From assembly GCA_947172415.1 (NCBI GenBank), contig OX359195.1, positions 2,170,001 through 2,234,000 on the forward strand: a stretch of 64,000 nucleotides of DNA, in the 5' to 3' direction. Below, one piece after another: positions 1 through 64,000 of this stretch. Every line of letters begins with the position of its first letter. Positions within the stretch are counted from its first letter, which is position 1. Below the pieces are notes generated by a model. That model had not been told where the DNA came from and did no database searches. It saw nothing but the letters and a program-made list of their open reading frames with translations. This DNA comes from Chondrosia reniformis (Eukaryota > Porifera > Demospongiae > Chondrillida > Chondrillidae). The position numbers and the translations under genes were made by a program.

Positions 1-130
1 TAATCTTGTTCTGAGCAGAAGACATTTTATTGTTATAACCACTCAATTGTGAGGGGATATTTCAGTTGACACTTTTGTATAGTGTATTCCCATGTGTATA
101 TCACATCTCTGTTATGTGTAGTGTATACAG
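1..130. repeat. Left edge of an A-cassette duplicate
   Basis: This stretch is nearly identical to about 29,605-29,730 and similar to stretches starting near 10,955, 22,930, 36,815 and 43,285. It is the intron-like sequence just before the first LRR exon remnant. No gene is seen in it; it shows that the array continues left of the window. Confidence 0.7.
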
Positions 131-1005
131 GAAGGTCTCACTGATCTTGTGAATGTGGAGTTGGACAGTGCAAGACACTCAGGAAGGTCACCATGGGAGC
201 TGGTGAACATCAAACACTGTCTTCCAATATATTGAAGGGAATGATCCAGAATCCTTCATTGGAGCAAGTTGAACTGAGAGGATGTGACTTGGAAGGTAGG
301 TTTTATAACTTTATGTACAGAATATATTGCCTATGGACTTAAGAAGTTTCATCAACTTTGAGGATCATGTACTATACAGTCATCTCTATAGAATGGTTGT
401 GTTCAGTCTGCTTATAACAGGTTTAGATTTATTTGACCAGCTTGTTCCAGTATATGGTCTCTGAGTGTTTTAGATTAGTATAATCACTTCATATTGTAGT
501 ATACATACATGTATACCTATACTATATGTACATTTGTATATTACGTATACCCATGAAGGATATCACTAAGAAAATGTTTTGACATCAGTTGAACAATCTG
601 TCAAGGAGAACACTACACTAGAGAGGTTAAAGTGAGTAGTGCATGAAGTACAAGGAATTGGAGGAATGTTGCAGAGAGCATTCTAAAGGGAGCAGCGACC
701 AGTCAGAATCTCAGAAAGTTGGAACTGTGGATGAATAAGAAATACAAAGAATATGCTCCTAAACAGGAAGTGATTGATAATGTAAGAAAAGTCAACAATA
801 AATTGAGACTTATTGTTCATTTATATAGGTTAGTGGATGTCTTTCATCATCTGTTTGTACATGTAGTTAGTAATTTGATTTGCTAATTTCAATCCAAATA
901 GTGTCACATGTGGATGAATACATTATATATGCTGTTATATAACTTGCATATAATTCTTCTCTTTTTGTCTTTTCAGGACTTCATCTCTTGACTGTTATTT
1001 TTTAA
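131..1005 (+). pseudogene. LRR exon remnants, A cassette 1
   Basis: Three exon-like pieces lie on the plus strand: about 131-295 (acceptor TATACAG, donor GTAGG), 559-828, and a short terminal piece after TTTTCAG at 977. The first encodes a leucine-rich-repeat pattern, with KGMIQNPSLEQVELRGC as the clearest stretch; the second has NLRKLELWM-like and SVKENTTLE-like repeats. One base is missing near 150 relative to the 23.06 kb copy, which breaks the frame, and the second exon reaches a stop soon after TTLE. No NACHT or other effector domain is visible. The repeat resembles the ribonuclease-inhibitor type found in NLR proteins, but that parentage is inferred. It converges on the minus-strand relics at 1.1-3 kb. 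Confidence 0.55.
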
Positions 1006-1084
1006 AACATTAAATTTTATTTTTTGTACTGAATCTGTTGTCAGACATTTTATAAGATCAAATAACTTAACGGTTAACAGAGAA

Positions 1085-1440
1085 AAGAATCGGTTGCTGT
1101 AAAGGAACTGATTTAGAGAGTGCTGTACTGTCCCTTCAGTCTCCTAGCAACTATGTAGTCCCATGTGGGTGGAGGGCCTACCTCGTATGGACTCCCACTG
1201 GTACACCTTGATCAATAAGCTGGATGTCTTCTCATCATCAATGTGTACCTCCTCAGGAGGAATATTCCATGGCATGGAAGTTAGTTTTCTGCTGTAGCGA
1301 TGCCATCTGAAGAACATGGCCTATAGCTATTTCTTCACAAAGTTCCTTCTTCTCATCCTTTGTCAGCTTTGAAACAATCTTGAACAAGTGACTCTGTTCA
1401 GGTCACCCCTCAAATTTGCTCCATCTCCCTCAAGCAGTCT
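1085..1440 (-). pseudogene. Unidentified coding remnant, A cassette 1
   Basis: On the minus strand this segment reads as protein-like in pieces: a charged helical stretch with KLTKDEKKELCEEIAIGHV, then, after a frame change, IDDEKTSSLLIKVYQWESIR followed by a GTAGG donor-like site. The segment recurs in all six A cassettes at the same place, between the LRR remnant and the deaminase relic. I do not recognise the family. It could be a downstream exon of the ADAR-like relic or part of a separate gene. Confidence 0.35.
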
Positions 1441-1784
1441 ATATAGCTATAGCATGTATTAACTTCTGTCTATATAGCTAGATACACTCGTGATCAAGGT
1501 GTTGTATTGCATGATTCCCATAAAGTAAATGTATGACTTGTCTTTCTAGTATATATAATATTCTTAGTTCCAAATGATACTGGAGTATATATATATAGAT
1601 TATATATAGAGACGCTGTTTATCTTTGAATATAATAAGAATCGTCATTTATACATGCAATTACAAGCTGCAATGAAAGGATCAAAAAAGGTTGATCATAC
1701 AATTAAAATTTATATATATAACTTGTACAACAGTGCAATTGGTCATTGTGTTTAAGGTGTTTCAAATTGACTTGTTTCTCTCGA

Positions 1785-3010
1785 CTTTCTCATCCACTTT
1801 CCAAATCCGATATATCTCTGCAGCTCCAGCTACGAGAGCCTTAATTTTTTGCCAACTGGTACTCCACTGAACTGGTCCATAACAAGCTTCCCAACTTCAC
1901 AACCATAGATACATCAGTCTTAGAGGAGGGATGTGGCCTGCTACTCCCATCATCAACCATGCAACTCTGCCTCAAGTCTCCTAGTGACCAGTTGATATAT
2001 ACTGCAGTTGCAAGTTTTTTCAGTGTATCTCCTCATCTCACACCCCATGGCCAAATGGATGGTTTACCTTGTAAGGAATAGCTGTATTAGGGGGTTGGGT
2101 AATCCCCAGACCGGCAGCAGACAGCCATTGAAAGATGGCCACATGATGGTGGAGACTGCCCAGTATGAGAGGACATGTATATAGATGGGATGAATGAACC
2201 TGCTCATTCCACTTTGCCAACTTAAATGTCACTGCGACTCATTTTCCTCATATGACAGGACACTCATGATCATCTCATCCTCTGAAGTGTCTCCTTGTGA
2301 GAACTGTGCCTCATCTCCACAGGGGGCAGTGCTAATGTACAAGTGGAATTAAATATATACCTTCCTTCAGTTGGACTTTGTAAGGAGCAATATATATAAA
2401 TCTCTTGTGGTTGCCATGTGGATAGAATTCCAATTGTTGATAAAAGAATCTACGTAATTAATAATTGCCTAGCAACCACTTCTGCAGGGACTACTGTTCC
2501 CTCCAAACTCAACTTGTCTCCTTCCACACATTTAGTGCCTGTTCCTATGGTAACTACAGTGGGTGTGGCATTGTCCGAGAAGGTCATTACAAACCCAGCC
2601 ACCATCTTTCTCCCAGGTTGAGCAATGGGGAGACTGGCTGAGAGGCGACTGCATTTCTGGTGTATCAACATTGACATGTGGGCCACAAACAAGACAGAGA
2701 ATTTCGAAGGTTAGGGTCTGGCACAGGCAGACACTCCTGGCAGCCATCTTGCTGTAGGGAGCACTAGCACTGTATCCTTTGCAGGGCCAGATCAGCAACT
2801 TGGAAGTGTATAGCACTCTCCCAACTTGACTGCCACCACACAAGTGTTCTGGCCCTCCACCTGCTTCTCCTTGACCTCTATGAGGAATGAGGAATGATAA
2901 TGGTAAAATCTGAAGTGGAAACTGAGACAGAGCATCAGTTAGTTCAGAGTTGGAAGGATTTTCCATTTCCATGTAATCTTATTCATCAGTTCTTTGATCT
3001 TCAGACCAGC
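1785..3010 (-). pseudogene. ADAR-like deaminase relic, A cassette 1
   Basis: Minus-strand reading gives, in order, a dsRBD-like stretch (VEGQNTCVVAVKLGE, near 2,820-2,870), then SRLSASLPIAQPGRKMVAGF and GTGTKCVEGDKLS, the start of the adenosine-deaminase domain (2,450-2,690), then LYISTAPCGDEAQF (about 2,290-2,340), KLAKWN and PLILGSLHHH (2,038-2,232), and an INWSLGD block (about 1,960). These match the ADAR/ADAT1 order GTGTKC, HAE, PCGD, KIARWN, ILGSLYH. The expected N-D-x-H-A-E is reduced to VVPAEVVAR, so the zinc-ligand His is missing, and the segment between PCGD and KLAKWN, including the third ligand Cys, is gone. Frames change several times. It is a catalytically dead relic; ADAR rather than ADAT1 is suggested by the dsRBD-like part. 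Confidence 0.7.
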
Positions 3011-4621
3011 CAATCTCATCAGTGTTCTAATGTTTATATGAATCTATCCAGTGATCATATATACTCCACAAAGTGACAGCTCCATTGAGGACTACACCTC
3101 TTTCATGAACAGGACATCTGGGACACCTAAGAGTATTTCCACTTCCAATTTTGATTGTGAAAGTGGATATCAGAGTCCTTGCTCAGAGACAACCGCATCT
3201 CATCACCACTCCTCTGCATTTGTGGCCAGGTGATAGCTACTCCTCAAGAATGTCCGCATATCGATCCCTCTTCAGCATGACCTTATTTGGATATCATCCT
3301 CAATAGTGAATCCTTGATTTGTCTCTTCTTTGTTGTTGTCATGGATACCTCCAGCTACATCCCAAAATTGTAGTATTGGGTGTGTTCCCATGGAAATTGA
3401 TGAAACTGATGCTGTTGCTATAGAAACTGCTGATGGTTGAACATCCACATCTATTGTTAGTATAGAAGTTTGTTCCGAATGGAAATCCCCCTCTAGTGCA
3501 TGGTTATGGACCGGAACACTCATATATATAATTGTCGTAGAGCCAACGGGACACAGAGGTAAGAGAGGGAAAGGGATTGAGAGGAAGAGGGAGGAGAGAG
3601 GAAAAGGAGAAAGAGAGCTCAAAGGGGATCCTGTGTGAACTGTGTGATGCATGATGGGTGTTGCATGGATGATATAACTTTGTCACAATTAACATGTATT
3701 TAAAATTGATGTTTAGCACTTGCAAAGTACTAGTTCCACTATCACAATTGTATATACGTACAATACGTACATGGCCATTAGTTTTCATCCCATGCATGTG
3801 GAGAAACTACTCATTTAAACTTATTTATACAAACTTATTGACCTTTCTAGTAATGAAAGGTTAGCAGTTTAAAGGTATTGGGTTTTTAATTTCATCTAGG
3901 AACTGTTCATAATAACAGTAAATTCAACTCAATTTACTCATTGTCAATAATAATTTCATTATAAAATGGTGATGGTGCAAATTTGTATTTTAAAACACAT
4001 ACACATAGTATTCCATGAATTCTTAAGTTATAAACTTGTGACATAACTTTCAGTTTGAGTGAAATAATATTTCTAGTATGTATGGGTACATGTTTTCATT
4101 TAATCTGCATGGGGCTAAAATATTAAGCAAGTTTATATTTAATGTATGTATACATGTATATACGTTTTTGACTATTCGTGCTTAAGGTTGTTGTATCTTA
4201 TTCATTATTTCACAACCTTTTTTATCTGACACCTGATTTATCCGACATTTTTGGTTGAAACAAACAGTGGCGGTTAAACCAGGGCCCACTGTATATGCAT
4301 TTGATGTATATATGCAGCATATACATCAAAACTTTTATGCACGTACAATTATAATCCTAAAAGCATAGTATATATTGCAGATGCCTAATATATAATACAT
4401 ATATATATAGTTATATATATTATATTATATTATATTATTATACATATAGTAAATTCAAACTTCGACCACTGTACAAAGTATATACGTAAACGTATTTTAG
4501 CAAGATGAATAAGGATTTATTCCCACAAAATCCTTTATATATACATAGCTGCATACAGTATCTATATTATTTTGCAATTGTTTCCATAAAGGTTCTAACA
4601 CACACTAATATATTAACCTGA
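3011..4621. other. Spacer: relic 5' part and c1 3' flank
   Basis: About 3,010-3,480 still looks weakly coding on the minus strand (short frames such as RDRYADILEE) and is paralogous to 32,300-32,830, probably the 5' part of the ADAR-like relic. A purine-rich tract lies at 3,560-3,625. From about 3,650 the sequence is the shared 3' flank found below every 7TM copy, AT-rich, with no open frame of note. Confidence 0.5.
4220..4291. mobile_element. Possible pogo-like DNA transposon end
   Basis: The segment 4,265-4,291 starts CAGTGG and ends CCACTG followed by TA, and contains a GGTTAAACC core that resembles pogo/Tigger-type terminal repeats. It is absent from the matching flanks near 26.7 and 33.5 kb, so it is an insertion. 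Only one end is recognisable. Confidence 0.3.
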
Positions 4622-6361
4622 TTAGTATGATAACATGCCCACATCCTCCCTTCTTTCATCTTCATTATTATCATGATCACCTACTTCATACCAATCCTTC
4701 ATTCTATCAAAGAGAGGTGACACGTCCTTGTAATGATTCAACAAGGCAGTTACATACAGTGACATGCCTGTAAAAATGGACACTACAGCAATGCAAAAGA
4801 AGATAGTTGCATGGTTACTACAAATGCAACAATTTTTAGGATGTCTCGACATCAGATACACTTCATGTAAAATGACTACAATTGCTGCTAGTTGTAAAAT
4901 ATAGTTGGAACTGTAAGTTACAGCTTCTAAGGGTGAGTTAATAAAGTATATTCCAAGATACACAATGACTACTCCAAACACCTGAATACTATAGACCGGA
5001 CCCGCCCATCCAAGGGATACTGCATGACATCTGATCACCCTTCTCCATCTTGGGGGTATTTGCTGTTGGTTATTAGATGACCCATTAAGTAATTTGTTTA
5101 TTTTCCTATAAATAAGTGGATATTGACCTATGAAGCTAATGAGCATAAACACCTCAAATTTATGAGAGCAATCAAACAGTCCGGAAGGAAAATATCGAGA
5201 TAGTATTCTTCATATCACATCAAAATTACAGTACACTGTAGGTTGCTCCAAGAGTAATAACTAATATTTAAAAGGGAGAAGCACCAAGTAAAGATTTTGA
5301 CATCAGTTAATCTTATTTGTCTCTTTTGACTCGGATTCAGAATAAAAATTAAAATTTTATTTTCACTTCTGATGACTTGTATCACTAGCAAATTTCCAAG
5401 AAGTATTATACCAAGAATAACAATATTCTTTGCTAGAGTAAAGGTCCATCTTGAAGGAATATTATCTGCTGCAAAAAGAGGTGTAAGTGTAGTCAATGAT
5501 ATTCCATATGGCTTTCCTTCATACCACAACGGTTCATATTGAAAGAACACTCCTTGTGAGTCATTCATCACCTTTTTAGTAGAAAAAAACTTATAATGAA
5601 AATGCCTCTTCATATATAATATTCAATTTGTTTCATTCATACTTGTCTCAAATTATTAAGGTTTAATATTTAATGACTTATATTCTTTTATAACAGATTC
5701 AGCCTGGCTGTATTTAATTACGTATATATATTTGACAGTGCCTCATTGGGTCTGTACCTTAGCACTTTTTTGCACATGTATAAATATTATAATTAGCATA
5801 TATAATCTCTAGCTATAATAATTTATATATATCAAGTGAAATATAATAAGCTGTGTATGTAGTTGTAACACTCACATTAGCTCCAAAATTCTGCAAAAGA
5901 GAAGGTTCACATAAAGTTGGAACAGTCAAGCAAAGTGATTGAGGTAGAAAAGCCGAGTCCTTTCTAAGGATATGAAACATGACAGGAGGTAGTGCTAAAT
6001 AGAAATAATACCGGTACCACAAAAATATATCACAATCCTTAGTGTTCCACTGACAACAGGGCTTCTTTATATCTAATATTGTATTATTCTGACTTGTTGC
6101 ATTGATCATTTTGAAGTGGAACACTTTGACTCCGTTTGAAATATTGAAAATTTGATAGATATCAAGTGGATTTCCAAAGTAATCACGAATACCATAGAGC
6201 TTGCTTCCATTTCTGAGGGCATCCATCATCTGATGTAAATTCTCTATACATTCCTTATTCTTGTAATTCTCCTCTCCACTTGTGTGTTTAACTTGAAGCA
6301 GTACTAGCATCAGTAAGTAGACAGTAATGGTGGAGGATAGAGGACACTTCAGCGAAGTCAT
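4622..6361 (-). pseudogene. 7TM-family copy c1, broken
   Basis: Exon 1 is 5,876-6,361 (162 codons: signal peptide, then the six-cysteine ectodomain) and is open, ending at a GTGAGT-type donor position (here GTGAGTG is changed to GTGAGTGT-T context but GT is kept). Exon 2 is 4,622-5,571. Relative to intact copies, exon 2 has a 2-base insertion near 5,157, a stop created near 5,213 (MSHE becomes M-stop-YE), and a deletion near 4,705 that removes TM7 while leaving the acidic tail. Exon 1 is the NGSKLYGIRDYFG subtype, shared only with c4. Clearly non-functional as a receptor; a soluble product of exon 1 alone cannot be excluded. Confidence 0.85.
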
Positions 6362-7071
6362 AACTGCACTTAATCAGAGATGGAGAATTAACAGCAATTA
6401 AAGAATTGACAGGCTAGCTGTGGTCTCTTTTATCATGTCTTATACACTGTACTATATAATGGCACGCATATATTTATGCTAGCATTTGTGAGTAAAGAAT
6501 TGCTTATTATATTTTTTGTTTCATCATTTGGTTACTAAAGTTACAGTGTGTGTAATCATTGATTCTATACATATATACATTCATGTATATATAAGTAGTA
6601 TTATATAAGATTTGTTATTTATTATTATAAAGTATGTATTACAGTTGCATATATTGATATACTTATAGTTGAATTTAATTTCATTTCAATTGTATATATT
6701 CAACTTACATAGCTAGCAGCTACATAATGGTTACAGTTAAAATTTATAAGTGAAAAGGGGCACTAGAGATGATTTGGTTTCTCGTCAGCAATAAAATTAA
6801 TACACATGCAGGTATGTGTATGAATGCTTCAACCAGCCATATTGTGCTGCAGAACAACGGGTCAAATTGTTCAACTCATGTAATGCATGTGCAATTTATA
6901 ATAATGGCCAATAGCTCAACTTTCAATCTCACTACTTGTAAATACATATAATATGTTTATTTAAGAGAGGCTTCACAACAACATATATAGCAGCCATTTC
7001 AAATGATCACATGAGTTACAGGTTTTATAAGAAAGTAAACTATAAAATACTATAAAAAATATATAGCCAAA
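6362..7071. other. Upstream spacer of c1 (B type)
   Basis: This holds the AT-rich upstream region of c1, with a TATAAGA-like element near 6,440, and then a degenerate retroposon-like block described separately. No gene is visible. Confidence 0.5.
6765..6960 (+). mobile_element. Degenerate retroposon 3' end (R1)
   Basis: Aligned by eye to 56,875-57,065: the palindromic GACCCATGGGTC core is decayed here to ACAACGGGTC, while the flanking GTTCAACTCATG and the TAGCTCAACTTTCAATCTCAC tail are kept. It sits at the same place as the copies at 19.4, 49.4 and 56.9 kb, so it spread with the B cassette. Confidence 0.4.
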
Positions 7072-7382
7072 TTAGCTTTCATCATTTTTCAATTGTAGTT
7101 CTGGATCAAGTGTAACAACTTGGCTTGGCATGAATATTCCTTTCTCAGTGATAAGGCCACCGGTTGCCAGCTCTGCTGGAGTAACATCAAAGGTAGGATT
7201 CCACGTATCAATTTCGGGTGCTTCAATCCTTATTCCAGTAACTGTAACCAACTCACGCTCAGGGCGCACTTCAATTGGAATGTTTTCCCCCTTTTCCATA
7301 CTGAAATCAAAATTAGAAGTTAGAGTCTTACCACACCATCCGTTTCATCACCATTTGTGATAATAGCAATTGTGAGTGTCAT
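7072..7382 (-). pseudogene. MRI1: MRI1 remnant, internally deleted
   Basis: Minus-strand frame 7,072-7,299 encodes the C-terminal 75 residues of methylthioribose-1-phosphate isomerase ([42 protein letters not shown]). Immediately upstream (7,325-7,382) is the beginning of the gene: an ATG at 7,382 reading [18 protein letters not shown]. Everything between, including the catalytic Cys and Asp regions, is deleted, and the two ends are out of frame. It cannot make an enzyme. Confidence 0.85.
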
Positions 7383-8344
7383 TGGAATTTCTTCCAGTAT
7401 TACCAGTCGAGTATATATAAATATATATATACTTGCAATTGTATTTATATGTATATGTATCTTCTTACCATGCATGCACTATCTATACTGTATGGTGATG
7501 GCTTTTGCATGGACAGTATTGACTTTGTCACATTAAACATATATGTACTTAAATTGATGTTAATCATGAACTTCCAAAGTTCCACTATCACACTCAATGA
7601 CATACAATCCATTAGTTTGCATCCCATACATGTAGAAAAACAACTCATTCAAACTTAGATAGTAATGTACAAACGTAGAATGTTTCGGTACAGGTTAGCA
7701 GTTTCAAAGGTATATTTATACGGACGTATTTGATATTTCTTAGCTAGTATTTCAATTTCATCTAGGAACTGCATGTTCATAACACCAACTACTGCCTATA
7801 TAAGTAAATTCAACTGAATTGACTCATTGTTTAAAAAAGTTGAAGAAGGCAAATATTTGCATTTTAAAACACATACACATATGGAGTATTCAATGAATTC
7901 TAAAGTTATAAGCTTGCGACTAAAAATGATATTTCATGTACATACGTTTATATGGGTACATACGTATATTTATTTAATCTGGAGCTGTAATATATATAAA
8001 TATTATGCATGTTTATTATTATTTCTAACTTCAAGTAAATGGGTTTGAGAAATATAGAATATAATATAATATGGTATTTTCAAACTCATTTAATAATAAT
8101 TAGACCATGCAATGGACATACTATTCTTCACTGTATAATAAAAAGTATAATATTTAGAAAGAAAAGTATTATACGTACATATGAATCAGATATACATTAA
8201 TGGATATATACGTATACTAGTAGTGTATCCCATTGCCACAAAATCCTTAATACATAATAGGTATGTATAATATTTGTTGCATAATTGCTTCCATATATAA
8301 ATGTTCACACAAACACTAATATATTGACTCACGATCAATTATGA
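7383..8344. other. 3' flank of c2 (shared spacer)
   Basis: AT-rich spacer paralogous to about 14,890-15,815, 50,465-51,385, 53,680-54,595, 59,545-60,745 and 63,060-64,000. It holds TATA-type simple repeats and a block near 7,745-7,825 that is conserved in all copies. No coding potential is seen. Confidence 0.6.
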
Positions 8345-10122
8345 TCAGTATGATAACATGCCCACATCCTCCCTTCTTTCATCTTCATTATTATCATCAT
8401 CACCTGCTTCATACCAATCCTTCACCTTCTTCTTCCCAAAATAACCAAAAGCAGCCACTAACAAGGTTGATATTACATACTCAATCAGCTTAGTGCTGTC
8501 AAAGAGAGGTGACGCATCCTTGTAATGGTTCAATAAGGCAGTTACATACAGCGACATGCCTGTAAAATGAACACTATAGCAATGCAGAAGTAGATAGTTG
8601 CATGGTTGCTAAAATTGCAGCAATTTTTAGGATGTCTCAACATCAGATACACTTCATGTACAATGACTACAATTGCTGCTAGTTGTAAAATGTAGCAGAA
8701 ACTGTAAGTTACAGCTTCTAAGGGTTGGTTTATAAACAATATTCCAAGATACACAATGGCTACTCCAAACACCTGAATACTATAGACCGGACCCGCCCAT
8801 CCAAGGGATATTGCATGACATCTGATCACCCTTCTCCATCTTGGAGGTTGTTGCTGGTTATTAGATGACTCATTAAGTAATTTGTTTATTTTGCCATAAA
8901 TAAGTGGATATTGACCTATGAAACTAATGAGCATAAACACCTCAATTATGAGAGCAATCACACAGTCCGGAAGGAAAAAATCAGGAAAGTATTCTTCATG
9001 TGACATCAGAGTTACAATACATTGTAGGTTGCTCCAAGAATAAAAACAAATAATTAAAAGAAGGAAGCACCAACTAAAGAGTTTGACTTCAGTTAATCTT
9101 TTTTGTCTCTTTTGACTCTGCTTCAGAATAAAAATTAAAATTTTGTTCTCACTTCTGATGACTTGTATAATTAGTAAATTTCCAAGAAGTATTATACCAA
9201 GAATAACAATATTCTTTGCTAGAGTGAAGGTCCATCTTGAAGGAATATTATCTGATATATAAAGAGGTGTAAGCGTAGTCAATGATATTCCATATGGCTT
9301 TCCTTCATACCACAACGGTTCATATTGAAAGAACACTCCTTGTGAGTCATTCATCACCTTTTTAATAGAAAATATTATTGAAAATGCCTATTCATGCATA
9401 TTTAATTATAATAAAGGAATTTTATCTTGTATAACATTAAATGTCAATTGAAATTGCCTATATATTAATATAAATTAATAGATTCAATTAATAATATTCA
9501 ATTTGTGGTTATTTTTTATAACAGAATTTAGCCAACAAAAGTGTATAGAATCTCTAGTTATAGTACAAGTGATATATGGTGTATAGGGATATATTATTAC
9601 AAGTTGTGCATGTGTAAATAGTATAGTAGTGACACTCACATTAGCTCCAAAATTTAGCAAAAGGGAAGGTTCACATAAAGTTGGAACAGTCAAGCAAAGT
9701 GATTGAGGTAGAGAACCTGAGTCCTTTCTAAGGATTTGAAACATGAGAGGAGGTAGCACTAAATAGAAATAATAGCGGTACCACACGAATATATGACAAT
9801 CCTTAGTGTTCCACTGACAACAGGGCTTCTCTATATCTAATATTGTATTATTCTGACTTGTTGCATTGATCATTTTGAAGTGGAACACTTTGACTCCATT
9901 TGAAATATTGAAAATTTGATGGATGTCCAGTGGATTTCCAAAGTAATCGTAAATACCATAGTGCTTGTTTCCACTTCTGAGGGCATCCACCATCTGATGT
10001 AAATTCTCTACGCAATCCTTCTTGTAATTTTCCTCTCCACTTGTGTGTCTGACTTGAAGCAGTGCTAGCATCAGTACGTAGACAGTAAAGGTAGAGGATA
10101 GAGGACACTTCAGAGAAGTCAT
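8345..10122 (-). pseudogene. 7TM-family copy c2, one frameshift
   Basis: Exon 1 is 9,640-10,122 (161 codons) and exon 2 is 8,345-9,357, joined in phase 0 across a 282-bp intron with GTGAGT donor and AG acceptor. The whole gene is open except for one missing base near 8,562, in the run of T that encodes VFIFTG in TM6; after it the frame reads LQACRCM and stops. The rest of TM6, TM7 and the tail are intact in the shifted frame. It is a recent pseudogene, a null allele, or a sequencing error in a homopolymer. Confidence 0.85.
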
Positions 10123-10471
10123 AATGGCACTTTAATCAGCTGCAGAGATGGACAATTAACAAAAAAAATAATCAATTGACAGGCTAGCTGTGGCTTCATT
10201 TACCACGTGCATATACACTCTGCTATATTGATAATGGCACGCATTTATATATTTATGCTAGCACTACCAAAAAAAGAATTGCTTATTATATTTTTCGTTT
10301 CACCATTTAGTTACTAAAATTACAGTGTGTGTAATCATGGATTCTATACGTATATACGTACGTAGTAAGATTTGTTATTATATTCATTATTACACCTAGT
10401 ATGTAGTATGTATTACAATTGCGTATATAGGTTGACTATATTATATAGGTGAATTTCATTTCCTATTCTGA

Positions 10472-10553
10472 TAATAGACTTGTAAAGGGAATAGACTTGG
10501 TGGAAATTGAAATGGGAATAGACGTGGCGGTTTTGAAATAAGAATAGACATGG
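10472..10553. promoter_or_regulatory. Iterated GAATAGAC motif block, c2
   Basis: Four spaced copies of an AATAGAC[T/G/A]TGG-like motif occur within about 80 bp. The block is kept upstream of c2, c5, c6, c7 and c8, about 350-420 bp before the start codon and between the minus-strand 7TM gene and the plus-strand LRR remnant. A cis-regulatory role is inference. Confidence 0.35.
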
Positions 10554-10584
10554 TATACAGAATTTTTAAGGCTACTGACTAGTA

Positions 10585-10854
10585 TTACTTCTCAAGTATA
10601 TGGACATAACTATAACTTATCTTTAGAGGTTTCACTTTATTACTCCTATTTAATTGATAATGCGTAGCAGTCTTATGGCTAACCAATAGTTGGTCCAAAT
10701 AATGTTCTCCTACAAAAGTTATGTAATAACTGTATAGTTTATCAGCAAAAGTGTTCATTTGAGATGAGAGAGGTATCTTATGTGGTGCAAGTTCAAATGA
10801 TCGATCTTTATGACCAGTCCAATCCATTTGATTATTAGAGAGTGCTCTGCTCAT
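10585..10854 (-). CDS. Short conserved open frame, unknown
   Basis: An 89-codon minus-strand frame reading SRALSNNQMDWTGH near its start and FVGEHYLDQLLVSHKT in the middle. Homologous DNA is present upstream of c5, c6, c7 and c8 (about 22.6, 29.3, 36.5 and 43.0 kb) with small indels, so the long open frame is not kept everywhere. I do not recognise it. It could be a relic exon rather than a gene. Confidence 0.25.
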   Translation of the reverse strand: MSRALSNNQMDWTGHKDRSFELAPHKIPLSSQMNTFADKLYSYYITFVGEHYLDQLLVSHKTATHYQLNRSNKVKPLKISYSYVHILEK

Positions 10855-11078
10855 TCACTGTTCTCTCAGATCAACTGGTATGTAGAGACTGGAAGTGCTG
10901 TCTCATTTCCATGTAGTTATTCCCATCTACACAATGTTTACATCATGTCAACAACCTTGTTCTGAGCAGAAGACATTTATTGTTACATCCACTCAATTGT
11001 GACTTCATATTTCAGTTGACACATTTGTATGGTGTATGCTCATGTGTATATCACATCTCTGTTATGTGGTGTATACAG

Positions 11079-12000
11079 GAAGGTCTCACTGATCTTGTGC
11101 AAGACACTCAGGAAGGTCACCATGGGAGCTGGTGAACATCAAACACTAACCTACAGTATATTGAAGGGAATGATCCAGAATCCTTCATTGGAGCAAGTGA
11201 GAGGATGTGACTTTAAAGGTAGGTTTTATAACTTTATGTACAGAATGTATTGCCTATGGACTTAGTTTCATCAACTTTGAGGATCATGTACTATACAGTC
11301 ATCTCCGTAGAATGGTTGTGTTCAGTCTGCTTATAACAAGGTTTAGATTTATTTGACTAGCTTGTTCCAGTATATGGTCTCTGAGTGTTTTAGATTAGTA
11401 TAATCACTTCATATTGTAGTATACATACATGTATACCTATACTAGATGTACATTTGTATATATATTACGTATACCCATGCAGGATATCACTAAAGAAAAT
11501 GTCTTGGCATCAGTTGAAGAAGCTGTCAAGGAGAACACTACACTAGAGAGGTGGAAGTGAGTAGTGCATGGAGTACAATGAACTGGAGGAATGTTGCAGG
11601 AAGCATTCTAAAGGGAGCAGCAGCCAATCAGAATCTCAGAAAGTTTGGAACTGTGGATGAATAAGAAATACAAAAAATATGCTCCTAAACAGGAAGTGAT
11701 TGATAATGAAAGTCAGCAATCACAAGCAATTGAGACTCATTGTTCACTTAGGTAGGTGGATGTCCTTCATCATCTGTTTGTACATGTAGTTAGTAATTTG
11801 GTTAATAAACTTTATTAGTATAGTAGTAGTTTTATAGTAGTTAATAGTAGATATTGCTAATTTCAATCCAAATAGTGTCACATGTGCATGGACTGTGAAT
11901 ACATTATACATAATGTTATATAACTTGCATGTGAATATGTAATTCTTCTCTTTTTGTCTTTTCAGGACTTCATCTCTTGTGAAACAGACTGTTATTCTTC
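11079..12000 (+). pseudogene. LRR exon remnants, A cassette 2
   Basis: Exon-like pieces at 11,079-11,218, 11,483-11,753 and after TTTTCAG at 11,966. The first piece lacks about 20 bases at its start compared with the 23.06 kb copy and about 6 more in the LEQVELRGC repeat, but still encodes KGMIQNPSLEQVRGCDFKG. The second has SVKENTTLE and then a stop. Non-functional; the most diverged of the six copies together with its cassette. Confidence 0.5.
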
Positions 12001-12089
12001 AAAAAAATTATTGTTTCTTCTGAATCTGTTGTCAAACATTTTATAAGTTGCATATCAATTAACCTTTACACTTAACTGTTAACAGAGAA

Positions 12090-12425
12090 AAGAGTCGGTT
12101 GCTGTAAAGGAACTGATTTAGAGAGGTCTGTACTGTCCCTTCAGTCTCCTAACAACCATGCAGTCCCATGTGGGTGGATGGCCTACCTCGTATGGACTCC
12201 CACTGGTACACCTTGCTCAGTAACCTGGCCGTTCTCTCATCATCAATAAGTATATGCCTCCTTAAGAGGAATGTTCCATGGCATGAAAGCTAGTTTTCTG
12301 TTATAGTGACGCTATCTGAAGAAAATGGTCTATCTCTTTGCAAAGTTCCTTCTTCTCATCCTCTGTCAGCTTTGAACAAGTGACTCTGCTCCATCTCCCT
12401 CATGCAGTCTATAGCTGTGGCATGT
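12090..12425 (-). pseudogene. Unidentified coding remnant, A cassette 2
   Basis: Homologue of the 1,085-1,440 segment; here the best stretch reads IDDERTARLLSKVYQWESIR before a GTAGG donor-like site, which looks closer to an original protein than the other copies (ERTARLLSKV instead of EKTSSLLIKV). Family unknown. Confidence 0.35.
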
Positions 12426-12609
12426 ATATTAACGTCTGTCTATATAGTTAGATACACTCATGATCAAGATACTGTATTGCATGATTCCCTTAAAGTAAAA
12501 GTATGACCTATCTTTCTAGTATAATATTCTGTGTTTCAAATGATACTGGAGTAAATAGATCATAAAGACAACCTTTTTTCATTTCATTGCAGCTTGCATG
12601 GTCCTCATA

Positions 12610-13240
12610 GTTGGCCTATGTGTGTATCCCAGGCAACCGGGTCACTCATCTCCCACTCTGAAGTGTCTCCTCGTGAGAGGCAGTGCTAATGTATAAGTGG
12701 AATGAAATGCCTTCCTTCAATTGGACCTTTGTACGGATGAATCTATAAAATTGCTCTTGTGGTTGTCACCTAGCAACCTCTTTTGCATGTGAATCATGGA
12801 CTATTGTTCCCTCTTAGCTCAACTTGTCCCTTTCAACACATTTAGTGCCTGTTCCTATGGTAACTACAGTGGGTGTGGCATTGTCAGAGAAGGTCATCAC
12901 AAACCCAGCCACCATCTTTCTCCCAGGTTGAGCAATAGGGAGAATGGCTAAGAGGCGACTGCATTTCTGGTGTATCAACATTGACATGTGGGCCACAAAC
13001 GAGACAGAGAGGTTAGGGGTTAGGTTCTGGTATATATAGGCAGACACTTCAGGCAGCCATTTTGTTGCAGGAAGCACTGTACGTATCCTTCACAGGGCCA
13101 GATCAGCAGTTCTTCTCTTATATAGCCTCCTTCTTACTGGTAGTCTCCACCTTAAAATAGTACTCTCCCAACTTGACTGCCACTGCATAACTGTTGTGGC
13201 CTTCCATTTGCTTGTCCCTGGTAAAATATGAAGTGGAACC
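12610..13240 (-). pseudogene. ADAR-like relic, A cassette 2 (diverged copy)
   Basis: This copy is the most informative for identity. Upstream it has a convincing dsRBD fragment (MEGHNSYAVAVKLGEYYF followed by TSKKEA, about 13,130-13,220). The deaminase start (RKMVAGFVMT, GTGTKC) is open from 13,077 down to about 12,814. After an in-frame stop it continues as EGTIVHDSHAKEVAR, keeping the D-S-H-A of the zinc-binding/active site that the other five copies have lost. The PCGD region is deleted (about 12,650-12,700). dsRBD plus this deaminase signature is the ADAR arrangement. Confidence 0.7.
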
Positions 13241-14843
13241 TGAGACATCATCAATTAATTCAGAGTTGGAGTCATCTTGTTCATCAGTTCTTTAATCTTC
13301 AGAAGTGAATCCGGAAACACCTTAGGTGTCCCATGGCCAGATGTCCTGTTCATGAATGAGCTGTAGTCCTCAATGGAGCTGTCACTTTGTGGAGTATATA
13401 GTTCTCAGAGAGATCCTCCATTTGTCGGGAAGACCGTACTTCTCTCTCTCTTCTCCTTCTAATTCATTAATGGCCTCAAGGATGAGGTCGTGACTGCATC
13501 TCATCACCTTATCAACTCCTCTGCATTCATGGCCAAGTGGTGCTCCTCCAGAACAGTAAGAATTTCCCTCTACAGCATGACCTTATTTGAATCATCCTCA
13601 ATGGTTTCCAAGGTAAATCATCCTGCTGCATGAGCTGGAGGGAATGAGATGGGAGTGAGGGTCTTCAGGTTGACTATTACCATCTGTTGTATTTTGAAAT
13701 TGATTTGTCTCTTCATTGTAAATTTTTGTCATGCACTGCTACATATATTATTATGCTTGTGGAATTGTATACCGATCAATGCTTCTTACTCATGATCATA
13801 TAATAATATAATTCCTGATGCATGTTGTGTTTGCATCTCTACAACACTGTGGCACACTTTGCCAAGTAAGTGCTGCAGACTTGTGAAGTTTGTCCCAAAT
13901 TAAGGTGGCTTACCTTTTAATTACAAATATATAGCAAAGATTATAAATGTGTTATTATAAACTTCAATTTTTTGTATACAGAATTTCCGTTATGACATAG
14001 CCGAGGAAGGGGTTTGGCTCAAATTACTGGTCGAAGTTATTGTACAGTGAGAGATGGGCAAATTTGGACAAATATATATCAAAATTTGCAAAATTCATTG
14101 GAAACCTTTCATACATGTCTGTGAATATTGACACAAAGTACTAGTTGCAGCTTCATATCTCTCCATTTAATAAAGTTACAGCACTAAATGCTTATTAATT
14201 ACTGGTATACAAAGACAATGTATGGTGAGAGATAAGGCAAATTTAGGCAGATATCAAAATTTTTAAAACTCATTGGAAACTTTCATTCATGTTTGTGAAG
14301 ACTGACATGAAGTTACGTGCAGCTTCATATTTCATCTTTTGAGAGAGTTACAGCACTAAATGTACTTAAAATTTTATCCTTAGAGATTTATTACCCTGGA
14401 TAATATGTACTAGTTATTACCTTCGTGCATGCCCAAGGTCGAGTGCAATGAATATGCAATATGCCATTGTGAGCGTGTAATAAGTGGTTTATCTCTAAAT
14501 TAGTCGCTCTACAAATGCGCGACTTTACTGTACTTGCACTGGTTTGCAATCAGTGTGTTTGTGTTGCTAGCCATACATGGAAGATGCGTGATGCGTGGGG
14601 GCTGTTTCCGCTTTAAAGCCATATAAGGAGGTGTTAGGGGCGCTTACGTGTTACTGGCAGTACTGGTAACCTGTTTACCTGTTTACCTTTCCCTTTGATG
14701 TATGATGTCATCGTGTGATAAGTTGGCATATATCCCTGTTTAGCTACCCAAATATAAATGACACAGTGATATTAGGTTTAATCAGCTTGATGAGCATAAT
14801 GTTGGTACCTATATATCAGTTAAATTTAAGAACAACTTCTTAC
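13241..14843. other. Long spacer below c3, partly unique
   Basis: From 13,241 to about 13,740 it is the weakly coding 5' part of the relic (short minus frames such as ILTVLEEHHLAMNAEEL and LILEAINELEGEEREV near 13,450-13,580, family uncertain). From 13,740 to 14,820 it has no paralogue elsewhere in the window, with a degenerate tandem duplication at 14,030-14,370 and a GC-richer stretch at 14,400-14,700. No gene is seen in the unique part. Confidence 0.4.
14030..14370. repeat. Degenerate tandem duplication, about 175 bp unit
   Basis: Two successive units share GTGAGAGAT, CATTGGAAAC, TGCAGCTTCATAT and GTTACAGCACTAAATG in the same order and spacing. Not seen elsewhere in the window. Confidence 0.6.
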
Positions 14844-14887
14844 CCATTGATCAAGCTCTTTGTGATAATAGCAATTTTGAGTGTCAT
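14844..14887 (-). other. 44-nt ATG segment with splice donor
   Basis: Reads MTLKIAIITKSLING from an ATG at 14,887 and ends at a GTAAGAA donor. Copies of the same length lie at 53,633-53,676 and 63,007-63,050. Its first codons equal the start of the MRI1 copies at 7.4, 50.5 and 59.5 kb, so it is the remains of, or an alternative, first exon of the B-cassette gene. Confidence 0.35.
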
Positions 14888-14909
14888 TTCCATTGTTACC
14901 AGTCGAGTA

Positions 14910-14927
14910 TATATACATGTATATACG

Positions 14928-14962
<35 letters not shown>

Positions 14963-14963
14963 C
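14910..14963. repeat. Hexanucleotide repeat (TGTATA)n
   Basis: About five perfect GTATAT-type units plus variants; shorter versions are at the same position in other spacers (7,440, 50,490, 53,710 and 63,080). Confidence 0.8.
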
Positions 14964-15819
14964 TTCTTACCATGCATGCATGCAATGCGCGTATGGTGAT
15001 GGCTTTTGCATGGACAGTATTGACTTTGTCACATTAAACATATGTATGTACTTAAAATTAATGTTAATCATGCACTTAGCAAAGTTCCACTATCACACTC
15101 AATGACATACAATCCCTTAGTTTTCATTCCATACATGTAGAGAAACAACTCATTCAAACTTAGATAGTAATATACAAGCGTAGACCTTTTCAGTACAGGT
15201 TAGCAGTTTCAAAGGTATATTTATACGGACGTATTTGATATTTCTTAGCTAGCATTTCAATTTCATCTAGGAACTGCATGTTCATAACACCAACTACTGC
15301 TTATATAAGCAAATTCAACTGAATTGATTCATTGTTTAAAATGTTGAAGAATGTGTATATTTGTATTTTAAAACACATACACATATGGAGTATTCAATGA
15401 ATTCTAAAGTTATAAGCTTGCGACTAAAAATGATTTTTCATGTACATATATACGTATATATGGGTATATACATACGTGCGTATATTCATTTAATCTGGAG
15501 CTGTAATATATATAAATATTTTGCATGTTTAATATTATTTCTAACTTCAAGTAAATGGGTTTGAGAAATACGGAATATAATATAATATGGTATTTTTCAA
15601 ACTCATTTAATAATAATTAGACCATGCAATGGACGTACTATTCTTCACTGTATAATAAAAATTATAATAATAATTTAGAAAGAAAGGTATTATACGTACA
15701 TATGAATCAGATACATTAATGGATATATACGTATACTAGTAGTGTATACCATTGCATAATTGCTTCAATATATAAATGTTCACACAAACACTAATATATT
15801 GACTTGTGATCAATTATGA
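14964..15819. other. 3' flank of c3 (shared spacer)
   Basis: Paralogue of the 7,480-8,344 flank, with the same conserved block at about 15,250-15,340. No coding potential. Confidence 0.55.
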
Positions 15820-16826
15820 TCAGTATGGTAACATGCCCACATCCTCCCTTCTTTCATCTTCATTATTATCATGATCACCTGTTCCATACCAATCCTTCAC
15901 CTTTTTCTTCCCAAAATAACCAAGAGCAGCCACTAACAAGGTTGATATTACATACTCAATCAACTTGGTGCTGTCAAAGAGAGGTGACACATCCTTGTAA
16001 TGGTTCAACAAGGCAGTTACATACAGCGACATGCCTGTAAAAATGGACACTACAGCAATGCAAAAGAAGATAGTTGCATGGTTGCTACAAATGCAACAAT
16101 TCTTAGGTTGTCTCAACATCAGATACACTTCATGTAGAATGACTACAATTGCTACGTGTAGCAGAAACTGTAACTTATAGCTTATAAGGGTGAGTAAATA
16201 AACAATATTCCAAGATACACAATGGCTACTCCAAACACCTGAATACTATAGACCGGACCCGCCCATCCAAGGGATATTGCATGACATCTGATCACCCTTC
16301 TCCATCTTGGGGATATTTGCTGTTGGTTATTAGATGACTCATTAAGTAATTTGTTTATTTTGCCATAAATAAGTGGATATTGACCTATGAAGCTAGTGAG
16401 CATGAACACCTCAATTATGAGAGCAATCACACAGTCCGGAAGGAAAATATCGAGATAGTATTCTTCATGTGACATCAAAATTACTGTACGTTGTAGGTTG
16501 CTCCAAGAGTAATAACAAATAATTAAAAGAGCTAGAGAGAAGCACCAACTAAAGTGTTTGACTTCTGTTAATAATCGTTTTTGTCTCTTTTGACTTTGAT
16601 TCAGAATACAAATTAAACTTTTATTTTCACTTCTGATGACTTGTATGACTAGCAAATTTCCAAGAAGTATTATACTAAGAATACCAATATTCTTTGCTGG
16701 AGTGAAGGTCCATCTTGAAGGAATATTATCTGATACTGTAAGTGTAATCAACGATATTCCATATGGCTTTCCCTCATACCACATTGGCACATATCCAAAG
16801 AACACTCCTTGTGAGTCATTCATCAC
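15820..16826 (-). pseudogene. 7TM-family copy c3, orphan exon 2
   Basis: Only exon 2 exists. The downstream half (15,820-16,128: TM5 end, TM6, TM7, tail) is open. A deletion in the TM4-TM5 region near 16,150-16,190 shifts the frame, and small insertions mark TM2 (LLTEVK and an added LALL). The splice acceptor AG before GTGATG is changed to AT. About 250 bp upstream the sequence runs straight into the 3' end of c4 with no exon 1 between. It uses the YVPMW juxtamembrane variant. It is a product of unequal crossing-over and cannot encode a complete receptor. Confidence 0.9.
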
Positions 16827-17069
16827 ATTTTTAATAGAAAATAATATTGAAAATGCCAATTCATGCATATTTAATTTTATTATAGGAATTATTAATCTTG
16901 TATATATACATATTATATATAACATTGTTTTACATAAATGTCAAATGAAATTACCCATATATTAATATTAATAGATTCAATAATAATATTCAATTTGTGA
17001 TTAATTCTTTTATAACATAATTTAACCAACAAAAGTGAATAGAGTCTCTAGCTATAATAAAATTATATC

Positions 17070-17100
17070 AAGTGATATATTGACTTGTGATCGATTATGA
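17070..17100. other. Deletion junction between c3 and c4
   Basis: Sequence typical of the intron side of exon 1 (AGAGTCTCTAGCTATAATAA, then ATATCAAGTGATATA) changes directly into the sequence typical of the 3' end of exon 2 (TTGACTTGTGATCGATTATG). Exon 1 of c3, its promoter and a whole spacer are missing. Confidence 0.75.
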
Positions 17101-18977
17101 TTAGTATGGTAACATGCCCACATCCTCCCTTCTTTCATCTTCATTATTATCATGATCACCTGTTCCATACCAATCCTTCACCTTTTTCTTCCCAAAATAA
17201 CCAAGAGCAGCCACTAACAAGGTTGATATTGCATACTCCATCAACTTGGTGCTGTCAAAGAGAGGTGACACGTCCTTGTAATGGTTCAATAAGGCAGTAA
17301 CATACAGCGACATGCCTGTAAAAATGAACACTACAGCAATGCAGAAGAAGATAGTTGCATGGTTACTACAAATGCAACAATTTTTAGGATGTCTCAACAT
17401 CAGATACACTTCATGTAGAATGACTACAATTGCTGCTAGTTGTAAAATGTAGCAGGAACTGTAAGTTATAGCTTTTAAGGGTGAGTTAATAAAGTATATT
17501 CCAAGATACACAATGACTACTCCAAACACCTGAATACTATAGACCGGACCCGCCCATCCAAGGGATATTGCATGACATCTGATCACTCTCCTCAATCTTG
17601 AGGATATTTGCTGCTGGTTATTAGATGACTCATTAAGTAATTTGTTTATTTTGCCATAAATAAGTGGATATTGACCTATGAAGCTAATGAGCATAAACAC
17701 CTCAATTATAAGAGCAATCACACAGTCCGGAAGGAAAATATCGGGATAGTATTCTTCATGTGACATCAGAAATACAGTACATTGAAGGTTGCTCCAAGAA
17801 TAATAACAAATAATTAAAAGAGAGAAGCACCAAGTAAAGAGTTTGACTTCAGTTAATCTTTTTTGTCTCTTTTGACTCTGCTTCAGAATAAAAATTAAAA
17901 TTTTATTTTCACTTCTGATGACTTGTATCATTAGCAAATTTCCAAGAAGTATTATACCAAGAATAACAATATTCTTTGCTAGAGTGAAGGTCCATCTTGA
18001 AGGTATACCATCTGCTGCAAAAAGAGGTATAAGCGTAGTCAATGATATTCCATATGGCTTTCCTTCATACCACAACGGTTCATATTGAAAGAACACTCCT
18101 TGTGAGTCATTCATCACCTTATTAGTAGAAAAAAAGTTATAATGAAAATGCCTCTTCATATATATTATATAATATTCAATTTGTTTCATGCATACTTGTC
18201 AAATTATTTTTCTCAAATTATTAAGGTTTAATATATAACAATGTTCAATTTGTGCATGACTTATAATCTCATATAACAGATTCAGCTTGGCTGTATTTAC
18301 GTATATATATTTGACAGTGCCTCATTGGGTCTGTACCTTAGCACTTTTTTGCACGTGTGTAAATAATAATTATTATTATAATTAGCATATATAATCTCTA
18401 GCTATAATAATTTATATATATCAAGTGAAATTCATATACGCATATAGGGAATATAATAAGCTGTGTATGTAGTTGTGACACTCACATTAGCTCCAAAATT
18501 CTGCAAAAGCGAAGGTTCACATAAAGTTGGAACAGTCAAGCAAAGTGATTGAGGTAGAAAATGTGAGTCATTTCTAAGGATATGAAACATGACAGGAGGT
18601 AGTGCTAAATAGAAATAATACCGGTACCACAAAAATATAATATTATCACAATCCTTAGTGTTCCACTGACAACAGGGCTTCTCTATATCAAATATTGTAT
18701 TATTCTGACTTGTTGCATTGATCATTTTGAAGTGAAACACTTTGACTCCGTTTGAAATATTGAAAATTTGATAGATATCAAGTGGATTTCCAAAGTAATC
18801 ACGAATACCATAGAGCTTGCTTCCATTTCTGAGGGCATCCATCATCTGATGTAAATTCTCTATACATTCCTTATTCTTGTAATTCACCTCTCCACTTGTG
18901 TGTTTAACTTGAAGCAGTACTAGCATCAGTAAGTAGACAGTAATGGTGGCGGATAGAGGACACTTCAGCGAAGTCAT
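17101..18977 (-). CDS. 7TM receptor-like protein c4, intact
   Basis: Exon 1 is 18,486-18,977 (164 codons) and exon 2 is 17,101-18,117 (338 codons plus TAA), spliced in phase 0 across a 368-bp intron (GTGAGT donor, AATAAG acceptor), giving 502 residues. Residues 1-29 are a signal peptide (hydrophobic 12-24). The ectodomain has Cys 38, 102, 103, 110, 146 and 153 and several N-glycosylation sequons (near 51, 73, 87 and 136). Predicted TM segments: about 214-231, 257-272, 296-318, 347-373, 383-405, 419-441 and 459-473. Loops 232-256 and 319-346 are basic, the loop 273-295 is acidic, and the tail (474-502) starts KKK and ends in an acidic DNNEDERRED and GMLPY. This fits a plasma-membrane receptor with the N-terminus outside. 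A hydrophobic stretch at 113-133 could be an eighth membrane segment. Ligand and family are unknown. Confidence 0.85.
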
Positions 18978-19042
18978 AACTGCACTTAATCAGAGATGGA
19001 GAATTAAAAAATTGACAAGCTAGCTGTGGTCTCTTTTATCAT

Positions 19043-19051
19043 GCCTTATAC
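19043..19051 (-). promoter_or_regulatory. TATA-like element upstream of c4
   Basis: TATAAGG on the minus strand about 70 bp before the ATG, in a stretch conserved upstream of all copies (CTAGCTGTGG side and GCACGCAT side). Confidence 0.4.
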
Positions 19052-19377
19052 ACTGTACTATATAATGGCACGCATATATTTATAGTATTGAGCTAGCATT
19101 TGTGAGTAAAGAATTGCTTATTATATTTTTTGTTTCATCATTTAGTTACTAAAGTTACAGTGTGTGTAATCATTGATTCTATACATACGTTTAATGTGTA
19201 TATAAGTAGTATATAAGATTTATTATTATTTCATTATTATTATTAAGTATGTATTACAGTTGCATATATTTATATATTTATAGTTGAATTTAATTTCATT
19301 TTCATTATATATTCAACTTACATAGCTAGCAGCCACATAATGGTTACAATTAAAATTTATAAGTGAAAAGGGGCACA

Positions 19378-19562
19378 AGAGATGATTTGGTTTCTCGTCA
19401 GCAATGAAATTAATACAAATGCAGTTATGTGTATGAATGCGTCAACCAACCATATCGTGCTGCAGAAAAAAATGTTCAACTCATGTAATGCATGTGCAAT
19501 TTATAATAATGGCCAATAGCTCAACTTTCAGTCTCACTACTTGTAAATACATATAATATGTT
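19378..19562 (+). mobile_element. Degenerate retroposon 3' end (R2)
   Basis: Paralogue of R1 at the same location in the cassette, with the core further decayed (GAAAAAAATGTTCAACTCATG) and the TAGCTCAACTTTCAGTCTCAC tail kept. Confidence 0.4.
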
Positions 19563-19672
19563 TATTTAAGAGAGGCTTCACAACAACATAGCAGCCATTT
19601 CAAATGATCACATGAGTTACAGGTTTTATAAGAAAGTAAACTATAAAATACTATAAAAACTATATAGCCAAA

Positions 19673-19905
19673 TTAGCTTTCATCATTTTTCAATTGCAGT
19701 TCTGGATCAAGTGTAACAACTTGGCTTGGCATGAATACTCCTTTCTCAGTGATAAAGCCACCGGTTGCCAGCTCTGCTGGAGTAACATCAAAGGTAGGAT
19801 TCCACGTATCAATTTTGGGTGCTGCAATCCTTAATCCAGCAACTGCAATCAACTCATACTCAGGGCGCAATTCAACTGGAATGTTTTCCCCCTTTCTATA
19901 CTGAA
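19673..19905 (-). pseudogene. MRI1: MRI1 remnant, C-terminal piece
   Basis: Encodes only the last about 75 residues of MRI1 ([52 protein letters not shown]). It ends abruptly at about 19,908, where the shared 3' flank of c5 begins in mid-spacer, so the rest of the gene and about 500 bp of flank were removed together. Non-functional. Confidence 0.85.
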
Positions 19906-20329
19906 ATCATTTTCATGTACATATATACGCATATATGGGTACATACGTTTATTCTGGAGCTGTAATATATATAAATATTATGCATGTTTAATATTATTTC
20001 TAACTTCAAGTAAATGGGTTTGAGATATACAGTATATAATATAATATGGTATTTTTTAAACTCATTTAATAATAATTATACCATGCAATGGACATACTAT
20101 TCTTCACTGTATAATAAAAAGTATAATAATAATTTAGAAAGAAAGGTATTATACGTACATATGAATCAGATGCATTAATGGATATATACGTATACTAGTA
20201 GTGTATCCCATTGCCACAAAATCCTTAATATATATATACATAATAGGTATGTATATATATGTTGCATAATTGCTTCCATATATAAAGGTTCACACAAACA
20301 CTAATATATTGACTCGCGATTGATTATTA
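19906..20329. other. Shortened 3' flank of c5
   Basis: Corresponds to the last 420 bp of the shared flank (matches 7,925-8,344). Nothing coding. Confidence 0.6.
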
Positions 20330-22102
20330 TTAGTATGGTAACATGCCCACATCCTCCCTTCTTTCATCTTCATTATTATCATGATCACCTGCTTCATACC
20401 AATCCTTCACCTTCTTCTTCCCAAAATAACCAAGAGCAGCCACTAACAAGGTTGATATTACATACTCCATCAACTTGGTGCTGTCAAAGAGAGGTGACAC
20501 GTCCTTGTAATGGTTCAATAAGGCAGTAACATACAGCGACATGCCTGTAAAAATGAACACTATAGCAATGCAAAAGAAGATAGTTGCATGGTTGCTACAA
20601 ATGCAACAATTCTTAGGATGTCTCAACATCAGATACACTTCATGTAGAATGACTACAATTGCTGCTAGTTGTAAAATGTAGCAGAAACTGTAAGTTACAG
20701 CTTCTAAAGGTGAGTTAATAAAGTATATTCCAAGATACACAATGGCTACTCCAAACACCTGAATACTATAGATCGGACCTGCCCATCCAAGGGATATTGC
20801 ATGAAATCTGATCACCCTTCTCCATCTTGGGGGTATTTGCTGCTGGTTATTAGATGACTCATTAAGTAATTTGTTTATTTTGCCATAAATAAGTGGATAT
20901 TGACCTATGAAGCTAATGAACATAAATATTTCAATTATGAGAGCAATCACACAGTCCGGAAGGAAAATATCGGGATAGTATTCTTCTTGTGACATCAGAG
21001 TTACAATACATTGTAGGTTGCTCCAAGAATAAACACAAACAAATAAAAGAAATAAGCACCAACTAAAGAGTTTGACTTCAGTTAATCTTTTTTGTCTCTT
21101 TTGACTCTGCTTCAGAATAAAAATTAAAATTTTATTCTCACTTTTGATGACTTGTATGACTAGCAAATTTCCAAGAAGTATTATACCAAGAATAACAATA
21201 TTCTTTGCAAGAGTGAAGGTCCATATTCGAGGAATATTTGTTACTTGAGGTGTAAGCGTATGCAACGATACTCCATATGGCTTTCCCTCATACCACATTG
21301 GCACATATCGAAAGAATACTCCTTGTGAGTCATTCATCACCTTTTTAATAGAAAATATTATATATTACTTATATTGAAAATGCCTACTTGTGCATATTTA
21401 ATAATAATTAAAGGATTCTTGTATATTTTTCATAAATGTCAAATGAAATTGCCTATATATTAATCTTAATAGATTAAAAAATTATATTCAATTTGTGATT
21501 AATTATTATATAACAGAATTTAGCCAACAAAAGTGAATAGAGTCTCTAGCTATAATGGCGTATAGGGCATATATTATTACAAGTTGTGCATGTGTATATA
21601 GTATAGTGGTGACACTCACATTAACTCCAAAGTTCTGCAAAAGGGAAGGTTCACATAAAGTTGGAACAGTCAAGCAAAGTGATTGAGGTAGAAAATGTGA
21701 GTCCTTTCTAAGGATATGAAACATGAGAGGAGGTAGCACTAAATAGAAATAATAGCGGTACCACACGAATATATCACAATCCTTAGTGTTCCACTGACAG
21801 CATGGCTTCTCTATATCTAACACTGTATCATTCTGACTTGTTGCATTGATCATTTTGAAGTGGAACACTTTGACTCGCTTTGAAATATTGAAAATTTGAT
21901 GGATGTCCAGTGGATTTCCAAAGTAATCGTAAATACCATAGTGCTTGTTTCCACTTCTAAGGGCATCCACCATCTGATGTAAATTCTCTATGCAATCCTT
22001 CTTGTAATTTTCCTCTCCACTTGTGTGTCTGACTTGAAGCAGTGCTAGAATCAGTACGTAGAAGGTAAAGGTAGAGGATAGAGGACACTTCAGAGAAGTC
22101 AT
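20330..22102 (-). CDS. 7TM receptor-like protein c5, intact
   Basis: Exon 1 is 21,620-22,102 (161 codons) and exon 2 is 20,330-21,340 (336 codons plus stop); 279-bp intron; 497 residues. The architecture is as in c4: signal peptide, six-Cys ectodomain, seven hydrophobic segments, acidic tail ending GMLPY. It differs most from c4 in the segment just before TM1 (FFRYVPMWYEGKPYG, then LTPQVTNIPRIW in place of LTPLFAADGIPSRW), which is two residues shorter, and in TM2 (LFLLFVCVYSW). Exon 1 is the SGNKHYGIYDYFG subtype. The A cassette lies upstream. Function unknown beyond receptor-like topology. Confidence 0.85.
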
Positions 22103-22186
22103 AATGGCACTTTAATCAGCTGCAGAGATGGACAATTAACAAAAAATTAAAGAAGTAACAGGCTAGCTGTGGCTTCATTCACCACA

Positions 22187-22193
22187 CCTTATA
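22187..22193 (-). promoter_or_regulatory. TATA-like element upstream of c5
   Basis: TATAAGG on the minus strand about 85 bp before the start codon, conserved in position in c6 and c8. Confidence 0.4.
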
Positions 22194-22448
22194 CACTGTG
22201 CTATATATTGATAATAGCACGCATTTATTTATGCTAGCACTACCAAAAAAAGAATTGCTTATTATATTTTTTGTTTCATCATTTGGTTACTAAAATTACA
22301 GTGTGTGTAATCATGGATTCTATACGTACATACGTATAGAAGATTTGTTATTATATACATTATTACACCAAGTATATATGTAGTATGTATTACAGTTGCC
22401 TATGGAGGTTGACTATATTATATAGGTGAATTTCATTTTCTATTATGA

Positions 22449-22530
22449 TAATAGACTTGTAAAGGGAATAGACTTGGTGGAAATTGAAATGGGAATAGAC
22501 GTGGCGGTTTTGAAATAAGAATAGACATGG
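22449..22530. promoter_or_regulatory. Iterated GAATAGAC motif block, c5
   Basis: Same four-motif block as at 10,472, nearly unchanged although the surrounding spacer carries indels. Confidence 0.35.
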
Positions 22531-23059
22531 TATACAGAAATTTTAAGGCTACTGACTAGTATTACTTCTCAAGTATATGGACATAACTAACCTATCTTTA
22601 GAGGTTTCACTTTGTTACTCCTATTTAATTGATAATGCGTAGCAGTCTTATGGCTAACCAATAGTTGGTCCAAATAATGTTCTCCTACAAAAGTTATGTA
22701 ATAACTGTATAGTTTATCAGCAAAAGTGTTCATTTGAGATGAGAGAGGTATCTTATGTGGTGCAAGTTCAAATGGTCGATCTTCATGACCAGTCCAATCT
22801 ACGTATTTGATTATTAGAGAGTGCTCTGCTCATTCACTGTTCTCTCATATCAACTGGTATGTAGAGACTGGAAGTGCTGTCTCATTCCCATGTAGTTATT
22901 CCCACCTGCACAATGTTTACATCATGTCAACAACCTTGTTCTGAGCAGAAGACATTTATTGTTACATCCACTCAATTGTGACTTCATATTTCAGTTGACA
23001 CATTTGTATGGTGTATTCTCATGTGTATATCACATCTCTGTTATGTGTGGTGTATACAG

Positions 23060-23935
23060 GAAGGTCTCACTGATCTTATTGAATGTGGAGTTGGACAGTG
23101 CAAGACACTCAGGAAGGTCACCATGGGAGCTGGTAAACATCAAACACTGTCCTCCAGTACATTGAAGGGAATGATCCAGAATCCTTCATTGTATCCTTCA
23201 TTCAGTTGAACTGAGAGGATGTGACTTGGAAGGTAGGTTTTATAACTTTATGTACAGAATATATTGCCTATGGACTTAAGAAGTTTCATCAACTTTGAGG
23301 ATCATGTACTATACAGTCATCTCTATAGAATGGTTGTGTTCAGTCTGCTTATAACAAGTTTAGATTTATTTGACCAGCTTGTTCCAGTATATGGTCTCTG
23401 AGTGTTTTAGATTAGTATAATCACTTCATATTGTAGTATACATACATGTATACCTATACTATATGTACATTTGTATATTACGTATACCCATGAAGGATAT
23501 CACTAAAGAAAATGTCTTGACATCAGTTGAACAATCTGTCAAGGAGAACACTACACTAGAGAAGTGGAAGTGAGTAGTGCATGGAGTACAATGAACTGGA
23601 GGAATGTTGTAGAGAGCATTCTAAAGGGAGCAGCAACCAATTAGAATCTCAGAAAGTTGGATGAATAAGAAATACAAAGAATATGCTACTAAACAGGAAG
23701 TGATTGATAATAAAAGTCAGCAATCACAAGCAATTGAGACTCATTTTTCACTTAGTTCAGTGGATGTCTTTCATCATCTGTTTGTACATGTAGTTAGTAA
23801 TTTGATTTGCTAATTTCAATCCAAATAGTGTCACATGTGGATGAATACATTATACATGATGTTATATAACTTGTATGTAATTCTTCTCTTTTTGTCTTTT
23901 CAGGACTTCATCTCTTGACTGTTATATTTTAAAAC
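23060..23935 (+). pseudogene. LRR exon remnants, A cassette 3
   Basis: Pieces at 23,060-23,232, 23,495-23,755 and from 23,904. The first is the best-preserved start (GLTDLIECGVGQCKTLRKVT in frame, then LKGMIQNPSL), but a short partial repeat of the ATCCTTCATT sequence is inserted near 23,195 and interrupts the repeat. The second exon has SVEQSVKENTTLE then a stop. Not functional as read. Confidence 0.55.
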
Positions 23936-24029
23936 ATTAAATTTTATTGTTTGTACTGAATCTGTTGTCAGACATTTTATAAGTTGTTGAATATCAAATA
24001 ACCTTTACACTTAACTGTTAACAAAGAAA

Positions 24030-24395
24030 AGAATCGGTTGCTGTAAAGGAACTGATTTAGAGAGTGCTGTACTGTCCCTTCAGTCTCCTAGCAACTATGT
24101 AGTCCCATGTGGGTGGAGGGCCTACCTCGTATGGACTCCCACTGGTACACCTTGCTCAATAAGCTGGATGTCTTCTCATTATCAATGAGTACCTCCTCAG
24201 GAGGAATATTCCATGGCATGGAAGTTAGTTTTCTGCTGTAGCGATGCCATCTGAAGAACATGGCCTATAGCTATCTCTTCACAAAGTTCCTTCTTCTCAT
24301 CCTCTGTCAGCTTTGAAACAAACTTGAACAAGTGACTCTATCCAGGTTGCCCCTCAAATCTGCTCCATCTCCCTCAAGCAGTCTATAGCTATGAC
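24030..24395 (-). pseudogene. Unidentified coding remnant, A cassette 3
   Basis: Homologue of 1,085-1,440 with LTEDEKKELCEEIAIGHV-like and SLLSKVYQWESIR-like stretches in different frames. Family unknown. Confidence 0.3.
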
Positions 24396-24716
24396 ATGTA
24401 TTAACGTTTGTCTATATAGCTAGATAAACTCGTGATCAAGGTGTAGTATTGCATGATTCCCGTAAAGTAAATGTATGACTTGTCTTTCTAGTATATATAA
24501 TATTCTTAGTTCCAAATGATACTGGATTATATATATAGATCATATATAGAGACGCTGTTTATATTTGAATATAATAAGAATTGTCATTTATACATGCAAT
24601 TACAAGCTGCAATGAAAGGATCAAAAAAGGTTGATCATACAATTAAAATTTATATATATAACTTGTACAACAGTGCAATTGGTCATTGTGTTTAAGGTGT
24701 TTCAAATTGACTTGTT

Positions 24717-25772
24717 TCTCTCGACTTTCTCATCCACTTTCCAAATCCTATATATCTCTGCAGCTCCAGCTACGAGAGCCTTAATTTTTTGCCAACTGGT
24801 ACTCCACTGAACTGGTCCATAACAAGCTTCCCAACTTCACAACCATAGATACATCAGTCTTAGAGGAGGGATGTGGCCTGCTACTCCCATCATCAACCAT
24901 GCAACTCTGCCTCAAGTCTCCTAGTGACCAGTTGATATATACTGCAGTTGCAAGTTTTTTCAGTGTATCTCCTCATCTCACACCCCATGGCCAAATGGAT
25001 GGTTTACCTTGTAAGGAATAGCTGTATTAGAGGGTTGGGTAATCCCCAGACCGGCAGCAGACAGCCATTAAAAGATGGCCACATGATGGTGGAGACTGCC
25101 CAGTATGAGAGGACATGTATATAGATGGGATGAATGAACCTGCTCATTCCACTTTGCCAACTTAAATGTCACTGCGACTCATTTTCCTCATATGACAGGA
25201 CACTCATGATCATCTCATCCTCTGAAGTGTCTCCTTGTGAGAACTGTGTCTCATCTCCACAGGGGGCAGTGCTAATGTACAAGTGGAATTAAATATATAC
25301 CTTCCTTCAGTTGGACTTTGTAAGGAGCAATATATATAAATCTCTTGTGGTTGCCATGTGGATAGAATTCCAATTGTTGATAAAAGAATCTACATAATTA
25401 ATAATTGCCTAGCAACCACTTCTGCAGGGACTACTGTTCCCCGCAAACTCAACTTGTCTCCTTCCACACATTTAGTGCCTGTTCCTATGGTAACTACAGT
25501 GGGCGTGGCATTGTCAGAGAAGGTCATCACAAACCCAGCCACCATCTTTCTCCCAGGTTGAGCAATGGGGAGACTGGCTGAGAGGCGACTGCATTTCTGG
25601 TGTATCAACATTGACATGTGGGCCACAAACAAGACAGAAAATTTCGAAGGTTAGGGTCTGGCACAGGCAGACACTCCTGGCAGCCATCTTGCTGTAGGGA
25701 GCACTAGCACTGTATCCTTTGCAGGGCCAGATCAGCAACTTTGAAGTATAGCACTCTCCCAACTTGACTGCC
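24717..25772 (-). pseudogene. ADAR-like deaminase relic, A cassette 3
   Basis: Nearly identical to the 38.4-39.5 and 44.9-46.0 kb copies. It has RKMVAGFVMTF, GTGTKCVEGDKLS and GTVVPAEVVAR (zinc-ligand His lost), STVPCGDE-type, KLAKWN and LILGSLHHH blocks in order. Its 5' side is truncated at about 25,772 compared with cassettes 1 and 4: sequence beyond is unrelated and carries the 92-bp MITE. Dead relic. Confidence 0.7.
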
Positions 25773-25868
25773 ACCGCCCACCGCTTAAGCGTTCCAGCCT
25801 TTTAATTTGTAAGTATAGATCCTGTGGAGGATATATATATATTGACTACATACATATACTTTTACATA

Positions 25869-25960
25869 CAGTGGAACCTCTCTATAACGGACACTTTGCG
25901 AACTGAAAGGGAGAGAGAGGTTTCTGCTATTTGGGGAGTCCGTTATAGGAGGTTCCACTG
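25869..25960. mobile_element. 92-bp MITE with TA target duplication
   Basis: Terminal inverted repeats begin CAGTGGAACCTC and run about 24 bp (TATAACGGAC shared), flanked by TA on both sides. This is the size and form of a non-autonomous mariner/pogo-type element. The same insertion is in cassettes 5 and 6. Confidence 0.8.
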
Positions 25961-26976
25961 TATATATGTCTAATTCTGCCGAAAAATCATTCCTGTGCAC
26001 GTGGAGTTTTAAATCTTACTATAGGAATAAATAAAACCTATGGCCAAATATAAGTTCCTTGGACTAAATAGGAGACTAAATAGGAATATTTATATATGTC
26101 CTTGGAGGCACTGGTGACATGATTGGAGAATTATAGTTTATTTACGTATATGCACTCCTGTATGTACTGTATGATGATGGCTGTTGCATGGATGATATCA
26201 CTTTGTCACATTAAACATGTAATTAAAATTGATGTTTAGCACTTGCAAAGTTTCCATTATCACACTCACACAATCCATGTACTTTTCATCCCATGTAGAG
26301 AAACTACTCATTTAATCATATACGAACGTATAGACCTTAAAGTTTTCAGTAAAGGTTATATAAATATAGCCGTTAAAAGGTATCTGGCATTTCAATTTCA
26401 TATAGGAACTGTTCATAATAACAACTACTGCCTAAATAATTGTAAATTCAACTCAATTTACTCATTGTCAAAATAATTTCATTATAAAACGGTGATGGTC
26501 TGCGTAAATTTGTATTTTAAACACATACACATAGTATTCCATGAATTCTTAAGTTATAAGCTTGTGATTTAACTTTCAGTTTGAGTGAAATAATATTTCA
26601 TGTACTTATGGGTACATGTGTTCATTTAATCTGGAGCTAAAATATTGCGCATGTTTAATTTTTTATATATGCGTTTGAGGTATACAGTTAAGATCAAACA
26701 ATTGGAAGCACGTACAATTAATCTTAAAAGCATAGTATATACGTATTGCATACACATAGTTATATATTGATTATTATACATATATAGTAAATTCGAACTT
26801 CACTGTACAAAGTACGTATATACGTAAACGTATTTAGAAAAAAAGGTATCAAATGAAAAGGATTTACGTAGTCCCACAAATTTAAAATCCTTTATATAAA
26901 GCTACTTACAGTACGTAATTATTGCATAATTGTTTCCATAAAGTTTCACACACACTAATATATTAATATAACCTGA
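25961..26976. other. 3' flank of c6 (A type)
   Basis: AT-rich shared flank; near-identical to 39,680-40,676 and 46,151-47,146. Short open frames here are not conserved as proteins. No gene seen. Confidence 0.55.
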
Positions 26977-28772
26977 TCAGTATAATAACATGCCCACATC
27001 CTCCCTCCTTTTATCTTCATTATTATCATGATCACCTGCTTCATACCAATCCTTCATTTTCTTCTTCCCAAAATAACCAAGACCAGCCACTAACAAGGTT
27101 GATAATACATACTCCATCAACTTGGTGCTATCAAAGAGAGGTGACACGTCCTTGTAATGGTTCAACAAGGCAGTTACATACAGTGACATGCCTGTAAAAA
27201 TGAACACTATAGCAATGCAGAAGAAGATAGTTGCATGGTTGCTAAAATTGCAGCAATTCTTAGGATGTCTCAACATCAGATACACTTCATGTAGAATGAC
27301 TACAATTGCTGCTAGTTGTAAAATGTAGCAGAAACTGTAAGTTACAGCTTCTAAGGGTTGGTTTATAAACAATATTCCAAGGTACACAATGACTACTGTA
27401 AACACCTGAATACTATAGACCGGACCCGCCCATCCAAGGGATATTGCATGACATCTGATCACCCTCCTCCATCTTGGAGGTATTTGCTGCTGGTTATTAG
27501 ATGACTCATAAAGTAATTTGTTTATTTTGCCATAAATAAGTGGATATTGACTTATGAAACTAATGAGCATAAACACCTCAATTATAAGAGCAATCACACA
27601 GTCCAGAAGGAAAATATCGGGATAGTATTCTTCATGTGACATCAGAAATACAGTACATTGAAGGTTGCTCCAAGAATAATAACAAATAATTAAAAGAGAG
27701 AAGCACCAAGTAAAGAGTTTGACTTCAGTTAATCTTTTTTGTCTCTTTTGACTCTGCTTCAGAATAAAAATTAAAATTTTATTTTCACTTCTGATGACTT
27801 GTATCACTAGCAAATTTCCAAGAAGTATTATACCAAGAATAACAATATTCTTTGCTAGAGTGAAGGTCCATCTTGAAGGAATATTATCTGCTGCAAAAAT
27901 AGGTGTAAGCGTAGTCAATGATATTCCATATGGCTTTCCTTCATACCACAACGGTTCATATTGAAAGAACACTCCTTGTGAGTCATGCATCACCTTTTTA
28001 ATAGAAAATAATATTGAAAATGCCTATTCATGCATATTTATTTATAATAAAGGAATATTAATCTTGTATATATAACATTAAATGTCAAATGAAATTGCCT
28101 ATATATTAATATAAATTAATAGATTCAATTAATAATATTCAATTTGTGGTTATTTTTTATAACAGAATTTAGCCAACAAAAGTGTATAGAATCTCTAGTT
28201 ATAGTATAATTATATCAAGTGATATATGGCATATAGGGATATATTATTACAAGTTGTCCATGTGTATATAGTATATTAGTGACACTCACTTCAGCTCCAA
28301 AGTTCTGTAAAAGGGAAGGTTCACATAAAGTTGGAACAGTCAAGCAAAGGGATTGAGGTAGAGAATCTGAGTCCTTTCTGAGGATATGAAACATGAGAGG
28401 AGGTAGCACTAAATAGAAATAATAGCGGTACCACACATATATATCACAATCCTTAGTGTTCCACTGACAGCACGGCTTCTCTAAATATAACATTGTATTA
28501 TTCTGACTTGTTGCATTGATCATTTTGAAGTGGAACACTTTGACTCGCTTTGAAAAATTAAAAATTTGATGGATGTCCAGTGGATTTCCAAAGTAATCGT
28601 AAATACCATAGTGCTTGTTTCCACTTCTGAGGGCACCCACCATCTGATGTAAATTCTCAACGCATTCCTTCTTGTAATTTTCCTCTCCACTTGTGTGTCT
28701 GACTTGAAGCAGTGCTAGAATCAGTAAGTAGACAGTAAAGGTAGAGGATAGAGGACACTTCAGAGAAGTCAT
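26977..28772 (-). CDS. 7TM receptor-like protein c6, intact
   Basis: Exon 1 is 28,290-28,772 (161 codons) and exon 2 is 26,977-27,993 (338 codons plus stop); 296-bp intron; 499 residues. Exon 2 begins VMHDSQG where the others have VMNDSQG. The donor codon is GAA, so the junction residue is Glu instead of Asn. Juxtamembrane variant FQYEPLWYEG and LTPIFAADNIPSRW. The tail is the KKKMKDWYEAG and EDKRREDVGMLLY variant shared with c7, c8 and c9, marking a subfamily of recent duplicates. Otherwise the same SP, six-Cys ectodomain, 7TM and acidic tail. Confidence 0.85.
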
Positions 28773-28858
28773 AATGGCACTTTAATCAACTGCAGAGATG
28801 GACAATTAACAAAAAACATTTAAGAAGTAACAGGCTAGCTGTGGCTTCATTCCCTACA

Positions 28859-28865
28859 CCTTATA
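28859..28865 (-). promoter_or_regulatory. TATA-like element upstream of c6
   Basis: TATAAGG on the minus strand about 87 bp before the ATG, same context as c5. Confidence 0.4.
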
Positions 28866-29112
28866 CACTGTGCTATATTGATAATGGCACGTATTTATTT
28901 ATGCTAGCACTACCGAAAAAAGAATTGCTTATTATATTTTTCGTTTCATCATTTGGTTACTAAAATTACAATGTGTGTAATCATGGATTCTATACGTATA
29001 TACGGAGTAAGATTTGTTATTATATACATTATTACACCAAGTATATAGTATGTATTACAGTTGCGTATATAGGTTGACTATATTATATAGGTGAATTTCA
29101 TTTTCTATAATG

Positions 29113-29196
29113 ATAATAGACTTGTAAAGGGAATAGACTTGGTGGAAATTGAAATGGGAATAGACGTGGCGGTTTTGAAATAAGAATAGACATGGT
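29113..29196. promoter_or_regulatory. Iterated GAATAGAC motif block, c6
   Basis: Same block as at 10,472 and 22,449. Confidence 0.35.
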
Positions 29197-29730
29197 ATAC
29201 AGAAATTTTAAGGCTATATACTAACTAGTATTACTTCTCAAGTATATGGACATAACTAACTTATCTTTAGAGGTTTCACTTTGTTACTCCTGTTTAATTG
29301 ATAATGCATAGCAGTCTTATGGCTAACCAATAGTTGGTCCAAATAATGTTCTCCTACAAAAGTTATCTAATAACTGTATAGTTTATCAGCAAAAGTGTTC
29401 ATTTGAGATGAGAGAGGTATCTTATGTGGTGCAAGTTCAAATGGTCGATCTTCATGACCAGTCCAATCCATTTGATTATTAGAGAGTGCTCTGCTCATTC
29501 ACTGTTCTCTCAGATCAACTGGTATGTAGAGACTGGAAGTGCTGTCTCATTTCCATGTATATAGTTATTCCCATCCACACAATGTTTACATCATGTCAGC
29601 TAATCTTGTTCTGAGCAGAAGACATTTTATTGTTATAACCACTCAATTGTGAGGGGATATTTCAGTTGACACTTTTGTATAGTGTATTCCCATGTGTATA
29701 TCACATCTCTGTTATGTGTAGTGTATACAG

Positions 29731-30605
29731 GAAGGTCTCACTGATCTTGTGAATGTGGAGTTGGACAGTGCAAGACACTCAGGAAGGTCACCATGGGAGC
29801 TGGTGAACATCAAACACTGTCCTCCAGTATATTGAAGGGAATGATCCAGAATCCTTCATTGAACTGAGAGGATGTGACTTGGAAGGTAGGTTTTATAACT
29901 TTATGTACAGAATATATTGCCTATGGACTTAAGAAGTTTCATCAACTTTGAGGATCATGTACTATACAGTCATCTCTATAGAATGGTTGTGTTCAGTCTG
30001 CTTATAACAAGTTTAGATTTATTTGACCAGCTTGTTCCAGTATATGGTCTCTGAGTGTTTTAGATTAGTATAATCACTTCATATTGTAGTATACATACAT
30101 GTATACCTATACTAGATGTACATTTGTATATTACGTATACCCATGAAGGATATCACTAAGAAAATGTTTTGACATTGGTTGAACAATCTGTCAAGGAGAA
30201 CACTACACTAGAGAGGTTAAAGTGAGTAGTGCATGGAGTACAAGGAACTGGAGGAATGTTGCAGGGAGCATTCTAAAGGGAGCCGCGACCAGTCAGAATC
30301 TCAGAAAGTTGGAACTGTGGATGAATAAGAAATACAAAGAATATGCTCCTAAACAGGAAGTGACTGATAATGCAACAATAAATTGAGACTTATTGTTCAC
30401 TTATATAGGTAAGTGGATGTCTTTCATCATCTGTTTTTACATGTAGTTAGTAATTTGATTTGCTAATTTTAATCCAAATAGTGTCACATGTGGACTGTTA
30501 TTTATATGAATACATTATACATGATGTTATATAACTTGCATGTAATTCTTCTCTTTTTTTCTTTTCAGGACTTCATCTCTTGACTGTTATTTTTCAAAAC
30601 ATTTT
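29731..30605 (+). pseudogene. LRR exon remnants, A cassette 4
   Basis: Pieces at 29,731-29,885, 30,149-30,405 and from 30,569. Shares with cassette 1 the one-base loss (CTTGTGAATG) that breaks the first LRR exon and has lost about 10 bases in the LEQVELRGC repeat. Not functional. Confidence 0.5.
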
Positions 30606-30679
30606 ATTGTTTGTACTGAATCTGTTGTCAAACATTTTATAAGTTGTTGAATATCAAATAACTTAACTGTTAACAGAGA

Positions 30680-31045
30680 AAAGAATCGGTTGCTGTAAAG
30701 GAACTGATTTAGAGAGGTCTGTACTGTCCCTTCAGTCTCCTAGCAACTATGCAGTCCCATGTGAGTGGAGAGTCTACCTCGTATGGACTCCCACTAGTAC
30801 ACCTTGCTCAATAACCTGGATGTCTTCGAATTCTCATCATCAATGTGTACCTCCTCAGGAGGAATATTCCATGGCATGGAAGTTAGTTTTCTGCTGTAGC
30901 GATGCCATCTGAAGAACATGGCCTATAGCTATCTCTTCACAAAGTTCCTTCTTCTCATCCTTTGTCAGCTTTGAAACAATCTTGAACAAGTGACTCTGTT
31001 CAGGTCTCCCCTCAAATTTGCTCCATCTCCCTCAAGCAGTCTATA
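30680..31045 (-). pseudogene. Unidentified coding remnant, A cassette 4
   Basis: Homologue of 1,085-1,440, with an extra insertion near 30,828. Family unknown. Confidence 0.3.
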
Positions 31046-31374
31046 GCTATAGCATGTATTAACGTCTGTCTATATAGCTAGATACACTCGTGATCAAGGT
31101 GTTGTATTGCATGATTCCCGTAAAGTAAATGTATGACTTGTCTTTCTAGTATATATAATATTCTTAGTTCCAAATGATACTGGATTATATATATAGATCA
31201 TATATAGAGACGCTGTTTATCTTTGAATATAATAAGAATTGTCATTTATACATGCAATTACAAGCTACAATGAAAGGATCAAAAAAGGTTGATCATACAA
31301 TTAAAGTTTATATATATAACTTGTACAACCATGCAATTGGTCATTGTGTTTAAGGTGTTTCAAATTGACTTGTT

Positions 31375-32300
31375 TCTCTCGACTTTCTAATCCACTTTCC
31401 AAATCCTATATATCTCTGCAGCTCCAGCTACGAGAGCCGACATGTATATAGATGGGATGAATGAACCTGCTCATTCCACTTTGCCAACTTAATTGACACT
31501 GCGGCTCATTTTCCTCATATGACAGGACACTCATGATCACCCCACCCTCTGAAGTGTCTCCTTGTGAGAACTTTGCCTCATCTCCGCAGGGGGTAGTGCT
31601 AATGTACAAGTGGAATTAAATATATACCTTCTTTCAGTTGGACTTTGTAAGGGGCAATATATTAATAATCTCTTGTGGTTGCCATGGAGATTTAGAATTT
31701 CAATTGTTGATAAAAGAATCTACGTAATTAATAATTGCCTAGCAACCACTTCTGCAGGGGCTACTGTTCCCCGCAAACTCAACTTGTCTCCTTCCACACA
31801 TTTAGTGCCTGTTCCTATGGTAACTCCAGTGGGCGTGGCATTGTCAGAGAAGGTCATCACAAACCCAGCCACCATCTTTCTCCCAGGTTGAGCAATGGGG
31901 AAACTGGCTGAGAGGCGACTGCATTTCTGGTGTATCAACATTGACATGTGGGCCACAAACAAGACAGAGAATTTCGAAGGTTAGGGTCTGGCACAGGCAG
32001 ACACTCCTGGCAGCCATCTTGCTGTAGGGAGCACTAGCACTGTATCCTTTGCAGGGCCAGATCAGCAACTTGGAAGTGTATAGCACTCTCCCAACTTGAC
32101 TGCCACCACATAAGTGTTCTGGCCCTCCACTTTCTTCTCCTTGACCTCTATGAGGAATGAGGAATGATAATGGTAAAATCTGAAGTGGAAGCTGAGACAG
32201 AGCATCAGTTAGTTCAGAGTTGGAAAGATTTTCCTTTTCCATGTAATCTTGTTCATCAGTTCTTTGATCTTCAGACCAGCCAATCTCATCAGTGTTGTAA
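31375..32300 (-). pseudogene. ADAR-like deaminase relic, A cassette 4
   Basis: It has the dsRBD-like stretch and upstream part of cassette 1, GTGTKCVEGDKLS, GTVAPAEVVAR (His lost) and LYISTTPCGDEAKF. A deletion of about 380 bp at 31,437 removes the KLAKWN and ILGSLHHH blocks and joins the PCGD region to the very 3' end (GSRSWSCRDI). Upstream homology continues to about 32,830. Dead relic. Confidence 0.7.
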
Positions 32301-33835
32301 TGTTTATATGAATCTATCCAGTGATCATATATACTCCACAAAGTGACAGCTCTCTTGAGGATTACACCTCTTTCATGAACAGGACATCTGGGACACCTAA
32401 GAGTATTTCCATTTCCAATTTTGATTGTGAAAGTGGATATCAGAGTCCTTGCTCAGAGACAACCGCATATCATCACCACTCCTCTGCATTTGTGGCCAGG
32501 TGGTAGCTACTCCTCAAGAAAGTCCACATATCGATCCCTCTTCAGCATGACCTTATTTGGATATCATCCTCAATAGTGAATCCTCCCGCTGGGTTTGAGG
32601 GAGTGAGATGCATGGGAGTGAGGGTCCTTGAGGTTGATTATTGCCATCTGTTGCAGTTTGAAATTGAATTTTGTCTCTTCTTTGTTGTTGTCATGGATAC
32701 CTCCAGCTGCATCCCAAAATTGTAGTATTGGGTGTGTTGCCATGGAAACTCATGAAACTGATGCTGTTGCTATAGAAACTGCTGATGGTTGAACATCCTC
32801 ATCTATTGTTAGTATAGAAATTTGTTCAGAAGGGAAATCCCCCCTCTAGTGCATGGTTATGGAACACTCATATATATATATAATTGTCCTTTCAGGTGTT
32901 GAATTTAGAGCCAACAAGACACAGAGGTTGCAAGAGGGAAAGGGATTGAGAGGAAGAAGGAGGAGAGAGGAAAAGGAGAAAGAGAGCTCAAAGGGGATCC
33001 TGTGTGAACTGTGTGATGCATGATGGGTGTTGCATGGATGATATAACTTTGTCACAATTAACATGTAATTAAAATTGATGTTTAGCACTTACAAAATACT
33101 AGTTCCACTATCACAATTGTATATACGTACAATACGTACATGGCCATTAGTTTTCATCCCATGCATGTGGAGAAACTACTCATTTAAACTTATTTATACA
33201 AACTTATTGACCTTTCTAGTAATGAAAGGTTAGCAGTTTAAAGGTATTGGGTTTTTAATTTCATCTAGGAACTGTTCATAATAACAGCTACTGCCTTAAT
33301 AAAAGTAAATTTAACTCAATTTACTCATTGTCAAAATAATTTCATTATAAAACGGTGATGGTCTGCGTAAATTTGTATTTTAAAACACATACACATAGTA
33401 TTCCATGAATTCTTAAGTTATAAGCTTGTGATTTAACTTTCAGTTTGAGTGAAATAATATTTCATGTACTTATGGGTACATGTGTTAATTTAATCTGGAG
33501 CTAAAATATTGCGCATGTTTAATTTTTTATATATGCGTTTGAGGTATACAGTTAAGATCAAACAATTCGAAGCACGTACAATTAATCCTAAAAGCATAGT
33601 ATATACGTATTGCATACACATAGTTATATATAGATTATTATACATATATAGTAAATTCGAACTTCACTGTACAAAGTACGTATATACGTAAACGTATTTA
33701 GAAAGAAAGGTATCAAATGAAAAGGATTTACGTAGTCTCACAAATTTAAAATCCTTTATATAAAGCTACTTACAGTACGTAATTATTGCATAATTGTTTC
33801 CATAAAGTTTCACACACACTAATATATTAACCTGA
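32301..33835. other. Spacer: relic 5' part and c7 3' flank
   Basis: 32,301-32,830 is the weakly coding 5' side of the relic. A purine-rich tract follows at 32,930-32,998, as in cassette 1. The rest is the shared AT-rich flank. No gene seen. Confidence 0.5.
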
Positions 33836-35111
33836 TCAGTATAATAACATGCCCACATCCTCCCTCCTTTTATCTTCATTATTATCATCATCACCTGCTT
33901 CATACCAATCCTTCATTTTCTTCTTCCCAAAGTAACCAAGACCAGCCACTAACAAGGTTGATATTGCATACTCCATCAACTTGGTGCTGTCAAAGAGAGG
34001 TGACACATCCTTGTAATGGTTCAACAAGGCAGTAACATACAGTGACATGCCTGTAAAAATGAACACTATAGCAATGCAGAAGAAGATAGTTGCATGGTTG
34101 CTACAAATGCAACAATTCTTAGGATGTCTCAACATCAGATACACTTCATGTACAATGACTACAATTGCTGCTAGTTGTAAAATGTAGCAGAAACTGTAAG
34201 TTACAGCTTCTAAGGGTTGGTGTATAAATCATATTCCAAGATACACAATGGCTACTCCAAACATCTGAATACTATAGACCGGACCCGCCCATCCAAGGGA
34301 TATTGCATGACATCTGATCACCCTTCTCCATCTTGGAGGTATTTGCTGCTGGTTATTAAATGACTCATTAAGTAATTTGTTTATTTTGCCATAAATAAGT
34401 GGATATTGACCTATAAAGCTAATGAACATAAACACTTCAATTATGAGAGCAATCACACAGTCCGGAAGGAAAATATCGGGATAGTATTCTTCATATGACA
34501 TCAGAAATACAGTACATTGTAGGTTGCTCCAAGAATAATAACAAATAATTAAAAGAAAGGAGCACCAAGTAAAGAGTTTGACTTTAGTTATTCTTTTTTG
34601 TCTCTTTTGACTCTGCTTCAGAATAAAAATTAAAATTTTATTTTCACTTCTGATGACTTGTATCACTAGCAAATTTCCAAGAAGTATTATACCAAGAATA
34701 ACAATATTCTTTGCTAGAGTGAAGGTCCATCTTGAAGGAATATTATCTGCTTCAAAAAGAGGTGTAAGCGTAGTCAATGATATTCCATATGGCTTTCCTT
34801 CATACCACAACGGTTCATATTGAAAGAACACTCCTTGTGAGTCATTCATCACCTTTTTAATAGAAAATAATATTCAAAATGCCTATTCATGCATATTTAT
34901 TTATAATAAAGGAATCTTGTATAACATTAAATGTCAAATGAAATTGCCTATATACTGATATAAATTAATAGATTCAATTAATAATATTCAATTTGTGGTT
35001 ATTTTTTATAACAGAATTTAGCCAACAAAAGTGTATAGAATCTCTAGTTATAGTATAATTATATCAAGTGATATTTGGCGTATAGGGATATATTATTACA
35101 AGTTTTGCATG

Positions 35112-35468
35112 TTGATTATCACATCGATTATTCATAGATTAACCCAGCTCTCCTGTGGTTGATGGTGGCCAGCAACCCATTGGTTAAGATGGCCCCTCCC
35201 ACTGGAAATGGGCTGGGTCTTGATTATCAACTTGTCTGATGAAGTGAATCACCACTAAGAATTTACACTGATTATTTGTTGTAGTTAGTTTAAGAGGGAG
35301 AACATGGGAGAGGCATTGCTGTGGCAGTTGTAGCTCAGTGGCAGAGCAACTGGTGGTCATAACCAGCTGTCCTGGGTTCAATTCCCAGCAATTGCTTCAT
35401 TCGTGTTTTTCCCTCTTTATGATGTTTCATTGATTATTACTTGTGGTTTGATTATCACATTGATTATT
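35112..35468 (+). mobile_element. tRNA-containing insertion in the c7 intron
   Basis: A 357-bp insertion absent from the ten other introns, bounded by CATG on both sides (probable 4-bp target duplication). The element starts and ends with direct copies of TTGATTATCAC and GATTATT (about 21 bp, one mismatch) and carries a tRNA-like unit at 35,324-35,396 with good A and B boxes. GATTAT motifs are repeated in its 3' tail. It looks like a SINE or other small retroposon; the 210 bp before the tRNA-like part is unusual for a SINE. Confidence 0.6.
35324..35396 (+). tRNA. tRNA-like sequence, degenerate
   Basis: Acceptor stem GCAGTTG/CAATTGC, D stem GCTC/GAGC and T arm CTGGG-TTCAATT-CCCAG all pair. 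The anticodon stem CTGGT/ACCAG pairs only if one extra base is allowed after the D stem. The loop GGTCATA lacks U33 and puts TCA at the anticodon position. A box TAGCTCAGTGG and B box GGTTCAATTCC fit the pol III consensus. More likely a SINE promoter than a working tRNA; a Met-type CAT loop is the probable ancestor. Confidence 0.4.
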
Positions 35469-35982
35469 CATGTGCAAATAGTATATTAGTGACACTCACT
35501 TTAGCTCCAAAGTTCTGTAAAAAGGAAGGTTCACATAAAGTTGGAACAGTCAAGCAAAGTGATTGAGGTAGAAATTGTGATTCCTTTTTGAAGATATGAA
35601 ACATGAGAGGAGGTAGCACTAAATAGAAATAATAGCGGTACCACACGAATATATCACAATCCTTAGTGTTCCACTGACAACAGGGCTTCTCTATATCTAA
35701 TATTGTATTATTCTGACTTGTTGCATTGATCATTTTGAAGTGGAACACTTTGACTCCATTTGAAATATTAAAAATTTGATGTATGTCCAGTGGATTTCCA
35801 AAGTAATCGTAAATACCATAGTGCTTGTTTCCACTTCTAAGGGCATCCACCATCTGATGTAAATTCTCTATGCAATCCTTCTTGTAATTTTCCTCTCCAC
35901 TTGTGTGTCTGACTTGAAGCAGTGCTAGAATCAGTACGTAGAAGGTAAAGGTAGAGGGTAGAGGACACTTCAGAGAAGTCAT

Positions 35983-36941
35983 AATGGCACTTTAATCAGC
36001 TGCAGAGATGGACAATTAACAAAAAACGTTTAAGAAGTAACAGGCTAGCTGTGGTTGCATTCACCACACCTTATACACTGTGCTATATTGATAATGGCAC
36101 GCATTTATTTATGCTAGCACTACCAAAAAAAGAATTGCTTATTATATTTTTCGTTTCATCATTTGATTACTAAAATTACAGTGTGTGTAATCATGGATTC
36201 TATACGTACATACGTAGTAAGATTTGTTATTATATACATTATTACACCAAGTATATATGTAGTATGTATTACAGTTGCGTATGGAGGTTGACTATATTAT
36301 ATAGGTGAATTTCATTTTTTATTATGATAATAGACTTGTAAAGGGAATAGACTTGGTGGAAATTGAAATGGGAATAGACGTGGCGGTTTTGAAATAAGAA
36401 TAGACATGGTATGCAGAAATTTTAAGGCTACTGACTAGTATTACTTCTCAAGTATATGGAAGTAACTAACTTATCTTTAGAGGTTTCACTTTGTTACTCC
36501 TGTTAAATTGATAATACGTAGCAGTCTTATGGCTAACCAATAGTTGGTCCAAATAATGTTCTCCTACAAAAGTTATGTAATAACTGTATAGTTTATCAGC
36601 AAAAGTGTTCATTTGAGATGAGAAAGGTATCTTATGTGGTGCAAGTTCAAATGGTCATTCCTTATGACCAGTCCAATCCATTTGATTATTAGAGAGTGCT
36701 CTGCTCATTCACTGTTCTCTCAGATCAACTGGTATGTAGAGACTGGAAGTGCTGTCTCATTTCCATGTATATATATAGTTATTCCATCCACACAATATTC
36801 ACATCATGTCAACAACCTTGTTCTGAGTAGAAGACATTTATTGTTACATCCACTCAATTGTGACTTCATATTTCAGTTGACACGTTTGTATGGTGTATCC
36901 TCATGTGTATATCACATCTCTGTTATGTGTAATGTATACAG
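35983..36941. other. Upstream spacer of c7 (A type)
   Basis: Same organisation as 10,123-11,078, with a TATAAGG-like element near 36,070. No gene seen beyond the relic pieces noted for c2. Confidence 0.5.
36328..36410. promoter_or_regulatory. Iterated GAATAGAC motif block, c7
   Basis: Same block as upstream of c2, c5, c6 and c8. Confidence 0.35.
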
Positions 36942-37650
36942 GAAGGTCTCACTGATCTTGTTGAATGTGGAGTTGGACAGTGCAAGATACTCAGGAAGGT
37001 CACCATGGGAGCTGGTAGACATCAAACACTGTCTTCCAATATATTGAAGGGAATGATCCAGAATCCTTCATTGGAACAAGTTCAACTGTAGGGATGTGAC
37101 TTTAAAGGTAAGTTTTATAACTTTATGTACAGAATGTATTGCCTATGGATTTCAGAGGTTTCATCAGCTATGAGGATCATGTACATGCAGGATATCACTA
37201 AGAAAATGTTTTGACATCAGTTGAACAATCTGTCAAGGAGAACACTACACTAGAGAGGTTGAAGTGAGTAGTGCATGGAGTACAAGGAACTGGAGGAATT
37301 TTCAGAGAGCATTCTAAAGGGAGCAGCATCCAGTCAGAATCTCAGAAAGTTGGAACTGTGGATAGATAAAAAAATACAAAGAATATGCTACTAAACAGGA
37401 AGTGATTGATAATGTAAGAAAAGTCAACAATAAATTGAGACTTATTGTTCACTTAGTTCAGTGGATGTCTTTCATCATCTGTTTGTACATGTAGTTAGTA
37501 ATTTGATTTGCTAATTTCAATCCAAATAGTGTCACATGTGGACTGTTATTTATATGAATACATTATACATGATGTTATATAACTTGCATGTAATTCTTCT
37601 CTATTTGTCTTTTCAGGACTTCATCTCTTGACTGTTATTTTTTAAAACAT
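36942..37650 (+). pseudogene. LRR exon remnants, A cassette 5
   Basis: Pieces at 36,942-37,107, 37,191-37,455 and from 37,617. The first intron is shortened to about 83 bp by a deletion shared with cassette 6. The LEQVQLEGC repeat here reads EQVQL followed by a stop (CAACTGTAG). Not functional. Confidence 0.55.
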
Positions 37651-37734
37651 TAAATTTTATTGTTTGTACTGAATCTGTTGTCAGACATTTTATAAGTTGT
37701 TGAATATCAAATAACCTTTACACTTAACTGTTAA

Positions 37735-38100
37735 CAGAGGTAAGAATCGGTTGCTGTAAAGGAACTGATTTAGAGAGTGCTGTACTGTCCCTTCAGTCTC
37801 CTAGCAACTATGTAGTCCCATGTGGGTGGAGGGCCTACCTCGTATGGACTCCCACTGGTACACCTTGCTCAATAAGCTGGATGTCTTCTCATCATCAATG
37901 TGTACCTCCTCAGGAGGAATATTCCATGGCATGGAAGTTAGTTTTCTGCTGTAGCGATGCCATCTGAAGAACATGGCCTATAGCTATCTCTTCACAAAGT
38001 TCCTTCTTCTCATCCTTTGTCAGCTTTGAAACAGACTTGAACAAGTGACTCTGTTCAGGTCACCCCTCAAATTTGCTCCATCTCCCTCAAGCAGTCTATA
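37735..38100 (-). pseudogene. Unidentified coding remnant, A cassette 5
   Basis: Homologue of 1,085-1,440, almost identical to cassette 1. Family unknown. Confidence 0.3.
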
Positions 38101-38436
38101 GCTATGACATGTATTAACATCTGTCTATATAGCTAGATACACTCGTGATCAAGGTGTTGTATTGCATGATTCCCATAAAGTAAATGTATGACTTGTATTT
38201 CTAGTATATATATATAATATTCTTAGTTCCAAATGATACTGGAGTATATATATATAGATTATATATAGAGACGCTGTTTATCTTTGAATATAATAAGAAT
38301 CGTCATTTATATATGCAATTACAAGCTGCAATGAAAGGATCAAAAAAGGTTGATCATACAATTAAAATTTATATATCTAACTTGTACAACAGTGCAATTG
38401 GTCATTGTGTTTAAGGTGTTTCAAATTGACTTGTTT

Positions 38437-39492
38437 CTCTCGACTTTCTCATCCACTTTCCAAATCCTATATATCTCTGCAGCTCCAGCTACGAGAGCCT
38501 TAATTTTTTGCCAACTGGTACTCCACTGAACTGGTCCATAACAAGCTTCCCAACTTCACAACCATAGATACATCAGTCTTAGAGGAGGGATGTGGCCTGC
38601 TACTCCCATCATCAACCATGCAACTCTGCCTCAAGTCTCCTAGTGACCAGTTGATATATACTGCAGTTGCAAGTTTTTTCAGTGTATCTCCTCATCTCAC
38701 ACCCCATGGCCAAATGGATGGTTTACCTTGTAAGGAATAGCTGTATTAGAGGGTTGGGTAATCCCCAGACCGGCAGCAGACAGCCATTGAAAGATGGCCA
38801 CATGATGGTGGAGACTGCCCAGTATGAGAGGACATGTATATAGATGGGATGAATGAACCTGCTCATTCTACTTTGCCAACTTAAATGTCACTGCGACTCA
38901 TTTTCCTCATATGACAGGACACTCATGATCATCTCATCCTCTGAAGTGTCTCCTTGTGAGAACTGTGCCTCATCTCCACAGGGGGCAGTGCTAATGTACA
39001 AGTGGAATTAAATATATACCTTCCTTCAGTTGGACTTTGTAAGGAGCAATATATATAAATCTCTTGTGGTTGCCATGTGGATAGAATTCCAATTGTTGAT
39101 AAAAGAATCTACATAATTAATAATTGCCTAGCAACCACTTCTGCAGGGACTACTGTTCCCTCCAAACTCAACTTGTCTCCTTCCACACATTTAGTGCCTG
39201 TTCCTATGGTAACTACAGTGGGCGTGGCATTGTCAGAGAAGGTCATCACAAACCCAGCCACCATCTTTCTCCCAGGTTGAGCAATGGGGAAACTGGCTGA
39301 GAGGCGACTGCATTTCTGGTGTATCAACATTGACATGTGGGCCACAAACAAGACAGAAAATTTCGAAGGTTAGGGTCTGGCACAGGCAGACACTCCTGAC
39401 AGCCATCTTGCTGTAGGGAGCACTAGCACTGTATCCTTTGCAGGGCCAGATCAGCAACTTTGAAGTATAGCACTCTCCCAACTTGACTGCCA
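38437..39492 (-). pseudogene. ADAR-like deaminase relic, A cassette 5
   Basis: Same blocks and order as cassette 3 (GTGTKCVEGDKLS, GTVVPAEVVAR, APCGDEAQF, KLAKWN-type, LILGSLHHH), truncated at the same 5' point and followed by the same MITE. Catalytic His lost. Dead relic. Confidence 0.7.
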
Positions 39493-39587
39493 CCGCCCAC
39501 CGCTTAAGCGTTCCGGCCTTTTAATTTGTAAGTATAGATCCTGTGGAGGATATATATATATTGACTACATACATATACTTTTACATA

Positions 39588-39679
39588 CAGTGGAACCTCT
39601 CTATAACGGACACTTTGCGAACTGAAAGGGAGAGAGAGGTTTCTGCTATTTGGGGAGTCCGTTATAGGAGGTTCCACTG
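39588..39679. mobile_element. 92-bp MITE (same insertion as 25,869)
   Basis: Identical length, termini and TA flanks; located at the same site relative to the truncated relic, so it was copied with the cassette rather than inserted again. Confidence 0.8.
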
Positions 39680-40676
39680 TATATATATGTCTAATTCTGC
39701 CGAAAAATCATACCTGTGCACGTGGAGTTTTAAATCTTACTATAGGAATAAATAAAACCTAAGGCCAAATATAAGTTCCTTGGACTAAATAGGAGACTAA
39801 ATAGGAATATTTATATATGTCCTTGGAGGCACTGGTGACATGATTGGAGAATTATAGTTTATTTACGTATATGCACTCCTGTATGTACTGTATGATGATG
39901 GTTGTTGCATGGATGATATCACTTTGTCACATTAAACATGTAATTAAAATTGATGTTTAGCACTTGCAAAGTTTCCAGTATCACACTCACACAATCCATG
40001 TACTTTTCATCCCATGTAGAGAAACTACTCATTTAATCATATACGAACGTATAGACCTTAAAGTTTTCAGTAAAGGTTATATAAATATAGCCGTTAAAAG
40101 GTATCTGGCATTTCAATTTCATATAGGAACTGTTCATAATAACAACTACTGCCTAAATAATTGTAAATTCAACTCAATTTACTCATTGTCAAAATAATTT
40201 CATTATAAAACGGTGATGGTCTGCGTAAATTTGTATTTTAAACACATACACATAGTATTCCATGAATTCTTAAGTTATAAGCTTGTGATTTAACTTTCAG
40301 TTTGAGTGAATAATATTTCATGTACTTATGGGTACATGTGTTCATTTAATCTGGAGCTAAAATATTGCGCATGTTTTTATATATGCGTTTGAGGTATACA
40401 GTTAAGATCAAACAATTCGAAGCACGTACAATTAATCCTAAAAGCATAGTATATACGTATTGCATACACATAGTTATATATTGATTATTATACATATATA
40501 GTAAATTCGAACTTCACTGTACAAAGTACGTATATACGTAAACGTATTTAGAAAGAAATGAAAAGGATTTACGTAGTCCCACAAACTTAATATCCTTTAT
40601 ATAAAGCTACTTACAGTACGTAATTATTGCATAATTGTTTCCATAAAGTTTCACACACACTAATATATTAACCTGA
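39680..40676. other. 3' flank of c8 (A type)
   Basis: Shared AT-rich flank, near-identical to that of c6. No gene seen. Confidence 0.55.
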
Positions 40677-42468
40677 TCAGTATAATAACATGCCCACATC
40701 CTCCCTCCTTTCATCTTCATTATTATCATGATCACCTGCTTCATACCAATCCTTCATTTTCTTCTTCCCAAAATAACCAAGACCAGCCACTAACAAGGTT
40801 GATAATACATACTCCATCAACTTGGTGCTATCAAAGAGTGGTGACACATCCTTATAATGATTCAACAAGGCAGTTACATACAGCGACATGCCTGTAAAAA
40901 TGAACACTATAGCAATGCAGAAGAAGATAGTTGCATGGTTGCTAAAATTGCAACAATTCTTAGGATGTCTCAACATCAGATACACTTCATGTAGAATGAC
41001 TACAATTGCTGCTAGTTGTAAAATGTAGCAGAAACTGTAAGTTACAGCTTCTAAGGGTTGCTTTATAAAGACTATTCCAAAATACACAATGTCTACTCCA
41101 AACACCTGAATACTATAGATCGGACCCGCCCATCCAAGGGATATTGCATGACATCTGATCACCCTCCTCCATCTTGGGGGTATTTGCTGCTGGTTATTAG
41201 ATGACTCATTAAGTAATTTGTCTATTTTGCCATAAATAAGTGGATATTGACTTATGAAACTAATGAGCATAAACACCTCAATTATAAGAGCAATCACACA
41301 GTCCGGAAGGAAAATATCGGGATAGTATTCTTCATGTGACATCAGAAAAACAGTACATTGAAGGTTGCTCCAAGAATAATAACAAATAATTAAAAGAGAG
41401 AAGCACCAAGTAAAGAGTTTGACTTCAGTTAATCTTTTTTGTCTCTTTTGACTCTGCTTCAGAATAAAAATTAAAATTTTATTTTCACTTCTGATGACTT
41501 GTATCACTAGCAAATTTCCAAGAAGTATTATACCAAGAATAACAATATTCTTTGCTAGAGTGAAGGTCCATCTTGAAGGAATATTATCTGCTACAAAAAG
41601 AGGTGTAAGCGTAGTCAATGATATTCCATATGGCTTTCCTTCATACCACAACGGTTCATATTGAAAGAACACTCCTTGTGAGTCATTCATCACCTTTTTA
41701 ATAGAAAATAATATTGAAAATGCCTATTCATGCATATTTATTTATAATAAAGGAATATTAATCTTGTATAACATTAAATGTCAAATGAAATTGCCTATAT
41801 ATTAATATAAATTAATAGATTCAATTAATAATATTCAATTTGTGGTTATGTTTTATAACAGCATTTAGCCAACAAAGGTGTATAGAATCTCTAGTTATAG
41901 TATAATTATATCAAGTGATATATGGCATATAGGGATATATTATTACAAGTTGTCCATGTGTATATAGTATATTAGTGACACTCACTTCAGCTCCAAAGTT
42001 CTGTAAAAGGGAAGGTTCACATAAAGTTGGAACAGTCAAGCAAAGGGATTGAGGTAGAGAATCTGAGTCCTTTCTGAGGATATGAAACATGAGAGGAGGT
42101 AGCACTAAATAGAAATAATAGCGGTACCACACATATATATCACAATCCTTAGTGTTCCACTGACAGCACGGCTTCTCTAAATATAACATTGTATTATTCT
42201 GACTTGTTGTATTGATCATTTTGAAGTGGAACACTTTGACTCGCTTTGAAAAATTAAAAATTTGATGGATGTCCAGTGGATTTCCAAAGTAATCGTAAAT
42301 ACCATAGTGCTTGTTTCCACTTCTGAGGTCTTTCACCATCTGATGTAAATTCTCTACGCAATCCTTCTTGTAATTTTCCTCTCCACTGGTGTGTCTGACT
42401 TGAAGCAGTGCTAGAATCAGTAAGTAGAAGGTAAAGGTAGAGGGTAGAGGACACTTCAGAGAAGTCAT
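40677..42468 (-). CDS. 7TM receptor-like protein c8, intact
   Basis: Exon 1 is 41,986-42,468 (161 codons) and exon 2 is 40,677-41,693 (338 codons plus stop); 292-bp intron; 499 residues. Closest to c6. Distinguishing residues: MVKDLRSGNK instead of MVGALRSGNK in exon 1, and FGVDIVYFGIVFIKQP in TM4 where c6 has FTVVIVYLGILFINQP. Tail KKKMKDWYEAG with EDERREDVGMLLY. Six ectodomain Cys, seven hydrophobic segments and acidic tail are all present; splice sites GTGAGT and AAAAAG are kept. Confidence 0.85.
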
Positions 42469-42544
42469 AATGGCACTTTAATCAGCTGCAGAGATGGAAA
42501 AACATTTAAGAAGTAACAGGCTAGCTGTGGCTTCATTCACCACA

Positions 42545-42551
42545 CCTTATA
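42545..42551 (-). promoter_or_regulatory. TATA-like element upstream of c8
   Basis: TATAAGG on the minus strand about 77 bp before the ATG. The 5' leader is about 12 bases shorter than in c6. Confidence 0.4.
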
Positions 42552-42798
42552 CACTGTGCTATATATTGATAATAGCACGCATTTATTTATGCTAGCACTA
42601 CCAAAAAAGAATTGCTTATTATTTTTTTGTTTCATCATTTGGTTACTAAAATTACAGTGTGTGTAATCATGGATTCTATACGTACATACGTAGTAAGATT
42701 TGTTATTATATACATTAATACACCTAGTATGTAGTATGTATTACAGTTGCGTATATAGGTTGACTATATTATATAGGTGAATTTCATTTTCTATTATG

Positions 42799-42885
42799 AT
42801 AATACACTTGTAAAGGGAATAGACTTGGTGGAAATTGAAATGGGAATAGACGTGGCGGTTTTGAAATAAGAATAGACATATATGG
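42799..42885. promoter_or_regulatory. Iterated GAATAGAC motif block, c8
   Basis: Same block; the first motif is changed to AATACAC and an ATAT insertion splits the last one. Confidence 0.3.
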
Positions 42886-43414
42886 TATACAGAAATTTTA
42901 AGGCTACTGACTAGTATTACTTCTCAAGTATATGGAAGTAACTAACTTATCTTTAGAGGTTTCACTTTGTTATTCCTGTTTAATTTATAATGCATAGCAG
43001 TCTTATGGCTAACCAATAGTTGTTCCAAATAATGTTCTCCTACAAAAGTTATCTAATAACTGTATAGTTTATCAGCAAACTGTTCATTTGAGATGAGAGA
43101 GGTATCTTATGTGGTGCAAGTTCAAATGGTCGATCTTCATGACCAGTCCAATCCATTTGATTATTAGAGAGTGCTCTGCTCATTCACTGTTCTCTCAGAT
43201 CAACTGGTATGTAGAGACTGGAAGTGCTGTCTCATTTCCATGTATATAGTTATTCCCATCCACACAATGTTTACATCATGTCAGCTAATCTTGTTCTGAG
43301 CAGAAGACATTTTATTGTTATAACCACTCAATTGTGAGGGGATATTTCAGTTGACACTTTTGTATAGTGTATTCCCATGTGTATATCACATCTCTGTTAT
43401 GTGTGGTGTATACA

Positions 43415-44095
43415 GGAAGGTCTCACTGATCTTGTGAATGTGGAGTTGGACAGTGCAAGACACTCAGGAAGGTCACCATGGGAGCTGGTGAACATCAAAC
43501 ACTGTCCTCCAGTATATTGAAGGGAATGATCCAGAATCCTTCATTGGAACAAGTTCAACTGGAGGGATGTGACTTTAAAGGTAAGTTTTATAACTTTATG
43601 TATTGCCTATGGATTTCAGAGGTTTCATCAGCTATGAGGATCATGTACATGCAGGATATCACTAAGAAAATGTTTTGACATCAGTTGAACAATCTGTCAA
43701 GGAGAACACTACACTAGAGAGGTTAAAGTGAGTAGTGCATGGAGTACAAGGAACTGGAGGAATTTTCAGAGAGCATTCTAAAGGGAGCAGCATCCAGTCA
43801 GAATCTCAGAAAGTTGGAACTGTGGATGGATAAAAAATACAAAGAATATGCTCCTAAACAGGAAGTGATTGATAATGTAAGAAAAGTCAACAATAAATTG
43901 AGACTCTTTGTTCACTTAGGTAAGTGGATGTCTTTCATCATCTGTTTGTACATGTAGTTAGTAATTTGATTTGTTAATTTCAATCCAAATAGTGTCACAT
44001 GTGGATGAATACATTATACATGATGTTATATAACTTGCATGTAATTCTTCTCTTTTTGTCTTTTCAGGACTTCATCTCTTGACTGTTATTTTTTA
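43415..44095 (+). pseudogene. LRR exon remnants, A cassette 6
   Basis: Pieces at 43,415-43,580, 43,654-43,919 (donor GTAAGT) and from 44,068. This is the most readable copy: LKGMIQNPSLEQVQLEGCDF in the first exon, and LKGAASSQNLRKLELWM followed by EVIDNVRKVNNKLRLFVHL in the second, which is open from 43,739. The start of exon 1 still carries the CTTGTGAATG frame loss, and the second exon reaches a stop between TTLE and the open part. Plus-strand LRR protein relic of NLR-like type (inference). Confidence 0.6.
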
Positions 44096-44184
44096 AAACA
44101 TTAAATTTTATTGTTTGTATATCTGTTGTCAGACATTTTATAAGTTGTTGAATATCAAATAAACTTTACACTTAACTGTTAACA

Positions 44185-44545
44185 GAGAAAAGAATCGGTT
44201 GCTGTAAAGGAACTGATTTAGAGAGTGCTGTACTGTCCCTTCAGTCTCCTAGCAACTATGTAGTCCCATGTGGATGGAGGGTCTACCTCGTATGGACTCC
44301 CACTAGTACACCTTGCCCAATAAGCTGGATGTCTTCTCATCATCAATGTGTACCTCCTCAGGAGGAATATTCCATGGCATGGAAGTTAGTTTTCTGCTGT
44401 AGCGATGCCATCTGAAGAACATGGCCTATAGCTATTTCTTCACAAAGTTCCTTCTTCTCATCCTCTGTCAGCTTTGAAACAAACTTGCATGAACAAGTGA
44501 CTCTATCCAGGTTGCCCCTCAAATCTGCTCCATCTCCCTCAAGCA
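44185..44545 (-). pseudogene. Unidentified coding remnant, A cassette 6
   Basis: Homologue of 1,085-1,440 with a short insertion near 44,487. Family unknown. Confidence 0.3.
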
Positions 44546-44635
44546 GTCTATAGCTATGACATGTATTAACGTTTGTCTATATAGCTAGATAAACTCGTGA
44601 TCAAGGTGTTGTATTGCATGATTCCCTTAAAGTAA

Positions 44636-44662
44636 ATGAAAAATCTAAGAAAAATCTAAAAT
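44636..44662 (-). mobile_element. Short insertion: two GAAAAATCTAA units
   Basis: About 25 bp (two tandem GAAAAATCTAA units) lie between two copies of AATG, at a place where all sister cassettes read AAATGTATGACTTG. The unit equals the terminal motif of the 63,640-63,882 insertion, so it may be a tail-only retroposon insertion. Confidence 0.45.
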
Positions 44663-44904
44663 GTATGACTTGTCTTTCTAGTATATATAATTTTCTTAGT
44701 TCCAAATGATACTGGAGTATATATATAGATCATATATAGAGACGCTGTTTATATTTGAATATAATAAGAATCGTCATTTATACATGCAATTACAAGCTGC
44801 AATGAAAGGATCAAAAAAGGTTGATCATACAATTAAAATTTATATATATAACTTGTACAACAGTGCAATTGGTCATTGTGTTTAAGGTTTTTCAAATTGA
44901 CTTG

Positions 44905-45963
44905 TTTCTCTCGACTTTCTCATCCACTTTCCAAATCCTAAATATCTCTGCAGCTCCAGCTACGAGAGCCTTAATTTTTTGCCAACTGGTACTCCACTGA
45001 ACTGGTCCATAACAAGCTTCCCAACTTCACAACCATAGATACATCAGTCTTAGAGGAGGGATGTGGCCTGCTACTCCCATCATCAACCATGCAACTCTGC
45101 CTCAAGTCTCCTAGTGACCAGTTGATATATACTGCAGTTGCAAGTTTTTTCAGTGTATCTCCTCATCTCACACCCCATGGCCAAATGGATGGTTTACCTT
45201 GTAAGGAATAGCTGTATTAGAGGGTTGGGTAATCCCCAGACCGGCAGCAGACAGCCATTGAAAGATGGCCACATGATGGTGGAGACTGCCCAGTATGAGA
45301 GGACATGTATATAGATGGGATGAATGAACCTGCTCATTCTACTTTGCCAACTTAAATGTCACTGCGACTCATTTTCCTCATATGACAGGACACTCATGAT
45401 CATCTCATCCTCTGAAGTGTCTCCTTGTGAGAACTGTGCCTCATCTCCACAGGGGGCAGTGCTAATGTACAAGTGGAATTAAATATATACCTTCCTTCAG
45501 TTGGACTTTGTAAGGAGCAATATATATAAATCTCTTGTGGTTGCCATGTGGATAGAATTCCAATTGTTGATAAAAGAATCTACATAATTAATAATTGCCT
45601 AGCAACCACTTCTGCAGGGGCTACTGTTCCCCGCAAACTCAACTTGTCTCCTTCCACACATTTAGTGCCTGTTCCTATGGTAACTACAGTGGGCATGGCA
45701 TTGTCAGAGAAGGTCATCACAAACCCAGCCACCATTTTTCTCCCAGGTTGAGCAATGGGGAGACTGGCTGAGAGGCGACTGCATTTCTGGTGTATCAACA
45801 TTGACATGTGGGCCACAAACAAGACAGAGAATTTCGAAGGTTAGGGTCTGGCACAGGCAGACACTCCTGACAGCCATCTTGCTGTAGGGAGCACTAGCAC
45901 TGTATCCTTTGCAGGGCCAGATCAGCAACTTTGAAGTATAGCACTCTCCCAACTTGACTGCCA
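44905..45963 (-). pseudogene. ADAR-like deaminase relic, A cassette 6
   Basis: As cassettes 3 and 5: GTGTKCVEGDKLS, GTVAPAEVVAR (His lost), PCGDEAQF, LILGSLHHH; truncated at the same 5' site before the MITE. Dead relic. Confidence 0.7.
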
Positions 45964-46058
45964 CCGCCCACCGCTTAAGCATTCCGACCTTTTAATTTGT
46001 AAGTATAGATCCTGTGGAGGATATATATATATTGACTACATACATATACTTTTACATA

Positions 46059-46150
46059 CAGTGGAACCTCTCTATAACGGACACTTTGCGAACTGAAAGG
46101 GAGAGAGAGGTTTCTGCTATTTGGGGAGTCCGTTATAGGAGGTTCCACTG
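46059..46150. mobile_element. 92-bp MITE (same insertion as 25,869)
   Basis: Third copy of the shared insertion, same ends and TA flanks. Confidence 0.8.
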
Positions 46151-47146
46151 TATATATATGTCTAATTCTGCCGAAAAATCATACCTGTGCACGTGGAGTT
46201 TTAAATCTTACTATAGGAATAAATAAAACCTAAGGCCAAATATAAGTTCCTTGGACTAAATAGGAGACTAAATAGGAATATTTATATATGTCCTTGGAGG
46301 CACTGGTGACATGATTGGAGAATTATAGTTTATTTACGTATATGCACTCCTGTATGCACTGTATGATGATGGCTGTCGCATGGATGATATCACTTTGTCC
46401 CATTAAACATGTAATTAAAATTGATGTTTAGCACTTGCAAAGTTTCCAGTATCACACTCACACAATCCATGTACTTTTCATCCCATGTAGAGAAACTACT
46501 CGTATAGACCTTAAAGTTTTCAGTAAAGGTTATATAAATATAGCCGTTAAAAGGTATCTGGCATTTCAATTTCATATAGGAACTGTTCATAATAACAACT
46601 ACTGCCTAAATAAAAGTAAATTCAACTCAATTTACTCATTGTCAAAATAATTTCATTATAAAACGGTGATGGTCTGCGCAAATTTGTATTTTAAAACACA
46701 TACACATAGTTTTCCATGAATTCTTAAGTTATAAGCTTGTGATTTAACTTTCAGCTTGAATGAAATAATATTTCATGTACTTATGGGTACATGTGTTTAT
46801 TTAATCTGGAGCTAAAATATTGCGCATGTTTATTTTTTTATATATGCGTTTGAGGTATACAGTTAAGATCAAACAATTCGAAGCACGTACAATTAATCCT
46901 AAAAGCATAGTATATACGTATTGCATACACATAGTTATATATTGATTATTATACATATATAGTAAATTCGAACTTCACTGTACAAAGTACGTATATACGT
47001 AAACGTATTTAGAAAGAAAGGTATCAAATGAAAAGGATTTACGTAGTCCCACAAATTTAATATCCTTTATATAAAGCTACTTACAGTACGTAATTATTGC
47101 ATAATTGTTTCCATAAAGTTTCACACACACTAATATATTAACCTGA
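46151..47146. other. 3' flank of c9 (A type)
   Basis: Shared AT-rich flank with a 16-base deletion near 46,500 relative to c6 and c8. No gene seen. Confidence 0.55.
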
Positions 47147-48963
47147 TCAGTATAATAACATGCCCACATCCTCTCTCCTTTTATCTTCATTATTATCATC
47201 ATCACCTGCTTCATACCAATCCTTCATTTTCTTCTTCCCAAAGTAACCAAGACCAGCCACTAACAAGGTTGATAATACATACTCCATCAACTTGGTGCTA
47301 TCAAAGAGAGGTGACACATCCTTATAATGATTCAACAAGGCAGTTACATACAGCGACATGCCTGTAAAAATGAACACTATAGCAATGCAGAAGAAGATAG
47401 TTGCATGGTTGCTAAAATTGCAACAATTCTTAGGATGTCTCAACATCAGATACACTTCATGTAGAATGACTACAATTGCTGCTAGTTGTAAAATGTAGCA
47501 GAAACTGTAAGTTACAGCTTCTAAGGGTTTGTTTATAAACAATATTCCAAGATACACAATGTCTACTCCAAACACCTGAATACTATAGACCGTACCCGCC
47601 CATCCAAGGGATATTGCATGACATCTGATCACCCTTCTCCATCTTGGAGGTATTTGCTGCTGGTTATTAGATGACTCATTAAGTAATTTGTTTATTTTGC
47701 CATAAATAAGTGGATATTGACCTATGTAGCTAATGAACATAAACACTTCAATTATGAGAGCAATCACACAGTCCGGAAGGAAAATATCGGGATAGTATTC
47801 TTCATGTGACATCAGAAATACAGTACATTGTAGGTTGCTCCAAGAATAATAACAAATAATTAAAAGAGAGAAGCACCAAGTAAAGAGTTTTACTTCAGTT
47901 AATCTTTTTTGTCTCTTTTGACTCTGCTTCAGAATAAAAATTAAAATTTTATTTTCACTTCTGATGATTTTTATCACTAGCAAATTTCCAAGAAGTATTA
48001 TACCAAGAATAACAATATTCTTTGCTAGAGTGAAGGTCCATCTTGAAGGAATATTATCTGCTACAAAAAGAGGTGTAAGTGTAGTCAATGATATTCCATA
48101 TGGCTTTCCCTCATGCCACATTGGCACATATCAAAATAACACTCCTTGTGAGTCATTCATCACCTTTTTAATAGAAAATAATATTTATATAACTCATAAT
48201 GAAAATGCCTACTCATGCATATTTATTATTAATACAGGAATATTAATCTTGTATATTTTACATAAATGTCAAATAAAATTGCCTATATATTAATATTTAT
48301 AGATTCAATAATAACATTCAATTTGTGAATCATTCTTTTATAACAGAATTTAACCAACAAAAGTGGATAGAGTCTCTAGCTATAATAAAATTTATATCTA
48401 GTGATAAGGCGTATAGCTAGCTATAGGGCATATATTATTACAAGTTGTGCATGTGTATATAGTATAGTGGTGACACTCACATTAGCTCCAAAATTCTGTA
48501 AAAGGGAAGGTTCACATAAAGTTGGAACAGTCAAGCAAAGTGATTGAGGTAGAAAAGCCGAGTCCTTTCTTAGGTTATGAAACATGAGAGGAGGTAGCGC
48601 TAAATAGAAATAATAGCGGTACCACACGAATATATCACAATCCTTAGTGTTCCACTGACAGCACGGCTTCGCTATATCTAACACTATATCATTCTGACTT
48701 GTTGCATTGATCATTTTGAAGTGGAACACTTTGACATGATTTGAAAAATTAACAATTTGATGGATGTTCAGTGGATTTCCAAAGTAATCGTAAATACCAT
48801 AGTGCTTGTTTCCACTTCTGAGGGCATCCACCATCTGATGTAAATTCTCTACACAATCCTTCTTGTAATTTTCCTCTCCACTTGTGTGTCTGACTTGAAG
48901 CAGTGCTAGAATCACTAAGTAGACAGTAAAGGTAGAGGATAGAGGACACTTCAGAGAAGTCAT
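47147..48963 (-). pseudogene. 7TM-family copy c9, one stop codon
   Basis: Exon 1 is 48,481-48,963 (161 codons) and exon 2 is 47,147-48,163, joined by a 317-bp intron with good splice sites. Exon 2 is in frame over all 338 codons except codon 11, a TGA at 48,131-48,133 where c5 and c11 have CGA (Arg in FFRYVPMW). Its juxtamembrane start is the YVPMWHEG variant, but the following LTPLFVADNIPSRW and the rest are the c6/c8 type, so the copy is a mosaic. Nonsense allele or recent pseudogene; re-initiation at MPMW would lack the ectodomain. Confidence 0.88.
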
Positions 48964-49647
48964 AATGGCACTTTAATCAGCTGCAGAGATGGACAATTAT
49001 AACAAAAAATTAAAGAATTAACAGGCTAGCTGTGGTTGCATTTACCACGCCTTATACAATGTGCTATTTTGATAATAGCACGTATTTATTTATGCTAGCA
49101 CTACCAAGTAAAGAATTGCTTATTATATTTTTCGTTTCATCATTTGGTTATTAATTAAGATTATACAATGAGATTTGTTATTATATACATTATGACATGT
49201 ATTACAGTTACATATATAGGTTGACTATATAGCTAAATTTCATTTTCTATTACAATAACAGACTTCAAAGGATAACTTAGAAGCAGCCTACATAGCTTGC
49301 AGCTACATAATAAAATTTGTGATTGGGAAAGGGCACTAAAGATGATTTGGTTTCTGCAGCACAATATGGTTGGTGCATTCATACATGTATATACCTGTTT
49401 ATTTATTTACATATTTTCATTATCATTACTGCTGGTGAAGACCCATGGGTCGAAATGTTCAACCCATGTAGTTCAATTTATATAAATAGCCGACAGCTCA
49501 ACAAACTTTCAGTCTCACTTTTTGTAAATAAATAATATGTTAATTTTTCAAATGATCACATGACTTACATATTATATAAGAAAATGAATTATGAAAAGGT
49601 AAAAGCTATAAAACCAAATTAGTATTCTTTATTTTTTAATTGTAGTT
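48964..49647. other. Upstream spacer of c9 (B type)
   Basis: c9 upstream region and the retroposon block at 49,335-49,535; no gene. Confidence 0.5.
49335..49535 (+). mobile_element. Retroposon 3' end (R3)
   Basis: Contains GCTGGTGAAGACCCATGGG then TCGAAATGTTC (49,430-49,460), a 12-bp palindrome GACCCATGGGTC followed by GAAA, and the AGCTCAACAAACTTTCAGTC tail. Family discussed under findings. Confidence 0.45.
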
Positions 49648-50460
49648 CTAGATCAAGTATAACAACTTGGCTTGGCATGAATACTCTTTCTCAGTGATAA
49701 AGCCACCAGTTATCAGCTCTGCTGGAGTAACATCAAAGGCAGGATTCCACGTATCAATTGCGGGTGCTGCAATCCTTACTCCAGCAACTGCAACCAACTC
49801 ATGCTCAGGACACACTTCAATTGGAATGTCTTCCCCCTTTTTTATACTGAAATCAAAATTAGAAGTTGGAGCCGCAACATAGAATGGAACTCCAAAATAT
49901 TTTGCCGCAACTGCAAGTGATAAAGTACCTATGTTATTAGCCACATCTCCATTTTTTGCAATTCTGTCAGCTCCTACAGTTACAGCATCTACCTTCTTCT
50001 GCTGTATGACTGCAGCTACCATCGAGTCTGTGATCAATGTCTCTGGAAGTTTTTCCCTGACCAGTTCATAGGCTGTGAGCCGAGATCCTTGGTTGTATGG
50101 ACGGGTCTCTGTGCAGTAGGCCATTTCAAGTTGCTCCATCTCATTCAGTTTCCTAATTACACCTAAGGCAGTACCATAGCCAGCCGTTGCTAGGGAACTA
50201 GTGTTGCAGTGGGTGAGAATAGAGACTGTACTATCCTTATCCTTGCCTTTAAGGATTGCTTTAGTTCCGTGCTCCCCAATTTTGAAATTATTCTCTTTAC
50301 CAACAATCAGCATTTTCTCAATTTCATTGATAACAGCATTTCTCAAATTTTCTACATCATCCTCGTCTTTAGCTTGCTCATGAAAGAATTTCAGCACATC
50401 TGAATTTGCCCTCTGCAAGTTACAAGTTGTCTTTGTGATAATGGCAATTGTGAGTGTCAT
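49648..50460 (-). pseudogene. MRI1: MRI1 copy with in-frame internal deletion
   Basis: An open frame of 270 codons starts at the same ATG as the MRI1 copy at 59,540 ([10 protein letters not shown]) and then jumps, in frame, into the middle of exon 2 ([19 protein letters not shown]). It keeps the catalytic Cys region ([15 protein letters not shown]), [16 protein letters not shown] and the catalytic Asp region ([18 protein letters not shown]), but lacks the N-terminal domain and intron. One base is lost near 49,686, so the end reads [14 protein letters not shown] instead of the conserved [14 protein letters not shown]. An active isomerase is unlikely because the N-terminal domain is missing. 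Confidence 0.8.
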
Positions 50461-51389
50461 TTCGACTTTCCTCCACTATTACCAGTCAAGTATATGTATA
50501 TATGTATATGTATCTTCTTACCATGCATGCATGCACTGGTTTATACTGTATGGTGATGGCTTTTGCATGGACAGTATTGACTTTGTTATATTAAACATAA
50601 TTATTATATGTACTTAAAATTGATGTTAATCATGCACTTGCAAAGTTCCACTATCACACTCAACGACGTACAATCCATTAGTTTTCATCCCACACATGTA
50701 GAGAAACAACTCATTCAAACTTAGATACGTAGTGTACAAACGTAGATCTTTTCAGAAAAGGTTAGCAGTTTCAAAGGTATATATATATACGTACGTATTT
50801 GATATTTCTTAGCTAGCATTTCAATTTCATCTAGGAACTGCATGTTCATAACACCAACTACTGCCTATATAAGTAAATTCAACTGAATTGACTCATTGTT
50901 TAAAATGTTGAAAAAAGTGTATATTTGTATTTTAAAACACATAGACATATGGAGTATTCAATGAATTCTAAGTTATAAGCTTGTGACTAAAAATGATATT
51001 TCATGTACATACGTATATATGGGTACATACGTATATTCATTTAATCTGGAACTGTAATATATATAAATAATATGCATGTTTAATATTACTTCTAACTCAA
51101 GTAAATGGGTTTGAGAAATATGGTATATAATATAATATGGTATTTTTCAAACTCATTAAATAATAATTAGATCAAACAATTAATGCAATAGTCATACAAT
51201 TCTTCATTGTATATGTATAAGTAGAAAGGAAGGTATATATTATACATATGTATGAATCAGATACATATTAATGGATATATACGTATGCTAGTAGTGTATC
51301 CCATATTGCCACAAAATCCTCAATACATAATAGGTATGTATATATATATGTTGCATAATTGCTTCCATATAAAAAGGTTCACACAAACG
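50461..51389. other. 3' flank of c10 (shared spacer)
   Basis: Paralogue of 7,383-8,344; no coding potential. Confidence 0.6.
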
Positions 51390-53168
51390 CTATGGTAACA
51401 TGCCCACATCCTCCCTTCTTTCATCTTCATTATTATCATCATCACCTGCTTCATACCAATCCTTCATTTTCTTCTTCCCAAAATAACCAAGAGCAGCCAC
51501 TAACAAGGTTGATATTACATACTCCATCAACTTGGTGCTGTCAAAGAGAGGTGACACATCTTTGTAATGGTTCAACGAGGCAGTTACATACAGTGACATG
51601 CCTGTAAAAATGAACACTATAGCAATGCAAAAGAAGATAGTTGCATAGTTACTACAAATGCAACAAGTTTTAGGATGTCTCAACATCAGATACACTTCAT
51701 GTACAATGACTACAATTACTGCTAGTTGTAAAATGTAGTAGAAACTGTTAGTTACAGCTTCTAAGGGTGAGTTAATAAAGTATATTCCAAGATACACAAT
51801 GGCTACTCCGAACACCTGAAAACTATAGACTGGACCCGTCCATCCAAGAGATACTGCATGTAATCTGATCACCTTCTTCCATCTTGAGGATATTTGCTGC
51901 TGGTTATTAGATGACTCATTAAATAATTTGTATATTTGCCATAAATAAGTGGATATTGACCTATAAAGCTAAAGAACATAAACACTGCAATTATGAGAGC
52001 AGTCACACAGTCCGGAAGGAAAATATCGGGATAATATTCTTCATGTGACATCAGAATAATAGTACATTGTAGGTTGCTCCAAGAATAAATACAAATCAAT
52101 AAAAGAGAGAAGCACCAAGTAAAGAGTTTGATCTTTTTTGACTCTTTTTACTCTGATTCAGAATAAATATTAAAATTTTATTTTCACTTCTGATGACTTG
52201 CATAATTAACAAATTTCCAAGAAGTATTATACCAAGAGTGAAGGTACATCCTGAATGAATTTTATTTGATACACGAAGAGGTGTAAGCATAATCAATGAT
52301 ATTCCATATGGCTTTTCCTCATGCCACATTGGCACATATCAAAATACTCCTTGTGAGTCATTCATCACCTTTTTAATAGAAAATGATGTTTAACTTATAA
52401 TGAAAATGCCTACTCATGCATATTTAATAATAATAAAGGAATATTTAATCTTGTATATTTTACAAAAATTTCAAAATTGCCTATATATTAATATTAATAG
52501 ATTCAATAATAATATTCAATTTGTGATTATTTCTTTTATAACTGAATTTAGCCAACAAACGTATACAGAGTCTCTAGCTATAATAAAATTATATCAAGTG
52601 ATATGGCGTATAGCTAGCTATAAAGCATATATTATTATTTCAAGTTGTCCATGTGTACATACGTAGTATAGTGGTGACACTCACATTAGCTCCCAAGTTC
52701 TGCAAAAGGGAAGGTTCACATAAAGTTGGAACATTCAAGCAAAAGTGATTGAGGTAGAAAACCTGGGTCCTTTCTAAGGTTACGAAACATGAGAGGAGGT
52801 AGCACTAAATTGAAATAACAGCAGTACCACATGTATATATCACAATCCTTAGTGTTCCACTGACACCATGGCTTCTCTATATCTAACACTGTATCATTCT
52901 GACTTGTTGCATTGATCATTTTGAAGTGGAACACTTTGACTCGCTTTAAAAAATTAACAATTTGATGGATGTCCAGTGGATTTCCAAAGTAATCGTAAAT
53001 ACCATAGTGCTTGTTTCCACTTCTGAGGGCATCCACCATCTGATGTAAATTCTCAACACATTCCTTCTTGTAATTTTCCTCTCCACTTGTATGTCTAACT
53101 TGAAGCAGTGCTAGCATCACTAAGTAGACAGTAAAGGTAAAGGATAGAGGACACTTCAGAGAAGTCAT
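51390..53168 (-). pseudogene. 7TM-family copy c10, broken
   Basis: Exon 1 is 52,685-53,168 (484 nt, one extra base near 52,742 that breaks the frame before the last two Cys; also CCQW is changed to WCQW). Exon 2 is 51,390-52,368, in three frames: small deletions near 52,130 and 52,240 remove part of TM1 and the TM1-TM2 loop, and another frame break lies near 51,870. The end reads MLP followed by TAG because the usual 3' sequence is deleted. At least four lesions; clearly an old pseudogene. Confidence 0.88.
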
Positions 53169-54595
53169 AATGGCACTTTAATCAGCTGCAGAGATGGACA
53201 ATTAACAAAAAATTAAAGAATAAACAGGCCTATAGGCTAGCTGTGGTTGCATTTACCACGCATATATACACTGTGCTATATTGATAATGGCACGCATTTA
53301 TTTATGCTAGGACTTGTGAGTAAAGAATTGCTTATTATATTTTTCGTTTCATCATTTGGTTATTAATTATAAAATTAAAGTGTGTGTAATCATGGATTCT
53401 ATACATACATAGTAAGATTTGTTATTATATACATTATTACACCTAGTATGTAGTATGTATTACATTGGGTTGACTATATAGCTGAATTTCATTTTCCATT
53501 ATGATATTCAACCTACACAGCTAGCAGCTAAATAATGGTAAAGATAGAGATGGGAACGAAACACTAGCTTATACTCAGCTTCATGAGCCTAATGTTGGTA
53601 CCTATCATTTAAATTTAAGGAGAAATTCTTACCTATTGGTCAGGCTCTTTGTGATAATAGCAATTTTGAGTGTCATTTGGACTTTCCTCCAGTGTTACCA
53701 GTCGAGTATATGTATATATGTATATGTATCTTCTTACCATGCATGCACTGGTTTATACTGTATGGTGATGGCTTTTGCATGGACAGTATTGACTTTGTCA
53801 CATTAAACATAATTATTATATGTACTTAAAATTGATGTTAATCATGCACTGGCAAAGTTCCACTATCACACTCAATGACGTACAATCCATTAGTTTTCAT
53901 CCCACACATGTAGAGAAACAACTCATTCAAACTTAGATAGTATACAAACGTAGACCTTTACAGTACAGGTTAGCAGTTTCAAAGGTATATTTATATATAC
54001 GGATGTATTTTGATATTTCTTAGCTAGTATTTCAATTTCATCTAGGAACTATATGTTCATAACACCAACTACTGCCTATATAAGTAAATTCAACTGAATT
54101 GACTCATTGTTTAAAATGTTGAAGAAGGTGTATATTTGTATTTTAAAACACATAGACATATGGAGTATTCAATGAATTCTAAGTTATAAGCTTGTGACTA
54201 AAAATGACATTTCATGTACATACGTATATATGGGTACATACGTATATTCATTTAATCTGGAACTGTAATATATATAAATATTATGCAAGTTTAATATTAT
54301 TTCTAACTTCAAGTAAATGGGTTTGAGAAATACGGTATATAATATAATATGGTATTTTTCAAACTCATTTAATAATAATTAGACCATGCAATGGACATAC
54401 TATTCTTCACTGTATAATAAAAAGTATAATATTTAGAAAGAAAGGTATTATACGTACATATGAATCAGATATACATTAATGGATATATACGTATACTAGT
54501 AGTGTATAATTCATAATAGGAATATAAGTTGCAAATTGCTCCCATATATAAATGTTCACACAAACACTAATATATTGACTTGCGATCGATTATGA
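53169..54595. other. Short B-type spacer between c10 and c11
   Basis: c10 upstream region, then the 44-nt ATG segment (53,633-53,676) and the shared 3' flank of c11. MRI1 and the retroposon block are absent. No gene seen. Confidence 0.5.
53633..53676 (-). other. 44-nt ATG segment with splice donor
   Basis: MTLKIAIITKSLTN from an ATG at 53,676, ending at a GTAAGAA donor; homologue of 14,844-14,887. Confidence 0.35.
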
Positions 54596-56427
54596 TCAGT
54601 ATGGTAACATGCCCACATCCTCCCTTCTTTCATCTTCATTATTATCATCATCACCTGCTTCATACCAATCCTTCACCTTCTTCTTCCCAAAATAACTAAG
54701 AGCAGCCACTAACAAGGTTGATATTACATACTCCATCAACTTGGTGCTGTCAAAGAGAGGTGACACATCCTTGTAATGGTCCAACAAGGCAGTTACATAC
54801 AGTGACATGCCTGTAAAAATGAACACTATAGCAATGCAAAAGAGGATAGTAGCATGGTTGCTACAATTGCAACAAGTTTTAGGATGTCTCAACATCAGAT
54901 ACACTTCATGTACAATGACTACAATTGCTGCTAGTTGTAAAATGTAGCAGAAACTGTAAGTTACAACTTCTAAAGGTGAGTTAATAAAGAATATTCCAAG
55001 ATACACAATGGCTACTCCAAACACCTGAATACTATAGACCGGACCCGCCCATCCAAGGGATATTGCAAGACATCTTATCACCCTCCTCAATCTCTGGGGT
55101 ATTTGCTGCTGGTTATTAGATGGCTGATTAAGTAATTTGTTTATTTTGCTATAAATAAGTGGATATTGACCTATAAAACTAATGAACATAAATACTTCAA
55201 TTATGAGAGCAATCACACAGTCCGGAAGGAAAATATCGGGATAGTATTCTTCATGTGACATCAGAATTACAGTACATTGTAGGTTGCTCCAAGAATATAA
55301 ACAAATAGATAATAGAAGGAAGCACCAACTAAAGAGTTTGACTTCAGTTAATCTTTTTTGTCTCTTTTGACTCTGATTCAGAATCAAAATTAAAATTTTA
55401 TTCTCACTTCTGATGACTTGTATAATTAGTAAATTTCCAAGAAGTATTATACCAAGAATAACAATATTCTTTGCTAGGGTTAAGGTCCATATTCGAGGAA
55501 TAGTTGTTACACGAAATGGTGTAAGCTTATTCAACGATATTCCATATGGCTTTCCCTCATGCCACATTGGCACATATCGAAAGAACACTCCTTGTGAGTC
55601 ATTCATCACCTTTTTAATAGAAAATAATATTTTTATAACTTATAATGAAAATGCCTATATACTCATGCATATTTAATAATTATAATAGAGGAATATTAAT
55701 CTTGTATATTTTACATAAAATGTAATATCAAAAGAAATTGCCTATATATATATTAATATTAGTAGATTCAATAATAATATTCAATTTGTGATTAATTCTT
55801 TTATAACAGAATTTAGCCAACAAAAGTGTATAGAGTCTCTAGCTATATTAAAAATATATATATCAAGTGATATATGGTGTATAGGGCATATATTATTACA
55901 AGTTGTGCATGTGTATATAGTATAGTGATGACACTCACATTAGCTCCAAAGTTCTGTAAAAGGGAAGGTTCACATAAAGTTGGAACAGTCAAGCAAAGTG
56001 ATTGAGGCAGAAAAGCCGAGTCCTTTCTTAGGTTATGAAACATGAGAGGAGGTAGCGCTAAATAGTAATAATACCGGTACCACATGAATATATCACAATC
56101 CTTAGTGTTCCACTGACAGCACGGCTTCTCTATATATAACATTGCATTATTCTGACTTGTTGCATTGATCATTTTGAAGTGGAACACTTTGATATGCTTT
56201 GAAAAATTAAAAATTTGATGGATGTCCAATGGATTTCCAAAGTAATCGTAAATACCATAGTGCTTGTTTCCACTTCTGAGGGCATCCACCATCTGATGTA
56301 AATTCTCTACGCATTCCTTCTTATAATTTTCCTCTCCACTTGTATGTCTAACTTGAAGCAGTGCTAGCATCACTAAGTAGACAGTAAAGGTAAAGGATAG
56401 AGGACAGGTACACTTCAGAGAAGTCAT
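54596..56427 (-). CDS. 7TM receptor-like protein c11, intact
   Basis: Exon 1 is 55,939-56,427 (163 codons; two extra residues CT near the start, MTSLKCTCPLS) and exon 2 is 54,596-55,609 (337 codons plus stop); 329-bp intron; 500 residues. The juxtamembrane segment is the FRYVPMWHEG and LTPFRVTTIPRIW variant, nearest to c5. TM2 is LFSWCFLLLSICLYSW. Other marks: LLNQPSNNQQ in the basic loop, ALLDHYKD before TM7, ALSYFG in TM7. Tail EDERREDVGMLPY. It is the intact copy beside the most complete MRI1. Confidence 0.85.
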
Positions 56428-56511
56428 AATGGCACTTTAATCAGCTGCAGAGATGGACAATTAACAAAAAAATAAAGAATTAACAGGCTAGCTGTGGTTG
56501 CATTTACCACA

Positions 56512-56518
56512 TCTTATA
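56512..56518 (-). promoter_or_regulatory. TATA-like element upstream of c11
   Basis: TATAAGA on the minus strand about 85 bp before the ATG. Confidence 0.35.
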
Positions 56519-56874
56519 CACTGTGCTATTTTGTTAATAGCACGCATTTATTTATGCTAGCACTACCAAGTAAAGAATTGCTTATTGTATTTTTCGTTTC
56601 ATCATTTGGTGACTAAAATTATACAATTGCAATGTGTGCACGTAATCATGGATTCTATATATACGTAGTAAGATTTGTTATTATATATATACATTATTAC
56701 TATTATATAGTATATATTACAGAACGGTGCATATATAGGTTGACTATATAGCTGAATTTCATTTTCCATTATGATAACAGACTTCAAAGGATAATTTAGG
56801 AGCAGCCTACATAGCTAGCAGCTACATAATGGTTACAGTTAAAATTTGTGATTGGGAAGGGGCACTAGAGATTA

Positions 56875-57065
56875 TTTGATTTCTGCAGCACAATATGGTT
56901 GACGCATTCATACATGTATATACCTGTTTATTTATTTACATATTTTCATTACTGCTGATGAAGACCCATGGGTCGAAATGTTCAACCCATGTAGTTCAAT
57001 TTATATAAATGGCCGATAGCTCAACAAACTTTCAGTCTCACTATTAGTAAATATATAATATGTTA
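56875..57065 (+). mobile_element. Retroposon 3' end (R4), best preserved
   Basis: Contains CTGATGAAGACCCATGGG then TCGAAATGTTC (56,953-56,982), with the GACC/GGTC stem between CTGATGA and GAAA, and a tail with AGCTCAACAAACTTTCAGTC. Resembles the ends of Penelope-like or LINE-type retroposons; no reverse transcriptase is present. Confidence 0.45.
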
Positions 57066-57144
57066 ATTTTTCAAATGATCACATGACTTACAGATTATAT
57101 AAGAAAGTAAACTATGAAATATTTATAAAAGCTATAAAGCCAAA

Positions 57145-59540
57145 TTAGTATTCTTTATTTTTTAATTGTAGTTCTGGATCAAGTGTAACAACTTGGCTTG
57201 GCATGAATACTCCTTTCTCAGTGATAAAGCCACCAGTTATCAGCTCTGCTGGAGTAACATCAAAGGCAGGATTCCACGTATCAATTCCGGGTGCTGCAAT
57301 CCTTATTCCAGCAACTGCAACCAACTCATGCTCAGGGCGCACTTCAATTGGAATGTCTTCCCCCTTTTCCATACTGAAATCAAAATTAGAAGTTGGAGCT
57401 GCAACATAGAATGGAACTCCAAAATATTTTGCCACAACTGCAAGTGATAAGGTACCAATTTTATTAGCCACATCTCCATTTTTTGCAATTCTGTCAGCTC
57501 CTACAATTACAGCATCTACCTTCTTTTGCTGTATGACTGCAGCTACCATCGAGTCTGTGATCAATGTCCCTGGAATTTTTTCTGTGACCAGTTCATAGGC
57601 TGTGAGCCGAGATCCTTGGTTGTATGGACGGGTCTCAGTGCAGTAGGCCATTTCAAGCTGCTCCATCTCATGCAGTTTCCTAATTACACCTAAGGCTGTA
57701 CCATAGCCAGCCGTTGCTAAGGAACCAGTGTTGCAGTGGGTGAGAATAGAGACTGTACTATCCTTATCTTTGCCTTTAAGGATTGCTTTAGTTCCGTGCT
57801 CCCCAATTTTGAAATTATTCTCTTTATCAACAATCAGCATTTTCTCAATTTCATTGATAACGGCATTTCTCAACTTTTCTACATCATCCTCGTTTTTCGC
57901 TTGCTCATCAAAGAATTTTAGCACATCTGATTTTGCCCTCTCCAAGTTACAAGCTGTCTTTCTTGCAGTTTTTAGATATTCAAAGTTTCTGTCAATAAAA
58001 TCACGAAGCTGTTCTTTTGATTCCAACTTGCTGTCTTCCCTATTGCTTAACTCAACCACCAAACTCATAGCACCAACCATCGCAATTGCAGGCGCCCCTC
58101 TCACCTGCAAAGGAAGACGAGAAACCATTACATAATACATAGGCGGCAGAAACAGGGGAGGTGGGCACTTGCCCTCTCAGAATTTATGCCATAATAATTA
58201 CCGAGCGGTATAGCGAGGTTAATTGTTTCCGTTGCCCACGCACAAAATTGCTTAAAGGTGTGGCAAAGAAATTTTTCCCATTTATTTAGGCCAATTTCTA
58301 AATTTTGTGTCAAGTAAACTAAAGTTACAAACGGGCTAGAAAACCATCTTACCCTACAGCCTAAAGGGCCAACGGTGAGGCATTGAACGATGGTTGACAT
58401 TTCAATGTAGACAACTTACTCGATGCGTAAAAGTGGCTTTAATATTTTCCTTGGTCAAGCGCCCCGAGATCGAGGTTGGGCCTTAGGATAACGTTCATCG
58501 TCTCTAAATTACAACAAGAACGACTTTAAACTTTCCTGCAGAAAACATTTTTTGATTCACTTACAGGAATAGCGGGGACCACTAATTTCTTTTCGGGACA
58601 CTCAAAACGAGCAGCCATATTGACTTCCATATTTTTAAATCAACGATAATATCATGTTACATTTCAAAATGGATGGCAGCGAGGGTCTGAACTGCATTCA
58701 CGCCTAGTATATACATAATAGCTACAGAAATACAACTCATGCCAGTTGCAAACTCCAAACTTGGCTTACAGATGAACATGAGTTATGTGTCCAAAGCTAC
58801 TCACCTAAAAAGGATATAACAGAAAATGAGAAACCATTGCGTAATACATAGGTGGCGGAAACAGGGGAGGGGGTACTTGACCTCCCAAAATTTATGCCAT
58901 ATCCAATATATACATAATAGCTACAGAAATACAACACATGCCAGTTGCAAACTCCAAACTTGGCTTACAGATGTAACATTTTATGGGAAGTAACATGAGT
59001 TATGTGTCCAAAGCTACAGAGGACATTTTGTGCTGAAAATAAGAAAATAAAAGTTAATTCCAACATCTATCTCCGTTTGTTTTTTAATGCATGGCTACAT
59101 CTTTATATCAGTAAATTAGCATGCGAGTAAACTACTGTAGTTATATATATATAGATAAGTGGTACTTTCACTCTCTGTTCGAATTCGTATCTAAAGAAAA
59201 ACAACTATATCTTCTTGCTACTACTACCACTACACAACCATGAACTAGGAAAATTGTGGGTCCAAATGAACAATAATAATGACTACTAATAATGATACTG
59301 TTAGCTACCTATTTCTTACTTTCATCAACCTTATTGCCGCCCAGCCATCCTCAATGGCCTCAATTTCCTCATACTCTTGCTTCAGTGGGATCATCAGCTG
59401 GTTAAGGATCTTAGTTTCCCATTTTCATAGATTATAGACTCAGGAGGTTTAATTTCTTTCTCTTCTTCCTCAGAGTCTCCAACAGTTACCACACCATCCG
59501 TTTCATCACCATGTGTGATAATAGCAATTGTGAGTGTCAT
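57145..59540 (-). CDS. MRI1: MRI1, methylthioribose-1-phosphate isomerase
   Basis: Cytosolic enzyme of the methionine salvage pathway; it converts 5-methylthioribose-1-phosphate to the ribulose form. Exon 2 (57,145-58,104, 319 codons plus stop) starts VRGAPAIAMVG and has the catalytic Cys in [15 protein letters not shown], the [16 protein letters not shown] motif, the catalytic Asp in [11 protein letters not shown], and the family C-terminus. Exon 1 (59,320-59,540) starts at an ATG at 59,540, has an acidic extension (GDSEEEEKEIKPPE), then YENGKL and ILNQLMIPLKQEYEEIEA, DGWAAIRLMK, and a GTAAGA donor in phase 0. Between GKL and ILNQ near 59,430 one base is missing, so exon 1 as given is frameshifted (221 nt instead of 222). 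Either the copy is inactive, or this is an assembly error or a null allele. The 1,215-bp intron carries duplicated segments. It is the only copy here with both exons. Confidence 0.85.
58126..59023. repeat. Duplicated segments inside the MRI1 intron
   Basis: A segment R (58,126-58,186, GAAACCATTACATAATACAT and onward) recurs at 58,830-58,905, and a segment S (58,703-58,803, ATACATAATAGCTACAGAAA and onward) recurs at 58,911-59,023. R-S is contiguous in the second copy but separated by 515 bp in the first; the second S has an extra TAACATTTTATGGGAAG. Confidence 0.75.
58187..58702. other. GC-richer 515-bp block in the MRI1 intron
   Basis: Interrupts the first R-S unit. Its base composition is less AT-rich than the neighbourhood. 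On the minus strand it has short frames beginning at ATG with donor-like ends (MEVNMAARFECPEKKLVV to GTAAGT at 58,567; GRLTKENIKATFTHR to GTAAGT near 58,419; MSTIVQCLTVGPLGC to GTAAGA near 58,350). Their phases do not join into one reading frame, so I do not call a gene. It may be a promoter-proximal fragment of another gene. Confidence 0.35.
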
Positions 59541-60746
59541 TTGGACTTTCCTCCAGTATTACCAGTCCAGTATATATAGGTATATATAGGTATATGTATC
59601 TTCTTACCATGCATGCACTGTATATATATATACCGTATGGTGATGGCTTTTGCATATATTGACTTTTGCGGTATTGACTTTGTCACATTAAACATATATA
59701 CAATTGATGTTAATCATGCACTTGTAAAGTTCCACTATCACACTCAACGACATACAATCCATTAGTTTTCATCCCATACATGCAGAGAAACAACTAATTC
59801 AAACTTAGATAGTATACAAACGTAGACCTTTTCAGTAAAGGTTATACAGCAGTTTCAAAGGTACGTATTTCATATTTCTTAGCTAGCATTTCAATTTCAT
59901 CTAGGAACTGCATGTTCATAACACCAACTACTGCCTATATAAGTAAATTCAACTGAATTGACTCATTGTTTAAAATGTTGAAGAAGGTGTATATTTGTAT
60001 TTTAAAACACATACACATATGGAGTATTCAATGAATTCTAAGTTATAAGCTTGTGACTAAAAATGATATTTCATGTACATACATATATATGGGTACATAC
60101 ATATATTCATTTCATCTGGAGCTGTAATATATAAATATTGTGCATGTTTAATATAATTTCTAACTTCAAGTAAATGGGTTTGAGAAATACAGTATATAAT
60201 ATAATAAGAGATGAAGGTTTATTGAGCTTCAGCAATATGAATTGATAAATTCTGAATGTTTCAACCCTGAGGTCTTCATTAGCAATATAATAGAAAGAAT
60301 GAGAAAAATAATAGCAAGTTAAATAGAAAAGTGTGACAGATGGTGATGTGGAAAAGGTGTGCTGAATTCTTAATGAAGATAAAAATGAACTAGCTGAATG
60401 GGAAAAATAATTAGTGATAATTAATGGAGAAAAAATTGAAATTACTGAAAAGGAATGTTAGTTAGTGATATAATAGTGTATTTCTCAAACTCATTTAATA
60501 ATAATTAGATCAAACAATTATAATGCAATGGACATACAATTCTTCACTGTATACATATAAAGTATATATATTTAGAAAGAAAGGTATTATATATATACAT
60601 CAATGGATATATAGGTATACTATAGTTAGTAGTGTATCACATTGCCACAAAATTCTTAATACATAATTGGTATGTATGTTGCATAATTGTTTCCATATAT
60701 AAATGTTCACACAAACACTAATATATTGACTTGCGATCGATTATGA
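59541..60746. other. 3' flank of c12 and MRI1 upstream region
   Basis: Shared AT-rich flank, here directly upstream of the MRI1 start, interrupted by the 60,205-60,478 insertion. No gene seen. Confidence 0.55.
60205..60478 (-). mobile_element. Retroposon insertion (R5), about 274 bp
   Basis: Inserted into the shared flank (other copies read TATAATATAATATGGTATTT) with a TATAATA-like target duplication. On the minus strand it has AATGAAGACCTCAGGG then TTGAAACATTC and a tail AGCTCAATAAACCTTCATCT, matching the 3' ends of R3 and R4. It is a separate, lineage-specific insertion of the same family. Confidence 0.5.
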
Positions 60747-62522
60747 TCAGTTTGGTAACATACCCACATCCTCCCTCCTTTCCTCTTCATTGTTATCATG
60801 ATCACCTGCTTCATACCAATCCTTAACCTTCTTCTTCCCAAAATAACCAAGAGCAGCCACTAAAACGTTGATATTGCATACTCCATCAACTTGGTGCTGT
60901 CAAAGAGAGGTGACACATCCTTGTAATGGTTCAATAAGGCAGTTACATACAGTGACATGCCTGTAAAAATGAACACTATAGCAATGCAGAAGAAGATAGT
61001 TGCATGGTTGCTACAAATGCAACAATTCTTAGATGTCTCAACATCAAATACACTTCATGTAGAATGACTACAATTGCTGCTAACAGTAAAATGTAGCAGA
61101 AACTGTTAGTTACAGCTTCTAAGGGTGAGTTAATAAAGTATATTCCAAGATACACAATGGCTACTCCGAACACCTGAATACTATAGACCGGACCCGTCCA
61201 TCCAAGAGATACTGCATGTAATCTGATCACCTCTCTTCCACCTTGAGAATATTTGCTGCTGGTTATTAGATGACTCATTAAGTAATTTGTTTATTTTGCC
61301 ATATATATAAGTGGACATTGACCTATGTAGCTAATGAATATAACACTTCAATTTTTTTGAGAGCAATCATACAGTCCGGAAGGATAATATCAACATAGTA
61401 TTCTTCATGTGACATCAAAATTACCGTACATTGTAGGTTGCTCCAAGAATAAAAGCAAATAATTAAAAGAAGGAAGCACCAACTAAAGAGTTTGATTTCA
61501 GTTAATCTTTTTTGTCTCTTTTGACTCTGATTCAGAATAAAAATATATAATTTTATTCTCACTTCTGATGACTTGTATCATTAGTAAATTTCCGAGAAGT
61601 AAAATACCAAAAATAACAATATTCTTTGTTAGAGTGAAGGCCCATATGCATCTTGGAGGAATTTTATTTGATAAAAAAAGAGATGTAAGTGTAATCAATG
61701 ATATTCCATGCCACATTGGCTCATATCGAAAGAACACTCCTTGTGAGTCATTCATCACCTTTTTAATAGAAAATATTTAACTTCTAATGAAAATCACTAT
61801 TTATGCATATTAAAAAATAAAGGAATCTTGTGTAACAATATTTTACTTAAATGTCAAATGAAACTGCCTATATATTAATATTATACTTTATTTTGATTTA
61901 GTGATTAATTCTGTTACAACAGAATTTAGCCAACAAAAGTGAATAGACTCTCTAGCTATAACAAATTTATATCAATTAAGTGATATGGTGTATAGCAAGT
62001 TGTGCATGTGTATATAGTATAGCGGTGACACTCACATTAGTTCCATAGTTCTGCAAAAGGGAAGGTTCACATAAAGTTGGAACAGTCAAGCAAAGTGATT
62101 GAGGTAGAAAATGTGAGTCCTTTCTAAGGATATATATGAAACATGAGAGGAGGTAGCGCTAAATAGAAATAATACCGGTACCACATGAATATAGCTCAGT
62201 CCTTAGTGTTCCACTGACTGCACGGCTTCTCTATATCCAACAATGTATTATTCTGACTTGTTGCATTGATCATTTTGAAGTGGAACACTTTAACTCGCTT
62301 TGAAAAATTAAAAATTTGATGGATATCAAGTGGATTTCCAAAGTAATCGTAAACACCATAGTGCTTGTTTCCACTTCTGAGGGCATCCACCATCTGATGT
62401 AAATTCTCTACGCATTCCTTCCTGTAATTTTCCTCTCCACTTGTGTGTCTGACTTGAAGCAGTGCTAGCATCAGTAAGCATACAGTAAAGGTAGAAGATA
62501 GAGGACACTTCAGAGTAGTCAT
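60747..62522 (-). pseudogene. 7TM-family copy c12, broken
   Basis: Exon 1 (62,036-62,522) starts MTTLKCPLSS and is open to WNTKD, then altered: CCQW is CSQW, and an insertion of about 4 bases near 62,132 breaks the frame. Exon 2 (60,747-61,758) has frame breaks near 61,550 (TM1-TM2 loop), 61,355 (before TM3), 61,310, 61,030 and 60,865. Juxtamembrane segment shortened (MWHGISLITLT). Splice donor and acceptor are still recognisable. At least five lesions; old pseudogene. Confidence 0.88.
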
Positions 62523-64000
62523 CATAGCACTTTAATCAGCTGCAGAGATGGACAATTAACAAAAAATTAAAGAATTAACAGGCTAGCTGTGGTTTTATTT
62601 ACCACGTGAATATACACTGTGCTATATTGGTAATGGCACACATTTATTTATGCTAGGACTTGTGAGTAAAGAATTGCTTATTATATTTTTCGTTTCATCA
62701 TTTGGTTATTAATTATAAAATTAAAGTGTGTGTAATCATGGATTCTATACGTACATAATAAGATTTGTTACACCAAGTATGTAGTATGTATTACAGTTGC
62801 GTATATATGTTGACTATATATCTGAATTTCATTATCCATTAGGATATATATTCAACCTACATAGTTAGCAGCTAAATAATATTAAAGGTAGAGATGGTTT
62901 GCCATAATAAATGGAACGAAAAACAAGCTCATATTAGGTTTAATCAGCTTGAATTGAAGAGCATAATGTTGGTACCTATCATTTAAATTTAAGGAAAATT
63001 TCTTACCTATTGATCAGGCTCTTTTTGAAAATAGCAATTTTGAGTGTAATTTCACTTTCTTCCAGTGTTACCAGTTGAATATGTATATATATATATATAA
63101 TGTATATGTATCTTCTTACCATGCATATATACACTGTATAGTGTATATATATACTGTATGGTGATGCCTTTTGCACGGACGGTCTTGACTTGGTCACATT
63201 AAACATATACGTATGTACTTAAAATTGATGTTAATCATGCGCTTGCAAAGTTCCACTATCACACTCAACGACATACAATCCATTAGTTTTCATCCCATAC
63301 ATGTAGAAAAATAACTCATTCAAACTTTTAAAGTTTACAAACGTAGACCTTTTCAGTAAAGGTTAGCAGTTTCAAAGGTATATATATACGTACGTATTTA
63401 GCTAGCATTTCAATTTTATCTAGGAACTATATGTTTATAACACCAACTACTGCCTATATAAGTCAATTTAGCTGAATTGACTCATTGTTTAAAATGTTGA
63501 AGAAGGTGTATATTTGTATTTTAAAACACATACACATATGGAGTATTCAATGAATTCTAAGTTATAAGCTTGTGACTAAAAATGATATTTCATGTACATA
63601 CGTATATTTATTTAATCTGGAACTATAAATATTGTGCATGAAAAATCTAAGATACCATTTTCCTACATGCTATGCCTATTCTGTTAAAAGAGCCTATAGG
63701 GGAACTAAACCTGAAGAGAGCTTTGGATGAAGATACAGGAGTCTTTTCTTCCTTCTTTTCCCTTCTTTCATTTCTTCTCCACTGGGTCAGACAGCCGTTT
63801 CTGGGAATTTCACCCTTCATCAGTGATCCTGGGAGTCTCTGTCTTTTTCTTTGTCTTGATCTTCTGTGAATCCTTGGCATGTTTAATATAACTTCAAGTA
63901 AATGGGTTTGAGAAATACGGTATATAATATAATATGGTATTTTTCAAGCTCATTTAATAATAATTGGACCATGCAATGGACATGCTATTCTTCACTGTAT
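62523..64000. other. Short B-type spacer to the right edge
   Basis: c12 upstream region, a diverged 44-nt segment (63,007-63,050, ATG changed to ATT) and the shared 3' flank of a further copy, which should lie just beyond the window. It contains the 63,640-63,882 insertion. No gene seen. Confidence 0.5.
63640..63882 (-). mobile_element. About 243-bp insertion, retroposon-like
   Basis: Splits GCATG-TTTAATATAA of the shared flank, with GCATG repeated at both sides. Read on the minus strand it starts CCAAGGATTCACAG, has CTGATGAAGGGTGAAATTCC then CAGAAACGG, an open frame rich in Arg, Lys and Ser, and ends in a CTTAGATTTTT tail at the GCATG. Size and asymmetry suggest a 5'-truncated retroposon; family not identified. 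Confidence 0.45.

Follow-up and report, generated by a model that had tools for sequence, protein, structure and literature searches.

A probable GPCR-like seven-helix family of the cell surface, expanded in the sponge Chondrosia reniformis

What kind of protein is encoded by a run of repeated genes on chromosome 7 of the kidney sponge Chondrosia reniformis, and does it belong to any of the receptor classes already named? The stretch of DNA that raised this question, hereafter the window, measures 64,000 nucleotides (contig C7, 2,170,001-2,234,000; assembly odChoReni1.1). The original prediction described it as a tandem array of twelve same-strand copies of an unassigned seven-transmembrane (7TM) receptor-like family, possibly chemosensory or immune in type. 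Analysis of the window and of the genome to which it belongs (117,379,552 bases in 15 contigs) indicates that the genes probably encode a GPCR-like seven-helix family of the cell surface, presumably ligand-binding and signalling, which has expanded in this sponge by tandem and inter-chromosomal duplication.

The array itself is readily delineated. At E<=1e-4, exon-by-exon tblastn with exons 1 and 2 of copy c4 matched 32 pieces of the window, every one on the minus strand, which group into 12 gene copies; no match to the c4 exons was obtained in 20 first-order Markov shuffles of the window. The predicted number and orientation of the copies are thereby upheld; in the window they occupy 4625-62522 (originally given as 4622-62525), and the array extends outside it. 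As a set of twelve genes the prediction fares less well: both exons are open in only five of the copies, and for one copy, c3, no exon 1 was found. One of the open copies is c4 (17104 to 18977), in which exon 1 (18977-18486) encodes the signal peptide and ectodomain and exon 2 (18117-17104) the 7TM region and an acidic tail ending in GMLPY, the intron between them having a GTGAGT donor in phase 0. The other open copies are c5 (20333 to 22102; exon 1 22102-21620, exon 2 21340-20333), c6 (26980 to 28772; exon 1 28772-28290, exon 2 27993-26980), c8 (40680 to 42468; exon 1 42468-41986, exon 2 41693-40680) and c11 (54599 to 56427; exon 1 56427-55939, exon 2 55609-54599).

Frame changes or stops disrupt the remaining seven copies, all likewise on the minus strand. 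Exon 1 is open in four of these: c1 (4625 to 6361; exon 1 6361-5876), whose exon 2 (5571-4625) is broken by a frame change; c2 (8348 to 10122; exon 1 10122-9640), with a frame change near the end of exon 2 (9357-8348); c7 (33839 to 35982; exon 1 35982-35500), which has one in-frame TGA in exon 2 (34852-33839) and a repeat in the intron; and c9 (47150 to 48963; exon 1 48963-48481), with one in-frame TGA close to the start of exon 2 (48163-47150). Copy c3 (15823 to 16826) consists of exon 2 alone, with a frame change, and a search for its exon 1 found none; a gene composed of c3 exon 2 and c4 exon 1 was rejected as an artefact of the exon-pairing rule. Copies c10 (51393 to 53168), degraded in both exons by several frame changes, and c12 (60753 to 62522), with several frame changes and stops, are decayed as well. 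Self-comparison of the window reveals repeated blocks of up to 7.4 kb, with 76-96% identity among the 60 longest blocks listed, and the array has therefore grown by tandem duplication. It runs past the window and in all spans 2.160 to 2.302 Mb, a distance of ∼140 kb that accommodates 26 exon-2 loci, with starts spaced 1.0-7.6 kb apart; exon 2 is open in 12 of them.

The gene model, drawn from consensus splice sites and conservation, comprises two coding exons: the first specifies a signal peptide and a six-Cys ectodomain, and the second contributes a further outer portion, the seven hydrophobic segments and the acidic tail. Both splice junctions of the window copies are in phase 0, with GTGAGT at the end of exon 1 and AG ahead of exon 2. 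The same phase-0 rule fits most of the distant members among those listed, with donors of the GTRAGT type and some GTAAGA, GTGAGC or GTAATA. Some distant members, L016 among them, have no donor that satisfies the rule, and in alignment A2 the end of exon 1 was placed by hand for L016, the first C8 gene and L027; in L027 (C7:0.216 Mb) a clear signal peptide was looked for and none was seen. No stand-alone gene made of the ectodomain exon was found: only two of 65 merged exon-1 places are without a partner, both of them within the C10 array.

The predicted spliced protein of c4 is 502 residues long, and its ectodomain displays the anticipated six Cys, at positions 38, 102, 103, 110, 146 and 153, as well as N-X-S/T sites. 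Among 15 spliced members, C38, C102, C103, C110 and C146 are each conserved in 14-15. C153 serves as the sixth Cys in the C7 array, the C10 array and the C10 group at 0.73-0.75 Mb; members of the dispersed subfamily are devoid of C153 and have a Cys instead among the first exon-2 residues (8 of the 15 spliced members), a shift that may reflect a moved disulfide partner. Exon 2 encodes a conserved Y-x-P-x-W-Y-E-G segment, followed by a variable stalk that leads to TM1.

Seven hydrophobic segments obeying the positive-inside rule had been proposed, and this part of the prediction holds. In 25 of 28 aligned members every one of the seven segments has a Kyte-Doolittle mean above 1.1; three members have six such segments, and segment 7 is weakly hydrophobic (1.09-1.65). 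In all 28 members K and R are richer in the loops assigned to the inside than in those assigned to the outside, the mean K+R content being 5.4 for ICL1 and 6.3 for ICL2 versus 0.3, 0.2 and 2.4 for ECL1, ECL2 and ECL3. Median loop lengths over the 28 rows are 25 (ICL1), 11 (ECL1), 37 (ICL2), 4 (ECL2), 16 (ICL3) and 17 (ECL3). By hydropathy and charge only, the proteins are thus predicted to have seven transmembrane helices with the N terminus outside and the C terminus inside. Together with the signal peptide and the Cys-rich, N-glycosylatable ectodomain, the N-out topology points to a location at the cell surface or in the secretory lumen.

TM3 carries the family motif [EQ]-[YF]-P-x-I-Y at its inner end, TM4 has G-W-x-G, TM7 finishes with G-Y and the short ICL3 contains RHPK-x-CC-x-C; the three most distant rows retain only some of these motifs. 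E236, in the inner half of TM5, is conserved in 25 of 28 rows, and K291, which sits at the outer end of TM7, in 26. Two features first read as general turn out to be restricted: the tail motif GML-x-Y marks the C7 array, being NML-x-Y in the chromosome-10 array and different in other subfamilies, and the Cys at the top of TM3 occurs in 9 of 28 members. The DRY and NPxxY motifs are absent from alignment A1, inspected by eye, as had been claimed. A disulfide between TM3 and ECL2 is near-universal in GPCR classes A, B and C. None of the 28 members has a Cys in ECL1, ECL2 or ECL3, and the usual TM3-ECL2 bridge therefore cannot form.

The claim that the family stands outside the named classes was pursued with profile searches, and no strong match to a well-described family emerged. 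No credible Pfam family was assigned to 28 exon-2 members (scanned against 24736 models), 27 exon-1 members or 12 full ectodomains. Thirteen stray families appeared at E<=1 in the exon-2 scan, none of which is known to us as a 7TM family; the best, DUF6264 (0.0016), was rejected as it matched 1 of 28 members. DUF5472 (0.02; 4 of 27 exon-1 members) and the weak match Saf_2TM (0.84) were likewise discarded. Frizzled, cAMP-receptor, GPR143 and the other 7TM families with Pfam models gave no match among the 28 exon-2 members scanned. Against the PDB, the 28-member exon-2 profile found nothing at E<=10, and the 12-member full-ectodomain profile yielded two chance-level matches only (0.38 and 0.51); a match of the exon-1 profile to ANKRD27 (E 0.0059) was rejected, since it disappeared with the 12-member profile. 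Relatives were sought in viral contigs and prokaryote genome contigs, collections that hold no animal genomes, and none was found. Nor was any paper found that describes such a family, as judged by titles and the opening of abstracts.

These searches bear directly on the idea that the family descends from class A, B or C, has diverged too far for sequence methods to recognize it, and uses G proteins in the usual manner. Such a derivation would account for the N-out seven-helix topology read from hydropathy and charge, and sponge class A receptors are reported to have diverged from those of other animals (PMC4302439). However, the Pfam models 7tm_1 (PF00001, class A), 7tm_2 (PF00002, class B or adhesion) and 7tm_3 (PF00003, class C) match none of the 28 members, and of the 19, 125 and 76 matches, respectively, listed in the genome at E<=1, none falls at a family locus. 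Moreover, single class C, B and A proteins of the same genome find PDB receptors with best E values of 2.1e-53, 3.2e-20 and 2.9e-16, whereas the profile of 28 family members finds none. The Cys-free extracellular loops and an ECL2 of 4 residues also argue against this derivation, which we consider improbable. Profile-profile comparison of the family with class A, B and C proteins of this sponge (2-3 sequences each) gave probabilities of at most 1.4%, but the control comparisons A-B, A-C and B-C gave at most 1.6%, so that the comparison speaks neither for nor against deep homology.

The main rival is a divergent relative of the GOST and Hi-GOLD proteins, in which a luminal GOLD-like domain precedes the 7TM region and the role lies in trafficking of membrane cargo rather than in signalling. 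The layout is the same, with a signal peptide, a compact ectodomain and the 7TM region immediately after, and Hi-GOLD proteins occur in sponges according to PMC12716839. Nevertheless, the GOST_TM model (PF06814) matches 8 pieces at two other sites, both on C2, and no family locus at E<=1, and the ectodomain is without a credible Pfam or PDB counterpart; dozens of tandem copies would also be atypical of housekeeping trafficking proteins. This relationship is therefore judged unlikely. The GPR180-TMEM145 model has no match anywhere in the genome and is hence silent about the family. Among the class A, B, C and GOST matches listed, no place lies less than 69 kb from a family locus, distances having been computed for the 181 such places on the family's chromosomes. 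The proteins appear to form a new 7TM-type family, although they may coincide with a cluster of PMC12716839, such as Hi-GOLD or GPRch3.

A seven-helix topology is not by itself proof of a receptor, and the genes might instead encode transporters, channels or membrane enzymes that cross the membrane several times, have a luminal domain and multiplied for dosage. Conserved charged residues in or near helices, E236 (TM5) and K291 (TM7), would be compatible with transport or catalysis, and the CC-x-C motif on the intracellular side might be a binding site for metal or lipid. The Pfam scan, in contrast, provides no credible match to families of this kind in the members scanned, the lone Cation_ATPase_C hit reaching 0.071 in 1 of 28 members, and we regard this possibility as very unlikely. 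The preferred reading remains that of a cell-surface, GPCR-like family.

How far the family extends was established across the genome, which holds 71 exon-2 loci on ten chromosomes. Of these, 49 are near full length and free of stops, 14 contain stops and 8 are partial. This count derives from 88 matches to c4 exon 2, less 17 pieces merged by hand into neighbouring copies. Whether the query is exon 2 of c4 or that of any of three distant members, the locus set is the same, save two decayed weak pieces, C7:6722457 and C13:1586962, which both came from a single one of these searches and were left uncounted. An exon-1 match is located within 4 kb at 63 of the 71 loci and at 45 of the 49 open ones; an exon-1 match at C9:7086160 (E 0.043) was excluded as noise. 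At least four of the 45 (C7:2282211, C7:6730540, C10:754141 and C12:486594) have a stop in the exon-1 match and some matches are partial, so that whole genes number fewer than 45 by this count. The C8 pair and the gene at C7:0.216 Mb are beyond the reach of the exon-1 search, their exon 1 being seen by open frame, and at C10:578009 an exon 1 was looked for and none was found. Relatives at 16-26% identity keep the same plan, and the C8 pair is related to the rest of the family with a profile-profile probability of 99.6-99.9%.

A tree built from 43 of the 49 open exon-2 proteins unites the C7 array in one clade (100/100) nested among C10-array genes, with modest support at the fork (81/83). The C10/C12, dispersed and C8 groups constitute separate subfamilies, and the C7:0.216 Mb row sits on a long branch of unsure place. 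The 17 genes tested are under purifying selection: dN/dS (Nei-Gojobori) is 0.45 in the C7 array (8 of 12 open genes) and 0.55 in the C10 arrays (9 of 14 open genes). The exon-1 ectodomain (0.45 and 0.48 in C7 and C10, respectively) and the helices (0.50 and 0.56) are close to these values, and the peak, 0.80 and 1.03, falls in the exon-2 part of the ectodomain, the stalk before TM1; the regional values are rough, with 18-29 silent sites per pair for the stalk and extracellular loops. The proteins are therefore being kept, with the stalk as their fastest-changing part. As dN/dS of the exon-1 ectodomain does not exceed 1, diversification driven by ligands is not proven.

The simplest reading, we infer, is that the proteins are receptors, detecting a cue outside and passing a signal to the inside. 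The product of exon 1 would supply a signal peptide and a disulfide-rich, glycosylatable ectodomain, and ectodomain and stalk together would bind a soluble, microbial or neighbour-cell cue. Ligand binding would then move the helices, and the basic cytoplasmic face formed by the long ICL1 and ICL2 would relay the signal, perhaps to G proteins, although this coupling is a guess. The Cys cluster of ICL3 is possibly palmitoylated, and the cytoplasmic face seems suited to interaction with partners. The coexistence of many similar and many broken genes suggests a repertoire for chemosensing, symbiont sensing or allorecognition that evolves by birth and death, and to that extent the copy-number and pseudogene pattern fits the chemosensory or immune role first envisaged.

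A more ambitious proposal can be advanced tentatively: that these proteins represent an undescribed class of animal seven-helix receptors, outside GRAFS and GOST and without the canonical extracellular disulfide. They would be a major repertoire of a nerve-less animal, recognizing ligands through the six-Cys ectodomain, with its moved sixth Cys, and the fast-changing stalk, in chemosensing, symbiont discrimination or allorecognition. At 49, the open and near-full-length loci exceed in number the 19 class A pieces listed for this genome, in which 17,340 protein-coding genes are reported (PMC12181767). The GPCR census of the sponge Amphimedon was built, according to its account, from Pfam matches (PMC4302439), and a family lacking a Pfam model would therefore be invisible to it. 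Should the proteins be receptors, a large share of the sensory or immune surface in an animal lacking nerves has gone unnoticed, and the arrays provide a clear setting in which to study how receptor genes arise and die.

Comparison with known systems places these features in context. A 2025 study of GPCRs in choanoflagellates and other eukaryotes adds Hi-GOLD and further families (PMC12716839). Like the GOST and Hi-GOLD proteins (GPR107/108, TMEM87, GPR180 and TMEM145), the sponge family has a compact ectodomain directly before seven helices; unlike GOST, it shows strong tandem expansion and many broken copies, and its loci carry no GOST_TM match. With classes A, B (adhesion) and C of the same genome it shares the N-outside seven-helix topology, as judged by hydropathy and charge, but it escapes their Pfam models and differs in its Cys-free extracellular loops, four-residue ECL2 and ICL1 of about 25 residues. 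Lineage-specific chemosensory 7TM repertoires, such as vertebrate olfactory receptors and the chemoreceptors of nematodes and insects, are characterized by tandem arrays, recent duplicates and many broken copies. All three traits recur in the Chondrosia family, which has no matching Pfam model and is set apart from these repertoires by its two-exon gene, its signal peptide and its disulfide-rich ectodomain.

Two single-exon genes of the IF-2B family (PF01008), which we take to encode methylthioribose-1-phosphate isomerase, lie on the minus strand between the receptor copies, at window positions 49651-50475 and 57148-58176. All 12 matches to this family recovered in the genome search (E<=0.001), two of which are full-length, are located on chromosome 7 (contig C7) between 2.177 and 2.315 Mb. 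The IF-2B-family gene seems to have been co-duplicated with the receptor array during the tandem duplications.

The intron of receptor copy c7 accommodates a 356-base genome-wide repeat (window 35113-35468) that includes a tRNA-like stretch with a UCA anticodon, scoring 55 bits against the Rfam tRNA model. The repeat has at least 74 matches in the genome, part of them in tandem, with 40 of the 1385 candidates scored. The repeat looks like a tRNA-derived SINE or a tandem repeat rather than a genuine tRNA-Sec.

Outside the window, family members L013 (C10, 0.755 Mb) and L023 (C12, 0.487 Mb) are near-identical, with branches of 0.006 and 0.010 in the tree of exon-2 proteins, and the pair therefore points to recent inter-chromosomal copying. 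At another such locus, L020 (C3:2298000-2304500), the family member is adjoined on the minus strand by a multi-helix ORF and a second ORF (4674-5375 and 6042-6500 of the locus), neither of which has a Pfam match at E<=0.1; they possibly represent another membrane protein without an assigned family.

In the same Chondrosia reniformis genome, class B receptor matches are clustered at C8:4.71-4.76 Mb and class C receptor matches at C4:7.38-7.49 Mb.
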